Positions 1-64,000 of a DNA stretch of 64,000 bases are shown here, piece by piece. The position numbers were made by a program, and so were the translations under genes. How positions within the stretch are numbered: the stretch's first letter is position 1; the number at the start of each line of letters is the position of its first letter. The notes beneath the pieces are model-generated. The model saw only the letters and a program-made list of their open reading frames with translations, had not been told where the DNA came from and did no database searches. The stretch is taken from NCBI GenBank assembly GCA_006384855.1, contig VCJN01003090.1:1-64000 (forward strand), in the 5' to 3' direction. Origin of the DNA: Tetraselmis striata (lineage: Eukaryota > Chlorophyta > Chlorodendrophyceae > Chlorodendrales > Chlorodendraceae).

Positions 1-53
1 GTTTACGACAGCCTTGTCTGCTTGACCTGCGTGAGGCACCCGAGACTGTCGCA
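1..53 (+). repeat. 3' end of a Gypsy-family LTR (partial)
   Basis: The first 53 bases match 4601-4653, the last 53 bases of the complete LTR further right, with only two differences, and both end in GACTGTCGCA. The LTR end abuts the protease frame directly. No primer binding site or gag region lies between them, so the left part of the element has been deleted or rearranged. Confidence 0.75.
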
Positions 54-398
54 TCTTTAGATTTTACATCTGAGGACTTTGTGCGCAGAAACAACTTGCA
101 GATACAACAGTTGAAAGCCAGAACATCTGTCCGTTTGGCTAATGGTCAACGTGTCTCATGTTACCATACAACTGTTGTGTCTCTGTCTGTTGGAGGACAT
201 GTATTTGAGAATCGAGTTTTTTATATACTGCGTGAGCTCAAAGTCTCCGACATTGTATTGGGTTTAACTTGGCTTGATGAAGCGCAAGTTACCATTAAGT
301 ATGGTACGGAACGTATCATGACTTTAATGGATGGAACCCATGTACCTGTTGTAATAGTGGGTCGTACTCCTGCATGTAGCATGATTGCTTCCCACTAG
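54..398 (+). pseudogene. Ty3/Gypsy retropepsin fragment
   Basis: The frame is open from the LTR junction to a stop at 398. It reads as the middle and C-terminal part of a retroviral-type aspartic protease. A DF.SEDFVRR stretch normally follows the catalytic DSGA motif, and the conserved DIVLGLTWL flap/core motif is present near 255-285. The catalytic Asp-Ser/Thr-Gly itself would lie left of the LTR junction and is missing, so this copy cannot be active. It is followed by the RT frame, the usual pol order in Gypsy elements. The family call rests on the motif and the neighbours. Confidence 0.75.
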
Positions 399-536
399 GG
401 TACAAAAGTTGATGCGGCAAAACTGCTCGTGCGTCTAAGCATAATTCTTTGGCTGAATTCTATGTCGTTTGAAATGTCGGTTTAAAGGATGATCCTGACC
501 TGCATTTAGACAATGCTATGACACCAGAGCAAAAGG

Positions 537-1381
537 ATGCTATTCGTCATTTGTTGTATGACGAGTTTCCTGAAATTTTGCGTCCAGTCAACAGGCCGCC
601 TGTTCATCGGCCATGGGATCACAAAAATTGAGTTAACTGGCAAAATGAAACGCCAAAGACTTAATCGTTTGTCTCCCGCTGAACGTGCTGAATTGGATCG
701 CCAACTCAAAGATGCGATTGCCGCTGGACTTGTTCGTCCTAGTCAATTCTGAGTTTGGTTCGCCTATTCTTTTTGTTAAGAAGGCAGATGGATCCCTTCG
801 GTTGTGTGTAGATTTTCGTGGGCTGAACGAGGTCACTCGAAAGGATATGTATCCTTTGCCGCGAATTGATGAAACGTTGGATTCTCTCCGCAATGCCCGT
901 TGCTATACCCATCTGGATTTAGCAATCAGGTTATTGGCAGGTTGCCATTGCAGAGGAGGGACATCCACAAGACAGCGTTTCAGACACCTGATGGTCTATG
1001 GGAGTGGACTGCAATGCCATTTGGTTTGTGCAATGCCCCAGCCACTTTCCAGCGCATGATGAATGACATCTTGAGACCATTTTTGCGTGACTTTGTGGTT
1101 GTGTATCTGGATGATATATGTATATATTCAGATAATTATGATGACCACATAAAGCACCTTCGTTTAGTTTTTGAGAAACTGAATGAATATCATCTGAGGT
1201 TGCAATTAAAGAAATGTTTCTTTGGCATGCAATCTATGGATTATTTGGGGTATACCGTCGCTGATGGTAAGTTGTCAGTTTCAGAGGCCAAAGTGGCTGC
1301 AGTTAGGGATTGGCCTGTCCCTAAAACTCAGAGTGAAGTCAGAAGTTTTGTACAATTTTGCAATTTCTACTCTAAGTTTAT
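537..1381 (+). pseudogene. Ty3/Gypsy reverse transcriptase, frameshifted
   Basis: Reverse transcriptase motifs appear in order across three frames. They are the GLVRPSQF linker, the [24 protein letters not shown] palm/finger block (split across a shift near 745), [10 protein letters not shown], a shift near 930, then [15 protein letters not shown] and the catalytic YLDD at about 1107-1118. Next come LGYTV and the NFYSKFI connection to RNase H. The frame is broken at the shifts and cut at 1381 by a miniature LTR insertion. The reading resumes after 1890 with the continuation of the same motif (F-I..S-S-D-L-T-A-P-L). The element is inactive. Confidence 0.9.
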
Positions 1382-1889
1382 TGTGACAATTATACGAGTA
1401 CGATATACTACGAGTTAGTACATGTGTGTACTAGTACAATGTGTACCTGGGACTAAGAGTATATGTACTGTATAATGCTGCCGTACGTGTGGTAAGCGTT
1501 GTGCTTCGGAGCCGGATATGATACCGCACTCAATTGTTAACAAGGCGGCCCAGCGATCCTGAGATAAGGTTTCGACCCAGTTCGAACCCCGCATGATGTC
1601 GGAATTGAATCTCTCGCAGGGGGGGCGGAAGGTAGTGTGACCAATTATACGAGTACGATATACTACGAGTAGTACATGTGTGTAACTATGTACAATGTGT
1701 ACCTGCGGACTACGAGTATATGTACCTGATATAATGCTGCCGTGTGGTTAAGCGTCACCACCTTGTGTTAAACCATATTGTTTGTTGTTCTCAAAACACT
1801 GTGGCCTCTCGCCTTTGCACCCACTCACTGCACGACCAACATTGTTTAGTCCCCTTTGCAGGTCATCTATTCCGGCTGAGACTGCCGCA
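1382..1889 (+). mobile_element. TRIM-like miniature LTR element inserted in the RT gene
   Basis: Two related LTR-like sequences start with TGTGAC at 1382 and 1636, and the second ends in GACTGCCGCA at 1889. Between them are a short segment beginning CTTCGGAGCCGGA (part of a primer-binding-site-like motif), a TTCGAACCCC box and a G-rich polypurine run (about 1618-1634). The first LTR has lost its right half together with the start of the primer site. The flanks agtttat (1375-1381) and agttcat (1891-1897) look like an imperfect target duplication, and removing the insert restores the RT/RNase H reading. No protein is encoded. The terminal motifs match the Gypsy LTR nearby, so it may be mobilised by it (inference). 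Confidence 0.75.
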
Positions 1890-2430
1890 TAGTTCATCAT
1901 TTCAAGTGATTTAACTGCACCATTGGATGAGGTTATGCGTAAGTCTAAACCAGTTCATGTTGACTGGTCACCGGCGTGTCAGGATGCCTTTGAGACCCTT
2001 CGTCTGCGACTGATTCCGCTCCGTGGTCTTTCCATTCCTTCCATGGGCGGATGCGACGTTCACCGTAGCGACAGATGCGTCCAACGTAGGGCTTGCTGCA
2101 GTGCTACTGCAGGACCAAGGAGGAGGTTCCTCAACCAGTGAGTTACTGGGCGCGAAAGCTGAATGCAGCTGAGCGTGGGTAAATACCTACAGTGCTTATG
2201 ATTTGGAAGCTTTGGCTGTCTGTGAATCAATTAAGCCAACTGGCGTTGTACCTTGAAGGGTGCTGTCGATTCCTTGTTGTCTCAGATCATGACACCCTGC
2301 GTCATCTGCTCAGGCAACCGGCAGAAAGGTTGAACCGGCGGACAAGTGCGCTATGTACGCGACTTGCAGCCGTTTGTTGGGTCCATATCTCTTGCATACC
2401 GAAAGGGCAAGTGGAATGAAGCCGATCCGT
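1890..2430 (+). pseudogene. Ty3/Gypsy RNase H region, frameshifted
   Basis: This continues the RT polyprotein after the TRIM insertion. It starts with the SSDLTAPLDE connection and the KPVHVDWSPACQDAFETLR block (1923-2010). A DASNVGLAAVLLQDQ-type RNase H catalytic stretch follows in another frame (about 2070-2120). Further on, VVSDHDTLRHLL (about 2275-2310) corresponds to the usual T-D-H..L..L motif. At least two frame changes separate these pieces, so this is a remnant. Confidence 0.8.
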
Positions 2431-2476
2431 TGTCGCGTAGACCGGATTTTAAGCCGATTGGTTTCGGTGGCTTATA

Positions 2477-4090
2477 TTGGACCGGGATGTGCCGGACGCG
2501 GCTGAATCACTCGTGAGTGAACATCGCCCATGTACTGCGGTATTGTCGGCTGTAAGTGCGTCGTCACTTAGCCTTGATGACAATATTCTCCACCTTATTA
2601 AGGCTGGATATGCAGAGGACGCGTTCTACTCCTTATGGGGGGGGTGGAAGCAGTCCGGTCATGTGGTAGAGCACGATGGTTATTTTTGGAGACATGGACG
2701 TCTTTGCATACCAACCAATCGTGACATCATCAATAAGATATTGTATGAGCTACATGATTCTGTTGGTCACCGTGCTTATGCAAGCACCTTGGCACGTGCC
2801 TTGGACCGTTTTTGGCGGACACGCATACGACATGACGTGAAAACCTATTGTGAACAATGTTCGGTGTGCCGGCGTGTTCGTGCACGTCCGCAGCCACCTG
2901 CACCAACATAGCCCTTACCAGTACCGCCACGTCCATGGCGTACGGTTGGTTTGGATTTTATAACCGAGTTACCTGAGAGTAATGGTTATAATACTATGTT
3001 GGTTGTGTGTTGCCATCTGTCCCGGCAAGCACATTTTATTCCAACCACAGTCAACGTGACTGGTGGACAGGCAGCTGAATTATTTCTGAAGGAAGTATTC
3101 AGGCTGCATGGAATACCTCGTGTGATCGTCTCTGATAGAGATCCACGGTTCCTGTCTGCATTCTGGCAAACTCTGTGGCGGAGACTTGGCACTAAATTGA
3201 ACGTGTCTAGTGGCCAACATCCTGAAACAGATGGTTTGACCGAACGCATTAATGCCATAGTCACTGAGTTGGCTCGTGCGTTTTGTTGTTTCGATGGTTC
3301 AAACTGGGTAGACCAGTTACCATTGATGGAATTTGCATATAATTCCAACAAAGCACTTGGCATTGAGCATGCACCATTTGAGGTTATGTATGGTTTCAAT
3401 CCTGAAACGCCTCCGGATGTATTGTTTGGTATGAGACCAACAATAGCATTCTCTCGTGATGCTCAGCAACGTATCCAAGATATGAAGGAGAATCACGAGT
3501 TGGTTCGGTCAGTGTTGGCTGTCCATAAAGATGAATTGACTGTTCGACCTAGTGTTAGGCAACAGCGCAATCCTCCTATCTTCAATGTTGGAGATAGAGT
3601 ATGTGTGGATACCCGTCTGCTTTAGGTCAAAGGTCAGCCTTGCAAAAAGCCGATGGACAAGCAGCTTGGCCCATTTTCTATTGTAGAGAAAATTGGCGGT
3701 CATAGTTATCGACTGAAATTACCTGCTGGTGTTAAGTTGCACCCAGTATTTCATGTTAATAACTTGAGACCCTGTCCCACTGCGCCGTTGCGCCCGCATG
3801 TACCTCTTGTTGTTGGTACCGGTGACGACTCTGATGATGAGTATGAGATTGACAAGATTACCAGCGTTAAGATCGGTTCCTTGCCCGGTTTACGTGGTAC
3901 TCAGTTGCAATTTCTTGTTCACTTTGCGGATGAGTCTATTGCCCCTGTTTGGCATCGTTTGTTTGATGTTAAAAGGACAATAGCATTGCAGGATTTTATG
4001 GCTACTCCCAAATGGTTGGACTTTGTAAAGTCACCTGAATTTGTGGAGCATATGCATAAATACCCGGCACGTGTGCCGACTGCAAATTAA
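2477..4090 (+). pseudogene. Ty3/Gypsy integrase with chromo-like C-terminus (two in-frame stops)
   Basis: One frame runs from 2477 to 4090, broken only by TAG codons at 2909-2911 and 3623-3625. It holds an HHCC zinc-binding domain (H...GH...C-E-Q-C-x2-C, about 2750-2870). The DDE core follows: DFITELP at about 2953, VSDRDPRF at about 3129, and the catalytic Glu in GLTERIN at about 3235. The GPFSIVEKIG..SYRLKLP..VHPVFHVNNLRP module and a chromodomain-like end (VHFADESIAPVWHRLFD) complete it. Without the two stops the integrase would be full length, so it is the best preserved part of the element. Confidence 0.88.
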
Positions 4091-4110
4091 ACTGCCTGTG
4101 GAATGCTGTC

Positions 4111-4128
4111 AAGGGGGGAGAGATGTAG
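4111..4128 (+). other. Polypurine tract of the Gypsy element
   Basis: AAGGGGGGAGAGATGTAG lies 20 bases after the integrase stop and directly before the TGTGACAATA start of the right LTR. This is the expected position for plus-strand priming. Confidence 0.75.
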
Positions 4129-4653
4129 TGTGACAATAATGGCATACTCTGTACGGGTACTGTATGATCGTAGCATCATTCATGTACGAGTACCTGCTGT
4201 ATCGTATGTGTGCGCGCGTGTGTCACGCGCCACAATACGAGTACTGGTGGATGATGAATCATGAGCAGATGAGTCCTACTGGTACCGGTACACTGTTCAG
4301 TAGTAGTTACGGGATAATACGCATGTGCGTACCCGTAGCGGGCATATATGTATAATGCACCTGCCTCTGTAACATCAGTTGTATACTTGTGTATAAACTG
4401 ATGTGTCAACTACATGTGCGGAGGTCTCTAAGCGACGACCTCCTGTTCGACACTTCAAGGCACGACTCTCCACGGTGACGCGCTTAGCAGTGCGCGTGCC
4501 GCTTGGTGGTGGCTAGCTGTGAGCTAGCCATACGCATAAATAGCGGCGGGTGTTGACAACGGTTTAACCATTGTTTCTCTCTCTCTGCTGCCTTCTTTGT
4601 GTTTACGAGAGCCTTGTCTGCTTGACCTGCGTGAGGCACCCTAGACTGTCGCA
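4129..4653 (+). repeat. Right LTR of the Gypsy element
   Basis: It begins TGTGACA after the polypurine tract and ends GACTGTCGCA at 4653. Its last 53 bases repeat positions 1-53. Length is about 525-530 bp, the exact start being 4124 or 4129. It has no coding content. The same LTR start and end motifs occur in the TRIM-like elements at 1382, 5337 and 58870, which supports one related family. Confidence 0.8.
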
Positions 4654-5333
4654 CTTGCGGCACGATGTTCGGATGCACTTGCGCTTCCTACTGTTGCAAT
4701 AAGCTGCTCTCCACGTTGCCGGCGGGCTGGTCGCCATGTTAGATGCTGATCCATCTGTTGGGTATACGTATTTTCCCATTCGGATAGGGACGTGAGCATG
4801 CATCTTGCGAGATATCGACGGAGCCTAAGGGCTTGGGCAGGCTCGAGTTCTGCCAAGTGGGTATATTCTTGGTGTACGACGTATAGAAATCGGGCTTGCT
4901 TTGAGTCAATATCTCTAAACAATTGGTGGCTTGACGCATGTTGATACAAACCCTTGACGTAACTTCCCCACGAAGGATGGCCTCCTGTAACTCCGTTGAA
5001 AGGCTGCCCGTGGCGATACATGAAGAAATGGCCCGTTGTGGATCCCATAGCTGCGTTTCCCCACAGACAATGCTCGTGAATGAGGCGTTGGAGCAGCGGG
5101 TCCAAATCGTGGAGCGTGACAGTCCGTGCGTTGCCTCTGAAGTTTCCTCGCCCTGCATCTATCATCGACCAACACACGTGAATATAAGAAATCGTTTCAT
5201 CAATGTAGATCAGCATGCTTTTAAGATTACTGTCATCGGCGCAGCAAGCATAACTTAATGCATAAGCCACTAATAGCCACCGTGTATCCATGCTGAAATG
5301 GTGCGCCGTTCTAATATAAAAACGTGTGCCCAA
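4641..5333 (-). pseudogene. Orphan coding fragment between two LTR insertions, unknown family
   Basis: A 230-codon open frame on the minus strand fills the space between the Gypsy LTR and the next TRIM-like element. It has normal-looking composition, with Trp/His/Tyr-rich segments such as GHFFMYRHGQPFNG and GGHPSWGSYVKGLYQHASS. I do not recognise a family. Its last codons (up to the stop at 4641) lie inside the LTR end, so the natural C-terminus has been cut away, and its start lies at the edge of the element at 5337. It is best read as an exon or gene piece caught between two retroelement insertions. Start and splicing are undetermined. Confidence 0.4.
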
Positions 5334-5336
5334 TAG

Positions 5337-5768
5337 TGTGACAATTATGCAAGTGTGATATATTACGAGTTTGTACCTGAGACTGCGATGAGTGTATGTA
5401 CGATAAAATGCGCTGCCAAGTGGTAAGCGTTGTCATAATGAAGAACTGCTGTTGTATTCTCAAACACTGAAGTATCTCGTCTTTACACCACCTCTTCACA
5501 CGACCTTTTGTTTGTCTTAGTCTAGCTGCTGGGTGAGACTGTCGCACTGGTTTCGGAGCCGGATTGTTACGGCCTCGATGCGCTTACACCAGTACCGGTA
5601 TCCTATCGTACAGGTCACCGGCTCGACCCCCACTGATGCCGAGGATAGATTTCTCGCAAGGGGGGGGGGGTTGTTTGACAATTATGCGAGTGCGATATAC
5701 TACGAGTGTGTACCTGAGACTTCGATGAGTATATGTACGATGTAATGTTGTTGTGTGAGACTGTCGCA
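5337..5768 (+). mobile_element. TRIM-like miniature LTR element (second copy)
   Basis: The left LTR, 5337-5546 (210 bp), runs from TGTGACAATT to GACTGTCGCA. It is followed at 5548 by TGGTTTCGGAGCCGG, a primer-binding-site candidate complementary to a tRNA 3' end with CCA. The internal region is only about 125 bp and ends in a CAAGGGGGGGGGG polypurine run. The right LTR, 5672-5768, is internally deleted to 97 bp but keeps both ends. LTR, PBS, short internal region, PPT and LTR with no gene is the definition of a TRIM. The internal region also has an ACCGGCTCGACCCCCAC box resembling a tRNA T-arm or Pol III B box. Confidence 0.75.
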
Positions 5769-6337
5769 CCCGCATCATCAATATATATATATTGTAGTTG
5801 TATAGATACAATTACACCTTCAATGATTATGGGTAACGTTCAACAACTACAATACCGGCTGCCATAATGTGCTTTTCTATAATTACATGAGCTAGCAGCA
5901 GAAGGCGATATCGGAAATCACCAAAATAAATCCAATTTCTATCCAATGCTAGTGTATCGCGTTGGGGCGATAATAAAACCACGGTGAGATTACTTATACA
6001 TGGATGGCATTGTTTACGTATTGCTACGTATTGTGATAGTAACGAAATGCATGAACTGGCAATTGTTACTATAATCACCATGATGTCTTTATTATGATTA
6101 CTCTAGTTTGTTCACTACGATTTGCGACGACGTCGTACACATATTGATGATTATCTATGTTATGTGCGGATGTCTACACACACTGTAACTAAGAATTTAG
6201 AGCATAACATATGCATCTCAAAATACAACAATATCATATACATATAAGGTCTAGGGCGTACATATAATTCCGCGTTTTTGCACGCGCCGAGACCGGCGCA
6301 TACAATGGGACCACTAAAACGCAGCAGATATACTTAC
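5769..6337. other. AT-rich stretch without recognisable gene
   Basis: No credible coding frame or repeat is seen, apart from a short AT run near 5785. The last exon of the minus-strand gene to the right ends in a splice donor at 6337, so a further exon of that gene could lie here or beyond, but none is evident. Confidence 0.4.
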
Positions 6338-8531
6338 TTTTGAAGTGCACCATCTTTATGGAGCACGCGTATTCAGGTTGATCATCGTCGTCCCACCCGT
6401 TGTTGCCGCGCACTACCACGTTTCCTTCGCAACCATGGTCGTCGCAACCGGGGTGCAAACACCTGCGCGCCGTCCGGCCGTACGGTGCCAATGTAGACAA
6501 TGCCCCACCACGTAATGGCGGATGCACCACGCCACTTCGACCCAAGGCGATAAGATCTTGTATTTCTTGAGCCGTCGATGAGTCGTTGACCAACGCCGCG
6601 TGTACGATTGAGGGATCATCTATCAAGTCTATGACCACCCTGGCTTGTGACATCCATTTTTCGTGCACGCTTTGCACTGCACCCTTATCGTACATGGCGG
6701 TAGCCGCGCGGGTTTCCTGCGCGTGGCAAAACACAAACAATGGGGAACATGCCTAATTACTCATCACATCAATCATTATTATAATCATGAAACCATGCAA
6801 CACTACTGCATGGTACGTTTTTATAACACGAGGATGATGTATGTGCACGTAGAATAAGAGATACTATTATAAGCAAAGTTCAAGTAACTGAATTGCAAAA
6901 ATAACAGTGATGGCATTCAAAATAATAAACGCTGCTATTATAAATTCAACATTCATAAGCTGACAAAGTAGCGCGCAGGCTTGTGCGGGGTGGCACTACT
7001 TTGATTCATTGTACCGCCGTGTAGCATAAATCAGCCAGACAACGATTCAATGAAACGCAACTGCGGCTAGCTAATATACACCCCAGTAGATGTCAACCAC
7101 AAATCACGACATAATATGCAGTAGTATTTATATTTAGCATCACAAATCACTCCGAGCATCAGCTCGGTATAGACATATTTAGACGCGGATGATACAGTGA
7201 CATTGCATGTTATTATCGTCGGTGATACTATATAGTATTTGTGATGCTATATTATTATCATTACTATTGTAACTATTATAATTATTGTTGTTGTTGTTGT
7301 TGTTATTAATATTGTTATCATAATCATCAACAGCATTGGGGAGTCGTACCGTTCGCTTTCCCGGCCTCACGCCGGCGCAGAGGGGTGTCACAACTCCGTG
7401 CGACCACTGACGGACCTTCTCGATAGTGAGGCCGTACGGCAGACCGAGCTCGCGTTGAAGCAGTTGTCCTTTGCTGTGCAGGTATCGCATCGCGTCGAGC
7501 ACGTTGCAGATGTCCGAGCACGCCCCACGGGTAGTGGCGAGGCTGCATCCCCGCCCGCCTAAGGTCACAGAGGTGGCGATATACCGAAAATATGCGGCAA
7601 GATTTTCAGGGTGGCATAGCTCACTGGGTAAGCCGGTGCGGTGCTTATCGGCCACGCCAAGAACGAAGTGTAGGAACCCGGCGTACTTGTACAGTGTGTC
7701 GCACACGTTTTGAATAGAGGCTTTCTTCATGTTGGTACGACGGCCAGGTATTCCGTTCGCTCCTAGCGTATCGCTCAACAAGGTTCCCAGGCGGGTCACG
7801 GTACCGGGGCGCTCTTTTGCACGGTACCCGTAGCTATGTCCCATGCGTTTGGGCTCGCCGTATGCGGGCCGTCCAGTGTAAACTCGATCATATCGCAAGT
7901 CCACGCTATAGAGGTAGTCTCCCACCGTCGCGGGCTCGGGCGGCGGCGGCACGCTAGGCAGCCGCGGAGTAGTAACCTGGTCCGAATTTACAAGGGGCTG
8001 AGCGAGGGGTGCTGGAGCCGTCGTGGGGGGTGGTGCGGCAGGTCGAATGGGCGGGTCGCCAAAAAGCGCCTCTCCGCGCTGAAGTGCCGATACTGGTGCT
8101 TCATTCTCGGCCAGTAGCGACGTGGGCAGTGAAGCGTAGCGCCCTAATCGCACGTCGCCGACGGTGCTCACGGCGTCGGCGGCGACGTGTGTTATAAGCT
8201 GTAACTGCTCATCGGACGCGTAAAAAGCTGATTTATTCACTGCCGCCCCGCTCTCGCCCGCCGCTGCCAGTGCACGCCCAGCCGCCGTCAGCAACACCCA
8301 TGGCTCTCCGTGCCGCCACCCCTGAAGCGTGTAGACAACAAGCGCACCCGCTCCGTCTCGCAGCTGCACCCGTACGGCTGCCGCGCCCGTCATCGTGGCT
8401 GGGGTTCTTTTCAAGACGCAGAATTCGCTGAGACTCCCACTAGCGAACCCGACCACACTTGTGGCACCATGTGGCACCATGCATGTGGTTGCGAGCGTGA
8501 GTGCCCATATGTTGCTACGGTTTGGCAGCAT
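6338..8531 (-). CDS. Two-exon gene resembling a Crypton-type tyrosine recombinase (partial)
   Basis: Two coding blocks are seen. The block 7179-8531 (450 codons) is Pro-rich in the middle and then holds a helical domain of about 110 residues (GTLLSDTLGANG, a YAGFLHFV helix, PENLAAYFRYIA, and DICNVLDAMRYLHSKG), which resembles the core-binding domain of tyrosine recombinases. The block 6338-6716 is bounded by a CAG acceptor and a GTAAGT donor at 6337. It carries a C-x4-C-x3-C-x-GN zinc-like motif (CLHPGCDDHGCEGN) of the kind that precedes the catalytic domain in algal Crypton-like proteins. No catalytic R..HxxR..Y segment is found in the window. The coding end of the long block is a TTG/TTA microsatellite giving poly-Asn (7260-7320), so the true exon probably ends near 7345. 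The family call is an inference. Confidence 0.4.
6740..7178. other. Non-coding stretch between the two exons
   Basis: It lies inside the putative recombinase gene between the acceptor at 6717 and the long upstream block. It is AT-richer than the surroundings and I see no repeat or gene. Confidence 0.4.
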
Positions 8532-9166
8532 GCACGTCGTCGCGCACCCCCACGGCTAGTCACTGTGAGATTCAGATGTGACGTAAATGTGCCCTACTGG
8601 TGACGAACGACGACATACGGGGACGATACGGGACGGACGAGGGACGTGGATTTCATACCCAGTAGCGACGACTATCGCGCGCGACCTGTAAAGTACTATA
8701 TGAATTTCTCGTTTCCATAATTTCATCAAATTGATATGCGCACGCGGGCTCGCGTGTCGCCCGCCGACGCGGAGCACCCGGGCTAAGTACAGGCGGATGT
8801 ACGCACTCATTGCACATCGCCGCACATCGCTGACCGCACATCGCTGACCGCTGACCCCGCGGTGTGCCGCGATGTGCGGCACGACGGGCGGAGGTGTGGG
8901 CGGATGTAGGTGGTACGGTAGGTGGTAGGCGGTAGGTGGTGTTCGTAGGTGCGCGTTTTAATGCAGCCGCCCTAACTGCTGATGATTGTGTAACGCCCCA
9001 GCACGCGCATGAAGTACGGGGTCGCCTCACGGTCACCGCCGCTCACCGTTGAATCAAGCGCGGACAGCCGCGCACTCGCATCTGTGTTGCCTGCCGGTGG
9101 TGGGTTACATCCACCCCAACTCTCAACCCCCCCCCCCCCCCCCGCCCCCCGCGCGCGGCAGCAGGC

Positions 9167-10636
9167 ATGCCGGCAAAGGGATGGATAGCGAGTGTGTCGA
9201 AGGATGGCGTGTACACATGCAAGCACTGCCACGGCATCGTGACGGGTAGTAGTGAAAGGACGGCGCGAGAGCGGCACTTCCGGAAATACCCGAACTGTAG
9301 CCACTCGTTGAAGCGTGCGGCTAAGTTGCGCCGCAAGGCCGCCTTATCACAACCAGCAGCAGCAGGGGCGGCAGCAGCAGCAGCAGCAACAGCAGCAACA
9401 AGCGCGGCAGCAGGAGTAGATGCAGCCGTCGGAAACGGCCCGCCGGCGCCGGTCTCGGACGACGGCGGCTCGAAGGTGGACGATGTGATGGGCGTGGGGG
9501 AGGACCCCGTTGGCGAAGACGGTATGGACATCGACGCGCCTGCGTGGCCGCCGGCGGGCGTCGAACCCGCGATGAGGGCGTGATATGGAAAGGCGATCCC
9601 GGCGACTTCTACATGAAGGTCATCGCCAAGAAGTTCCGGGGAGTATGGCACTACGGCGTGATAACCGGCGTCGTTACCGAGTGGGTGTTGGAGGACTACG
9701 GCGGGGCGACCCAGTGGCGCGCTGTTTTCGAGGACGGTGACATTGTGGACCTTCTGCGTTCAGAGGTGAGTGGGCCCGGCCTGTGTGCTGGTGGCACCAC
9801 TCACCTGCGGTTGTATGGAATCACACGCACCCACCCGGTCGGCGTGGCAGGTTGTGGAGGCTATGGCGGCTGCCCAGGAGCACCCCACTGTGGATGCGGA
9901 CGGGGAGGCTCGCTTGGTAACCGTCCATCAAGGCGATGACTTGTCCAGTGAATCACGCACCTTGCCCGGCGTGCGTTCAACACAACCCGGCTGGCGGAGG
10001 CCAAGCAGAACACTGGCTGCCATGGCGTGTGCCATGTGCATGTGGTCCTGGGCTATGTCAACATGATCAACCTCTTCCCCCTCGCGCCGTTCCACCTGTT
10101 TTTTTTTGGCTTGGGAAGGGACTTCTGGAGGAAATTTGTCACCGTGCAGGGCCACATTGGATTCCGAGCTATGAAGCAGGAAGACCGGCGCCAGGCTTTA
10201 GTCCCGATACCCAGCAACTTTGAACGCGGGTTGCGCCCTTCGTTTGCAGTGTCCAAGAATCGAAAGGTAACCCCCCCCCCCCCCCCCCCGGGCGTGGGCG
10301 TGGGCGTGGGCGTGGGCGTGACGGCATTCCCCTCCATGACTGCAGGGTCAGGCAAGGTGACGGTGCAGTCCGGCTGGGTCATGGAGGACTGCTTGCACCA
10401 CATGGAAACGTTTTCCATTCTTAACGCCGGTCCGCTGCTCGAGGAGGCCCGGGTGAAGGCGATCATGACCGAGAAGGAGCTTCGCGTCCCTAGGCGGTGC
10501 TTGGGCACATGTACAAGCGCATGCAAGGAGCTGCGTGGTTCGTCACGCGGTGGGGGTTGCAGAATGTGGTGACGGAGGAGGACGGCCCCGAGCGCAAGGC
10601 GCAGGTGGACGCGCTCACTAGGGAGGGGAGGACTCG
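9167..10636 (+). pseudogene. TNP2/CACTA-like transposase remnant of copy A
   Basis: It carries the same N-terminus as the copy B transposase: ATG at 9167, a C-x2-C..H..C zinc-finger-like segment, an Ala-rich linker and a Tudor-like block with a FEDGD motif. Compared with copy B, one base is lost near 9568, which shifts the frame to a stop at 9583. Exons 2-4 are mostly deleted at 9955. Parts of exons 4 and 5 survive (10040-10266 and 10346-10636) around an intron at 10267-10345 that holds poly-C followed by GGGCGT repeats. Not functional. Confidence 0.75.
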
Positions 10637-10643
10637 ATACCCC

Positions 10644-10912
10644 GCGCGGCGCCAAGGCGCGGCGGCCGGGGCAGCGCGGCGCCAAGGCGCGGCGGCCGGG
10701 GCAGCGCGGCGCCAAGGCGCGGCGGCCGGGGCAGCGCGGCGCCAAGGCGCGGCGGCCGGGGCAGCGCGGCGCCAAGGCGCGGCGGCCGGGGCAGCGCGGC
10801 GCCAAGACAGCGGCGGCCGGGGCAGCGCGGCGCCAAGACAGCGGCGGCCGGGGCAGCGCGGCGCCAAGACAGCGGCGGCCGGGGCAGCGCGGCGCCAAGA
10901 CAGCGCATACAG
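10644..10912 (+). repeat. 30-bp GC-rich minisatellite
   Basis: About five perfect tandem 30-bp units (GCGCGGCGCCAAGGCGCGGC plus GGCCGGGGCA) are followed by about four variant units in which AAGGC has become AAGACA. It starts exactly where copy A stops matching transposase exon 5 of copy B, so it marks the deletion junction. It is open in several frames on both strands as Ala/Gly/Arg repeats, which should not be taken as genes. Confidence 0.9.
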
Positions 10913-11503
10913 CGGAATCGGCGGAAAGGGATGCATTACAAGCTGTGGACGGCAGCCGCTGAAAACTATGCGGTCATGCCGCAACAACCCCAGCACTGGC
11001 TTCTGGATACCTCTGATCTGGCTGACGGCGGCGGGCTGCGGGATGCAGGGCCGCATGACTGAGGTGGCGGTGCTGGTGAGCCCGCAGAGTCTGCATGCGG
11101 CGGAGGCGGCGCAGCCGCATATGCACTAGGCAATGCTCTGAAGCGAGCCCCAATTGTCTGCCCAGCGCCTGCCCCAATGTAACGCACCAGCTTGGCAGCA
11201 ATTGGCAGCTCTTTTGCCCCCCCCTCCACCCCACAGACACACTACCAATACCAGTTTCTCATCCCGGCGGGCAGTTGATGCGTATACCCAGGCTTGTGCG
11301 TACGCGGTGCGGGGGGGGGGGGGGGGGGGGGGGGGGATCACTATAGCTAAGCTAGTGATGTGAGATATGAGTGCAGCAACAGATATTGTGCAAGATATTA
11401 TACGATGGCATGCAAGCGGGTCCCCGCTCTTCCACAATCATTGGCCCTGCTCCCTCTTGCCCCGCCCCCGGTGCCCTTTAGCTGCTCTCAGCATCCCGAG
11501 TGG

Positions 11504-11792
11504 TTGCTACCGAGTGAGGCGTAGCATCGTTTGCAGTAGCAACGCAGCCTTTCCGGTGTGACGCCGCCTGGATGTAACCCAGCAGTACGCGCAAAGTGCA
11601 AGTGCAAGCTGCTGATGGCGGGGATCCCGCGCGGGGGGGGGGGGGGGGGGGGGGGGGCAGCGGCTGTGGGATAGGCGCGGCAGCGGTTGCTACAGAGTGA
11701 GGCGTCGCATTGTTTGCAGTAGCAACGCAGCCTTTCCGGTTGCATAGTGTGACGCAGCCTGGATGTAACCCAGCAGTACGCGCAAAGTGCAA
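11504..11792 (+). repeat. Tandem duplication around a poly-G tract in copy A
   Basis: A block of about 100 bp (GTTGCTACCGAGTGAGGCG through GCGCAAAGTGCAAGT) occurs at 11504-11605 and again at 11688-11792, separated by a long G run. Copy B has a single such block (26878-26980) preceded by the same G run, so the duplication is specific to copy A. Confidence 0.75.
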
Positions 11793-11837
11793 GTTTTACA
11801 CGTCCGTGTGCCCCACCCAATGACATTGCGCCCGACC

Positions 11838-12539
11838 TCACTGACGGCATGTCTCGCTCTCCTTCAGCTCCTGGGCCGTCCGCCGCCTCACCCTGCGCAC
11901 CCTACCAGCCGCGCGTGCCTTCTCGGAAGCCTCACACACGGCGGCGCGAGTCGCGTCGTGGAACGCGTCCCTGACATGGCGGAACTCCGCCCTCACCGTG
12001 GCCGTGGTCGGGCAGGGGACTGCCCGCTGATGGGTCACCATGCATGGGTACTTGGGGCCGCACAAAGCCGGGGTGCCGTCGCAGCAACACTCCCAGTCCG
12101 TCCGTTGGCCGCAGTCCACGCATGACGGGCGTCCGGCCAGGACACGCACATGATAGTGCATGTGGCCGCCTCCCGCCACTGCTCGTAGTGCTCCGGTCAA
12201 CATGGCGACGAGCAAGTCGGCATGTCCCGCAGGTGGCTGCGGGGCGGGTAGCGCGAGCGCAGCCTCGCTCGCCTCGACAACCCCCTCAGCCCGATCAGTC
12301 GCCTCGACCACGGCCTCCTCCGCCTCCTGACGCGGCGCACCAGGCGCCTCATCGTCGCCTGGCAGGGCGTCCCCCCCCGCAACGGCGCCGTCGGCGGTGG
12401 CCGACGCCGTCGTGGCGGGGTGTTGTGAGGAGGTGGCCCTAGACATAGGTGGGGCCGGCACCGCCATGTGTTGCTCCACATTCGGTGCGGTTCCTGACGC
12501 GACAGCTCCGTCGCACCAGTACCGGCGCCGGCACCCCAC
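11838..12539 (-). CDS. Cys-rich protein with PiggyBac-like zinc-binding tail (copy A)
   Basis: This intact 233-codon minus-strand frame lies inside copy A, antisense to the transposase. The N-terminal half is Ala/Glu-rich and low complexity. The core (about residues 125-185) reads HYHVRVLAGRPSCVDCGQ, then WECCCDGTPALCGPKYPC and a terminal H. This gives C-x2-C-x6-C-x-C-x6-LC-x4-C-x3-H, like the cysteine-rich C-terminal domain of PiggyBac transposases. The tail is Arg-rich. No PiggyBac catalytic domain is nearby, so it could instead be an accessory DNA-binding factor of the transposon. The copy B version has lost cysteines and its frame, while this one is clean. Confidence 0.5.
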   Translation of the reverse strand: MGCRRRYWCDGAVASGTAPNVEQHMAVPAPPMSRATSSQHPATTASATADGAVAGGDALPGDDEAPGAPRQEAEEAVVEATDRAEGVVEASEAALALPAPQPPAGHADLLVAMLTGALRAVAGGGHMHYHVRVLAGRPSCVDCGQRTDWECCCDGTPALCGPKYPCMVTHQRAVPCPTTATVRAEFRHVRDAFHDATRAAVCEASEKARAAGRVRRVRRRTAQELKESETCRQ

Positions 12540-13497
12540 GCACGCCTGCTGGGCTTACCGCCAACCGGCATGTTTCCTTTGGGAGGCGGTTCATCCGCGT
12601 CGGAGGTGAGCGGCGGTGCCTGTGTGGGTGTGGATACTTCCCGGCCATTAGGGCTCCCGCCGCCTGTCGCTCCGCCGACCCACGCCGCGGCGTGTGCTGC
12701 GCCCCGCATAGTCGCCTCGAATATAATATACATGACGCGGGGACGGGGGGGGATTCGTGCGTTTCGTATGTCGGCGGAAAGGCGTGCGAAGCTGCGGCTG
12801 GCGAAGGTGGTGGAAGTAAGCGTGGCGGCGTCGGCGGCGTATTACCGTGCGTGCATGCGTGCGCAACCCCGCGGCAGCAAGCGCCGGACTCGGCGTGTGC
12901 CAGCGGCAGAGCTGCGAAGCCATGGACACGGTACGGGATGCCAAGTCTGGCTAAGCAACTGCCGAGGCTGGCGGCTTAACCCCCATGTCCGGCGGTTGAG
13001 GGACGGAAAGTGCGTAGAAGTTGATCGGGAAAGCGGGCATATAAGCCTGGCTGTGCTAGGTTCCTATTAAGTAATGGCGGTTTGTGCTAAGTAATTCGTA
13101 GGGGTAGACCATGCAGCGCAGGTAGGGGGCGGTATAAATGAGGCCGGGCACATATACTGCTCCACGAAACGACACTGTCGCACGTGTTGAATAGACGCCC
13201 CCCCCCCCCCCCCCCCCGCCGGGTCGGCCCGCCGGGTCGGCCCGCCGACCCGCCACGGCATGTAATATCTGTCATGCATCGCCGGGGTATGTGTGAGTGG
13301 ATGCCCCGCCGCCACATCCCCCCCCCCCCCCCCCCCCCCCCCCCATTTACACTTGTGCACTCATAAAGTTTGGGCTGGTTTCGGAGCAATACATGTACGT
13401 ATGTATATACATACAATGGAACGTAGGACCTGCGCGGAAAGAGGGGGGGCTGGCGGAATGCGTTGGGGGTGCGTAGAGTAGCGTGTTGGTGATATTC

Positions 13498-14000
13498 GGG
13501 GTGCATCGGACGCCGGATGCCCATCCACCCAGCGTAAAAGACGCCTACGTAATATTCACACTATATATATTCACACGCAAATGTGTGAAAACCGGACATT
13601 CCGTGCCGGATGGGTGGGAATACGGCGTCCGATGCAGCCAAAACCCCAGCAACACGCTATTCTATGCACCGCCAATGCACTCCGCCAGCACCGCCTCATT
13701 CTCTGTCGATTTCGAAAACGCCTTCACATTACCCACCGCTAATTGCAATTGCCACCGTGTAATGTTGTCACGATGTGCGCACACAACAACACTTACTACC
13801 GGTTCCGACGCGGATGGAGGCGAGGCTTGCGGAGTGCGTTGGGGGTGCGTAGAGTAGCGTGCTGCAAATAATTGGGGTGCATCGGACGCCGGATGCCCAC
13901 CCACCCGGCGTAAAAGACGCGTAATATTCACACTGCTTTATTAACACACAAATGTGTGAAAACCGGACATTCCGTGCCGGATGGGTGGGAATACGGCGTC
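13498..14000. repeat. Hairpin-bearing satellite, 1.3 units (copy A)
   Basis: Two units about 380 bp apart start GGGGTGCATCGGACGCCGGATG (13498 and 13875). Each forms an imperfect palindrome of about 130 bp: GCATCGGACGCC..CCATCC in one direction and its reverse complement GGGAATACGGCGTC about 100 bp on, with TCACAC..GTGTGA near the centre. The same unit is amplified at 28730-30215. Confidence 0.85.
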
Positions 14001-14043
14001 AATTATACGGCATTGTATACAAATAAACGAATATACTTTGTTG

Positions 14044-14103
14044 TAAGTATATTATAACAAAGTATATTATAACAAAGTATATTATAACAAAGTATAATAT
14101 AAC
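14044..14103 (+). repeat. 15-bp AT-rich tandem repeat
   Basis: Four copies of AAAGTATATTATAAC lie directly after the satellite of copy A. Confidence 0.85.
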
Positions 14104-14913
14104 TTTGTTGTAATCCGACATTTCCTAGATGTCTCGGAATGATGGTCCCTTCTGATACTCGAATTCTACGGGGAAGAATCGTCCTCTTACTACGGCATGC
14201 AAGATAGTGCCATTCCATGACTACGAGTACCTCGCAGTACGAAGACTGTTGTTGTGCGCTGCATGATTCGGCTGGCGGCATATGGCGGCATGGCAATCCT
14301 AGGGAGCACATGAGGCAATCCTTACAAGTTGCAACAACAATTTGATTTAGATTGAAATGGATTACACCGCTGCCCATCGCCCATCAAGTTATTCTACGGA
14401 CCCACCATTGCATATATACCGCTGAGGGATGTATAGATCAAGCTAGACCGTCTTCAATTGCTTCCAAGCCCCTCCACCTTCGTGCAACAGCCTTAGACTG
14501 CCCCTCATTCCCCTGGCAATGGCGCCGCGCCTTTGCTTTACCGCCGCCCACTACCCGCCTAGAGCTCCATGCGTCCGCTGGGTGTTTGTCATCTACTTGT
14601 AACAACTTCAGCCCGACGCTTGCGGGCAAGCGTCTAGCTCGGGACCGAAGCGCCGTGTTGCCAGCCATTCTCTCCACTGGGGTTTGTTCCGTAGAGGAAG
14701 TACATGCGGACTGAGCGAGTCAGCCGAAGTGTCCCGCTGTCTCATGTTCTCTGCGCATAGGTCTCAACCACCCGGTAGGGCGCTTCCCGGGCCCTTTGTC
14801 GGAGTGGTGCTTGTGGCGGTGATGGGTGGACGTTTATTGGTAGGGAAGGCGGGCGCGCCGCATGTTGCGGTGCGCCACTGGAACTAACGTGTCTTTGGCG
14901 ATGGTGGTGTCTA
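14104..14913. other. No recognisable gene
   Basis: Unique-looking sequence of mixed composition. Short open frames exist on both strands (for example 14352-14714) but show no family motif or coding periodicity that I can defend. Confidence 0.35.
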
Positions 14914-15946
14914 AGAGGCATTTCATACGGACATCGCGTCATCAGATAATCCTGTCATCGGATAAATACTCGCACCGGCGCGTGCCACGTCGTAATTGAT
15001 GACATGCCCCGCGCCGCTATTTGATGACAGACCCGCGTGTATACTGTACACGGGGGCATTTCCAATGGAAATGCCCCCGTGTACAGTGCACACGCGTCAT
15101 CAGATAGCGGCCTCGGCCAGCCCATTTTCAAAACATTTTCGCCCAGTCTACCTACCTGCCCGACACCGGCCGACGCCAGGGCAGGTTCCTTCGAGCAATC
15201 TCCGCAACGGACACCCAGGCGGGGCGTACCCACATGGGAGACCCCCCTCCCCGCACTATGGGGGGTCATGTTGCCCCTGGATTCACGGTTTCGCCGCGCG
15301 AGCTACGCGCGAAGGCCCGGGCACTGGCGGGGCGCAGCGGCTGCAGCCCTGGCGCCTCGCCCACCGCCACCGCGCTACGCCCGTCTCGCCCGCCCTCGCG
15401 TGCTCATCCCTCGACAGCCGGCGCATTGCCTGATCCCTGTCGCGCTTCTCGTTGCCTGCACGGTTAGGATGGCGCGCGCCCGCGTTGCCATGGGGCGTGG
15501 CGCCGTTGTCGTCCTTATCGGTGTACGCTTCGTCTGTATGCGGTGTTTCCATGTCTATGTCCAGTGCGGCCCCGGCAACGGCCAACATCCGAGGGAACGC
15601 GCTGCCCTCCGACTGCGCGTTGCCGTAGGTAAGTGCAAGCCCTCCAACTTCATCTACGGGAAAGCTGGGACGCTCCATGACTGTCCAGTATGGATGGGCG
15701 GGAGGGACGGGGCGAGAGACACGAGGGAAAATATGGTGTTTGCGGGCCCGATGGCGGCGGCGGAACTAGAAGCGCCGGCCGATTTCTTGCGATATCTGAT
15801 GACAGACCAACGAATCTTGATGTTTGTCCGTATGAATCACATCTCTTGTCATGCGTTAGCGTTGTCGACGTGGCAGCCCGCGGTGCGCGAACGGTAGATG
15901 ATGACAAGGATTATCTGATGACGCGATGTCCGTATGATATGCCTCT
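14914..15946. mobile_element. Non-autonomous DNA transposon with about 46-bp TIRs
   Basis: The left end AGAGGCATTTCATACGGACA (14914 on, continuing TCGCGTCATCAGATAATCC-TGTCATC) is the reverse complement of the right end (15900-15946) with few mismatches. The 1033-bp interior encodes nothing recognisable and holds a large palindrome at 15014-15110 built on the same TCATCAGATA motif. Flanking TA/AA bases leave the exact target duplication unclear. Confidence 0.75.
15014..15110. repeat. 97-bp palindrome
   Basis: CCGCTATTTGATGAC..CACGGGGGCATTTCC is mirrored by GGAAATGCCCCCGTG..GTCATCAGATAGCGG around 15063. The central 25 bp of each arm pair almost perfectly. The arms end in the motif also found in the flanking TIRs. 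Confidence 0.85.
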
Positions 15947-16040
15947 AATGCTGGAGGTGTGGTGGTGGTGCGGGGCGCAGTGTCGTTCGTGGAGCGCGCG
16001 GCATGGCGGGGTAAAAAATGTCCCCGGATGAGAGGAGCCC

Positions 16041-16103
16041 ACCTCCTCCTCCTCCTCCTCCTCCTCCTCCTCCTCCTCCTCCTCCTCCTCCTCCTCCTCC
16101 TCC
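16041..16103 (+). repeat. (CTC)n microsatellite
   Basis: About 21 tandem CTC/TCC trinucleotides. The open frames across it (poly-Glu, poly-Leu, poly-Arg) are artefacts. Confidence 0.95.
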
Positions 16104-17454
16104 ACATAAATTGTGACAAAAATATTGTGATATGGCGGCGCGCTGCCTTCAAATTATGAGCGACTTGGATGAGCGCGTGGCGTCTTCGCGCTGGCTTCTT
16201 GGGCATGCACATGTGAACCTACAACGCGGGGGGTTGGGCGGCGGTGGTAGGGTGTTGCAATGTAGTGTTCTGCCAAACCCTAGTGACTCTTCAACATGGC
16301 ACGTGGGTCCGCTGGAATAAGAATGCAACGCGTATATGTCGTAAAGCAACTTGCAAAGGAGTAATATTGAGGATACATGGCCCATGGGTGGTTGCTTGCC
16401 ACTTGCACTTTGCCAATACCGTATGTGATGGTGGCCTAGTGCCGTAAGAAGCTCAACGTACGGCATAAGTCAATAACACACATATTGTTTGGATTCGTAT
16501 ATTGCGGATATGCCATCAGTTTGTAGCTCTTGCACCGCCAATGTGGGTGTTTAGTTCCTTGAATATTTAATAATAGCCCAAACTCAACATGTTCAAAGCG
16601 CACCGTCGGATTTTAATGCAATACGCGTAGCATATTCTTCTTGTAGTAGTGGCCCGAGAGTATCCATAGCGGCCCTTTTGAGCTACCAATCACCAGGTTG
16701 GTTGTAATATGCTATGGTTGTCTCTATATATGAAGAGCCAGGGGAGTAGTGTTTTTGAATTTGGAATTCATTTTTTGCAACTGTTGAATCAAGTTTTCGT
16801 CTTGACGAGTTGTCTTTACCCAACATCAAAGAAGGGCCCGCCCCTACTACCAACCCGCCCGCATAGCGTCCGCTAATTTAAGCGCGTACGGTGGCGGCTA
16901 TGCAGCAGGCCACGTGGCTATGTTGCAATACATGTACTAATTTCGCAGCAGTGATATAGTACACTACACATGAGTCATACATGGTTTACGCGCGTACAGG
17001 GCGCCAGCCTTTACACGCTAGCCTAGCCGCAGAAAACCGTGATCACGTGACCGCATGGTATATGCTCATGCTCCGGCCGTTTATAATCCCCCGGAAGTCG
17101 CAACATGCTCTAGCGCTGCGCTCTACCGGCCACGGCCAAGCGGCTAGGCCGCTCGGTCGTTGAGCTGCTGATATCCCCCCGCCTTGAGCCGCTGCCGGCG
17201 GTGTCCCCGGACGTCCTCGGAGCTCGGAGGTTAAGGCGGGGATGGAAAATACTTCCTTGCACCGCTGGCCGTATGCTGCTCTCCGATCTTGTTCATCACA
17301 CTAGTGCCGGATCGCCCGACGCGCGGCATCTACGTGCCCACACTCTTGGCCGAGGGCACCGCTCGAGGGCGGCTTTCCTGGGCCCGTGCACAGTTGGACT
17401 TGTTACAACCGACACCGTGCAAGACGCCATGCTAAGTATTGTAACATCCCATGT
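16104..17454. other. No recognisable gene
   Basis: Mixed-composition sequence with only short, unconvincing open frames and no repeats matched elsewhere in the window. Confidence 0.35.
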
Positions 17455-17925
17455 ACTGGGCGGGTCGCACCGAAGGCGTACGAAAACACGTTGTTTATTT
17501 CGAACATCCCTCGCAATAAGTAGGCTGCCCCCGTCCTTCTAGTACACACCCCGACTCCCCACCCGTAGGCGGATCTCGGAAAGGCCGACGCAAGGCTGAG
17601 ATCGTACAAAATTGATTTTTAGCAGCCCCCGTACATGGCTACTGCCACGGGGGCGCAAGTAGACACTACCGGGACTACGAGGATTATTTGAGAAGCCCCC
17701 GTGGGGCGATCCGGTCGTCGCACGATCCGAGGATCAGCGGCAACCGGCAACTCCGCTCATGCCCCTACCGCACCCAGTCGGGCACAGGTCTTAGGGTTTA
17801 CCCGCGCGCCCACCGCGTGGAGGTGGAAGTGGTGCCGCCATGCCTGCCGCACTCCGGATCCTGCTCCGCTCTTGGTGGGCCGCTACTTGTTGGCGGGCGC
17901 CGGGAGTCGTGTAGTGTACATAATT
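17455..17925 (+). repeat. Diverged dispersed repeat, copy 1
   Basis: It aligns in the same orientation with 19125-19540. Shared landmarks in order are GTAGGCTGCCCC, CCCGTAGGCGGATCTCGGA, AGGCCGACGC/AGGCCAACGC, CGCGTGGAGGTGGAAGTGGT versus CGCGTGGAGATGAAGGTGGT, and TGGTGGGCCG then GGCGGGCGCC. Spacing is conserved with moderate divergence. No coding potential is shared, so it is an unclassified non-coding repeat. Confidence 0.65.
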
Positions 17926-19124
17926 ATTTGGGGGCCGTCTGATATGGTAAGAGGTTAATGTTTGATATGAACGTCGCCAATGCCGTCCAATCGAGATGAC
18001 GGTCCTCCATCGGCAATAATTAACGCCGGGTGGGTCTGATTTTAGGGGAGGCGAGAGCGCCAGCTCGTCGAGGAGGCGTCAACGCGAAGCGAAACAGTTA
18101 AGATCTCTAGCGGTCGGCGGCGAAATTGAAAGTGAATCTGACATTGGTTACAACGCATTTGTCTGATGCTCTCCACTGCTTAGACTGAGTTTGGAGGGCA
18201 TGCCACCCCTAACCTCTATGGATGTTACGGCCGGACTCTTTCGTTTCCGAGCTCCGTCTCCTTCCATCCCGACGTGAAAAGTAATTCTTTCGGGATATAA
18301 CTACGGGTACGTATTCGCAATTACGAGCGAGTACCGGTAATTGGCATTACGTGGATCGTTAAAGTCGTAGTTCCAATCCCCTAGGCTTTCTTGCACATCA
18401 GTGATCTATTGGCACCGCGCGATATTTCGGTGGACACGCGTCTTGGCTCCACCTGCCGCCATCGTTGGAAAAGCCTCGCAGGTCGCGGGCTCGCGGCGCT
18501 AATCGCCCCGCCACTCCGGTTGTTGCGATCCACGCGCATGCCTCGGCCGCGGTCCGCCGCTGCTGCCGCCACCTCGCCCCGCCTGAGTTGTCCTCGGTAG
18601 GGACCTCAAGGGGGATCGGAGGGGGAAGACGGGAACCAACCTCCTTTATTCCCCCCCCCCCCCCCCCCCCCCCGCCCCCCAACCGCGCCTTGTCGGAATG
18701 TCGTTTCTCCGTGGTCCGTGGGCCGGTCATGCTGGCATGCGCGCCGCGCTTGCCACCACAGCACGCCTCTCCGTTGTAGTTGGCCGTCCATGGCCATGCT
18801 GGGCTGGCCGCGCGCGGACTCCTTCCACTTTCTGGCCGCGACCCCCCATAGCACTCCGGCTCATGTCGCATGTATGGTCCCTAAGTCGCCGCCAAGCCCG
18901 AGCTCTCCGCCATCAAATGCCTTCCCCGCCTTTGAGCGTTGGGCTTCTGCCTCCTCGCCGCTCGCCGCCCTCGCCCGTCCTCACATGGCGGCCGAGGGTT
19001 CCCCAGGGTTTCCAAACGGGTCGCCGCAGGGCGCCGCAGAACACTCCGTGGTAGTAAGCCATGATGCGTCGAGTGCAGGTGGAACACATACATGCCCGGG
19101 GGCACGCGAGAACGTTTGCATGTC
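17926..19124. other. Sequence between the repeat copies, no gene seen
   Basis: It contains a C tract near 18652-18673 and GC-rich unstable open frames on both strands. None carries a recognisable motif. Confidence 0.35.
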
Positions 19125-19540
19125 GGTCGTGGGTCGTACCGAGGTACGAGAACACATTTTTTCCGAACATTCGCCCTCGCGAGGTAGGCTGCCCCTCTGA
19201 GAGTCGTATATATATCTATCCTCTTCACCCGTAGGCGGATCTCGGAGAGGCCAACGCTAGGCCGGAGTCGTACATGAATTATTTTTTATAGCAACATCCC
19301 CCCCAGAAAGGGTTCATAATCGCCGCAAGTTCCGATGATCCGCGACAACCGGCCACCCCGCCCTCAGCCCCATACTACTGCACGCCGCCAGGTACGGATT
19401 CTAGGGGTTACCGCCGCCCAGCGCGTGGAGATGAAGGTGGTGCCGCCATGTCTGCCGCGCTCATGATCTTCCGCTCCTGGTGGGCCGTTGCATGGTGGCG
19501 GGCGCCAAGACGGCAGCGCCGCGTCTTCTGTTGAATAGTA
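19125..19540 (+). repeat. Diverged dispersed repeat, copy 2
   Basis: Partner of 17455-17925, same orientation, about 1.65 kb to the right, sharing the landmark order given there. The pair could be ends of a larger unit or an old tandem duplication. Confidence 0.65.
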
Positions 19541-20099
19541 CACGTCCGCCGCACCCGCGCGTTGGTTGCCCAAATATCTTGATGTGCGCACTCGTCCGCA
19601 CCCGCCCGCTGCGCCCTTCTTCGCCCCGCAGGCTAGCCCTCTGAGTACTTCTTCCCCTCCCTAACGATTGCGTGTATGCGATTAGTTGGATTTGTGATGA
19701 TCGGGCTGTCGCGTGTGCTTCATACTTCAGTCCCGATTGACTATCTAGTTGCGTCCGTATTGCCATTTTGCATGCGCTCTGAGGACCTTGCCTATATTAT
19801 ACAACCGCGTGTACCTCTCTCGCTTTTTATGCGGTTTGTGAAATCGACGGACACGAGTCGATACATTTCTTTGATTTGTCATGATCGTTGATTATGATTA
19901 ATGAGGTTGTTGCACAACCATGCAAGTACACCATGTAACACCGATGCAGAATAGGGGTGGGGGCATCATTCAAAGCTATCTCTAAATCGTACATCATCAT
20001 GATAGTAGGACGGAAGCGCAAATATCATAAAAGATAAAGGCACCCCCCCCCTACGCCCGACTCCAAACTGCCTATATAGTGTAGCCCTGCTGAGTTATG

Positions 20100-20420
20100 G
20101 TATACACACACATGCGTGTTGTGCACGAGAAGATCAAGGCACGGAGCCATGTGGTGTTCGTCATGCACGATACATGGGACGAGCAGTGGGTGCCCACTGA
20201 TGAGTACGGCAAGTAGGCCATACTGCGAGACAGGTGTGCCGAGGTGGAGCATCATGACAACCACCTTTATGTTGGGGAAGTGCAACACTTCTTGGAGGTG
20301 ACCCACACCAGCCCTTCGGTGCCGGACCTCACCCTCGCTGTGTGCCGACTGCACGCAGTTGAGCGCATGGTGATAGGGTAACCCCTCGGCACTGATGTGT
20401 GGCATAACAAGGCGCCATTT
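20100..20420 (+). pseudogene. Transposase C-terminal remnant
   Basis: Two overlapping frames give HVVFVMHDTWDEQWVPTDEYG and, after a shift near 20215, HDNHLYVGEVQHFLEV followed by LTLAVCRLHAVE. The Y-x-G-x-V-x-x-F pattern followed by a LA-x-V-x-x-L-x-x-V-x block resembles the conserved domain near the end of TNP2/CACTA-like proteins in algae. It has both a stop and a frameshift. It lies just left of the transposon copy B boundary and is not part of copy A, so it belongs to an older element. Confidence 0.35.
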
Positions 20421-21056
20421 CGGTCAAAAACTCGCAGGGGGCGGGGCATCATGCGAATCGCGCTATCGCGCAACGATATACTACATCATGACGTGAGATT
20501 TTCGGGCCTCTAGAGCCAAAAGCAAAATAGTCCACCGCGGATGTAGCGTCGCGATGACGTGTGATATACACCTACACTGTGAGATTCAGATGTGACGTAA
20601 GTGTGCCCTACTGGTGACGAACGACGACATACGGGGACGATACGGGACGGACGAGGGACGTGGATTTCATACCGAGTAGCGACGGCTATCGCGCGCGAGC
20701 TGTAAAGTACTATATGAATTTCTCGTTTCCATAATTTCATCAAATTGATATGCGCACGCGGGCTCGCGTGTCGCCCGCCGACGCGGAGCACCCGGGCTAA
20801 GTACAGGCGGCTGCACGTACTCACTGCACATCGCCGCACATCGCTGCACATCACTGCACAACGCGGGGTCGGTGGCGTCGCGGTGCGCCACGGAGTACGG
20901 CCGCCGGCCCCTGCCAAGGAGTAATCACGATAAGTACTGGCACGGTGCGGCGGCCGACTCTCGCGAAGCCCGTGCGTGCCCGCACAGCAATGGTGCTTAG
21001 TTCGCGCGTAGCGTTGCGGCACAGCATGCATGTGCCGGCAGGGTGCCGGGAGTGCC

Positions 21057-21100
21057 TGGCAAACCATGATCGCAGGCTGCCGGCATGCGATCATGGCTTG
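21057..21100. repeat. Short perfect hairpin
   Basis: CCATGATCGCA and TGCGATCATGG pair around a short GC-rich loop. It lies in the part of copy B that is absent from copy A. Confidence 0.7.
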
Positions 21101-21251
21101 CGCGGCAGTCACGGCGGAGGTGTGGGCCGGTGTCGCGGAGGCGCTTTTATTACATTGATGGGCATCACTTCGCCGTTGTGGGCGGTGCCCACCACAAAAC
21201 AGCTCCTGCCTAATTTTCTATACATTTGAAATTCAGACTTTAGGGGGGCGG

Positions 21252-22079
21252 CTAGGGCACCTTCGTGAGGTCTGCCACAGTTGGAAGCCGCGCCAAGTGT
21301 TCCCTGGAAGCTGTGAGGATACTGTGCCTCCTTGGGCATACCGTTGGGAAATACCCCTCGCCCCACTTATGAATGGGTTCCATGTGCGCAAGCCTTGGCG
21401 GGGAAGTCGCGGTCCACGTCAAAGGGGCATAGGGGATGAAAGACCCGACGTGATGCGTGCTCCCGGGGATTGCCGCTCTGTCTGTCTCCCACTTGTGGGC
21501 TTCCTTTGTGATGTCGGACAGGAACCGGCTGAATCTGTCCGTCTGAATCCATGTGTGGGTGAGGGCTTCTTGCACCACGCGTGCGGTCAGCCGCATGAGT
21601 TGGAACAGCGGGAACTGCTCCGCGTGGGCCCCAGCGAGGAGAGGCTCCATAGCCCCGTCGTCATCGTTCTCGACGAGTACAGCGGCCTGCTTCGCAGCGA
21701 TCTCGAGCATATCCTCGGCGCCTTGCAGCCACACCGAATCCGAACCGCGGAGGTATGTGAGACGCGTATCAACGTCGACGATGTCCCCTTCCAGATCGGG
21801 CTGGTCAAGCAAGAAGAGCTTGTACTGGGCGAGCGCGTCCGCGCCGACATCCAGCAAAGTGTGCCAGTGCCAAGCGTGGCGCAGGGAGCGGTAGAGGGCC
21901 GGGTTGCTGGACTTGGTGGGAGTCCAGCCGCCGGGGAGATGGATGTATTCCCCTCTTATGTCCTCGTCGGTGAGTCTATTTTGTAGCGTGTTCTCCTCCA
22001 CGCTCGCGTATGCTAGTTGGGTGCGTGTACAGCGCTCCACCATCCTGGCCCTTTTCTGGGGTGTCATCGATAGTGCCAT
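21252..22079 (-). CDS. Second transposon-encoded protein, unknown family
   Basis: An uninterrupted minus-strand frame of about 275 codons from ATG 22079; the frame is open further upstream to 22256, where it is low complexity. The protein is acidic to neutral and mostly helical, with segments LPGGWTPTKSSNPALYRSLR and TRLTYLRGSDSVWLQGAEDM. It shows no motif I can name. It is divergent from the transposase, in the position where CACTA elements carry their second (TNPA-like) gene. Copy A lacks it entirely. Its clean frame in a repetitive, decaying region suggests it was under selection recently. Confidence 0.5.
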   Translation of the reverse strand: MALSMTPQKRARMVERCTRTQLAYASVEENTLQNRLTDEDIRGEYIHLPGGWTPTKSSNPALYRSLRHAWHWHTLLDVGADALAQYKLFLLDQPDLEGDIVDVDTRLTYLRGSDSVWLQGAEDMLEIAAKQAAVLVENDDDGAMEPLLAGAHAEQFPLFQLMRLTARVVQEALTHTWIQTDRFSRFLSDITKEAHKWETDRAAIPGSTHHVGSFIPYAPLTWTATSPPRLAHMEPIHKWGEGYFPTVCPRRHSILTASREHLARLPTVADLTKVP

Positions 22080-22739
22080 GGTGGGTGGTGCAACTGGTGA
22101 CACTTCGTCGCCTCTTGTGATTGATATCCTTGCGAAGCAGGCGGCGTCGCGTGTACGTACCATCGCGGCGCTGCTGCGCGATAGACAGATCGCGGAGTGG
22201 GCAACTGCTGCCGCCGCTAGGTGTGCGTGAACATAAAGATAAGCGGCGATATACACCCGATATTAACCCGGTGTATTGACGCTTATTTGCGTAGTCGCAG
22301 CGCGAGTAGTAGTACGATGTATGTATCGGTGCAGTCCCGCGCGCGCGCCCCCACGACGTGTGTGCGCGCGATGTGCGGCACGTTGTGTGCGGCGATGTGC
22401 GGCACGTTGTGCGTCACGTTGTGTGCGGCGATGTGCGGCACGACGGGCGGAGGTGTGGGCGGATGTAGGTGGTCCGGTAGCTTAGGTGGTAGGCGGTAGG
22501 TAGTGTTCGTAGGTGCGCGTTTTAATGCAGCCGCCCTAACTGCCGATGATTGTGTAACGCCCCAGCACGCGCATGAAGTATGGGGTCGCCTCACGGTCAT
22601 CACCGCCGCTCACCACTGAATCAAGCGCGGACAGCCGCGCACTCGCATCTGTCCTGCCTGCCGGTGGTGGGTTATATCCACCCCAACTCTCAACCCCCCC
22701 CCCCCCCCCCCCCCCCGCCCCCCGCGCGCGGCAGCAGGC

Positions 22740-25700
22740 ATGCCGGCAAAGGGATGGATAACGAGTGTGTCGGATGGCGTGTACTCATGCAAGCACTGCC
22801 GGGGCAACGTGACGGGCACATGTGATAAGATGGCGCGAGAGCGGCACTTCCTAAAATTCCCGAACTGTAGCCACTCGTTGAAGCGTGCGGCTAAGTTGCG
22901 CCGCAAGGCCGCCTTATCACAAGCAGCAGCAGCAGGGGCGGCAGCAGCAGCAGCAGCAGCAGGGGCGGCAGCAGGAGTAGCTGCAGCCGTCGGAAACGCC
23001 CCGCCGGCGCCGGTCTCGGACGACGGCGGCTCGAAGGTGGACGATGTGATGGGCGTGGGGGAGGACCCCGTTGGCGAAGACGGTATGGACATCGACGCGC
23101 CTGCATGGCCGCCGGCGGGCGTGGAAGCCGCCGATGAGGATGTGATACGGGAAAGCGATCCCGGTGACTTCTACATGAAGGTCATCGCCAAGAAGTTCCG
23201 GGGAGTATGGCACTACGGCGTGATAACCGGCATTGTTACTGAGTGGGTGTTGGAGGACTACGGCGGGGCGACCCAGTGGCGCGCTGTTTTCGAGGACGGT
23301 GACGCTGTGGACCTTCTACGTTCAGAGGTGAGTAGGCCCGGCCTATGTGCTAGTGGCACCACTCACCGGCGGTTGTATGGAATCACACGCACCCGCCCGG
23401 TCGGCGTGGCAGGTTGTGGAGGCTATGGCGGCTGCTCAGGAGCACCCCCCTGTGGATGCGGACGGGGAGGCTCGCTTGGTAACCGTCCCTGAAGGCGATG
23501 ACCAGTCCAGTGAATCCGAAGAGGAGGGCTGGGAAGGGGGGGGGGACGCGGCTGGCGCCGGGTGGACGAGCGATGAGGAGGAGGAGGAGGAGGAGGCGCA
23601 TCTCCGGGCGTGGGAGTTTGCTGCTGTGCCGGGGTCCGAGACGAATGCCCTCACGTTTGCAGTCATGAAGTGCTCGGCCCAGGTGAAGAGCAAGAATTCC
23701 AACAACTCCGATGACAGCGAGTGGCAGCTGTTGCATGACATCATGCCCGCCGGCTTCACCTGGGGTGGGATGCCCGTGCCACGCAGCCACAAGGCGATGC
23801 GGAAGTTCCTGCGGGTACGGCCGGGATGTGCCTGGGTGCGTGCTTGACGCGGCGCGTCTTGGGGTGTCAGGCCCCTCACGCTCCTCGCCTCCCGATGCAT
23901 GCAGGCGCCTGATACATGCAGATATGTCCGGCACATGTGCCCCAAGGGGTGCGTGGCGTTCAGCGGGGCGCCTAGGAAGGCTGCCGAATGGGCGAACCTC
24001 CCCGACCAGCACTGCCCGGAGTGCAATGCCGACAGGTTTATCCGCACGCCGCAGTCCCTGAAGCTCACGGCTGCACGGGTTTGGTACGTCTTGAGCGTGG
24101 CGGACATCATCAAGGGCTGGTTCCGAGACCCTGTGTGGTACGCTTGCTGGAAGAAGGGGACGGACGTGTCTATCAACGCCTTCCGCGCCTCGTCGGAGGC
24201 GGAGCGCCTGAATGAAGGCGGGCACGGCACCGGCCTCGCCGCGGGAGACTTCCTCCATATTGACAACGGGATCTACACACTCACAGATGATGGCTTCCCG
24301 TCGCACCTTCGGGCCACCCAGTCTGTCACTGGGGTTGGGATCAGGTGTGAGGACATGCCGCCCCACATGCTGACCTCCAGGAGCAACTGGCACGCAGTCG
24401 CACTCATTGGCCCCCCGGAGCCGCCGAACCTGGGCAAAATACTGTTAGAGGTGCTGCACGAGCTCGCGGTGCTTGGCGAGCATGGAGTGAGGGTCACCCC
24501 CGCAGACGGGGGGGGACAGTTCATGCACAAGGTCTTCCTCGGTATATGGGTGTGCGACGCCCAGGGCAGACGAAAGATCTTTGTGCGGGGGGGGGGGGGG
24601 GGGGGGGGGGGCTAGCCAGCTCAGAGGTTGCCCCTGGTGCCGTCTGCGGAGCCATGTGGAGTGCCCGGACGGCACGGCGAAGGTGGCGCCTGCGGGGTAT
24701 GCAAAGGACGTCATCCAGAGGGTGGATGGCGTAGAGTTGCAGGCTGTGCGCACAGGCGCGAGCTGCCTCCTGCTCTCCGGCGACCAGATGCTGGAGCACA
24801 TGGGCGTCATCGGCTTGATAGAGGAGGACTTGGCCAAGTCGGCCCTTGATGGGGATAAGGACGGCGAACTGAGCCCCGCTGCCCGGCGTGCGTTCAACAC
24901 AACTCGGCTGGAGCAGGCCAAGCAGGACACCGGCTGCCATGGCGTGTGCCAGGTGCCTGTGGTCCTTGGCTATGTCAGCATGGTCAACCTCTTCCCCCTC
25001 GCGCCGGACCACCTGTGCTTTTTGGGCTTGGGAAAGGACTTTTGGAGGAACTTCCTCGACGTGCTGGGCCACGTTGGATTTCGGGCTATGAAGCAGGAAG
25101 ACCGGCGCAAGGCTTTAGTCCTGATACCCAGCAACTTTGGACGCGGGTTGCGCCCTTCGTTTGCGGTGTCGAAGAAGTCGAAAGGTAAGCCCCCCCCCCC
25201 CCCCCCCCCCCGGCATTCCCCTTCATGACTGCAGGGTCAGGCAAGGTGACGGTGCAGTCCGGCTGGGCCATAGAGGACTGTTGGCACCACACGGAATCGT
25301 TTTCCCTTCTTACCGCCGGTCCGTTGTTCGAGGAGGCCCGGGTGAAGGCGATCATGACCGAGAAGGAGCTCGCGTCCCCAGCGGTGATGCGTGCGGTGTC
25401 GCAGCTGGGGGTGCTTGGGCACATGTACAAGCGCCTGCAAGGAGCTGTGTGGTTCGTCACGCGGTGGGGGTTGCAGAACGTGGTGACGGAGGAGGACGGC
25501 CCTGAGCGCAAGGCGCAGGTGGACGCGCTCACCAGGGAGGGGAGGACTCGATACCTAGCGGACATCACCGTGTATGCCCGCCTGGCTGAGGGAAACGGCT
25601 TCGTGTCGCTCCTCGTCTCCAACTTGCACTCGGCGGTGTGCCGCATGATCCACCAGATGCTGGCTTGCGGGCACCCGCTTGCGGAGCTGTGGATGGAGAA

Positions 25701-25915
25701 CCTCATGGGCTTCTTGAAGGCGGGCGCCAAGCGCGTGCTGCCGAAGAATGTCTGCGAGACCATGATGAGGGACCTCCTTTTCGCGCAGCATATCAACCGC
25801 ATGAAGGCGCATCGCCTCTACCGGGAACCCAACCGCAACAAGAAGCTCTCTTCTCCCCCCCCCCCCCCCCCCGCCTCTTGCTGCCTCCTCAGCCACGTGC
25901 ACCCATACCCACCCT

Positions 25916-25980
<65 letters not shown>

Positions 25981-26892
25981 TCACACTCGCACTCACAGCG
26001 ACCCACCCACACACACAGGGGTACATGGCCCCAGACGACGCAGGCCCCGGCGCCGTGGAGACGCCCATCCGGTTGGTTGGGAGCGCATCCGCTGCGTCGG
26101 AGCACGCGGTGGACTTCAAGGACCATTTGGAGAAGCTGCTGGACGACGTCCGACGTACGGTGCAGGGCTCGCACTCGTATGCACCCATACTCGCGGGGTG
26201 GGGTGCGGTCCTGCCGGGTTGGACCCCCAGTGGTGGCGCTGGGGGGCTCTTGGCCTACAAGGCGGCGTCGCTTCGCAACGGCGACAAGCCCCGGCTTCAC
26301 CGGGGGGGGGGAAGACGGGGAGACGTCGAGAGACAACTCCTTCTTTGTGTACAAGATGTTGAAGCAAGTCCCCGACGCTGACCCAACCCCCTACACCACC
26401 GAGGAGCTGGAGAGCGAGGAGGAGCTGCTAAGAAACCTGTTGGCGGAGCGCGAAGACGCCAAGTACACCACCATGGTCGCGCGAGCTCAACACTTCTACC
26501 TTGCCACGCCACCGCCCCCGCCAGGGGCTGACTCGGACGACAGCCGTGCCAGCGCGTGGCCCATTCGGGCTGCATTGTGTACGGTGTGGACGCCGGAACG
26601 AGCCCACACTGCCGTGGGCTTGGACTTGTGGAGAGTGCCGGGCGGCGGCGGTGGTTCCGGCGGGGAGGAGGCCCTTGTCCTACTAGATGGTCCGGGCATC
26701 CGCAAGGTGGCTGTTCTCATGGCCCCTGCCGACATGTCCTCCGCGAAGGCTGCCGACTTGGGCGTCGACGCCGGGGAGCTGCTGGTGGCGGGGATCCACG
26801 CAAGGTCGCAGGACGGTGCGCGACGGGGGGGGGGGGGGGGGGGGGGGGGCAGCGGCTGTGGGATAGGCGGCGCAGCGGTTGCTACCGAGTGA
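22740..26892 (+). CDS. TNP2/CACTA-like transposase, at least six exons
   Basis: Exons inferred from GT-AG sites with matching phase: 22740-23327, 23413-23814, 23905-24582, 24620-25184, 25235 to about 25850, then from about 26019. Exon 1 has a C-x2-C..H..C finger, an Ala-rich linker and a Tudor-like FEDGD block. Exon 3 opens with a knuckle (CPKGC then CPEC) and contains DGFPSHLRATQSVTGVGI, then a GPPEPPNLGKILLEVLHELA block that matches the PGP..P..L..EL region of TNP2 transposases. Exon 4 gives GCPWCR and PLAPDHLCFLGLGKDFW, the D-H..LG motif. Exon 5 gives LWMENLMGFLKAG. The donor after 25850 is unclear, and a G run near 26302 shifts the frame, so the 3' part may be broken. Confidence 0.65.
25919..25976 (+). 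repeat. (CA)n microsatellite in a transposase intron
   Basis: About 28 CA dinucleotides inside the intron ahead of the last transposase exon, whose acceptor is itself CACACACAG. Confidence 0.95.
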
Positions 26893-27030
26893 GGCTTAGC
26901 ATCGTTTGCAGTAGCAACGCAGCCTTTCCGGTTGCATAGTGTGACGCCGTCTGGATTGAAACCCAGCAGTACGCGCAAAGTGCAAGTGTTACACGCCCGT
27001 GAGCCCCACCCAATAACATTGCGCCCGACC

Positions 27031-27863
27031 TCACTGACGGCATGCATGGCTCTCCTTCATCTCCTGGGCCGTCCGCCGCCTCACCCTGCGCACCCTACCA
27101 GCCGCGTGTGCCTTCTCAGAAGCCCCAGACACGGCGGCGCGAGTCGCGTCATGGAACGCGTCCCTGGCATGGCGGAACTCCGCCCTCACCGCGGCCGTGG
27201 TCGGGCAAGGGACTGCCCGCTGATGGGTCGCCGTGCATGGGTACTTGCATGCCATACTTGGGGCCGCACAAAGCCGGGGTGCCGTCGCAGCGACACTCCC
27301 AGTCCGTCCGTTGGCCGCGGTACACGCATGATGGGCGTCCGGCCAGGACACGCACATGATAGTGCATGTGGCCGCCTCCCGCCACTGCTCGTAGTGCTCC
27401 GGTCAACATGGCGACGAGCAAGTCGGCATGTCCCGCAGGTGGCTGCGGGGCGGGTGGCGCGAGCGCAGCCTCGCTCGCCTCGACAACCCCCTCATCCCTA
27501 TAAGTCGCCTCTGCCACGGCCTCCTCAGCCTCCTGATGCGGCGCATCGGGCGCATCATCGTCGCCTGGCAGGGCGTCCCCCCCCCGCAACGGCGCCGTCG
27601 GCGGTGGCCGACGCCGTCGTGGCGGGGTGCTGTGAGGAGGTGGCCCTAGACATAGGTGGGGCCGGCACCGCCATGTGTTGCTCCACATGCGGTTGCGGTT
27701 GCGGTGCGGATCCTGACGCGACAGCTCCGTCGCACAGGTACCGGCACCGGCACCCCACGCCTCCTGCGCTTACCACCAACCGGCATGTTTCCTTTGGGAG
27801 GCGGCTCATCCGCGTCGGAGGCGAGCGGCGGTGCCGGTGTGGGTGTGGATATTGCCCGGCCAT
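27031..27863 (-). pseudogene. Cys-rich antisense gene of copy B, broken
   Basis: Counterpart of the intact gene at 11838-12539. A 13-base insertion relative to copy A (CATGCCATACTTG, near 27248) shifts the frame inside the cysteine cluster. Cysteines of the C-x2-C and C-x-C pairs have become Tyr, Gly or Arg. The coding sequence is therefore split between two frames (27149-27688 and 27031-27357). Confidence 0.6.
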
Positions 27864-28729
27864 TAGGGCTCCCGCCGCCCGCCGCTCCGCCGACCCACGC
27901 CGCGGCGTGTGCTGCGCCCCGCATAGTCGCCTCGAATATATTATACATGACGCGGGGACAGGTCGGGGGGGGGGGGGGGGGGGGGGAAGAATTCGTGCGT
28001 TTCGTATGTCGGCGGAACGGCGTGCGAAGCTGCGGCTGGCGAAGGTGGTGGAAGTAAGCGTGGCGGCGTCGGCGGCATATTACCGTGCGTGCATGCGCGC
28101 GCAACCCGGCGCTAGAAAGCGCCGGACTCGGCGTGTGCCGGCGGCAGAGCTGCGAAGCCATGGACACGGTACGGGATGCCAAGTCTGGCTAAGCAACTGC
28201 CGAGGCTGGCGGCTTAACCCCCATGTCCTGTGGCTGAGGGACGGGAAGTGCGTAGAAGTTGATCGGCAAAGCGGGCATATAAGCCTGGCGGTTAGCCTGG
28301 CTATTAAGTAATGGCGGTTTGTGCTAAGTAATTCGTAGGGGTGGACCATGCAGCGCAGGTAGGGGGCGGTATAAATGAGGCCGGGCACATATACTGCTTC
28401 ACGAAACGACACTGTCGCACGTGTAGTTGAATAGACCCCCCCCCCCCCCCCCCCCACGCCACCCCCCGCCGGGTCGGCCCGCCGACCCGCCACGGCATGT
28501 AATATCTGTCATGCATCGCCGGGGTATGTGTGAGTGGATGCCCCGCTCCCCCCCCCCCCCCCCCCCCCCCCCCATTTACACTTGTGCACTCATTAAGTTT
28601 GGGCTGGTTTCGGAGCAGTACATGTACGTGTGTATATACATACAATGGAACGCAGGACTTGCGCGGAAAGAGGCGGGGCTGGCGGAGTGCATTGGGGGTG
28701 CGTAGGGTAGCGTGTTGGTGAGATTCGAG

Positions 28730-30215
28730 GTGCATCGGACGCCGGATGCCCACCCACCCGGCGTAAAAGACGCGTAATGTTCACACTATATTCACACACA
28801 AATGTGTGAAAACCGGACATTCCGTGCCGGATGGATGGGAATACGGCGTCCGATGCAGCCAAAACCCCAGGGACACGCTATTCTATGCACCGCCAATGCA
28901 CTCCGCCAGCACCGCCTCATTCTCTGTCGATTTCGAAAACGCCTTCACATTATCCACCGCTAATAATTGCAATTGCCACCGTGTAATGTTCTTACGATGT
29001 GCACACACAACAACACTTACTACCGGTTCCGACGCGGATGGAGGCGGGGCTTGCGGAGTGCACTGGCGGTGCACAGACTAGTGTGCTGCAAATAATTGGG
29101 GTGCATCGGACGCCGGACGCCCATCCACTTGGCGTAAAAGACGCGTAATATTCACACTATATTAACACACAAAACCGGAACACAGACTAGTGTGCTGCAA
29201 ATAATTGGGGTGCATCGGACGCCGGATGCCCATCCACCCGGCATAAAAGACGCGTAATATTCACACTATATTCACACACAAATGTGTGAAAACCGGACAT
29301 TCCGTGCCGGATGGATGGGAATACGGCGTCCGATGCAGCCAAAACCCCAGGGACACGCTATTCTATGCACCGCCAATGCACTCCGCCAGCACCGCCTCAT
29401 TCTCTGTCGATTTCGAAAACGCCTTCACATTATCCACCGCTAATAATTGCAATTGCCACCGTGTAATGTTGTTACGATGTGCACACACAACAACACTTAC
29501 TACCGGTTCCGACGCGGATGGAGGCGGGGCTTGCGGAGTGCACTGGCGGTGCACAGACTAGTGTGCTGCAAATAATTGGGGTGCATCGGACGCCGGACGC
29601 CCATCCACTTGGCGTAAAAGACGCGTAATATTCACACTATATTAACACACAAAACCGGAACACAGACTAGTGTGCTGCAAATAATTGGGGTGCATCGGAC
29701 GCCGGATGCCCATCCACCCGGCATAAAAGACGCGTAATATTCACACTATATTCACACACAAATGTGTGAAAACCGGACATTCCGTGCCGGATGGATGGGA
29801 ATACGGCGTCTGATGCAGCCAAAACCCCAGCAACACGCTATTCTATGAACCGCCAATGCACTCCGCCAGCACCGCCTCATTCTCTGTCGATTTTGAAAAC
29901 GCCTTCACATTATCCACCGCTAATTGCAATTGCCACCGTGTAATGTTGTTACGATGTGCGCACACAACAACACTTACTACCGGTTCCGACGCGGATGGAG
30001 GCGGGGCTTGCAGAGTGCACTGGCGGTGCACAGACTAGTGTGCTGCAAATAATTGGGGTGCATCGGACGCCGGACGCCCATCCACTTGGCGTAAAAGACG
30101 CGTAATATTCACACTATATTAACACACAAATGTGTGAAAACCGGACATTCCGTGCCGGATGGATGGGAATACGGCGTCTGATGCAGCCAAAACCCCAGGG
30201 ACACGCTATTCTATG
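28730..30215. repeat. Tandem hairpin satellite, about 480-bp unit
   Basis: At least three nearly identical units begin with the same AATGTGTGAAAACCGGACAT block at 28800, 29280 and 29758, so the period is 478-480 bp. Each unit contains two palindromic GCATCGGACGCC cores and a CAATTGCCACCGTGTAATGT segment. Short frames repeated in each unit (60-91 codons, both strands) are by-products of the tandem array. Confidence 0.92.
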
Positions 30216-30660
30216 CACCCATACCGCCAATGCACTCCATCCGTAACCCCCGCCTCATTCCCAGTCGTACGTGCTTGTGCACACGCACGGAATGCTTGCA
30301 CTGCTCCAAAACCACTGTCACATACCCCGCTCATTGGGTACCGATTGCGGCGCATGCACGGCTAGATATTTGTTTACATAAACCCAGGGGGGGGGTGGGC
30401 ACAGTGTCCCGCGACTCACCCTGCATTGGATTAGGGCGACGATTGCAAACAAGACGAGGAGGCGCGAATGAACTGCTCCGAAACCACGCGATGTGCCCGG
30501 TGACCTCCATATCCAGCAGGTCCAACGATGCAAGTAACAAGGACAGGACCCCCCCCCCCCCCCCCGCCAAAGTGGAGGAAGTGTAGGAGTACAACCGGAG
30601 CATGCCGCGTTCCATTGTCGCTTATTTACAAGCACGGGCGGTGTTGCGAGACCCGATCGT

Positions 30661-33652
30661 CTATGGCGGGATGGAGGCGGCAGCGGCAGCGGCAGGAGCC
30701 GCAGCCTCAACAACAAGCCGCAGCTCCTTCGCCCTGGTATGGATGCTGGCGTAGTCCTCGTCACTGTACAAATGGTTTGGCAACACAGCATGATCCCCAA
30801 AGTGGGCCACATACTGCGCCGCCAACTCGTGGTTGCGTTTCTCCGTAGCATCACTGCGGGGGGTGATGTGTGAGTACAGTGCCTCATTGTAGGCTGCCAG
30901 GAACGGCGTGTACTGGGTAGGGTCATCCGCACGGCCGCAGCCAGGCAGTCCCAGAAGGTGCCCCTGCCCGTACAAGCGGACATTGCCACGCCCCTGACAC
31001 TTGAGACAGGTTTTACCGCTGGCGGGCAGCTCAACTGGGGCGCCCGCGGGCCCGCGGTGCGTCGTGTCCGACCCAAACATGTACCCATGGTATTGTTCCA
31101 TTCAGGGCTTGTTCTCCTCGGGGACACCCATGCCACGCTCCAAGTCCTCCAGGGGCTGCATCAAGTTCTTGTGGCTCGTGATGAAGTCGGCAGCTCCCGG
31201 ATCTGTCTCCGCCAGCGTCCTCTCCGTGAGGCGGTGATTCTCGCGGCCCTTTTCATGTCAACACATGGATGGCACTCAGTCCCCGCCCCCGCCCGCGCTC
31301 CCGCCACCGGCCCTGGGGGGGGGGGGGGGGGGGGGGCGCACCCGGTACCGAATGTGCTTCACGGCATCTGTGAAGCTCACTTCTGGCCCGCGGTACACCT
31401 CAGTGGGGCGGCAGTGGCACGTGCATGCAAGGATGGCCTGCAGATTTGGAGCCTGCCCATGAATGTGGGTGATCTGAGCGGGGGCAAGCGCCGGGGTGAA
31501 CAGCAACGCGATCACCGGCCACGACCAAAACCATGGTGCTAGCTCGCCGGCCTTCTCGGCACAAGCCACGAAAGCGCGCCGCAATTCCAGCAAGGCGGCA
31601 AACAAGGCTTTCCTGCAAGGCACACGCTCAGAATAAGCGACGCACGGGTCGGGGGTTGAAGGGGGGGGGGGGGGGGAGGGGGGCACCTCTTCATCTGCGT
31701 CTGCTTTTTGCCGACCCAGGTCTCTGGCGCACTCCTTGCCCAATGCCACAGCTTCCACGGGTCGACTTTGCCCTCCTTTTCACGGTCATACGGCTTCACC
31801 TGCGTGTGCTCCGCAATGTCCAACATGTCTTCCGGAGGCAGGATGACTTGTCGGTGTCAAGGGCACACACACGTCAAGCCAAGGCGGGCATCGGCAGTAG
31901 CAAGGCATCATGTTTATAGGGGGGGGGGGGGGGTTGCACCTGGATGCGCCCGCCCTGAATGCCAAAGCCCATTTCGTTCCATTGCTTGCTTGACATGTCG
32001 ACCTGACACTCCATCGCCATCTCCAGCAAGGTCTTCTGGGCGTCACTCAAGTCCAACTTAAACGGCGTGGGCTGGCCCGATTGCAACTGCTTGTTGCCGA
32101 TGAAACGCGCCCGCAGGGCTTGGCTGGGAGATATCAGCTCCATTGGGGTGCCGCCTTCATGCACGGCGGGTGGCACGCTCGAAGAACCTCCCGCTCCTTT
32201 CAGCCTCTTGGTAGACTTGCGCCGCTGACCAGCTTCAACCGCCACGCACCGTTTGCACTTCGAGGTACGCCGATTGCCGATGGCGGTATTGAACGCGCCC
32301 GCTGCAAAGAACACACCATCTGCAGCATGGAGGATGCCCGTGCATCCCTTCATGCGAACCTCCCGTACCAGCCTCACCGCCAACTCCGGTGCTTTCCCCG
32401 CAGCCGCCTCCTGCTGGACGAGGCCTGACGGATCCTGGTTCAGGACTGTTTCCACTAGCGCCACTGTCGCCCCCATGGAGACAGACTTCCAGCCTCGCAC
32501 CTGCGGGTTGCATGGCCCACGCACGTGCTCACCCCCCACTGTGTGTCAGCGCTGCATGCTACTTGCCAAGTGCTGCATGCCAAGAGGGGCGGGGGGGGCG
32601 GACCTGGGCAATGCGCCTTGCAGCCCAGGGCGTGAACGGTCGCAGGCCATCCTCGGGCTTGCCCACCCGCGCACACAAGTCCATGGGGACGATGTCCGTG
32701 TCAGTAGGAGCATGGATGACGCCGTCCTGGGCACTCCGTTGCTGCACAACGTTGTTGCGAAAGCTTTCCAGGGCTTTCGTGCTGAATTCTCTGCACGTCC
32801 CCGCGCTCAACAGTGCAGCGCGACGCTCGTCCTCGGGCTTCAACTTCAGCAAGCAATAGATGAAGAACAGCACCCGCCACCCGCAGGTCCAAATGTCTTC
32901 TTGTCGCTGGTCCACCGCCACGGGGATAGTGCGAGCCTCCGCCTCCGCTACTCTCAGGAGGTGTGTCACGTTCTCCCAGCACTAGCCGGCATGCACCCCC
33001 GGATCAGGCGACTTCATCATCCGGGTCACGAACTCACGGAACATGGACATGATCAGCGTGTGCTGCGAGTTGGTTTCTTTCATCATCGAGTCGAAGAATA
33101 GGGGCTCGGTTTCCGCAGCGTCCACCACCAAGGCAGTGAGGTGGATGGAGACACAGACCGGAATCACGAAGGTGCGCACGTCCGATAAGGGTTGGGCCGC
33201 CGGGGGAGGGTTCTGGAAGCAACGAGCCCGCCGAAGTCTGCCTGCTGCGCTCGCACGTCCATCTCCCACTGCCCAATGCTATCGCCCTCTCCCAACAATT
33301 TCCTGCGCAGATAGGCCTCGTTCCCGGACACCATGCTCAGAACCACGACGTTTGTACTCCCTTCCGCTCCGCCGCGTCCTTCGCTGAACCCAACCAGGTC
33401 TTGTGCGATGTGCGACAACAAACCCACCTCTAGCAGCCCGGGAGCGTTCAGATCCGGGTCTGGCGTCGGGACCACATTAGGGAACTTTCGCAGCAAGGCC
33501 TCCGCGGCGTCTGGTCCGAGAAGCCTCCACAGCTCCAGGCGTACGGGGTCATAGGTACCACCATCATGTAGCCACCGCTCGAGGTAGGCTTGCAACCTCG
33601 TCGTCGCATCTTCCTCAGCGAGGAGCTCGGGGGAATTAACACTGTTTGACAT
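30661..33652 (-). pseudogene. Multi-exon gene with Ulp1/C48-type cysteine protease domain, broken
   Basis: The start is ATG 33652 (SNSVNSPELLAEED). The protease catalytic set is visible in order: His in VCVSIHLTALVVDA (about 33140), Asp in FFDSM (about 33085), and Gln and Cys in RQEDIWTCGWRVLFF (about 32895-32850). The frame shifts in a C-rich run near 33220. An in-frame TAG at 32982-32984 separates the His/Asp part from the Gln/Cys part. Further exons, joined by introns whose donors at 32603, 31939, 31686 and 31341 are each followed by poly-C, encode unrecognised helical regions. The last exon has another in-frame stop near 31102. Ulp1-like proteases are often carried by CACTA, MULE and related transposons, so this may be transposon cargo. 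Confidence 0.55.
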
Positions 33653-34101
33653 GGCGGCAGGTTTATTTGGGGGGGGGGGGGGGGGGGGGTCTTGGGTGCC
33701 CACGCACGGCGATTTGCGGCGCTGGGTGGAGCGGCGGACACTCTCCCGTTCCGCCCCTACATGTCGTGCACATCTTCGTGCACACCGCTGCTGCACACCG
33801 GTGCGCACATTCGTCGCGCACATATACACGCGCGCCCTACCACATATATTATTCCGGATTCACTCGGTGAAACCACGTATTCATTACGCAGTGCTGCTTC
33901 AACAATATACACTGCGAAATTACCCCGACACAATGCCGCACCGACTAGCCCTTCATAATACGTGCATACCAATAGTAGTGGCGCGCTGCTCCTCGCCTCC
34001 GCTGTGTCGTTGACTGCCCCGGAAGGCGGTCGTCGACTGGGTGTTAGTTTCTCCACCTCCCCCCCCCCCCCCCCCCCCCCGCTTTCACCGCTCACAGCGC
34101 C

Positions 34102-35219
34102 ATGGCAGACCTCGTCTCCCGGGCAAAAGCCATCGTTATCACAAAGAAAACCCGTGCAGAGGTGCCCTTATGCCTGGTGTTCGCGGCGCAGTCCGTGGAG
34201 ACAATGGTTGCCCACGCGGCAAAGTCGCAACCAGCAGATCTGCGGGTCTACCCCTCAGAAGACGACGCCAAGAAGGGTTCCTGGGGCGCACCTCTGCAGG
34301 AGTTTGCAGCCCGGCTTAGCAACCAATCCGGCGGGGGGCCGCTGCGACAACAACTCAAGGCCGCGCAGTACACGCTGCCAGAGGGGGTGCTGGCCTTCTA
34401 TGTCACGCCCGCAGATCGCACCGGCATCACGGACCCCTCCAGCGCTGCTGGGGCTGCCTCGTCCTCCTCAACAAGGTCGCGCGCCAGCACCGACACCATC
34501 ACTGTCATGCGTGCAGAGATCCAGGCCGTATGGCCACGAGATGATGACGACGTGTACTTGCCGGTGCAAGGTGCGTTGGGCGAGGTTGTTGCCCCTGACT
34601 GGGCGGCGGGCCTTGTTGTCTCGCGTGTCCGCGCCGCCGGCATCGAGGAGGACGAGAAAGACATGAGGAAACGCGTGACAAGGTGGGCACGCAACAAAAC
34701 ACTCCACCCACCACATAAGCACGCACCTACTCGTGGCTAACTTGTGCCGCGCGCAGGTTCGTCCGGGAGCGCCGTAAGGCCCACCTAAACACCAAGGCTT
34801 CCACAGTGCCAGCGGCGCAACTCGTGGTGGCCGAGGAGGCCGCGTCCTCAGCCGCTTGGAGGCGAAACGATTGTGGCTTGTTGTGGGCGTCCGGGCACAG
34901 GGGGCGTCCCGACGCCAAGGCAAGGAAGCTCATGGCGGCGTCGTCGACGGCACAGCCTCCCGGGGTGGTGAAGACACTGACGGCCGCCGTTCTCCCTCCG
35001 GACGCGCCGCTGCCCCGCCCACCCCTAACTGAGAAGGAGCTGTGCTGGATGAACGCCGCCGACAAGAAGCAGTCGGACGCCGACAAGAAGCGGAAGAGGC
35101 CAGTGAAGAAGCGCCCAGGTAAGAAACTGACGGTCGCGGAGTCGGAGGCGGAGGCGGAGGCGGCGAGGTCGTCGAAGCGGCATGTCCCCCGGGCACGCAA
35201 GAACAAGAACAAGCAGTAG
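34102..35219 (+). CDS. Two-exon gene for a basic, NLS-bearing protein of about 347 aa
   Basis: ATG 34102 has a good eukaryotic context (GCGCCATGG). Exon 1 is 34102-34682 and exon 2 is 34757-35219. The GT-AG intron of 74 nt keeps the frame (ACA AG|G TTC). The N-terminal 120 residues form an alpha/beta-looking domain (LVSRAKAIVITKKTRAEVPL start) I do not recognise. The middle is Ser/Ala-rich, and the last 60 residues are strongly basic (KKRKRPVKKRPGKK then KRHVPRARKNKNKQ), so nuclear or DNA-binding is likely. It is divergent from the Ulp1-like gene with about 450 bp between the starts, as in a two-gene transposon. No lesion is seen. Confidence 0.6.
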
Positions 35220-36009
35220 CTTCCCCCCCCCCTCCTCCCCTCACACCCCCCCCCCCCCCCCCCCCCCTGGGCGGGAGCGGCGGGCGGCGGGGGGGGGGCG
35301 GGCGTGGTCCCCCCGCCCCGCCCCCCCCCCCCCCCCCCCCCCCCCGGCCACATTCCCCGATGGCAGCTGTCGCGAATGTTGTAATTCAATCATTCTTCGG
35401 CAAACCGCTGCCTGCCCCCCCCCCCCCCGCCTCCCCTCCCCCCCTCGCGAATATTTATGTCACGTGAGCACTCTTTGGCAAAACATGGCAGCCAAACCGC
35501 CCATCTGATGACCTTTGATCGGACGGCTGGCCCCACTCTAGCCGAACAGTACGGCTGCGATTTGCGCTCCCATGTACTAATAGTCGTAGTTATCCACATG
35601 ATGATTCGTCATCGCGCCCGGGTTCGTACTAGATACCATGTACCGGCTTAATAAATATATCGCGTACTACCCGGTACTACACGGAAAACCTCGTACCTTA
35701 ATCGTCAGTGCCATGTAACACGTCACGGCGCTAGTACGACTACCACAATGATTACAAAAAGGATTTATCGCCCGCCGGCAATAACGCCGGATGTACTCGA
35801 ACGTAGCTGGATGGACGTGCCGCCCGCAGCAGCAGCCTTCACGGATAAATAATAGTCGCTAGTAGTAGTGCTTCGTCACCCGTATGTCACATCTCATTCT
35901 CACAGTGCTATTGGAGTATGTCACGGAACGACCACATACGAGTGTCATTAGAACAGTAAGATTACGGGGTAATTACAGCCCGCCGGCAGAGCCTCCCATA
36001 CCCTCGACC
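35220..36009. other. Poly-C-rich then AT-richer intergenic region
   Basis: 35223-35440 is dominated by four long C runs, one partly interleaved with G. The rest holds several CGTACTA/TAGTACG-type short repeats but no gene. Confidence 0.5.
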
Positions 36010-38500
36010 GCCAGAGAGTCGAGCACCTCTACTTCCTCTTCCGCTCGGACCGAACAGACAAGACATTAGAAGCAGACGAGGTCTATGCACTCCTGGATTA
36101 CGAGTGCCGACGACCAGTCCCGGCGCAAACCCGAAAGAACATATGGGCCACAAACGACCGCCTCACATTGGTCATCATGACCGCCCTCCACGCCCGCACG
36201 GAACTCTTCAACGACTCCCTGAACAAGTTGATCTACACCTCCCGGTACCACAGCCTAAACCCCGAGGATGCAGTTTTCGGCGCGAGGCCCTCTAACGACC
36301 TATATACATACATGTGGACTGATATGTCCCTCACCAACCCCGAGTATGCTGACAAATGCATGCTAACGGCGATGCAACACGCTCTACGTAGTGTACACGC
36401 CCGACGACACGAATCTACCGCCACCATTTACTCATTCTCCCCGAGAGGACATACGATAAGTCTTGCAAGAAAGCCCATCTCCTCAGCCACCCCTACATGC
36501 AGAAACTACACGAATTCCCCGCGGACATAACCAAATTCCAGTCCCCAGACCAAAACACCCAGCTCGCCCTGAGCGCGAATCTCGGCACGAAGTGTTGGTC
36601 GGTGAGAGTATTCTTGATAGACTCCGCCCCCTACCTCAACAACATCAATGCCGTCGATTCCACCACCACAATGACGACTGCTCTCCGAGCGTCATACCCC
36701 GAGCGTACCCTGCACTTCCACATCAACACCACCCTGAGGCCGGTAGGCTCGGAAGCAGTCGGAACCGCGATAGCGAGCCCCCGCCTCCCCATGCCGTCCC
36801 GCGAATGGCAACTACCCCCCACAATTGACAGGCCATATAATCCGAACCGCTTCACGTACACTGATGGCTCCCGCATCCTCATCCGTGGCGGGGTGGTAGG
36901 CATCGGCGCGGGAGTTTACACCCCATGCAATATCCCCATTGCAGTAGAAGTGGACGCAGACGAAATCCGCCGCACCATTAGCAGAGCTTTGTTGGCCGCC
37001 ATCATCTCGGCTGCGTTGGACTCTGAGCTCTGAGCTCCCGGATCACATCCTCTCAGACAACACCGTCTCCATGCACCGAATAGAACGCATGATGTACCGA
37101 CCAATCACCTTACGACGCCACGCACAAAAAAATATTACTCAAACTCATCGTTCGACAACTCAGACGCCGAGCAGCTGATGGGCTCCGCACAAATAGTTAA
37201 AAAGTCAATACACATATCGGGGTCGACGGCAATGAGCATTGAAGAAGCCGACACCACTGGCGGGAGCGAAGTATAGCTAACGGCACGACCCTGCCAGACA
37301 CCATCGTTACCGTAGGCGCAACTCCGGAGGCGGCTGATGGCGCGTGGCTGACCCATGCCGGAGGGCGCCGACCACTGGCCCGACCACCCACAACCTGAGA
37401 AATCGCCCTCCGTAAACATGCTACCGCATGTGTATGTGGGCTCCGACGCCGCCAACGAAACACTACACTCCACCTCACAGACCATGCGCTGCCCAGAGGC
37501 GCACTGCCAGACCTCGTCACTCCCTCCAATATCACCACTTCGGGCAGAATCCACACTCCAACAGAATGAGACGCAAAGGCCAGCCCGCCTTCACGTGCGA
37601 GGGATATGGAGAACGCCTTAGCAACGGCAACATGGCGGGCAACTGCCCGGCATGAAGATAGAGAGACACGATATCACGCTTATCAATATCAATAGCTACT
37701 CAACGGTGAACTGGAAGCCCTGAACGGCTGCCGCTAGCAAGCCATGTCAACATACGCGGGCAACAAAACTGTGGCCGAGTTCTCTTTCTATACGAACCGA
37801 GACACCTTAATCTCCGACCTCACAAATCGAATCCAACAACACCAACCGGCTGGCGGAAGCACATGAGGGCAAAACTGAAGGTCCCGACGCCGCCCGGTAC
37901 CCATGCTACTCCTCACGACCGTGATTTAGACTCCCGATACCCACCATCTGCTCCGCCCGAAACACTGCAAACCGGGCGCAGCGCGCATCATCGGATTCGT
38001 TTGGGACCTGGCCACTGAAACCATCATTCCATGCCATGACCCTACAGCAGTAAAAAAAACGGATAATATAATATAATTCAAAAACTGTACCGACCTAAAC
38101 CATGCCACAATACACGCTCTCATCAACACAAAATACCAACTTACCCTTAGTGGACGCCCGGCCTTCGAAAACAAGGCTGGACGTGTCCGATTGAAATCCT
38201 CCCGGTCACCCTCGCCTGTAGCGGCACCATGCACAAACTCACGCTAGAAGCCATCCAACGCCTCACAGAACTCCGCCCCAAGAAACATCTCCCTCTGGAC
38301 AACCCCCTCCACCCCCGGCGCCGCTGCAATCGGCCTCTGTAGAAAGCTCACAAGACACTCAATTGGATGGTTGTTTACACTCTTCCGCATATCCCGACAG
38401 TCCCTCGAACCCACCTTGTCCAAATCGAGTGCCCCTCACAACCCAACCTCACACGCCCACCGTTAACAACCACACTTCCGCAGATCTCGACACACCCCCG
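36010..38500 (+). pseudogene. Degenerate LINE-type retrotransposon with RNase H
   Basis: Frames are broken repeatedly. At 36840-37030 the reading FTYTDGSRI..GAGVYTP..RALLAAIISAALDSEL is an RNase H domain, with the usual Glu of the RAEL position changed to Leu. At 37210-37245 a shifted frame gives HIGVDGNEH, the C-terminal RNase H signature of LINE elements. Upstream (36020-36560) are RTELFNDSLNKLIY, FGARPSND, LTNPEYADKCML and HPYMQKLHEFP. These resemble an adenine-methyltransferase-like domain with an NPPY-type motif (here NPEY), but that reading is tentative. 37400-38500 has only fragments. Confidence 0.5.
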
Positions 38501-39042
38501 CTACGGCAGGGGGGGGGGGGTCAATACCAAACGGCACGGACGGAGGACGGGTGCGGGCAAACATGAGGAAAGACGGAAGCTGCATCCGCAATCCCAAGGT
38601 TCCCACAGTGGTTGGATAAAGCATGTCATGAAAGCAACTCGCTTGGGCAATGGAGGGCAGCAAGTCAGCAAATTGTAATTCAATTTCAATTCCAATTTAA
38701 GAAGAACACTAGCTTTTGTCGGGGTTTGTTCGGGCGCGTCTGAGCGGCTGGGCCATAGAGTTGTGCCATACCCTTGATAGTAGACGTGTGCAGGGTGCCC
38801 CTGCGGCTCATGATGATCCAGGGATTGTCATCGTCCGTTCGTTGACCTCCCACGTGACATGGACGTCCATATGAATTTCAAAATACATCCGCAAAGTTTG
38901 CTTATTTTGTGAAGCATGTGGCACCGTGATCCTCCTTTTTGTGTCACTGTATCGCACCATGACGAGCCAGCATCACGCGCACCCGCGTGGATGGATAAGG
39001 TGTCATTTGATAGTATATACCGCCCCTAACTAATCATATATA
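38501..39042. other. Left flank of the provirus, no gene
   Basis: A G tract near 38510 is followed by increasingly AT-rich DNA up to the TIR. I see no matching sequence on the right flank that would prove a target duplication. Confidence 0.4.
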
Positions 39043-39309
39043 GATATTATATATTTAAGGCTGTGTATATGCTATGTATTTGCTATGTATTTGTTATGTA
39101 TAATAAACATTAAATATTAAAAATAAAAATTAAACAATTTGCTACAATACATAATGGTTATACATTATACATTATGTGCACTCACAAGGTGTTATGTGCA
39201 AACACGTGATGTTATGTGCGGTCACGAGATTATGTGTGCGGTCACAAGATTCTACATTCATATGAAGCGAAGACGATTACATCGGAGACAAATACTCCGG
39301 AAACTGTTT

Positions 39310-39657
39310 CTATGCTTCGCTATTAGCAGTTTCCTGCTCCACGCGCGCGCGCTTTGCGGCCACTTTGTCGTCGTCTATGTCCACCGTCAAGATGTTGATC
39401 TTCTTCTCCACCTTGTATTGGTCGATATCATCGATGAGCGACTGGTCAAGCATCCATCGTTTTGGGTGCGCCATGGACAGTTGCACACCTTCGTCTTCAA
39501 TTTAGTCAATCTTGTTCTCGATCATGTACTCCTTCATAGTCCGATCAAGGCGGTTCATCGTGTTGCACATCTTCTTCCACTCGTTGAACCGCTCGACGTA
39601 TTGTGCAAGCTCGCGCTGAATCTTCGGGGGAAGCTCATCGGCCTTCGTGCACGCCAT
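39310..39657 (-). pseudogene. Left TIR gene, nonsense-mutated
   Basis: Same length and nearly the same sequence as the intact 115-codon gene at 58179-58526. Codon 52, TAC (Tyr) in the right copy, is TAA here (minus strand, 39504-39502). The rest of the frame is preserved, so a single substitution inactivated it. Confidence 0.9.
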
Positions 39658-40235
39658 GGCGATTGGTCAAAAGCGGTGGGGGTATTGTAGCGAGTGTTTG
39701 GTGTGGGCGTGGTGGAAATGATGCTGCACCTACCTCCCCGCGCGGCTTTTATGGAAGTGCGCGGTCTTTGGTCAATGTGGAAAAAACCAGTGGCAAAGAC
39801 CAGTGGCACGCCGGGTGAGTTGCCACTGGCGCCACTGCAGCTGGGTTATCCAGCTGAACGCGGGTGCCCCCGAGCGGCTTTCCAGCAGTGGCAAAGTGGC
39901 ATTTTTTAGTTGCATTTCAGATTCCAAGAGGGGTTGTACCGGCGGAGGAACATGGTCCTCCCGTAGGATTCTTTTTCTTCTAAAAATGCCACTATGCCAC
40001 TACTTTTTTAAACTATCATTTTCCATGTGGATTCCTACGTGTTTCCGGGGAGTCCGTGGTCTTTCCAGCAGTGGCAAAACGCCACTGGATGCCACTGGTA
40101 GTGGCAAAATGATGCCACGCATCCCGCCGCTCTTTCGCCGCGCCGCCGGGCTCGCTCGGTCCTTGAGCCGAAGAGCGCGTGACTCGGTGCAGTACTTAGG
40201 CAGAACACACCGAGACTCTCAAACGCACCGCGCGA

Positions 40236-40525
40236 AGTCCGTTGTCGCCGCGAAGTCCATTCTCGCCGCGAAGTCCATTCTCGCCGCGAAGTCCACTGTC
40301 GCCGCGAAGTCCATTCTCGCCGCGAAGTCCATTGTCGCCGCGAAGTCCATTCTCGCCGCGAAGTCCATTCTCGCCGCGAAGTCCATTCTCGCCGCGAAGT
40401 CCGTTGTCGCCGCGAAGTCCGTTGTCGCCGCGAAGTCCGTTGTCGCCGCGAAGTCCATTCTCGCCGCGAAGTCCATTCTCGCCGCAAAGTCCATCCTCGC
40501 CGCGAAGTCCATCCTCGCCGCTAAC
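40236..40525 (+). repeat. 18-bp tandem repeat in the left TIR (16 copies)
   Basis: The unit CGCGAAGTCCATTCTCGC has two recurring variants (CCATT/CCGTT and CTCG/GTCG). Because 18 is a multiple of 3, several frames stay open on both strands (AAKSIL, SPRSPF and MDFAAR repeats). These are not genes. Confidence 0.95.
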
Positions 40526-40854
40526 TAGGAACTCATCCTTTCGAATCCGCCCTCGAACGGCGAATAGCCCTCCTCATAGCGCTTGATCTCGACGAGTGCC
40601 GGCGCCGGCTTTGGGATGCGCCCCTTTTTCAGGAGCGCCTTGAATTCTTTGAATCGGATCCCGCGCTCGTAGAGGACAAGTATATCGATTACATCATCGC
40701 CGAAGCCCGGATACTTCGCGCGAAAGTACTTGCGATCAAATTTCGGCTGATACCTATAGTCGAAGCTAGCGATATCCAGGAACGCTTGGCTGATATAACA
40801 GCGTTCCGCGGGGGTCATCGCCCGCCCGAGGGACGTTTCGCGAGTGCTACTCAT
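40525..40854 (-). CDS. PLV protein of 109 aa, unknown function
   Basis: Starts SSTRETSLGRAMTPAERC and has a mixed helical composition (FDIASFDYRYQPKFDRKYF-like aromatic stretch, then KEFKALLKKGRIPKPAP). No family recognised. Its ATG overlaps the stop of the upstream Zn-ribbon gene by 8 nt, so the two are probably co-transcribed. The last 19 codons lie in the TIR, and a copy of them is present at the inner end of the right TIR, where the rest of the gene is missing. Confidence 0.6.
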   Translation of the reverse strand: MSSTRETSLGRAMTPAERCYISQAFLDIASFDYRYQPKFDRKYFRAKYPGFGDDVIDILVLYERGIRFKEFKALLKKGRIPKPAPALVEIKRYEEGYSPFEGGFERMSS

Positions 40855-41275
40855 GTTTTACGATAATGAAGGGAAAATCGTTTGCATCAGATGGGCGAAC
40901 GTCGCTGCTGCTCGCTTGGTGCTTCTTTCGCTCCTTGTTGCACGGAAAACACTCAAAGTAGTCCGCGCGGATCTTCGCGCCGCACTTGCACGACTTTGTC
41001 TTCTCGGCTTCGCGCTTGCGATAACACGGGAAGCACATCGCGTAGTCGCCTTTGACCTCGCGCTTGCGACAGACTTGGCACCTCGCGGGCAGTTGATCTA
41101 CCTCGCGAAGAATATCCTCGCGGCACCGACGACAGTAGCTGGACGAGTAGATTGTCACTCGAACGCAGCGCGGACACAACCGAGCGCGGCGCGACGACGC
41201 GGAGCCCGCGGAGGCCGCGGTGTCGTCGGCGCCGGAATCGCTGAAGGAGACGGTGACTGAGACGGACGATGGCAT
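40847..41275 (-). CDS. PLV multi-zinc-ribbon protein, 142 aa
   Basis: ATG 41275 is chosen because upstream codons are unlike protein and a Ser-rich N-terminus (PSSVSVTVSFSDSG) follows. Three Cys pairs in series follow: CPRC..CRRC, CQVC..CFPC and CKCG..CFPC. Each looks like half of a treble-clef or zinc-ribbon finger, separated by basic linkers. This suggests nucleic-acid binding, perhaps as a viral transcription or replication factor (inference). It overlaps the next gene on the same strand by 8 nt and is divergent from the gene at 41369. Confidence 0.7.
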   Translation of the reverse strand: MPSSVSVTVSFSDSGADDTAASAGSASSRRARLCPRCVRVTIYSSSYCRRCREDILREVDQLPARCQVCRKREVKGDYAMCFPCYRKREAEKTKSCKCGAKIRADYFECFPCNKERKKHQASSSDVRPSDANDFPFIIVKHE

Positions 41276-41368
41276 TCTGCAGGGCTCTCGCCGCGCTCCG
41301 CGGTCGCTCCACTTAAGTGTGTCATGCAAGTGCAGATAAAAAACGGACGCTAGATAAAAGAAAACGTC

Positions 41369-41632
41369 ATGGGGCGCGGAAGGTACCGTGTTTTGAGCGA
41401 CGAGGAGCGCTTGGAGCGGAAGAAGATCGCGCAGAAGCGTTGGCGCGACAACAACCGGGAGCGTACCAATGCGTACCGCGCGGAGTACAACGCCGCGAAC
41501 CGCGATCGTGTGCGCGAATACCGTAGAGAGTACTACCGCGCCAACGCGCAGCACATCCGCGAGTACCAACGCGAGCTTTACCGCCGCGCCACTGCCCGGC
41601 TGAAGGCGGAGGCCGCGGATAGTCCTTTGTAA
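41369..41632 (+). CDS. PLV small basic coiled-coil protein, 87 aa
   Basis: A very Arg/Tyr-rich, highly charged helical protein with repeated short modules (RAEYNAANRDRVREYRREYY, then RANAQHIREYQRELYRR). It is predicted as one long amphipathic, DNA-binding-like helix. The arrangement resembles small basic proteins common in algal viruses. It lies 33 bp upstream of the helicase gene on the same strand, so it may share its transcript. Function unknown. Confidence 0.65.
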   Translation: MGRGRYRVLSDEERLERKKIAQKRWRDNNRERTNAYRAEYNAANRDRVREYRREYYRANAQHIREYQRELYRRATARLKAEAADSPL

Positions 41633-41665
41633 AGAATTTCTCTGATACCTTCTAACACCCCAATC

Positions 41666-44188
41666 ATGCCTCGCTCAAAGATTGCCTCAAAGTACTTTTA
41701 CGAGCCAATGCCGAAAGAGGCATTGCGGTACATCATCAAACATGTGCTTCCAACGCTAGAGTTGAACCCCAACGATGAAAGACACGTCAACCTTCCCGGC
41801 AGGCTGGAGGAGATGCTTTCGCTTGTTAACGAAGACGGCATGCTGAAAGTATGTTATGATAGGAAGCTAAAGGACACTAATGAAAACAAATACGGCCGCG
41901 AGTATTCCGTTCTGAAGCTGTCAAACCAGGGCCTTCACCGACCACTGCGCAATGCCATCGCAGTTTATTGGATGGCCAAGACCGGTATCAAATTGGTCGA
42001 CATTGATATCGTCAACTGCCACCCCGAGTTATTCCTGCAACTGCTCAAGAAACACAAGGTTTCTTGCAAGTACGACAAGATTGAGGAGTACGTGGCCAAC
42101 CGTGACTCCATCCGCGAGGACGTCCAAACCGCTTACAAGTGTGACAGGGACACGGCAAAATACCTTTTGCTTGCCCTCATCAATTTCGGGTCTCTGAAAG
42201 GTTGGTCAATCAAGTACAACGTGAAGATCCCTAAAACGGCCTTGTCGTCCCAAGTTCACCTTTTCTTGAAGGAGTACGAGAAACAGTTCAGGGCGTGCGT
42301 CAAGGAACTCATGACTCAGATGCGTTCGGTTGTTGATATTGCAAAGCACAACGTGAACCCCGAAAAGGCTATGACCGACAAACTTGCTCTCGAGAAAAAG
42401 TTCGTTCACACCCTATTGACCATTGCGGAAGATGAGGTGTTGCACGCCGCCATGGCATGCATCCTAAAGATGAATCAGGGTGCCAAGATCGTGTCAAAGA
42501 TGTTCGACGGTTGCATCGTCCAGTACAACGGCGATGTTGATTGCAACGAAATCGTTGCCCACGTCTTGAAGGCCACGGGGTTTCTTCTCAGGTTTGAGGT
42601 GAAGCCCTTCAAAACGGACATTGTCATTCCGACCGACCTTCCGCCTATAGAGTACGACGTGGATAAGTGCGAGGGAGTGACCGAGACGGAGCGACTGATC
42701 GTGAAGGCTGTCACATCGCCAACACATTTCGACTACGCCGTATTGTTTCACGCTCTATGGCCAGACTCGTTCGCCTATACCGACGCTCACTCAAAGTGGT
42801 ACCACTTCAATGCGCCGAGGTGGAGGTGCGTCATGAACAACACGGGGTGGATTATCAAAATGATCGACTTCCAGCTCCGACCGCTGATTTTGAGCTTCGT
42901 CAAACGAGTCTATGAAGAACTCCTTGATATCCCGATTTTGCTTGAGAAGAAGTCCAACGAAGTGATCAATGGCATTACCACAACCCTTGGCTCCATCACT
43001 TTCAAGACAAATGTCGTTTTCCAGCTGCAAAGCATGTACCAAGTGGACGACCCTTACGCATGGATCTCGTTGTTGGACTCCAACCCGGACATCCTCGGTC
43101 TCGACGACTGCGTCTACGATGTTGCCGCTCGCAAGTACCGCGACGGGCGTCCGGAAGACATGATCTCCATGTCGTGCGGTCACAAGCGCCAAGACGTTGA
43201 GTTCTTTGACGGTGATGTTGCCGATCACATCTACGACGCCGTCACCGGCATGTTTGATGACGAAGAGAAGTTTTCCTACATTTGGGGCCGGCTGTCTTCG
43301 TGCGTGAGCGGCCGTCGTCCATGTGATGCTTTTGACATTTGGACAGGGAAGGGCCGCAACGGCAAAGGCGTGATAAAGGCGCTGATGTCCTCCGCATATG
43401 GTGTGGGAGACTCCGGGTACTATTACGAGCCCGATGCGCTCGTGTTCACGAGTGCGAGGCAGAATTCTAGCGGGCCGTGTCCGGAGCTGGCGAAGTTCAA
43501 AGGCAAGAGGTGTTGCATGTCGTCCGAAGGCAACACGGGCGACGCCCTCCAGTTGGCGCTGTTGAAGAAGCTCACCGGCGGCGACACCATACAAGCCCGG
43601 GACCTGCACAAGAGCTTCATCGATGTCGTACCTACCTTCAACCTGTTTCTCTTGTTCAACGTCATCCCGAGTGTCAATGACACAAGTAACGCCACAAAGC
43701 GCCGTCTTCGCGTCAACGATTTCCCATTTGAGTACTTCGAGAATCCCGACCCCGAGGACAAGCGTCAGAAGCGGATGGTCGAGGATTTGCGTGACACGTT
43801 TGCTTCTAAGCGCTACGGAGCCACCGCGCTTGGTGTCATGATTAAGTGGTTCGACGAGCATGGTCACCTCATATCTCCTCCCAAATGCATCGTTGACGCT
43901 TCAAGCAATTTCATGATGATCAACGACCCGCTCAGCGAGTTCATGCTTTCGCACTTTGAGAAGGGCGGCGTCAAGGACTTTGTGTTGATCAAGGATGTGA
44001 TGAATGAGCTCAAGAACGACTCCACGTACCGCTCCCAACTTGGCATTCGCAAGAACGCCGATCTCATTCAGAACCTCAGAAACAAGGGGTTCGACATCCC
44101 CTACTCCAAGAGGTACGGCTACGACTACATCAAGGGGCTCAAGACCAAGGAGCCCGACGAGGAGGATATGGAGTGTGGCGACGAGTAG
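41666..44188 (+). CDS. PLV replication protein: TV-Pol-like polymerase plus SF3 (D5-like) helicase, 840 aa
   Basis: Residues about 105-300 carry motifs reminiscent of the divergent family-A TV-Pol domain of virophages and PLVs: LVDIDIVNCHP (about 110-118, motif A-like), K-x5-ALINFG (about 165-174, motif B-like) and MFDGCI (about 277-282, motif C-like). The C-terminal half is a superfamily 3 helicase. It has Walker A GKGRNGKGV (about 560-568), SSEG then KKLTGGDTIQARDL, and a sensor-type LFNVIPSVND. D5-type proteins load and unwind the origin in protein-primed or rolling replication. The frame is intact and full length. It ends 7 bp before the GTGGC-rich unit. Confidence 0.85.
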   Translation: MPRSKIASKYFYEPMPKEALRYIIKHVLPTLELNPNDERHVNLPGRLEEMLSLVNEDGMLKVCYDRKLKDTNENKYGREYSVLKLSNQGLHRPLRNAIAVYWMAKTGIKLVDIDIVNCHPELFLQLLKKHKVSCKYDKIEEYVANRDSIREDVQTAYKCDRDTAKYLLLALINFGSLKGWSIKYNVKIPKTALSSQVHLFLKEYEKQFRACVKELMTQMRSVVDIAKHNVNPEKAMTDKLALEKKFVHTLLTIAEDEVLHAAMACILKMNQGAKIVSKMFDGCIVQYNGDVDCNEIVAHVLKATGFLLRFEVKPFKTDIVIPTDLPPIEYDVDKCEGVTETERLIVKAVTSPTHFDYAVLFHALWPDSFAYTDAHSKWYHFNAPRWRCVMNNTGWIIKMIDFQLRPLILSFVKRVYEELLDIPILLEKKSNEVINGITTTLGSITFKTNVVFQLQSMYQVDDPYAWISLLDSNPDILGLDDCVYDVAARKYRDGRPEDMISMSCGHKRQDVEFFDGDVADHIYDAVTGMFDDEEKFSYIWGRLSSCVSGRRPCDAFDIWTGKGRNGKGVIKALMSSAYGVGDSGYYYEPDALVFTSARQNSSGPCPELAKFKGKRCCMSSEGNTGDALQLALLKKLTGGDTIQARDLHKSFIDVVPTFNLFLLFNVIPSVNDTSNATKRRLRVNDFPFEYFENPDPEDKRQKRMVEDLRDTFASKRYGATALGVMIKWFDEHGHLISPPKCIVDASSNFMMINDPLSEFMLSHFEKGGVKDFVLIKDVMNELKNDSTYRSQLGIRKNADLIQNLRNKGFDIPYSKRYGYDYIKGLKTKEPDEEDMECGDE

Positions 44189-44194
44189 TGTTCT

Positions 44195-44528
44195 AGTGGC
44201 AGATTTTGCCACTACCAGTGGCATCTAGTGGCGTTTTGCCACTGCTGGAAAGACCACGGACCCCCCGGAAACACGTAGGAATCCACATAGAATATATCCG
44301 TTAAAAAACGTAGTGGCATAGTGGCATTTTTAGAAGAAAAAGAATCCTACGGGAGGACCATGTTCCTCCGCCGGTACAACCCCTCTTGGAATCTGAAATG
44401 CAACTAAAAAATGCCACTATGCCACTGCTGGAAAGCCGCTCGGGGGCACCCGCGTTCAGCTGGATAACCCAGCTGCAGTGGCGCCAGTGGCAACTCACTC
44501 GCCGTGCCACTGGATTTCGCCACTGGTT
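44195..44528. repeat. GTGGC-rich palindromic unit, internal copy
   Basis: This 334-bp unit is also found in both TIRs (39785-40111 and 57726-58052) and nowhere else in the window. It contains about a dozen GCCACT/AGTGGC hexamers, and an inner inverted repeat in which AGTGGCATAGTGGCATTTTT pairs with AAAAAATGCCACTATGCCAC across about 100 bp. The internal copy differs from the TIR copies at a number of positions. It could be a MITE-like hitchhiker or a replication/packaging element. Confidence 0.85.
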
Positions 44529-44712
44529 ATTTAGTATGGATCGCACGAGCGAGACCGGGAGCTCTTCGCTCAATTTTCATCGAGGTTGGGAGCGATAGAA
44601 AGCTCGATGGGCGAATTATTGCCGCGCCGCCCTTTGGCACGGTCGCCCGGGCCGTTGCTAGAGCCATCCCGCCAGTCTTCTTCGCATTATTCTTCGCACG
44701 AGGTTTAGCCAT
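44527..44712 (-). CDS. PLV small basic protein, 61 aa (tentative)
   Basis: It begins AKPRAKNNAKKTGG and is Lys/Arg/Ala-rich throughout, like small virion core or histone-like peptides. The start is 22 bp from the divergent penton-like gene. Its 3' end touches the edge of the repeat unit. The frame is short, so confidence is limited. Confidence 0.4.
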   Translation of the reverse strand: MAKPRAKNNAKKTGGMALATARATVPKGGAAIIRPSSFLSLPTSMKIERRAPGLARAIHTK

Positions 44713-44734
44713 TTTAATATGAAAGGAACATAAA

Positions 44735-45584
44735 ATGACGAGCTTTCAGTGTCACCTCGACAGCAAATTCGCGGACATGCACTTCTCCACAAACGCATGC
44801 GTGTTCTACCTCGCGGACCCGCTAACCCTCCCTTCGCAAGATTACGAATGGCTTGTAGCGGTGCCGCACGCGACAATCCCGCTTTCGCATTGGGTTATCG
44901 ATGAATCGAACAACCTGCTCGAGCTAGTATACTCCGACGAGTCACGATACATATCGCTACCTTTAGGCAATCGAAGCGTGGACGTCAACGACATGCTTTT
45001 TGCACGGATACACCGCCGCCTACGACGAAGCGATAAACCGTAACGTATTCAGCTCCGAGGTGCTTGGCGAAAGCCTCGCGATCGGAGAAATGAGTACGTG
45101 TGGAAGGTTGTTGGGCGTGGAAGCGGGAGACGCGGCGGTGGACGGCGTGCTCATCCCGCCGCGCGGCGTCGACCTCGCGGGTACCTCGTCGATATTCATC
45201 CGAAGCAACCTTTCGACTCGTAATCGCGATCCGGTGTCGAAGGCGACAAGCGATATTCTCGCCAAAGTGCACGTTTCGCAGAACTTTAACGAGATCGAGT
45301 ATCACTCGTCTTCGCTCAAGTTCCCGATAGCTGATCGAAACGTGTCGCTCATCATCATCTATCTCACCGACGACTTCCAGCGACACATGGATTTCCACGG
45401 CGCGGACTTCTCGCTAACCCTTGAGTTTACGCTTCGTCGAAAAGAAGTTATCTCGCACACCGTAGATTATCGATTAACTTGTGTTATGACTAACGATGTT
45501 AGCCCGGCGAAAACAAACTCTGAGGCCGCGAAGCCTTCCGATGCGTCGGGGGATCCAAGTGGACCTAAGCGAAGTGAACGATAG
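44735..45584 (+). pseudogene. PLV penton-like/minor capsid protein with a +1 frameshift
   Basis: Two frames form one protein. The first (44735-45043) contains a WLVAVPHATIPLSHW segment typical of PLV and NCLDV minor structural proteins. The second (from about 45000 to 45584) has FNEIEYHSSSLKFPIADRN and a C-terminal DFHGADFSLTLEFTLR beta-strand pair of jelly-roll type. They join at a run of five T (44997-45001), where one T too many throws the frame. This may be a real mutation, a homopolymer read error or a programmed +1 shift. An ATAAAATG context precedes the start. Confidence 0.6.
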
Positions 45585-48351
45585 TATCGCGGAGCTCGAA
45601 GCGAAACACGACATCGATACCGAGAATTTGGAGGCCGGTCTCGGGGAAACACAATCAAATGTGGAAGCCCTCTCCAACGCCGCCGCCGCCGCCGCGGATG
45701 CGCTATCGTCGCTCGAGGACGATATCGTCACTCTATCGAACTTCGCTCACGAGTGTTGCGAAACCGCCGAATCGAACATCGCGGCCCTTAGCGAAGAGAT
45801 CGCTGCGATCGATACCTCGTCGTATATCTCTCAAAGCGAGAAGTCGCGATTTATCGTGGACCTCGTCGAGCCTTTCGCGATAGGAGCGCACGCGGACAAC
45901 GCCGGCAGGATTGACGTTTTCGGGACACTTCGCAGCCCTCTCGGGCCTCTCTTCGATCTCGGCGAGCCGACGAACCCTTGGCGCGAAGTGTACGCCGAGG
46001 GGCTAACTCTTTCGGACACCTCAAATCTAAAATTTACACACTTTCAAGGCGCGGAAGGCGATTTCAACCTCGACGACGTTATCGAATACGCGGTATCCCT
46101 CGTCGCGACTCCCGATCACCCAACCACGGTTTCGCTTGAGCGCATCAACGAAGTCAGTTTTAACCACGGAATTGTCGTCAAGGGCGATCTGATACCGCAC
46201 GAAGAAAACGCCGGGTTCCCCCCACTATCGCGCGTGGGGAATCTGACTTATCCGTTCTTGGAGGGCCACTTCACAAACCTCTTCGCGGGCAACATCTACG
46301 GCCTCGACGAAGGTGGTTCGACACGCCGTGTCCTCCTCGAAGGGGACGCCGCGGCGACCCCTCAGTGGATCACGGAGCTTCAAAGTGATGTAAACATTTC
46401 CGGCTTCAATCTCGATGTCGACTTCACGGGCCCGCAAGGGCCGGCTGGACCCCAAGGCGAACAAGGGCCGGCGGGCGAAGCCGGAGCCGTTGGCGCGAAC
46501 TCCACTTTCCCGGGCCCGGCTGGCCCCACCGGACCGCCCGGGCCCGCCGGCCCGCCCGGAGCCGACTCGACTGTGCCTGGCCCCGCCGGATCGCCCGGAT
46601 CGCCCGGGCCCGCCGGCCCGCCCGGAGCCGACTCGACCGTGCCCGGCCCCGCCGGACCGCCCGGATCGCCCGGCCCCGAAGGTCCGCCCGGAGCTGACTC
46701 GACCGCGCCCGGCCCCGAAGGTCCCACCGGACCGCCCGGGCCCGCCGGCCCGCCCGGAGCCGACTCGACCGTGCCCGGCCCCGAAGGCCCCACCGGACCG
46801 GCCGGACCCGCCGGACCGGCCGGAGCCGACTCGACCGTGCCCGGCCCCGAAGGTCCGCCTGGGCCTAGCGGTCCAAAAGGAGATAAGGGGGACCCCGGAG
46901 ACCCGGCGCCAGTGGGCGAATACGCCCCGATAGCACACACACACCCGTACTTACCGCTGAGCGGAGGTGAGATAGGATCAGGGGGTCAAATCAGAGTTGT
47001 ACAGAGCACCGTCGAAACGGATAACACGTTTCCCGGAGATTTCGAATTGGTGAGTCTGAGAGTTGCCGACAGCAGATATGCGAGGAAAACCCAAACGTCG
47101 AGCGCCGATTGGGCCTCGCTGTCCGGCCGCCCGCTTTGGACCGACAAGTTCATATACACGCAAAATGTCGGCCCCCAAATGTACCCAACAGCCTCCGAGA
47201 ATTACGACATCGTCGCTATCGACAGCATAACGCCTACCACCAACGACGTGTATAACTTGGGCCACGATGGACTGCGATGGAAATTTGTGTACGCCATGAG
47301 CGGCCGGTTTGCGACCGATATCCATGTTGGCGAAATCACCAACCATGCAAAATTCACGTACAGCACGGCCTCGAACCTCATGACGTTGAGCCGCCCCTTG
47401 CTCCTTCCTCGGTCGCCCGAGCTGAGTAACGAGGCCGCGACCAAGGGCTATGTCGACACGGTTGTAACCAACGTAGTACCCCCCACCGCCAATTGGACAA
47501 CGCTCAGCGGGCGACCGCCGTGGACCGATGGGTTTGCCACGCTCGACGCATACACGACCGTTTTATCGAAGCATCTCATTCCACCCGCCGACAACGATGG
47601 ATACGTCGGGGTGTCATAACTGAGATTTGCCCAAGTTAACGCCGTAGAAGGTGCGTTTGACACGGTCGTCGCCGATACAATCACCGGGCTGTCTCCTCCC
47701 GTACAAGGGCAGGATGCGGCTTCCAAATCCTATGTCGACCAAACGGTTGCGAGCGTCTCCGCGGTATCGTGGAACAATGTTACCGATAAGCCCGTTTGGG
47801 TCGGTAAGTTTTCACAATCGACAAGCGGCAACCCCGCGCTCGAGACAACGTCTCTAAAAATGGGCGGGAACGTGATCTACGACTTGGCCGAGCCGACAAA
47901 TTCGCACCACGCCGCCACGAAGAACTACGTGGACTCTTTCAAAGGCAGCGTAACCGCGTTTAGCGAATGGAAGAGACAAGCAATAGCCGATCGGTTTTGC
48001 AAAGTCTTGAATTCATCTTCGGGGATTTCTCACACATTCAAGTGTGAACTTTTACACTTACAGCCGTATACCGACGCGACCCCGAGCGGTCACATGGAAA
48101 TACGCATAAAATCTAAGGCCACTGGAGGAATTGTGTACGTCAGGTATTGGGCTCTTACTTATCTCGGTGTCGTATCGGGGCCATTCCATGGTTTTGAATC
48201 AACGGAACAAACGGTCGACTTGCAGAGCGGTTTACTCGCGACTGTCACAGTTTACGCGAATGCGACGGTTCAAGGACACACCGAAGACGTCGTGATAGGG
48301 ACAACCACGTTCACCACGGCTGCTAATACCTCTAGCGAGTACTTTCTCTAG
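45541..48351 (+). pseudogene. PLV collagen-like fibre protein, split by one in-frame stop
   Basis: The frame is open from 45496 (ATG candidates 45496 and 45541) to 48351 except for TAA at 47617-47619. In order: an acidic heptad-like coiled coil (about 45570-45850), a beta-rich region, about 53 Gly-X-Y triplets (46426-46905, mostly GPAGPPG and GADSTVPGP), and three C-terminal repeats built on W..LSGRP.WTD.F followed by AATK.YVD. The last of these repeats lies after the stop, so the stop truncates a repeat module, not a natural end. Trimeric collagen-like fibres serve in host attachment. The first 44 nt overlap the preceding gene. Confidence 0.75.
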
Positions 48352-48365
48352 CCGCGCGATCATGT

Positions 48366-49706
48366 CTACACGTCCTCGTCCTCGTTGGGGATCACGGTGT
48401 CTCGCCAATAGCTGAGCGTTGTCGCCAACGAGTGTCGATGGCAATCCGCGACTCTCTGCACCTTGGCCAACGAGTAGTTATTCGGGTCTTCGGTCTTGAG
48501 CATGTCCGAGATCCTCGAGTGACGTATGTCGTTGACGGCGACGCCGAGCCCCTTCTTCAGGATCGCGCCCGTGTTGTCGACGCTCTTCCCCATGAGCAGA
48601 TAAGCTCGCGGGCGAGCGACCAACGAGGCCTCGACTTGTCGCTTGAGGGACTCGTTAAGAGGGAATGTGTACGGCTTGTCGGGAAAGTGTTGCATGGTCT
48701 TGAACTTTCGCACGACGAGCTTGCCTTCGGGGCGCAGATAGTAGTTGGGGTAGGTTCTCGCTTGCGACTCGCGATTGATGACCTTGACGGTGCCCAGCTC
48801 GGCGCGAAGCCCCCATAGGTTGGTTTGCAGGAGCGCCGCGATGTACTTCGCCGACGCGGCCCCGAACTTCTCCTTGACAGCCGGAACCCGCGACTTGATG
48901 ACGATGATGTCCAGCACCGTCCCGGTGACCGTGCGTTGCGTGGTTTCCTCGCCGACCTTCTTGGCGTGCACGAGCATGCGAGCGTGGTACTTTGCGAGGG
49001 CCTCCTCGCCGATCGCGGCCTTGTACTCCGGGATGTACTTGCTCGGCGAGTAGATGCGGTTGAAATAGTCTCGCTTGGTGCTCGAGTTGGTGTACCGGCT
49101 CTCGATGGCGCGCACGACCTTGTCGCCCTCCCGCAAGCACTTGACAAGGTCGTTTGGGGAGCATTTCATGACCACTTTGACGACACGCCTCATCGTGGTG
49201 ATGTAGTTGTTGATTGTCGTCTGGCTGAGCGTCTTCGCGGTTGTGACCCCGTGGGCATTGATTTGCCGACGCCCGGTAAGTGCCTCTATCTTTGCAATAA
49301 TCTCCTCGAGGGTCATGTCGCGCCCGCGATTCGGCTCCCCCGTAGGGGGGGAGGGCTGCGCCCGATCCTCCGCAGGGGGCTCGGGCTCCTCCGCGGGGGG
49401 GGAGGGCTCGGGCTCCTCCGCGGGGGGGGAGGGATCCGCCCGATCCGCCCGATTGCGCGTGCACGGCGGGGCGGCGTCGTGGGGGCTCGGCACGGGCGCA
49501 AGACCGTTATCGGTGCGAATGCGATTGAAATCATCGGGAGTCATGTTGTACTTCTCGAGCGTGTATAGCTGCATGCGCGACACGGCGCCGGTGGCGATTC
49601 GCTTGCAATAGCGCTTCTTGTTGTGACGATCGGCATTGCGATGGTACGACTCGAGGTTGGCGGCGCGGCGCTTGCGGAGCTCCGCGGAGGCGCGGGTGCG
49701 AGGCAT
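48366..49706 (-). CDS. PLV tyrosine recombinase (integrase), 446 aa
   Basis: The N-terminal 150 residues are basic and then Pro/Glu-rich with repeated SPPAEEPEP linkers. The middle is a helical core-binding domain (QTTINNYITTMRRVV). The catalytic domain shows the first Arg in LWGLRAEL (about 300), a box II DIRHSRISDML (about 391-401, with Asn where His of HxxR is usual), CHRHS (about 421) and the nucleophile Tyr in TLSYWRD (about 433). This type integrates many PLVs. It is divergent from the methyltransferase gene with a 91-bp gap. No lesion is apparent. Confidence 0.85.
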   Translation of the reverse strand: MPRTRASAELRKRRAANLESYHRNADRHNKKRYCKRIATGAVSRMQLYTLEKYNMTPDDFNRIRTDNGLAPVPSPHDAAPPCTRNRADRADPSPPAEEPEPSPPAEEPEPPAEDRAQPSPPTGEPNRGRDMTLEEIIAKIEALTGRRQINAHGVTTAKTLSQTTINNYITTMRRVVKVVMKCSPNDLVKCLREGDKVVRAIESRYTNSSTKRDYFNRIYSPSKYIPEYKAAIGEEALAKYHARMLVHAKKVGEETTQRTVTGTVLDIIVIKSRVPAVKEKFGAASAKYIAALLQTNLWGLRAELGTVKVINRESQARTYPNYYLRPEGKLVVRKFKTMQHFPDKPYTFPLNESLKRQVEASLVARPRAYLLMGKSVDNTGAILKKGLGVAVNDIRHSRISDMLKTEDPNNYSLAKVQRVADCHRHSLATTLSYWRDTVIPNEDEDV

Positions 49707-49797
49707 GGTGTCCGGCGATTTAGTAAATACTCTAGCAAATAATCTATCGCCTTAAGCGAGGCGCACGAAGCGTGAAACTTTTTCGCGCGGGATATAA

Positions 49798-50529
49798 ATG
49801 CGCCCTCTTCGCGTTCTCGACCTGTGCTGCGGGACGCAGAGCGTGGGCGCGGCTCTGCACGGGATGTTTGGCGACCGGGCGGTCGAGTACGTGTCGCTGG
49901 ATGCCGACCCCTCTTCGCGCGCCGCGATAACGCTCGACGTGCGCGAGTGGGACTACGCCGCGGCCTACCCGTGCGGGCACTTCGACGTGATATGGGCCAG
50001 CCCGCCGTGCACGGAGTACTCGATGGCAAAGACGCGCGGGGTGCGCAAGCTCGAGCTCGCGGATTCCATCGCGAAGAAGTGTCTCGAGATCATCGAGTGG
50101 TACCGGCCGCGGTACTGGTTCATCGAGAACCCCTTCACCGGCATGCTCAAGCGGCGCGATTTCATGCAGCCCCTCGCGCCCTTTCTGCGCCGCTGCACCT
50201 ACTGCAAGTACGGCCGCGACTTCAAGAAGCCCACCGCGGTGTGGACCAACAAGCCGGGCCTCGACCTCAAGTTCTGCGAGCGCGACCCTTGCGCTTACAA
50301 GCGGGAGCACGGCGTCCACTACGCGTGCGCGCAGAGCGGTCCCCGCGGCACGTTGTATCGCAGGAGCGCGGGCAGCGCCGAGACGTATCAAATCCCGAAG
50401 GAGTTGCTCGCCGAGCTATTCGCCGGCATCGGTGTTGGGGCGGATGAGGAGGTTGCCGCTCCAGTGGCTGATAGTCGCCCCTTCTTCGAGGTCCGGGAAG
50501 GCGACGTTGATGCGGCTGAACGCCCCTAG
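49798..50529 (+). CDS. DNA cytosine-C5 methyltransferase, 243 aa
   Basis: Motif I VLDLCCGTQSVGAAL (residues about 6-20) binds S-adenosylmethionine. SPPCTEYS (about 68-75) provides the catalytic Cys of motif IV. FIENP (about 106-110) is motif VI. The protein is short for the family and has little target-recognition domain, like other virus-encoded m5C methyltransferases. It may protect viral DNA or alter host chromatin. It begins in an ATAAATG context. Its last 40 residues overlap the convergent 86-codon gene and look unconserved, so the domain probably ends near 50440. Confidence 0.85.
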   Translation: MRPLRVLDLCCGTQSVGAALHGMFGDRAVEYVSLDADPSSRAAITLDVREWDYAAAYPCGHFDVIWASPPCTEYSMAKTRGVRKLELADSIAKKCLEIIEWYRPRYWFIENPFTGMLKRRDFMQPLAPFLRRCTYCKYGRDFKKPTAVWTNKPGLDLKFCERDPCAYKREHGVHYACAQSGPRGTLYRRSAGSAETYQIPKELLAELFAGIGVGADEEVAAPVADSRPFFEVREGDVDAAERP

Positions 50530-50676
50530 GCTGGGAACGGGGTAGCCGATATGGTCCTCGAGTATGCGGCTGCCGAGACAATCGTACGAGCCGGCGACAA
50601 AGCCGTTGTACAGGTTCTCGTTGAGGTGCGAGAAGGGGAACTCGGAAAACTCCGGGATCAGGACGGTGGTGTCCAC
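50416..50676 (-). CDS. PLV protein of 86 aa, unknown
   Basis: It starts DTTVLIPEFSEFPFSHLNEN and continues with a balanced aromatic composition (GSYDCLGSRILEDHIGYPVP) that looks like a small folded domain. It overlaps the end of the methyltransferase frame on the other strand by 114 nt. It may be a small structural protein of the leftward block. No motif recognised. Confidence 0.5.
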   Translation of the reverse strand: MDTTVLIPEFSEFPFSHLNENLYNGFVAGSYDCLGSRILEDHIGYPVPSLGAFSRINVAFPDLEEGATISHWSGNLLIRPNTDAGE

Positions 50677-50767
50677 GCGAGCCGGCGTCGATCCGCGCCG
50701 TGTTACTAAAAGCGCCCAAAAAGAACCGCGGGGAAGCGCTACGCTGTATCCCCCGTAGGGGGGGAGG

Positions 50768-51691
50768 CTATGCCGTATCGGAGATGGTCAGCGAGATGCT
50801 TACTTGCGACTCGGCATCCGTGCCGGCCACGAGACAAAACGAGTCGACGGTCGGGGCTGTGGAGTCCGCGTTGGTGGATATGGGCCCAAAGCCGTCCACG
50901 CTCGTCTCGTTCCCGGCTTGGTCCTTCGCCATGATCCACGTGTAGTAGATGGTGTCGGGCGTCAACCCCATGTAGGAGTGCGAAGTCGTGCCGCCGGGGA
51001 ACGCATCGCCGATGGTCTTGATGAGCGCCGGCCCGGGGTTGGTGTCCTGTGTGTCATTTAGTAGCACGTAGATGGTCTGAACGGCGTCGTTGTCCGTCAC
51101 GTTGAAGGTGACGTTGAGAACCGTGGTTGGAGGCGTGCCGCGCGACACGCTTCGGGCCGTGATGACCGGGGGCGTGTTGTCCTCCGTGGTGTACACGCCA
51201 AGCGGGGTGATGGACGAGTTTGCGTTGTCATCGATCAACTCCACCCAAAAGTAGCGAGCGGCATTTGGCGCCCCGATATCGTACTCCCACGTGGGACTGG
51301 AGCCGCTGATGCCGCTGGTGATGTCCGCGGTGGAGGTGCCCGGGATGGTGTTGGTGGAGTTTACGTACAGCAGCGCCGAGGATATCGTCATTTCGGGTTT
51401 GATTAACATGGAGATTAAAGCTTGTAGCTCCGCGTCGGTGCCCGCCCCCACGCCCGCGAAGTCTATCCACGAGTTTTCTAGCAGCCGTCGCCCCAACGAG
51501 GACCCCCCCGCGTCGCGATGGATAGCGCTAACGTTTTCGAGGAACACCTCGATCGGGGCGCGGCGGCGGATTGGGCTTTGCCCTCGCCCCATGTGAGGGA
51601 AGCGGGTGCTCAGCAAGGCGCCGTCAAAGGCCGCTTGGACGGCGCTCTTGTCCGAGGAGCCGATAGAGCCGACGAATGCGCGATGGGACAT
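50768..51691 (-). CDS. PLV surface protein with fibronectin III/Ig-like domains, 307 aa
   Basis: Residues about 1-90 form a helical stalk-like region. At least two beta-sandwich repeats follow, with the signatures W-E-Y..ARYFWVELID, TVLNVTFNVTDND and YMGLTPDTIYYTWIMAKDQAGNE. The last is a classic fibronectin III end (L-x-P-x-T-x-Y-x-W..A-x-D-x-A-G-N-E). The frame stops within a third repeat (STAPTVDSFCLVAGTDAES). The ATG follows the TAA of the penton gene with zero spacing (GTAAATG). Probable role: fibre or host recognition. A related domain is found in the gene at 56762. Confidence 0.7.
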   Translation of the reverse strand: MSHRAFVGSIGSSDKSAVQAAFDGALLSTRFPHMGRGQSPIRRRAPIEVFLENVSAIHRDAGGSSLGRRLLENSWIDFAGVGAGTDAELQALISMLIKPEMTISSALLYVNSTNTIPGTSTADITSGISGSSPTWEYDIGAPNAARYFWVELIDDNANSSITPLGVYTTEDNTPPVITARSVSRGTPPTTVLNVTFNVTDNDAVQTIYVLLNDTQDTNPGPALIKTIGDAFPGGTTSHSYMGLTPDTIYYTWIMAKDQAGNETSVDGFGPISTNADSTAPTVDSFCLVAGTDAESQVSISLTISDTA

Positions 51692-52690
51692 TTACTTGGT
51701 TCGGTAGAAAACTAACGACATCACATAGCCCGGCTGAAACTCGAGCGGATCAAGCAGAGCGAGGCTGACGGCGTCTCGCAATTGCAGATGAAGCTCCGTG
51801 AGCGAGTCGATGCTAACGCGAAGCTCGTGCCCCGCGACGTCCCGGCTGCCCGGCTTTATGGAGTATCGCTGCCCGTACATGGACTCTTCGCCCGTTCTGT
51901 ACGATTTGCCGAGGTGGCCTAGAATGTGGCGATCGTCGGAGTCGACGAGTGTGGGACAAGCGAGCACGACGGAATGCGGCTGATCGGCGGGATCCTTTGT
52001 GCATAGGAGGGGCGTGTAAAACTCTAGCGCCACCATCCACTTGCCCTCCGAGGTGTCCACCGAACGGCTCGTGTTCAGCATCACCGGTATGCGACAATCC
52101 ACGATAGACCCTCGCCCCTGCTCCGACGATACCCACGCTCGGAAGAAATCGTATGCAAACGGTTGCATGAGCAGGCACTTGCACGGCTCCCAAAACACAA
52201 GCTGGAACGCCCACGCCTCCAAGTCGTCGCTTTCACTGACGAGGGAGAAGTCGTCGCCGGCCCCGAACTCAGAGGCGCATCGGCGCAGCCGGAAGCGCAT
52301 GCTCCCGAGGCGCTTCACAAAGTCAAAGTCCACCTCGACGCCGATGTGCTTGCGACGCACGTACGGTACGTCGTGTGCGAGGCCGTACACGCCCGCGGTG
52401 GCGTAATTCTGCAAGAGGGTTAGCGCGCAGCTCGAGTTCCCGCTCCAGCTTTCATACGAATTAGCCGCTCGCAGGTCCGGCGCCTCGAGAAGGAGGCCCG
52501 ACGAGTTTACGGGGTTGGCCACGTAGCCGTCCCCCTCGCTCGTGTATCTGACGACATTGCAGAATTCCACGGCGCACATCACCCGCCTCGAGTCGAATCG
52601 CGCGAACTCCTTCGAGGTGTCTACGACGAAGTCCCCGCGGTGGCCGGATGTGCGCTGCTCAGAGCTAACGAAGATGCGGTGGACCGTCAT
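51692..52690 (-). CDS. Putative PLV penton/minor capsid protein, 332 aa
   Basis: The position next to the major capsid gene and the beta-rich composition fit a penton. The protein seems internally duplicated. RIFVSSEQRTSGHRGDFVVD..MCAVEFCNVV near the N-terminus is echoed by AWVSSEQGRGSIVDCRIPV..WMVALEFYTPL around residues 185-240. The end LRVSIDSLTELHLQLRDA..GYVMSLVFYRTK is the terminal strand pair commonly seen in PLV pentons. It is intact, 44 nt downstream of the capsid gene stop on the same strand. Assignment is by pattern and context. Confidence 0.6.
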   Translation of the reverse strand: MTVHRIFVSSEQRTSGHRGDFVVDTSKEFARFDSRRVMCAVEFCNVVRYTSEGDGYVANPVNSSGLLLEAPDLRAANSYESWSGNSSCALTLLQNYATAGVYGLAHDVPYVRRKHIGVEVDFDFVKRLGSMRFRLRRCASEFGAGDDFSLVSESDDLEAWAFQLVFWEPCKCLLMQPFAYDFFRAWVSSEQGRGSIVDCRIPVMLNTSRSVDTSEGKWMVALEFYTPLLCTKDPADQPHSVVLACPTLVDSDDRHILGHLGKSYRTGEESMYGQRYSIKPGSRDVAGHELRVSIDSLTELHLQLRDAVSLALLDPLEFQPGYVMSLVFYRTK

Positions 52691-52734
52691 CCGCCTGCGA
52701 GTTTACTAGAAGTGGGCAAAAGATTTCGCCCCGA

Positions 52735-53979
52735 TCAAAATGCAGAAGTTGCGACTCCCGCCTCGATGATCAATACCGCGTCGAAATGCGCCCACGTGCT
52801 GATTTGGTAAGCGGTGCTTCCGGGGGTCACGGTTCCCAACAAGTAGCAGTTGGTGTTGAGGGTGTTCTTGCCGCTCTCGGTCAGCGTGCTCTTGTGGCTG
52901 AGCACCTCGAGGTTCTGGCCTATGGCGAACGTGCCGGATGCACTCCCACCGCTGTTATTTTTCCACGAAGTCAGATTTATGAGCGACGTGTTTTGCGTGC
53001 TCCCGAACGTGTGCATGGCTTTCATCAGCTCAGCAAAGGACTCGACTTCTTCGCGCACGGGTGTCTGCGGAATGTTTTCGCCGGACACCGAGTAATACCA
53101 ATTCTTGAGCCCACACGTGGTCCGAGTTGAAACCGAATTGGACGCGGCTAGAGTGAGATCGGCATGCTTGCGGAATATGGTGTAAAGCGTTTTGAGGGAC
53201 GTTTTAATCAACAAGCTTAACCGCGCGGGGATAAGCTTGTTGATTTGCCCCTCATTGGCCTGGATAGAGTTGGTGTAGTTGGCGAAATACTCGTACGAGA
53301 TGACGTACCGCGGGTTGGCCTGCTGAATCATGCGATCAACCTCGCTAGTAACCTCCACAAACTCGAGCTGCAGTTCGACGTTGCCGATCTCCCAATCGGG
53401 AGCCGTGCCGACCACGGCGGCGTTGGTGGCGGCGAGAGTGAGTTCGAGGCGCAGATCACCGCCGGTCATTGCGCCGGTTGGCAGGTACTTCGACTGAAGG
53501 CCGCCAATGATGCCGGACATGATCGGGATGCAAAAATAGGCAGTCGTTCCCGCGGCAATCTCAACGCCCTCGCGGTAATGGCTGTCTTCGTCCTCATTGG
53601 AGCCGTACAGAATGGAGCCGCCTCCCAAAAGCGCTTCATCCGAGGACTGAATGTCGAACATGAGATGGTACAACGCATTGTACTCGTGGATCTGCTCAAG
53701 GAGATTCGCGCCGTGGTAGAGCGACAGAGACTGGATAAACGACGAAGCGGTGTAATCGGGCTGCAAGTCATTGGCGGCGTGCTTGTTCTTCACGGAAAAC
53801 CGCAGGTAGGACATGCGGGTGTTGAGGTAGTGCCCGCGGCGGCCGCACGGGATGTTGATGAGGATGGTCTGTTGACCCCCGAACGTGGTGCCATTGTAGG
53901 CGGGCACGGTCTGCCGGTGGGTAGTGCCGGCGATAGAGGCGGGCTTGGGCTTGAAGACAAGGGAATCGCTGACTGACCT
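52735..53979 (-). pseudogene. PLV major capsid protein (double jelly-roll), start codon apparently lost
   Basis: The capsid features typical of PLVs are present: an N-terminal VPAYNGTTFGGQQTILINIP block, FIQSLSLYHGANLLEQI, LYHLMFDIQSS, LQLEFVEVTSEVDRMIQ, and the C-terminal WAHFDAVLIIEAG. The conserved N-terminus (SLVFKPKPASIAGTTHRQT) lies upstream of the first possible start (GTG 53907), in the same open frame but without any ATG. At the expected position the codon is AGG (minus 53979-53977) preceded by TTTAAA. With T for G it would match the TAAAATG start context of other genes here. The rest of the frame (414 codons) is intact. Confidence 0.85.
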
Positions 53980-54018
53980 TTTAAATAATGCTGAGAACTT
54001 TATTTTAGCGAGGCGGGG

Positions 54019-54357
54019 CTAGCGCCGCTCTAATCCGCTACGATTCGAGCCGCTTTGGTACGCCGCTTTGATGCTGTGCATGCCCCCCCTGACTTGACCG
54101 TAAGCCGCTTTTGCTTGGCCAAAGTCCACGCCCCCGCCGGAGAGGGCCTTCTTGCCGACGTCGCCGAGCACGCCAATGCCTTGCGCCGCCGCCCCGGCCG
54201 CCGCAAACCCGGCTCCGACTGTCGGGCTGAGCACCGAGATCGCGGGCGCGAGAGTCATGAGCCCGCTGCCCACCTTGTGCCCCAAGTAGGAGGCCGCGCC
54301 GGCGACTTTGCTCCCAAAGGCTTTGAAAGTGTGTCCAAGCTTGCCAATGAACGTCAT
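54019..54357 (-). CDS. PLV Gly/Ala-rich hydrophobic virion-type protein, 112 aa
   Basis: It begins TFIGKLGHTFKAFGSKVAG. One or two hydrophobic segments (LMTLAPAISVLSPTVGAGFA, AAAGAAAQGIGVLGDVG) could insert in a membrane, followed by a basic tail. Small proteins of this type sit beside the capsid gene in many PLVs and virophages, with a proposed membrane or internal capsid role. The start is preceded by GTAAATACAG. Confidence 0.55.
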   Translation of the reverse strand: MTFIGKLGHTFKAFGSKVAGAASYLGHKVGSGLMTLAPAISVLSPTVGAGFAAAGAAAQGIGVLGDVGKKALSGGGVDFGQAKAAYGQVRGGMHSIKAAYQSGSNRSGLERR

Positions 54358-54398
54358 CTGTATTTACGATCATTGCAGAAATTTACGTGCGGGCAAAA

Positions 54399-55583
54399 TT
54401 ATCGTCGCTGCCTTCGCGGCCGGGGCACGATGTTTGGCATTATCGGCGGAAGGGCCGCCCTGCTTGTCGATGCGCCGTCATTCCGCCCAGAATTGAAATT
54501 GGCTTGAGATTCGTACGGCACCATTTCTCCGTCGCCTGATGCGAAGCCTCTAACCGGGCGTTTCCCCTTTCTGATATCCTCCTTCTTGTTCCCAAGAGCG
54601 ATGCTCTCTCGCAAAGCCAGCGAGGCCGCACTTGACGCAGTAGCCGTACGGGGGTTTCGCTTTGTCCCGGGCATGTTTCTGCGCCCCCGGGTCATTGCCT
54701 GGAAGGAATATCTGTCCAACTCCGGTACGTCTTGAGGACGAGGAAACACGCCGACCGGGTTGAAATGCGTTTGAGGTCCCTCGTGACCGGGTCCAAGGGC
54801 AGGCAGATCTCGAAACATGTCTACCTCGGGTACCCTGCGACCAAACACCACTTCGGGAAAAACCTCTTCAATTGTTTCAATTCGCGACCTACGGCCTTGC
54901 CTTCCGCCGTGGGCTACGCCCGATCCGTCGAATTGACGAACCCGTTCAGCAACGCTCGTGCCCCCGGCTCGCGGCCTCGCTTCGATCGCAACGCCATGCT
55001 GGTGCCCCGCCTCGACGCGCGCCGGCTCGTACAACATCGGAACGGCCTGGCTCACGGGGGCGGGGGCAGCCGGGCGCACGGGGGCGGATTGGGCTACGCC
55101 CTCCCCCCCTGCGGGGGACGTCGACGCTTCTGATATTGTGGCGACAGCGGTGGGTGGAATCGACACCGCGGCGAGCCCCTTTACCTCCGTCATCCTATCC
55201 CTTACCGGAGGTGCATCCGTTTGAGTTGAACCGGCCCTCATGCTTGGCGGCCTCGTGCCCCCGCCCCCAAAGTCGCTTTGAATGAATGACCCGTCCGGCA
55301 TGTGATTCGCGCGAATGGGTTGTCCCATCGAGTAAGTGGCGAAGCTGTGATGCATCGCGCCCCCCGCGCCGCTCCCTCCCCCCGCGCCGCCGCCGCCGCC
55401 CGCACCGCCGCCTCCCCCGGGTCCGCCTCGGCCGCCCGACACGCGCACGGTGACATTCTGAGTCACGTTCTGGTTCTTCCTGCCGCCGGCCTTGGATCCC
55501 TGCTTGCGTTTACCTCCCCGCGCCGCCGCCTTCTTCTTCGGCTCCGCTTTGCGATTGCTGGATTTCGTTGTCTTCCTCGGCAT
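54399..55583 (-). CDS. PLV Gly-rich basic protein, 394 aa
   Basis: The first 45 residues are Lys/Arg-rich (PRKTTKSSNRKAEPKKKAAA), then NQNVTQNVTVRV and a long Gly tract. The middle and C-terminus are disordered, Pro/Arg-rich and end PRPRRQRR. This layout recurs in PLV genomes next to the ATPase and suggests a DNA-condensing or core virion protein (inference). It starts in a TTAAATG context and overlaps the end of the ATPase gene by 74 nt in another frame. A short palindrome lies in frame near 55096. Confidence 0.6.
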   Translation of the reverse strand: MPRKTTKSSNRKAEPKKKAAARGGKRKQGSKAGGRKNQNVTQNVTVRVSGGRGGPGGGGGAGGGGGAGGGSGAGGAMHHSFATYSMGQPIRANHMPDGSFIQSDFGGGGTRPPSMRAGSTQTDAPPVRDRMTEVKGLAAVSIPPTAVATISEASTSPAGGEGVAQSAPVRPAAPAPVSQAVPMLYEPARVEAGHQHGVAIEARPRAGGTSVAERVRQFDGSGVAHGGRQGRRSRIETIEEVFPEVVFGRRVPEVDMFRDLPALGPGHEGPQTHFNPVGVFPRPQDVPELDRYSFQAMTRGRRNMPGTKRNPRTATASSAASLALRESIALGNKKEDIRKGKRPVRGFASGDGEMVPYESQANFNSGRNDGASTSRAALPPIMPNIVPRPRRQRR

Positions 55584-56277
55584 TTAAGTTAATACGATCA
55601 AATTTCTTGTAGAATAAGCTTTTCTCGACATCGCAGAACAGGAAGTCGTACCTTTCCCTGAACACAAAGCGCAGGAGGCTGTCCGCGGTGTGAGGGTCGA
55701 GGAATATCAGCTCCTTGAATATGGCCTCGTACTCGCGCTTGTTACGGGGTTTCAGCATGGCAAAGTGCGAGATGGTTTTTCGCACGGGCAGCGGGATGGC
55801 GTTAAAGCTCTGTACGAGCATCAATATCGAAGTGCGAAGGTGGCGACGATTGTAGATTATCAGCTTCATGAGCCGCTGCACGTCCCTATCTTTGAGCGCC
55901 GCCGTCTGGTCGTCTATCACGAGGAGCGAGAACTCTTCCTCGTCCGAAGCCGTCTTCAGTTTCTCGTGAATGCCATCGAGGGTGGACCAATCCAGCTCGT
56001 CGTAGCACTTGTCGTGCTTTTTGAATATTTTGACATCGAGCGAGGCAAGCGAATGGGGCGGCATGACGAGGTGCACGTGCTTGAACGCCTGGAAGTACAT
56101 CTGCGGGCTCCGCAGCATGTTGACCATCAACGACATCTTCCCGCTCCCCGCGCTTCCGATGAGCGTCATGAAGAACGACTTGTCGGGCAAGGGGCTCTGG
56201 ATTTGAGGGTGGATCTTAACGTCGCACTTGAACTTTGGGGGCTTCATTACAATCTTCGACCGTTTGTCGATGTGCAT
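55510..56277 (-). CDS. PLV FtsK/HerA-type genome-packaging ATPase, 255 aa, altered Walker A
   Basis: Walker A reads IGSAGSGKMSLMVNML (about residues 39-54), with Met where Thr or Ser should coordinate Mg-ATP. The codon is ATG, one C-to-T change from ACG, at a CpG. Walker B is LLVIDDQ (about 117-123). An arginine-rich sensor region follows (YNRRHLRTSILMLVQSF), with the typical PLV ending RFVFRERYDFLFCDVEKSLFY. The protein pumps DNA into capsids in this virus group. Length is normal. With the Walker A change the enzyme is probably inactive or impaired. Confidence 0.85.
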   Translation of the reverse strand: MHIDKRSKIVMKPPKFKCDVKIHPQIQSPLPDKSFFMTLIGSAGSGKMSLMVNMLRSPQMYFQAFKHVHLVMPPHSLASLDVKIFKKHDKCYDELDWSTLDGIHEKLKTASDEEEFSLLVIDDQTAALKDRDVQRLMKLIIYNRRHLRTSILMLVQSFNAIPLPVRKTISHFAMLKPRNKREYEAIFKELIFLDPHTADSLLRFVFRERYDFLFCDVEKSLFYKKFDRINLNAEEDNEIQQSQSGAEEEGGGAGR

Positions 56278-56294
56278 GCCTTATTTTAGTTTAA

Positions 56295-56735
56295 TCAAAC
56301 GATTATCACCGAGTCGTAAAAGTCAGCTCGCTCTTCATACCGCGGCGCCGGCTCGGTGGGCTCCTCCTGCCGCTTCGGCTTGGTCGCCCTAGGCGGCGCC
56401 CGCGGCTTCCGCTTGCGGGGCGGCTCGGGCTCGGGCTCCCCCGCGGGGGGGGAGGGCTTCTTCTTCCACGCCCCGCTCTTGAAAAACTCGGAATCGATAA
56501 ACTCGTCTATTGCGCTTAGGCCAACCTGAGGCGGTCGAGAAGCCCTAGCTGCCACCTGCTGGTCTCCCTCGCCTGCTGAAGCTCCGCCTTTGCTTCCTGG
56601 AGCTCCGCCACTCTTTCTCGGAGCTCTGCGCTTTGCGACAACATGCTTTTGCGGCATTTCCAGACCGTCGTCAGATAGCTCGCTATCCCGATCGCTTGGA
56701 GGGTCTTGACAAGCCAACTCATCATCATATTGCAT
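56295..56735 (-). CDS. PLV Pro/Lys-rich protein, 146 aa, unknown
   Basis: Acidic start (QYDDELACQDPPSDRD), basic Pro-rich middle and end (EPPRKRKPRAPPRATKPKRQ), and one ordered-looking segment, LSAIDEFIDSEFFKSGAWKKK. The SPPAGEPEPEPP linker is encoded by the same short palindrome found in the integrase gene. It precedes the ATPase on the same strand and is divergent from the gene at 56762. Function unknown. Confidence 0.5.
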   Translation of the reverse strand: MQYDDELACQDPPSDRDSELSDDGLEMPQKHVVAKRRAPRKSGGAPGSKGGASAGEGDQQVAARASRPPQVGLSAIDEFIDSEFFKSGAWKKKPSPPAGEPEPEPPRKRKPRAPPRATKPKRQEEPTEPAPRYEERADFYDSVIIV

Positions 56736-56761
56736 CGATATTTGATCTCACGAAACATAAA

Positions 56762-57415
56762 ATGGCGTCCGGGATCGGCGAAGTGCGGCTCTACCACAAC
56801 ACGGCCAACACCATCCCCGTGGGGGTATACGACGATATCACCTCGCAATTCACCGTCGGGTCGACGAGCGACGCCGCCAACCTCGTGAAGGGCGGTCTCA
56901 GCCCCGGGACGCAATATTGGTTCTGGGTGGAGGTTATCGATGTCGCTGGGAACGAGTCCGCCATCCTGCCGCTCGGGAGCATAACGACGGCGGTTGCAAC
57001 GCCAACTGAGTGGGTTTTTGAAGTATCGGTTAAACAAAGCGCGGGATTTGCGCAGTGCATGGAGATAGAGCAAACCAACCCCGCGGTCCCGTGGACGATT
57101 ACCTCAACCGATATTACGAGCATGGCAACGCCCGGCGATGGCGGGGACCAAACCGTCGGGCAAGCAAAGGCTCTGTTGACAGACGGCATCAACAACAATA
57201 CGGGGGCAAGGGCGTATTGGCAAGCAACCAGCGGTTTAATGCTCTTTAAATTGACGGGCGTGGGCGGTGATAGCGCTGCGACTTTTAGGATGCATTGGAT
57301 CTCGCCCGCTCACACGCCTGGCCTACGGATTTCGCGCGACGGCGTCGAGATACTCAACCAAGGAGCTAACGGGGGGAGCTCGGCGTCTGGCATCAACGTT
57401 GTGAATTATCTATGA
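56762..57415 (+). CDS. PLV fibronectin-like surface protein, 217 aa
   Basis: ATG 56762 is in an ATAAAATG context. Residues 1-80 form a fibronectin III-like sandwich ending LSPGTQYWFWVEVIDVAGNE, closely paralleling the gene at 50768. Residues 85-217 form a beta-rich second domain (WVFEVSVKQSAGFAQCMEI..LRISRDGVEILNQG) of jelly-roll or carbohydrate-binding style. It stands alone at the right end next to the TIR. Probable attachment protein. Confidence 0.65.
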   Translation: MASGIGEVRLYHNTANTIPVGVYDDITSQFTVGSTSDAANLVKGGLSPGTQYWFWVEVIDVAGNESAILPLGSITTAVATPTEWVFEVSVKQSAGFAQCMEIEQTNPAVPWTITSTDITSMATPGDGGDQTVGQAKALLTDGINNNTGARAYWQATSGLMLFKLTGVGGDSAATFRMHWISPAHTPGLRISRDGVEILNQGANGGSSASGINVVNYL

Positions 57416-57448
57416 ATCACTCCAGCCCTCACAGCGCACGTTGACAAA

Positions 57449-58792
57449 CGCTATGAGGAGGGCTATTCGCCGTTTGAGGGCGGATTCCAAACGATGAGTT
57501 CCTAGTTAGCGGCGAGAATGGACTTCGCGGCAAGAATGGACTTCGCGGCGACAATGGACTTCGCGCGGTGCGTTTGAGAGTCTCGCGCGGTGCGTTTGAG
57601 AGTCTCGGTGCGTTTGAGAGTCTCGGTGTGTTCTGCCTAAGTACTGCACCGAGTCACGCGCTCTTCGGCTCAAGGACCGAGCGAGCCCGGCGGCGCGGCG
57701 AAAGAGCGGCGGGATGCGTGGCATCATTTTGCCACTACCAGTGGCATCCAGTGGCGTTTTGCCACTGCTGGAAAGACCACGGACTCCCCGGAAACACGTA
57801 GGAATCCACATGGAAAATGATAGTTTAAAAAAGTAGTGGCATAGTGGCATTTTTAGAAGAAAAAGAATCCTACGGGAGGACCATGTTCCTCCGCCGGTAC
57901 AACCCCTCTTGGAATCTGAAATGCAACTAAAAAATGCCACTTTGCCACTGCTGGAAAGCCGCTCGGGGGCACCCGCGTTCAGCTGGATAACCTAGCTGCA
58001 GTGGCGCCAGTGGCAACTCACCCGGCGTGCCACTGGTCTTTGCCACTGGTTTTTTCCACATTGACCAAAGACCGCGCACTTCCATAAAAGCCGCGCGGGG
58101 AGGTAGGTGCAGCATCATTTCCACCACGCCCACACCAAACACTCGCTACAATACCCCCACCGCTTTTGACCAATCGCCATGGCGTGCACGAAGGCCGATG
58201 AGCTTCCCCCGAAGATTCAGCGCGAGCTTGCACAATACGTCGAGCGGTTCAACGAGTGGAAGAAGATGTGCAACACGATGAACCGCCTTGATCGGACTAT
58301 GAAGGAGTACATGATCGAGAACAAGATTGACTACATTGAAGACGAAGGTGTGCAACTGTCCATGGCGCACCCAAAACGATGGATGCTTGACCAGTCGCTC
58401 ATCGATGATATCGACCAATACAAGGTGGAGAAGAAGATCAACATCTTGACGGTGGACATAGACGACGACAAAGTGGCCGCAAAGCGCGCGCGCGTGGAGC
58501 AGGAAACTGCTTATAGCGAAGCATAGAAACAGTTTCCGGAGTATTTGTCTCCGATGTAATCGTCTTCGCTTCATATGAATGTAGAATCTTGTGACCGCAC
58601 ACATAATCTCGTGACCGCACATAACATCACGTGTTTGCACATAACACCTTGTGAGTGCACATAATGTATAATGTATAACCATTATGTATTGTAGCAAATT
58701 GTTTAATTTTCATTTTTAATATTTAATGTTTATTATACATAACAAATACATAGCAAATACATAGCATATACACAGCCTTAAATATATAATAT
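57449..58792. repeat. Right terminal inverted repeat of the PLV
   Basis: About 200 bp shorter than the left TIR because the 18-bp array has only about three units. It instead has three copies of GGTGCGTTTGAGAGTCTC (57578-57630), where the left TIR has one. It includes the intact TIR gene, the GTGGC-rich unit at 57726-58052 and, at the inner edge, a 3' scrap of the 109-codon gene (RYEEGYSPFEGGF then the stop). Confidence 0.92.
58179..58526 (+). CDS. TIR-encoded helical protein, 115 aa (intact copy)
   Basis: It begins ACTKADELPPKIQRELAQYV and is almost entirely helical with a likely coiled coil (residues 15-60), followed by GVQLSMAHPKRWMLDQSLID and a Lys-rich C-terminus. No family known to me. 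A gene in the TIR is duplicated and close to the genome ends, so a role in terminal replication or early regulation is possible. The left copy has a stop at codon 52, which leaves this as the only functional version. Confidence 0.65.
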   Translation: MACTKADELPPKIQRELAQYVERFNEWKKMCNTMNRLDRTMKEYMIENKIDYIEDEGVQLSMAHPKRWMLDQSLIDDIDQYKVEKKINILTVDIDDDKVAAKRARVEQETAYSEA

Positions 58793-58869
58793 ATATATAT
58801 GTATATATATATATATACCCAAGCAAGCCAACCGCATTATTCAAATTCAATCATATGATGTGTTCTCCC

Positions 58870-59485
58870 TGTAACAATCGAGGCGACATCCGCCTCAAAA
58901 GCACAATGCTTGTCACACGGTAGCGCGACTACGTGGTATCGTATATATACTCATCGTCGCAACCTCAGGTACACATTGTACTCGTTGATTCGTAGCGTCC
59001 ATAGACGTCTTAATTGTCACACTACAGTCCCCCCCTGCTGCGAGACATAGGCTTCAGTAGTCGGGATCGAAACGGTGGTCAAGGTCCCCAGATCGAGAAT
59101 AAAAACCCCGAAACCAGTGTAACAATCGAGGCGACATCCGTCTCAAAAGCACAACGCATGCAACACGGAAATGTGATATCGTATGTATATACTCGTCGCA
59201 ACCTCAGGTACACATCGTACTTGTTCGTAGCATCCATAGACGTCGCAATTGTCACAGTGCAGTCCCCCCTTGCGAGACACAGGCTTCAGTAGTAGGGATC
59301 GAAACGGTGGCCTCAAGGTCCCCAGATCGAGAACAAAGGCTCCGAAACATTGTAACAATCGAGACGAAATCCACCTTAAAAGCACAACGCACGCCACACG
59401 GCAACGTGATATCGTATGTATAAATGCACCCTATGTACACATCACACACGTACTCGTAGCGTATACATACATCGTAATTGTCACA
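58870..59485 (-). mobile_element. Tandem TRIM-like array: three LTRs, two internal segments
   Basis: Read on the minus strand, LTRs TGTGACA..GTTACA lie at 59485-59351, 59256-59118 and 59021-58870 (135-152 bp). The two internal segments (about 95 bp) each begin with a primer-site-like GTTTCGG, contain a TTTCGATCCC box, and end in CTCGCA..GGGGGG before the next LTR. This layout (LTR-internal-LTR-internal-LTR) is known for TRIMs formed by LTR recombination. It is the same clan as 1382-1889 and 5337-5768 but clearly diverged. It lies 78 bp from the provirus end. Confidence 0.75.
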
Positions 59486-59841
59486 CCCCAAGCACTGGCG
59501 GACTACATGGAACCCCAGTAGTAGCGGGAGGCGAATATATTGTGTATATTTCGACCGCACATCCTGCTTGCACCCATCCCTAATTCACAGTGAGACGATT
59601 TGTAAGCGGCTGCTGGCGTCATCCAGTCAATAATGATGATATCTTATACCTTTAAATAAGCACATCGACTAGCGATATACAGTGATGTCACGCCACATAG
59701 CCACACCGTACATCTGTATATAATCTGTAGTATAATAATTGTGGTAGCTAGCTGGCTCAAGTGTCATTGCCCATGGCAGGTACACCTACAGAGTTATCCC
59801 TCCACTGGGTACGAAATTGCAAAACTACATACTGCCGTGCG

Positions 59842-61433
59842 TGTTGGAATCTGCCCGATACCCTAGCACCGGCCGGGCACATGTCCCGCGCGCCTTTGCG
59901 CGCGCGTGCCTGTCTCCCGGCCCGCCGGGGGCTCTGCTTTCACTCTCTTCCTGTCCACAGTCCCCGCTGCTCGAGCCCGGCTCGCTGCTCCCACTGTAAG
60001 ATGCTCCGAGCACTTCCACTCACCATCACCTCCGCGGTTGAGCCGTTTAGGTTATGGGCCCTCACACGTCACGTGGGCGCGAGCGGGGTACAGGGAGAAG
60101 TCCGTGCGTTCGGCGCACGTCCGGAGTCGTTCGAAAAACGGCCGAGGCGGCTGCCACAAGGGCGCCGAAAACTAGCCCGCAAGGGGCGAGGGATGCACGC
60201 TGAGCCTACGGGGGCAGTACACAACCCTCCCGACACCGTATCGGGGTTCCGCCTACCGGCCCGAGTGAGCCAGCCTCCGGGGCTGCGCTCAACATACCGT
60301 ATCGGGGTTCCGCCTACCGGCCCGAGAGAGCCAGCCTCCGGGGCTGCGCTCAACAGACAAGTCCCCGGGATTTTGTCAAACCACTGCTGTACTTAGCTTT
60401 TAGATTCAAACTTCAAAAATAGAATTCGAAAACACACCTTGCGTCGAGCCAGGCAGTCACACGTCGTGGTTCCACTAGCAATACCGGAGGCATACGGCGA
60501 AACGACCTGCGAGCCCGCTGGTGGCTTTTGCTTACTGGAGGGACCCCCGGACGACCGTCGCGGAGCTGCTGTGCGGACCCTTGGACCCCGGACAGCGATA
60601 ACACAGTGGAGCGTTTCAGCGGAGCGCGTCGTTTACCAGTCATCCAAGATCGTCGCACCGAGAACCACACGCGAACCGCCCAGGCGCCTACCTACCCAGG
60701 TCCCGCCTATCACGTCCTGCCTGCCACCTTCGACGGGGTGAACGACCATTGTGGTGGTGCTGGCTACTCGCCGACCGCGCGTATGGGGCTAGCAACTGCG
60801 AGGCAGCACTGCTACTGGGTGCCAGCAGCTAAGCTACGAGCAGCCCGCCCCGTGCTCCCCCGCCTGCGCGTTGGCTACCAGCAGCTCGTGCTCAGCAGCC
60901 CCCCCGCCCGCGGAGAGGCTGCCAGAAGCATCTTGCGGAGCGCACTGCCCGGCATCGCACAGGGCGCGAGGATGACGCCCTCGCGGCCTCATCACCAGCC
61001 AGCTCCGGCTCGCCAGCTCCACAGAGGGGCGACAGTACAGCACGGAGCAGTGCACGCGGAAGCGCGTTGCCCGGAAGCTATCAAGGATGTATAGAGTAGT
61101 CGCTATTAATTACTGCTACTGTTCAGTACTGTAGTATTAGATAGCGCCAGATTCCGAATATATTGTTCCAATTGCCCACAGCGGTCAAGCGGAGATGACC
61201 CCCGTAGTGTACAATTGAGGGGGCCTGTTGGAATCTGCCCGATACCCTAGCACCGGCCGGGCACATGTCCCGCGCGCCTTTGCGCGCGCGTGCCTGTCTC
61301 CCGGCCCGCCGGGGGCTCTGCTTTCACTCTCTTCCTGTCCACAGTCCCCGCAGCTCGAGCCCGGCTCGCTGCTCCCACTGTAAGATGCTCCGAGCACTTC
61401 CACTCACCATCACCTCCGCGGTTGAGCCGTTTA
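59842..61433 (+). mobile_element. Non-autonomous copia-type LTR retrotransposon (1592 bp), complete
   Basis: Nearly identical 208-bp LTRs at 59842-60049 and 61226-61433 (TGTTGGAATC..GAGCCGTTTA) are flanked by a perfect 5-bp target duplication GTGCG (59837-59841 and 61434-61438). GGTTATGGGCCC directly after the left LTR is complementary to the anticodon region of initiator tRNA, the half-tRNA primer site used by copia. A GAGGGGGCC polypurine tract precedes the right LTR. The 1176-bp interior encodes nothing recognisable, but has a 62-bp tandem duplication (60237-60355). The LTR match and intact duplication imply a young insertion. Confidence 0.88.
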
Positions 61434-61438
61434 GTGCG

Positions 61439-61809
61439 CGCTGCAATATTGCAAGCATGAACGAGCCCAGGATGCGCAATGGCCATCATCGGCTGACATG
61501 AGCCTGGCAGCCGGTTGCAATCGTAGGAGCACAACATCCTGACAGGGCATGTGGCTGGGAGCTGTGAATCGATACGGTAGCCCAAAAATACACCGGAGCA
61601 GGCCGGTGAGGCAGTCATGGTCCTACAGACTAGACGGTCAACTATGATAACTGCCTACCAAAATCAGTGCCTCAACATGGTTTGGGTTCGATGATGGCTG
61701 CTAGGGAGCCCGCCGAGACGGGCGTTCACAACTTGGGGACCAAGAGAGCGCTACGTTCATGACCACCGCCATGCCGGTGACCGAGCATAGCCGCTACCCG
61801 CGCGCCTCC
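61439..61809. other. 3' flank of the aldolase gene
   Basis: Unique sequence downstream of the aldolase stop. No gene or repeat seen. It probably includes the aldolase 3' untranslated region. Confidence 0.4.
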
Positions 61810-63888
61810 TCAGTACTTGTAGTCCTTTACGTACAGCGACTCGCCGGCGGCCTCCATGGGCGCCTTGCCGAGGGAGGCAAGCCCGTTGGCCTCGGCGCGC
61901 TTGAGGAGTGCCGCCTGCGCGGCCCCGACGTTCTTGGGCTTGCCGCCCCAGGCCTTGAGCACGCTTGCCTGCAGCGCGCGGCCAAAGGAGAAGGACAGCA
62001 CCCAGGGGCGCCCTTCCAGCTTGTTGATCTCGTTCAGGTGCGCGGTCGCCTCCTCCTCGCTCTGGCCGCCGCTGAGGAACATTATGCCCGGAACGGCGGG
62101 CGGCACCGAGCGGCGCAGCGCCTGCACCGTCAGCGCGGCCGCGTAGCGCGGGTCCACCTTGGGGGCCTCCGCGCCAGGCAGGACCATGTTGGGCTTAAGC
62201 AGCGTGCCCTCCAGCAGCACGTGGTTGTCGTTGAGGGCCTTGTAGCAGGCGGCGATGACGCGCTCCGTGACGGCGGCACACACGTCAATGCTGTGCGACC
62301 CGTCGGTCAGGATCTCCGGCTCCACGATCGGCATCAGCCCGTGCTCCTGGCAGATCGCTGCGTAGCGCGCCAGGCCAACCGCGTTCTGGTGGATAGACAG
62401 CTCACTCGGTTCATTCGGCCCGATCTTGAGCACCGCGCGCCACTTGGCAAAGCGCGCGCCAGCCTGGTAGTACTTGGCGCATCGGTCGCCGAGGCCGTCC
62501 AGACCCGTGGTCTCCGTCTCGCCGTCGGTGCCGGGCAGCTTGACCACGCCCTTGTCGACCTTGATCCCAGGGATGACGCCGCGCTTCTGCAGCAGCTCCA
62601 CCATCGGGGTGCCGTCGGCAGCCTTCTGGAACAGAGTCTCCTCGAACAGGATGACGCCGCTTATGTGCTTCTCGAAGTCGGGAGCCGTGAAGAGCAGCTC
62701 GCGTAGCGCGCGGCGGTGCGTCTCCTCGTTGGCAACGCCGATGGACGACAGCTGGGGAAGGCGCCAGGAGGAAGGTTAGTCGAGGGTGCCCTGCCATCTC
62801 TGGCGACGGGCAAAACGCGTCCCGGCGGCACCCAAGCCCGAGGCGGTGCTGCTTATATGGATGTGGTATCAACTGCTGACGACGCCGAAACGGCGTCGTT
62901 CCGCTGGCCCGGGCGGACGTTGGGGATTGTGGTCGCCACCGCCCGTCAAGTGTGATTTCGGGCGTTGCAGTGCTGTCGATAGTGCGCGACCAGAGCAGAT
63001 GCCTCGAAATGGCCGGGCTCCGGCTCTTGCTAGTCGCGAAGCTAGAGTGGTGCGAGCGGAGGCTGCGCTTGGGGCGGTCGCTTCACCGTTTGAGGTTTTA
63101 TGCAGTCCGCGGGAGCCGGACTGCTATAATTGTTATAAGGAACACCGGCAATCCTTACATCGTCATCACGCTATCGGACGAAGAATAGACGGACGACTAC
63201 CGAATACAGATTTGCAAGTACATGGATCATGGGTGCTGAGTGGCCAAGCCGCGTATCCGATATGTCCACTACTCCAGCAGTCCAGCTCCATTGGACAGCG
63301 ACCAAGTCTCCATGTGAGACATGCCGCAAGGAAAGGCGTATCGGAGCAGCAAGGCGCTACTGGATCCAATGACTGGTCACGGGTGCAAGGGGTGCCGTCG
63401 CCCGTCCAGCGAGCGATGCCTCGATGAAAAACAAGTTCCTAAAACTCCAGAAAAGGCCCCAAAAATTAGCGCACGCACGACGCGGTTACGGAAATCGGAA
63501 GACGGCGCGCTTACGTGGAGGTCGCAGCATATAGCGGCATAGCGCTGTCATTGCGTCCCGCTGCGGAATACTGATTACAGCCGCAACATTCCAGAAATCC
63601 ATACAGGAAACAAGAAGGAAATCCAGCTACGGGCGGGATACTCGTACCCGGGAATTTGTTTTCTAGCCTCATTTCCCGGATAGGTTCCTAATCTGGCGCA
63701 CGCTGTACTTGAAAATACAGGCAGTATTTTGTGAAGCATCGTCACCGCCGCCCGCAAATCAGAAGGTAGTCGCCGCGTCGCGCTGTCCTCGTGCGCTATC
63801 CAGTTGGCAGAGCGCAGCGGGAGAGCTGCGCGCTGATATGTGCCCAATGCGCGCAGAGAAGACAGGCGGGCAGGGGAGGGAACGGAAA

Positions 63889-63920
<32 letters not shown>

Positions 63921-64000
63921 GGGTAGCTGGAGCACTTACGCGCTTGCCGATGGTGCCGGTGCTCTCGTCGGCAGCCAGGATGCCCTTGCCCGCGGTAGCG
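61810..64000 (-). CDS. FBA: Class I fructose-bisphosphate aldolase (partial, runs off the window)
   Basis: Catalyses reversible cleavage of fructose 1,6-bisphosphate in glycolysis/gluconeogenesis and the Calvin cycle. Coding: 61810-62751 (final exon, 314 codons) and 63940 to beyond 64000. The upstream exon ends [19 protein letters not shown], the hallmark class I N-terminal motif. The junction CGC|CTG keeps the frame across a 1188-nt intron. The Schiff-base lysine lies in [12 protein letters not shown], and [11 protein letters not shown] is the phosphate-binding block. The C-terminus is YVKDYKY with the conserved final Tyr. Whether it is plastid or cytosolic cannot be told without the N-terminus. 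It is the only clear housekeeping gene in the window. Confidence 0.95.
62752..63939 (-). other. Aldolase intron, 1188 nt
   Basis: GTAAGT donor at 63939 and TTCCCCAG acceptor ending 62752. On the sense strand a long C run starts about 20 nt after the donor (plus-strand G run 63890-63919). No gene or TE motif is recognised in the rest. Confidence 0.9.

Follow-up and report, generated by a model that had tools for sequence, protein, structure and literature searches.

An endogenous Polinton-like virus (PLV) in the genome of Tetraselmis striata carries a cluster of short repeats directly behind its replicase gene and again in both terminal inverted repeats (TIRs). In sister elements of the same genome different replicases occupy one slot of a near-identical backbone, each with a segment of its own type at the gene and near an element end. 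Probably, the replicase moves together with its cognate replication origin, the two making up a portable replicon cassette that is exchanged as a matched pair, and the element described here is a damaged member of a PLV family widespread in the Tetraselmis genome. The PLV as such is of a kind already known in Tetraselmis; the replicase-matched segments at gene and element ends are the new part.

The integrated element

The window, that is, the whole analysed stretch of 64,000 nt, contains one such element of 19.8 kb (39035-58801) inside host DNA, flanked by TIRs of 1196 nt each with 5 mismatches between them. Size (PLV range 14-40 kb), TIRs and surrounding host DNA are as in PLVs. TIRs, a double-jelly-roll capsid, an A32-type ATPase and a replicase within one element bear out the earlier note, which had recognised a PLV integrated in an algal genome; the element it delimited is real, and its ends lie 8-9 nt outside the limits of 39043 and 58792 given there. 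The features are as follows.

39035..40230, + strand: left TIR, 1196 nt, A/T-alternating start, conserved end motif GGCTGTGTATATGC
39310..39657, - strand: TIR gene, left copy, 115 aa, frame interrupted by a stop
39764..40127, + strand: type-A origin-like segment, left TIR, 10 AGTGGCA/TGCCACT repeats
40231..40524, + strand: tandem array with an 18-bp unit, bordering the left TIR on its inner side, limits by eye
40525..40854, - strand: conserved protein, 109 aa, also retained in a capsid-less 6.3-kb element
40847..41275, - strand: cysteine-rich protein, 142 aa, zinc-ribbon-like by eye, also retained in the 6.3-kb element
41666..44188, + strand: replicase type A, 840 aa, C-terminal half D5_N/P4-type primase-helicase
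44196..44532, - strand: third and inverted copy of the type-A origin-like segment, 94% to those in the TIRs
44735..45584, + strand: conserved gene, perhaps vertex/minor capsid, frame broken
45496..47619, + strand: collagen-repeat fibre protein, C-terminal part variable
47860..48351, + strand: 163-aa ORF adjoining the fibre gene
48366..49706, - strand: 446-aa probable tyrosine recombinase/integrase, assigned by motifs only
49798..50529, + strand: cytosine-C5 DNA methyltransferase
50768..51691, - strand: surface protein by eye ("fibronectin 1" of the earlier note)
51692..52690, - strand: conserved 332-aa protein between surface protein and capsid protein
52735..53976, - strand: major capsid protein (MCP), double jelly roll, frame open to 53976
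54019..54357, - strand: glycine/alanine-rich protein, 112 aa
54399..55583, - strand: low-complexity protein, 394 aa
55510..56277, - strand: A32/FtsK-type packaging ATPase, Walker-A altered
56295..56735, - strand: 146-aa protein
56762..57415, + strand: surface protein by eye ("fibronectin 2"), N-terminal ~80 aa conserved, remainder variable
57606..58801, - strand: right TIR
57709..58072, - strand: type-A origin-like segment, right TIR
58179..58526, + strand: TIR gene, right copy, 115 aa, frame open

A short version of the 18-bp repeat array also adjoins the right TIR. No target-site duplication was seen at the element ends. These ends sit in A/T-alternating runs, which reach at least 14 nt in 19 of 29 distinct ends, 5 nt of each run coming from the search anchor; the TA-richness may be a property either of the target or of the terminus itself. 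A passage in PMC12721341 calls the precise mechanism of PLV integration unknown.

Six replicases and their segments

In the sister elements, six replicase types occupy one slot, corresponding to 41.6-44.7 kb of the window, within a backbone whose copies are for the most part 89-98% identical. Each type possesses a segment of roughly 90-420 nt at or near the replicase stop codon and a second copy of it near an element end. Relative to the stop codon the segment starts at +8 (type A, the window element), +3 (B), -63 (D) and -21 nt (F), judged from one example each, and at +89 nt for the best local match in one example of type C. A repeat cluster or, for the OBP-1 type, a palindrome adjoins the replicase gene.

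When seven end segments were compared with six replicase-flanking segments (60 shuffles each), the best match was to the own type in 6 out of 6 cases, with z-scores of 30-234 against at most 10.6 for other types, except that the end segment of E reached z 27 against type G, and it was therefore counted as G. Three further elements (C299, C908 and C1325), retrieved to test this pairing with no prediction set down in advance, all fit. Within the segments the repeats are better conserved than the spacers: 238 of 244 repeat positions are identical between two copies compared with 987 of 1128 other positions (p = 2.9e-7, types A, C, D and F pooled, the value being mostly driven by type C).

In the window, 30 of the 34 AGTGGCA motifs lie within the three type-A segments (one starts 1 nt before). 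A search of the whole 224-Mb assembly located this segment in only three places, all of them in the window element, and the idea that the 364-nt TIR segment is a host MITE was rejected on this ground. A simple scan, limited to perfect hairpins, detected no arms longer than 8 bp within the segments and no stem-loop of the pRN1 type (~100 nt).

The C-terminal half of the window replicase matches D5_N (PF08706) with 27.9 bits at a cut-off of 22.4; DUF5906 and the P4-family primase model TIGR01613 (3.2e-23) stay below the cut-off, in the latter case the curated one. The N-terminal half, for which no Pfam polymerase match was obtained, presumably resembles TVpol, judged by its motifs. Of the "TV-Pol-like/SF3 protein" of the earlier note, the helicase half is backed by a profile, the polymerase half by motifs. 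The OBP-1 replicase of sister elements matches Herpes_ori_bp (PF02399, 1.5e-9) over a 147-aa stretch; when the PDB was searched with the OBP replicase, the single match looked like a chance one.

Co-occurrence in the genome

Across the assembly, a cognate segment copy away from the replicase was present on the same contig in 35 out of 38 contigs, compared with a permuted mean of 14.1 and a maximum of 26 in 100,000 permutations. Without two duplicate loci and with C1325 added the count is 34 of 37; permuted averages for contig co-occurrence were 12.5-14. The copy away from the replicase was taken as the end copy, checked by sequence for fetched elements and assumed from contig position for the others.

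By type, co-occurrence amounts to 14/14 for TVpol-B (14/16 with the fragments C560 and C88, which have 79-85% identity and no C segment listed), 9/10 for OBP-1 (leaving out a second element on C1638, at 49.7-52.8 kb, and a 70-aa piece on C2496) and 7/7 for OBP-2 (8/9 with C175, at 35% and with no G segment listed, and C311, at 36% and with G segments present). For the 818-aa type it is 3/5, the D segment being absent near an end in two contigs; elements that have another replicase (C864, C1728) also show this segment close to one end. Both observations speak against the cassette reading, as do ends with two segment types. Types A and F contribute 1/1 each, F from outside the genome-wide search. 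More distant replicases (C1004, C803, C2652, C1291, C1435, C2385 and others) were left out of these counts. Since the genome searches scored the best candidates alone, for example the best 40 of 52 or the best 41 of 97, absences weigh less than presences. All cassette data come from one assembly, in which type A is a single element, the copy number of its replicase being inferred from genome searches other than with the replicase itself. A replicase-profile search of viral_contigs yielded one distant contig, without clear TIRs.

A putative replicase-origin cassette

To our knowledge, it has not been established how replication starts in PLVs with TVpol-type replicases. Regarding replicase binding, origin activity of the segments and the order of events, we infer the following. 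In the window element, the replicase gene would make up a replicase-origin cassette with the repeats that follow it immediately. The enzyme may bind its own repeats, its helicase domain would then melt the DNA, and replication would start at the segment copies in both TIRs and behind the gene. PLVs of this Tetraselmis family would swap both parts of the cassette jointly, and with a new enzyme the element ends would acquire its origin type as well.

The most serious competitor, though an unlikely one, is that the segments are recombination scars: replicase moves would have used or carried pieces of the TIR, leaving copies without a role in replication. Cassette borders do lie at or near segments (on the right side at 44529-44733), and at several ends two types of segment occur together (G+B, C+D), as leftovers of past exchanges might. 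From passive scars one would, however, expect neither the placement at or near the stop codons of unrelated replicases, nor repeats more conserved than spacers, nor the type-wise matching of replicase and segment. Rather improbable is also a role as replicase-bound operators that control expression of the TIR gene and the replicase without being origins. The window TIR gene has its start ~100 nt outside the type-A segment (39657 versus 39764) and runs outward from there, as such a role would suggest, but C-type ends keep the segment while showing no match to the TIR gene, and the internal copy sits behind the replicase, not in front of it.

We lean slightly towards extending the cassette reading to PLVs generally: they would replicate from replicase-specific origins in both TIRs and evolve by cassette exchange, so that closely related proviruses of one host represent several replicon types, comparable to plasmid incompatibility groups. 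If the segments are origins, the ease with which PLVs replace their replicase would be explained: a new enzyme brings its own start site. The end sequence would then tell the present or former replicase of an element and provide a typing scheme, and nature would offer matching as well as non-matching enzyme-site pairs for direct tests in vitro. The capsid-less element C2274 (6.3 kb), which has the same ends, and others like it would be replicons stripped to a replicase-origin core.

Gene content, decay and relatives

The capsid and packaging genes proposed earlier hold up. An AlphaFold model of the capsid region 52738-53814 (pLDDT 84.5, pTM 0.86) gave Foldseek matches to PBCV-1 (3.7e-15), Sputnik (9.1e-11), Mavirus (2.8e-9) and PRD1 (3.2e-9), so by predicted fold the protein matches the double-jelly-roll type; the ATPase matches Pox_A32 at 3.4e-15 in a profile search. 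The m5C methyltransferase (PHROG 757 at 7.8e-14, Pfam just below cut-off) and the collagen fibre (collagen profile, 3.5e-14) were likewise correctly named. For the two supposedly fibronectin-type surface proteins there was no Pfam match at 0.05, and that designation is not confirmed. The penton or minor capsid candidates 44735-45584 (also in an intact sister) and 51692-52690 gave no profile match. We take 48366-49706 for a probable integrase by the R..RHS..H..Y motifs of tyrosine recombinases. As no Pfam, PHROG, NCBIfam or relevant PDB match was found and the model (pLDDT 36.9) was too poor for use, this earlier assignment stands at motif level only. No rve (retroviral-type integrase) match appeared among 20 ORF translations scanned.

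The earlier description as near-complete holds only with a reservation. A broken frame affects 44735-45584, a gene that encodes 287 aa in three sisters. The MCP lacks an ATG at the start position used by sister copies, a stop lies in the left TIR gene, and the ATPase Walker-A differs from 4/4 sister copies matching the motif. Because of these broken genes the window copy looks, from its sequence, unable to form virions.

The suggestion that an unusual gene set marks a distinct, undescribed PLV lineage is very doubtful. Capsid searches of viral_contigs and a search of a phage collection revealed no relative of the window element, which would fit such a lineage. The nearest capsids, however, are several copies from the same host (95-98% identity), whose database label Tetstr1 stands for T. 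striata, followed by metagenomic proteins (59-64%), and the capsid search of the assembly listed 34 contigs, the window included, at 70% identity or more and dozens more places at 34-41%. Nor is the gene combination unusual: according to parts of PMC4642659, PMC12220804 and PMC12721341, TVpol-S3H replicases, tyrosine recombinases, Dcm-type methylases and collagen-like proteins, that is, each recognised gene type, occur in PLVs. Integrated Tetraselmis PLVs have been reported before (Chase 2022, as cited in a passage of PMC10120064). With the PLVs TsV-N1 and TvV-S1 of the TVS or TET group, and with the integrated relatives of these viruses, our element has in common the host genus, the PLV core of capsid and packaging ATPase, and integrated copies; TsV-N1, which infects T. 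striata, is reported to have 31 kb (PMC4517135), versus 19.8 kb here.

Since C1735 and C2765 have a common right-hand locus (0 mismatches, 45 gaps) and different left halves, elements with mixed ends may in some cases be assembly chimeras. That the swapping as a whole is an artefact of misjoined near-identical copies is highly improbable: this pair, and C217/C2156 as duplicates of one place, would agree with it, but misjoining would destroy the match of enzyme and segment, not create it, no contig but that of the window yielded the type-A segment, which is present there in both ends and internally, and backbones flanking different cassettes differ by several percent.

Comparison with known systems

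Cryptophyte PLVs likewise combine a PolA(TVpol)-S3H replicase with YREC and collagen-like fibres, and polymerase replacement among them was read as modular evolution; unlike in the Tetraselmis elements, a replicase-matched segment in the TIRs or behind the replicase is without mention in the available text (PMC12220804). A precedent for the cassette reading is the crenarchaeal plasmid pRN1, whose replicase contains an SF3 helicase; its origin, one ~100-nt stem-loop, follows the replicase gene immediately downstream and can be relocated, as stated in a section of PMC4234260. The Tetraselmis elements, which are bounded by TIRs, have repeat clusters or palindromes instead, at as many as three sites.

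Bacteriophage P4 alpha acts with an ori-crr layout. The window replicase resembles it in its match, below the curated cut-off, to the P4-family model; the P4 primase domain is of another type. P4 alpha, a primase-helicase, binds repeats at its own origin (PMC4234260, same section). The sister OBP-type replicase resembles the herpesvirus origin-binding protein (UL9) through PF02399 and goes together with a palindromic segment; this likeness is limited to the 147-aa stretch, and the window element has another kind of replicase.

The element and its genes

The window corresponds to contig C2491 of the host's own assembly (224 Mb, 2903 contigs) and contains a single element at 39035–58801, with terminal inverted repeats (TIRs) of 1196 nt that differ at 5 positions. 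EukProt proteins labelled Tetstr1, presumably the JGI code for Tetraselmis striata, are 95% identical to its capsid and 98% to its recombinase. The earlier note had called the element a near-complete Polinton-like virus (PLV) with capsid and packaging ATPase. For the ATPase this was borne out by profile, which assigns it to the A32 type; profile searches of the element's proteins gave no capsid assignment. The predicted capsid structure (359 aa, pLDDT 84.5, pTM 0.86, 35 sequences) matches the double-jelly-roll capsid proteins of PBCV-1, an iridovirus, Sputnik, Mavirus and PRD1, and on this model we regard its identity as a double-jelly-roll protein as settled.

Different replicases in one slot

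Compared with six sister elements, that is related copies on other contigs, the window element is mostly 89–98% identical. This identity is lost at 41,610–41,670 and regained at 44,529–44,733 in the five sisters having the remainder. The stretch between these borders carries the replicase, which differs among elements. Behind the replicase lies a segment with a second copy at the element end.

Replicase types and their segments
Type A: window; D5_N primase-helicase; segment of 364 nt within both TIRs, 39764–40127 and 57709–58072, third copy inverted at 44196–44532
Type B: 1124 aa; C864 and the 6.3-kb element of C2274; Herpes_ori_bp match; palindromes
Type C: 833 aa; C454 and C2765; about 31% identical to A; AGTGGCAC repeats
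Type D: 818 aa; C1638, shortened form in C951; ACTGGTACACA repeats
Type F: C299, found with further elements; CAGAAACA repeats
Type G: C908, broken copy; palindromes

Each replicase type is matched by its own end segment

The third type A copy is 94% identical and starts 8 nt past the replicase stop; a search of the assembly found no copy beyond these three places. The three segments contain 30 of the 34 AGTGGCA repeats of the 64-kb window, counting one that starts 1 nt before its segment. Where the window has its segment, the sisters' ends carry different sequences, at a position bounded by the conserved end motif on the outside and by a 150-nt block (95–99% identical) on the inside. The assembly contains 36 instances of the end motif and none of its reversed control.

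The end segment of each type matches the segment behind the replicase of the same type. When seven end segments were compared with six replicase-flanking ones (60 shuffles per cell; D was represented by the end segment of C951 and the replicase segment of C1638), own-type z-scores were 30–234 and the highest other was 10.6, between repeat types, which have a common layout. One end segment departs from this pattern: E, at the right end of C1638, reaches z 27 against type G and is counted as G. The D copy sits just inside the right terminal block, outside the TIR proper. Between end copy and replicase copy, 238 of 244 repeat positions agree, against 987 of 1128 other positions (p = 2.9e-7); by type, agreement in repeats versus other positions is 98.6 vs 94.0% for A, 95.9 vs 71.4% for C, 98.2 vs 92.2% for D and 97.1 vs 92.3% for F.

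Once A, B, C and D were known, C299, C908 and C1325 were fetched as a test of pairing, with an expectation unrecorded in advance. All three show it, with segment pairs of 289 nt (92.7% identity), 87 nt (79%) and 281 nt (92.2%), respectively; C1325 has the replicase type of C299 and was examined at the opposite (right) end. Across the genome, 35 of the 38 contigs whose replicase was typed also have a cognate copy elsewhere than beside that gene (permuted mean 14.1, maximum 26 in 100,000). Dropping C217 and C2765, which duplicate other loci, and adding C1325 gives 34 of 37 (mean 12.5, maximum 24); taking the seven discovery elements out of the original 38 leaves 28 of 31 (mean 11.7, maximum 22). 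The B segment lies behind all seven genes of the OBP-1 replicase whose match extends to the C-terminus (C864, C2274, C1916, C2156, C1735, C225, C1620), and the D segment behind 5/5 replicases of the 818-aa type. A search places the G segment behind the replicase in C2798, C2549, C1219 and C101, and an alignment shows it there in C908.

Mixed elements

Against strict pairing, just three of the five elements with a D replicase have the D segment near an end, and it also lies near an end of two elements carrying other replicases. Ends bearing two segment types (G+B, C+D) are frequent, and the C segment is also found on 5/5 contigs of the 818-aa replicase type. On their right sides C1735 and C2765 show 0 mismatches over 2772 nt, with 45 gaps, and their left sides differ; on the right they represent one place, and the pair is either allelic or the product of a misjoin. 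C217 and C2156 (2 mismatches in 3143 nt) are the same locus. With such pairs standing for one locus each, some contigs of the assembly are duplicates or alleles. Until reads are mapped, exchange should not be argued from mixed elements; matched elements are not affected to the same degree.

Possible function of the segments

On the most probable reading, the segments are origins of replication recognised by the matching replicase, which would bind its own segment, melt the DNA and initiate replication. With one copy per TIR, both ends could serve as start sites. According to PMC4234260, the SF3-helicase replicase of plasmid pRN1 starts at a movable site directly downstream of its own gene, and that of phage P4 binds repeats at the origin. 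In its helicase half the window replicase resembles the model for P4 primase, with a score under the curated cut-off. OBP-type replicases pair with palindromes, as might be expected for an origin-binding helicase. Among the papers listed in searches on PLVs or virophages and replication origins, iterons, replication modules or cognate origins, Chase et al. 2022 (Tetraselmis PLVs) lying outside this comparison, none reports such segments in its title or abstract, nor do passages of PMC12220804 mention them.

Outside the host, the window replicase has its nearest relatives in P0068 and P0069 (57–58% identical), and P0012 and P0009 are relatives of the window capsid (63–64%). The longest contigs listed for the two pairs have the same lengths, 36,459 and 18,390 nt, which suggests free PLVs with relatives of both genes. 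In the window's capsid lineage, type A may be the longer-standing replicase.

Damage and wider mosaicism

In the window the gene left of the fibre gene has a broken reading frame. Of the five sisters having this gene, three (C1638, C951, C2765) keep it open at 287 aa; the versions in C454 and C864 are broken or altered. The capsid gene has an open frame, yet lacks an ATG at the sisters' start position; the nucleotide-binding motif of the ATPase is altered, 4/4 matched sisters agreeing on the unaltered form; and the left TIR gene is interrupted by a stop. The window element in its present state is thus probably unable to form particles alone. Open versions of its damaged genes are present elsewhere in the genome. 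In C864 an insertion of about 7.4 kb (33592–40993) splits the capsid gene.

The 287-aa replicase-neighbour gene has two forms (about 49% identical), as has the capsid gene (about 80%), and on the 24 contigs with all three known these combine with the replicase forms in several ways; C2716, for instance, has a capsid 98% identical, yet the 49% form of the neighbour gene. In the fibre and surface proteins the N-terminal parts are conserved and what follows is variable.

Related elements and element borders

The earlier note had proposed looking for the same element elsewhere in the assembly, and related capsid genes do occur there: the capsid search listed 117 matching pieces, and among these, pieces of at least 70% identity lie on 34 contigs, window included, with several dozen further places at 34–41%. 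The latter range marks a second, larger PLV capsid family; a third (C1703, C2184, C316) is about 33% identical to the window's. The gene combination, called unusual at first, is ordinary for the group, because PLVs are already established in Tetraselmis and in protist genomes generally, according to PMC10120064, PMC7805220 and PMC4642659.

The 6.3-kb element at C2274:6468–12742 shares the ends of the others and both TIR genes, and encodes an OBP-type replicase as well as two small proteins, with no capsid, ATPase or recombinase match; it is a capsid-less relative or a deletion form. A SET-domain protein (C1638:60261–60980, PF00856, 6.7e-8; profile run on C1638 only), possibly a histone methyltransferase in a PLV, adjoins the 818-aa replicase; an ORF at C951:82199–82918, likewise beside this replicase, has identical first residues.

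No target-site duplication was seen at the window ends or at 29 distinct sister-locus ends. Element ends (39035 and 58801 in the window, and sister loci) lie in A/T-alternating runs, of at least 14 nt in 19 of 29 distinct ends. The host DNA beside the element contains three diverged direct repeats at 58864–59422 (78-nt match, spacing 233–248).
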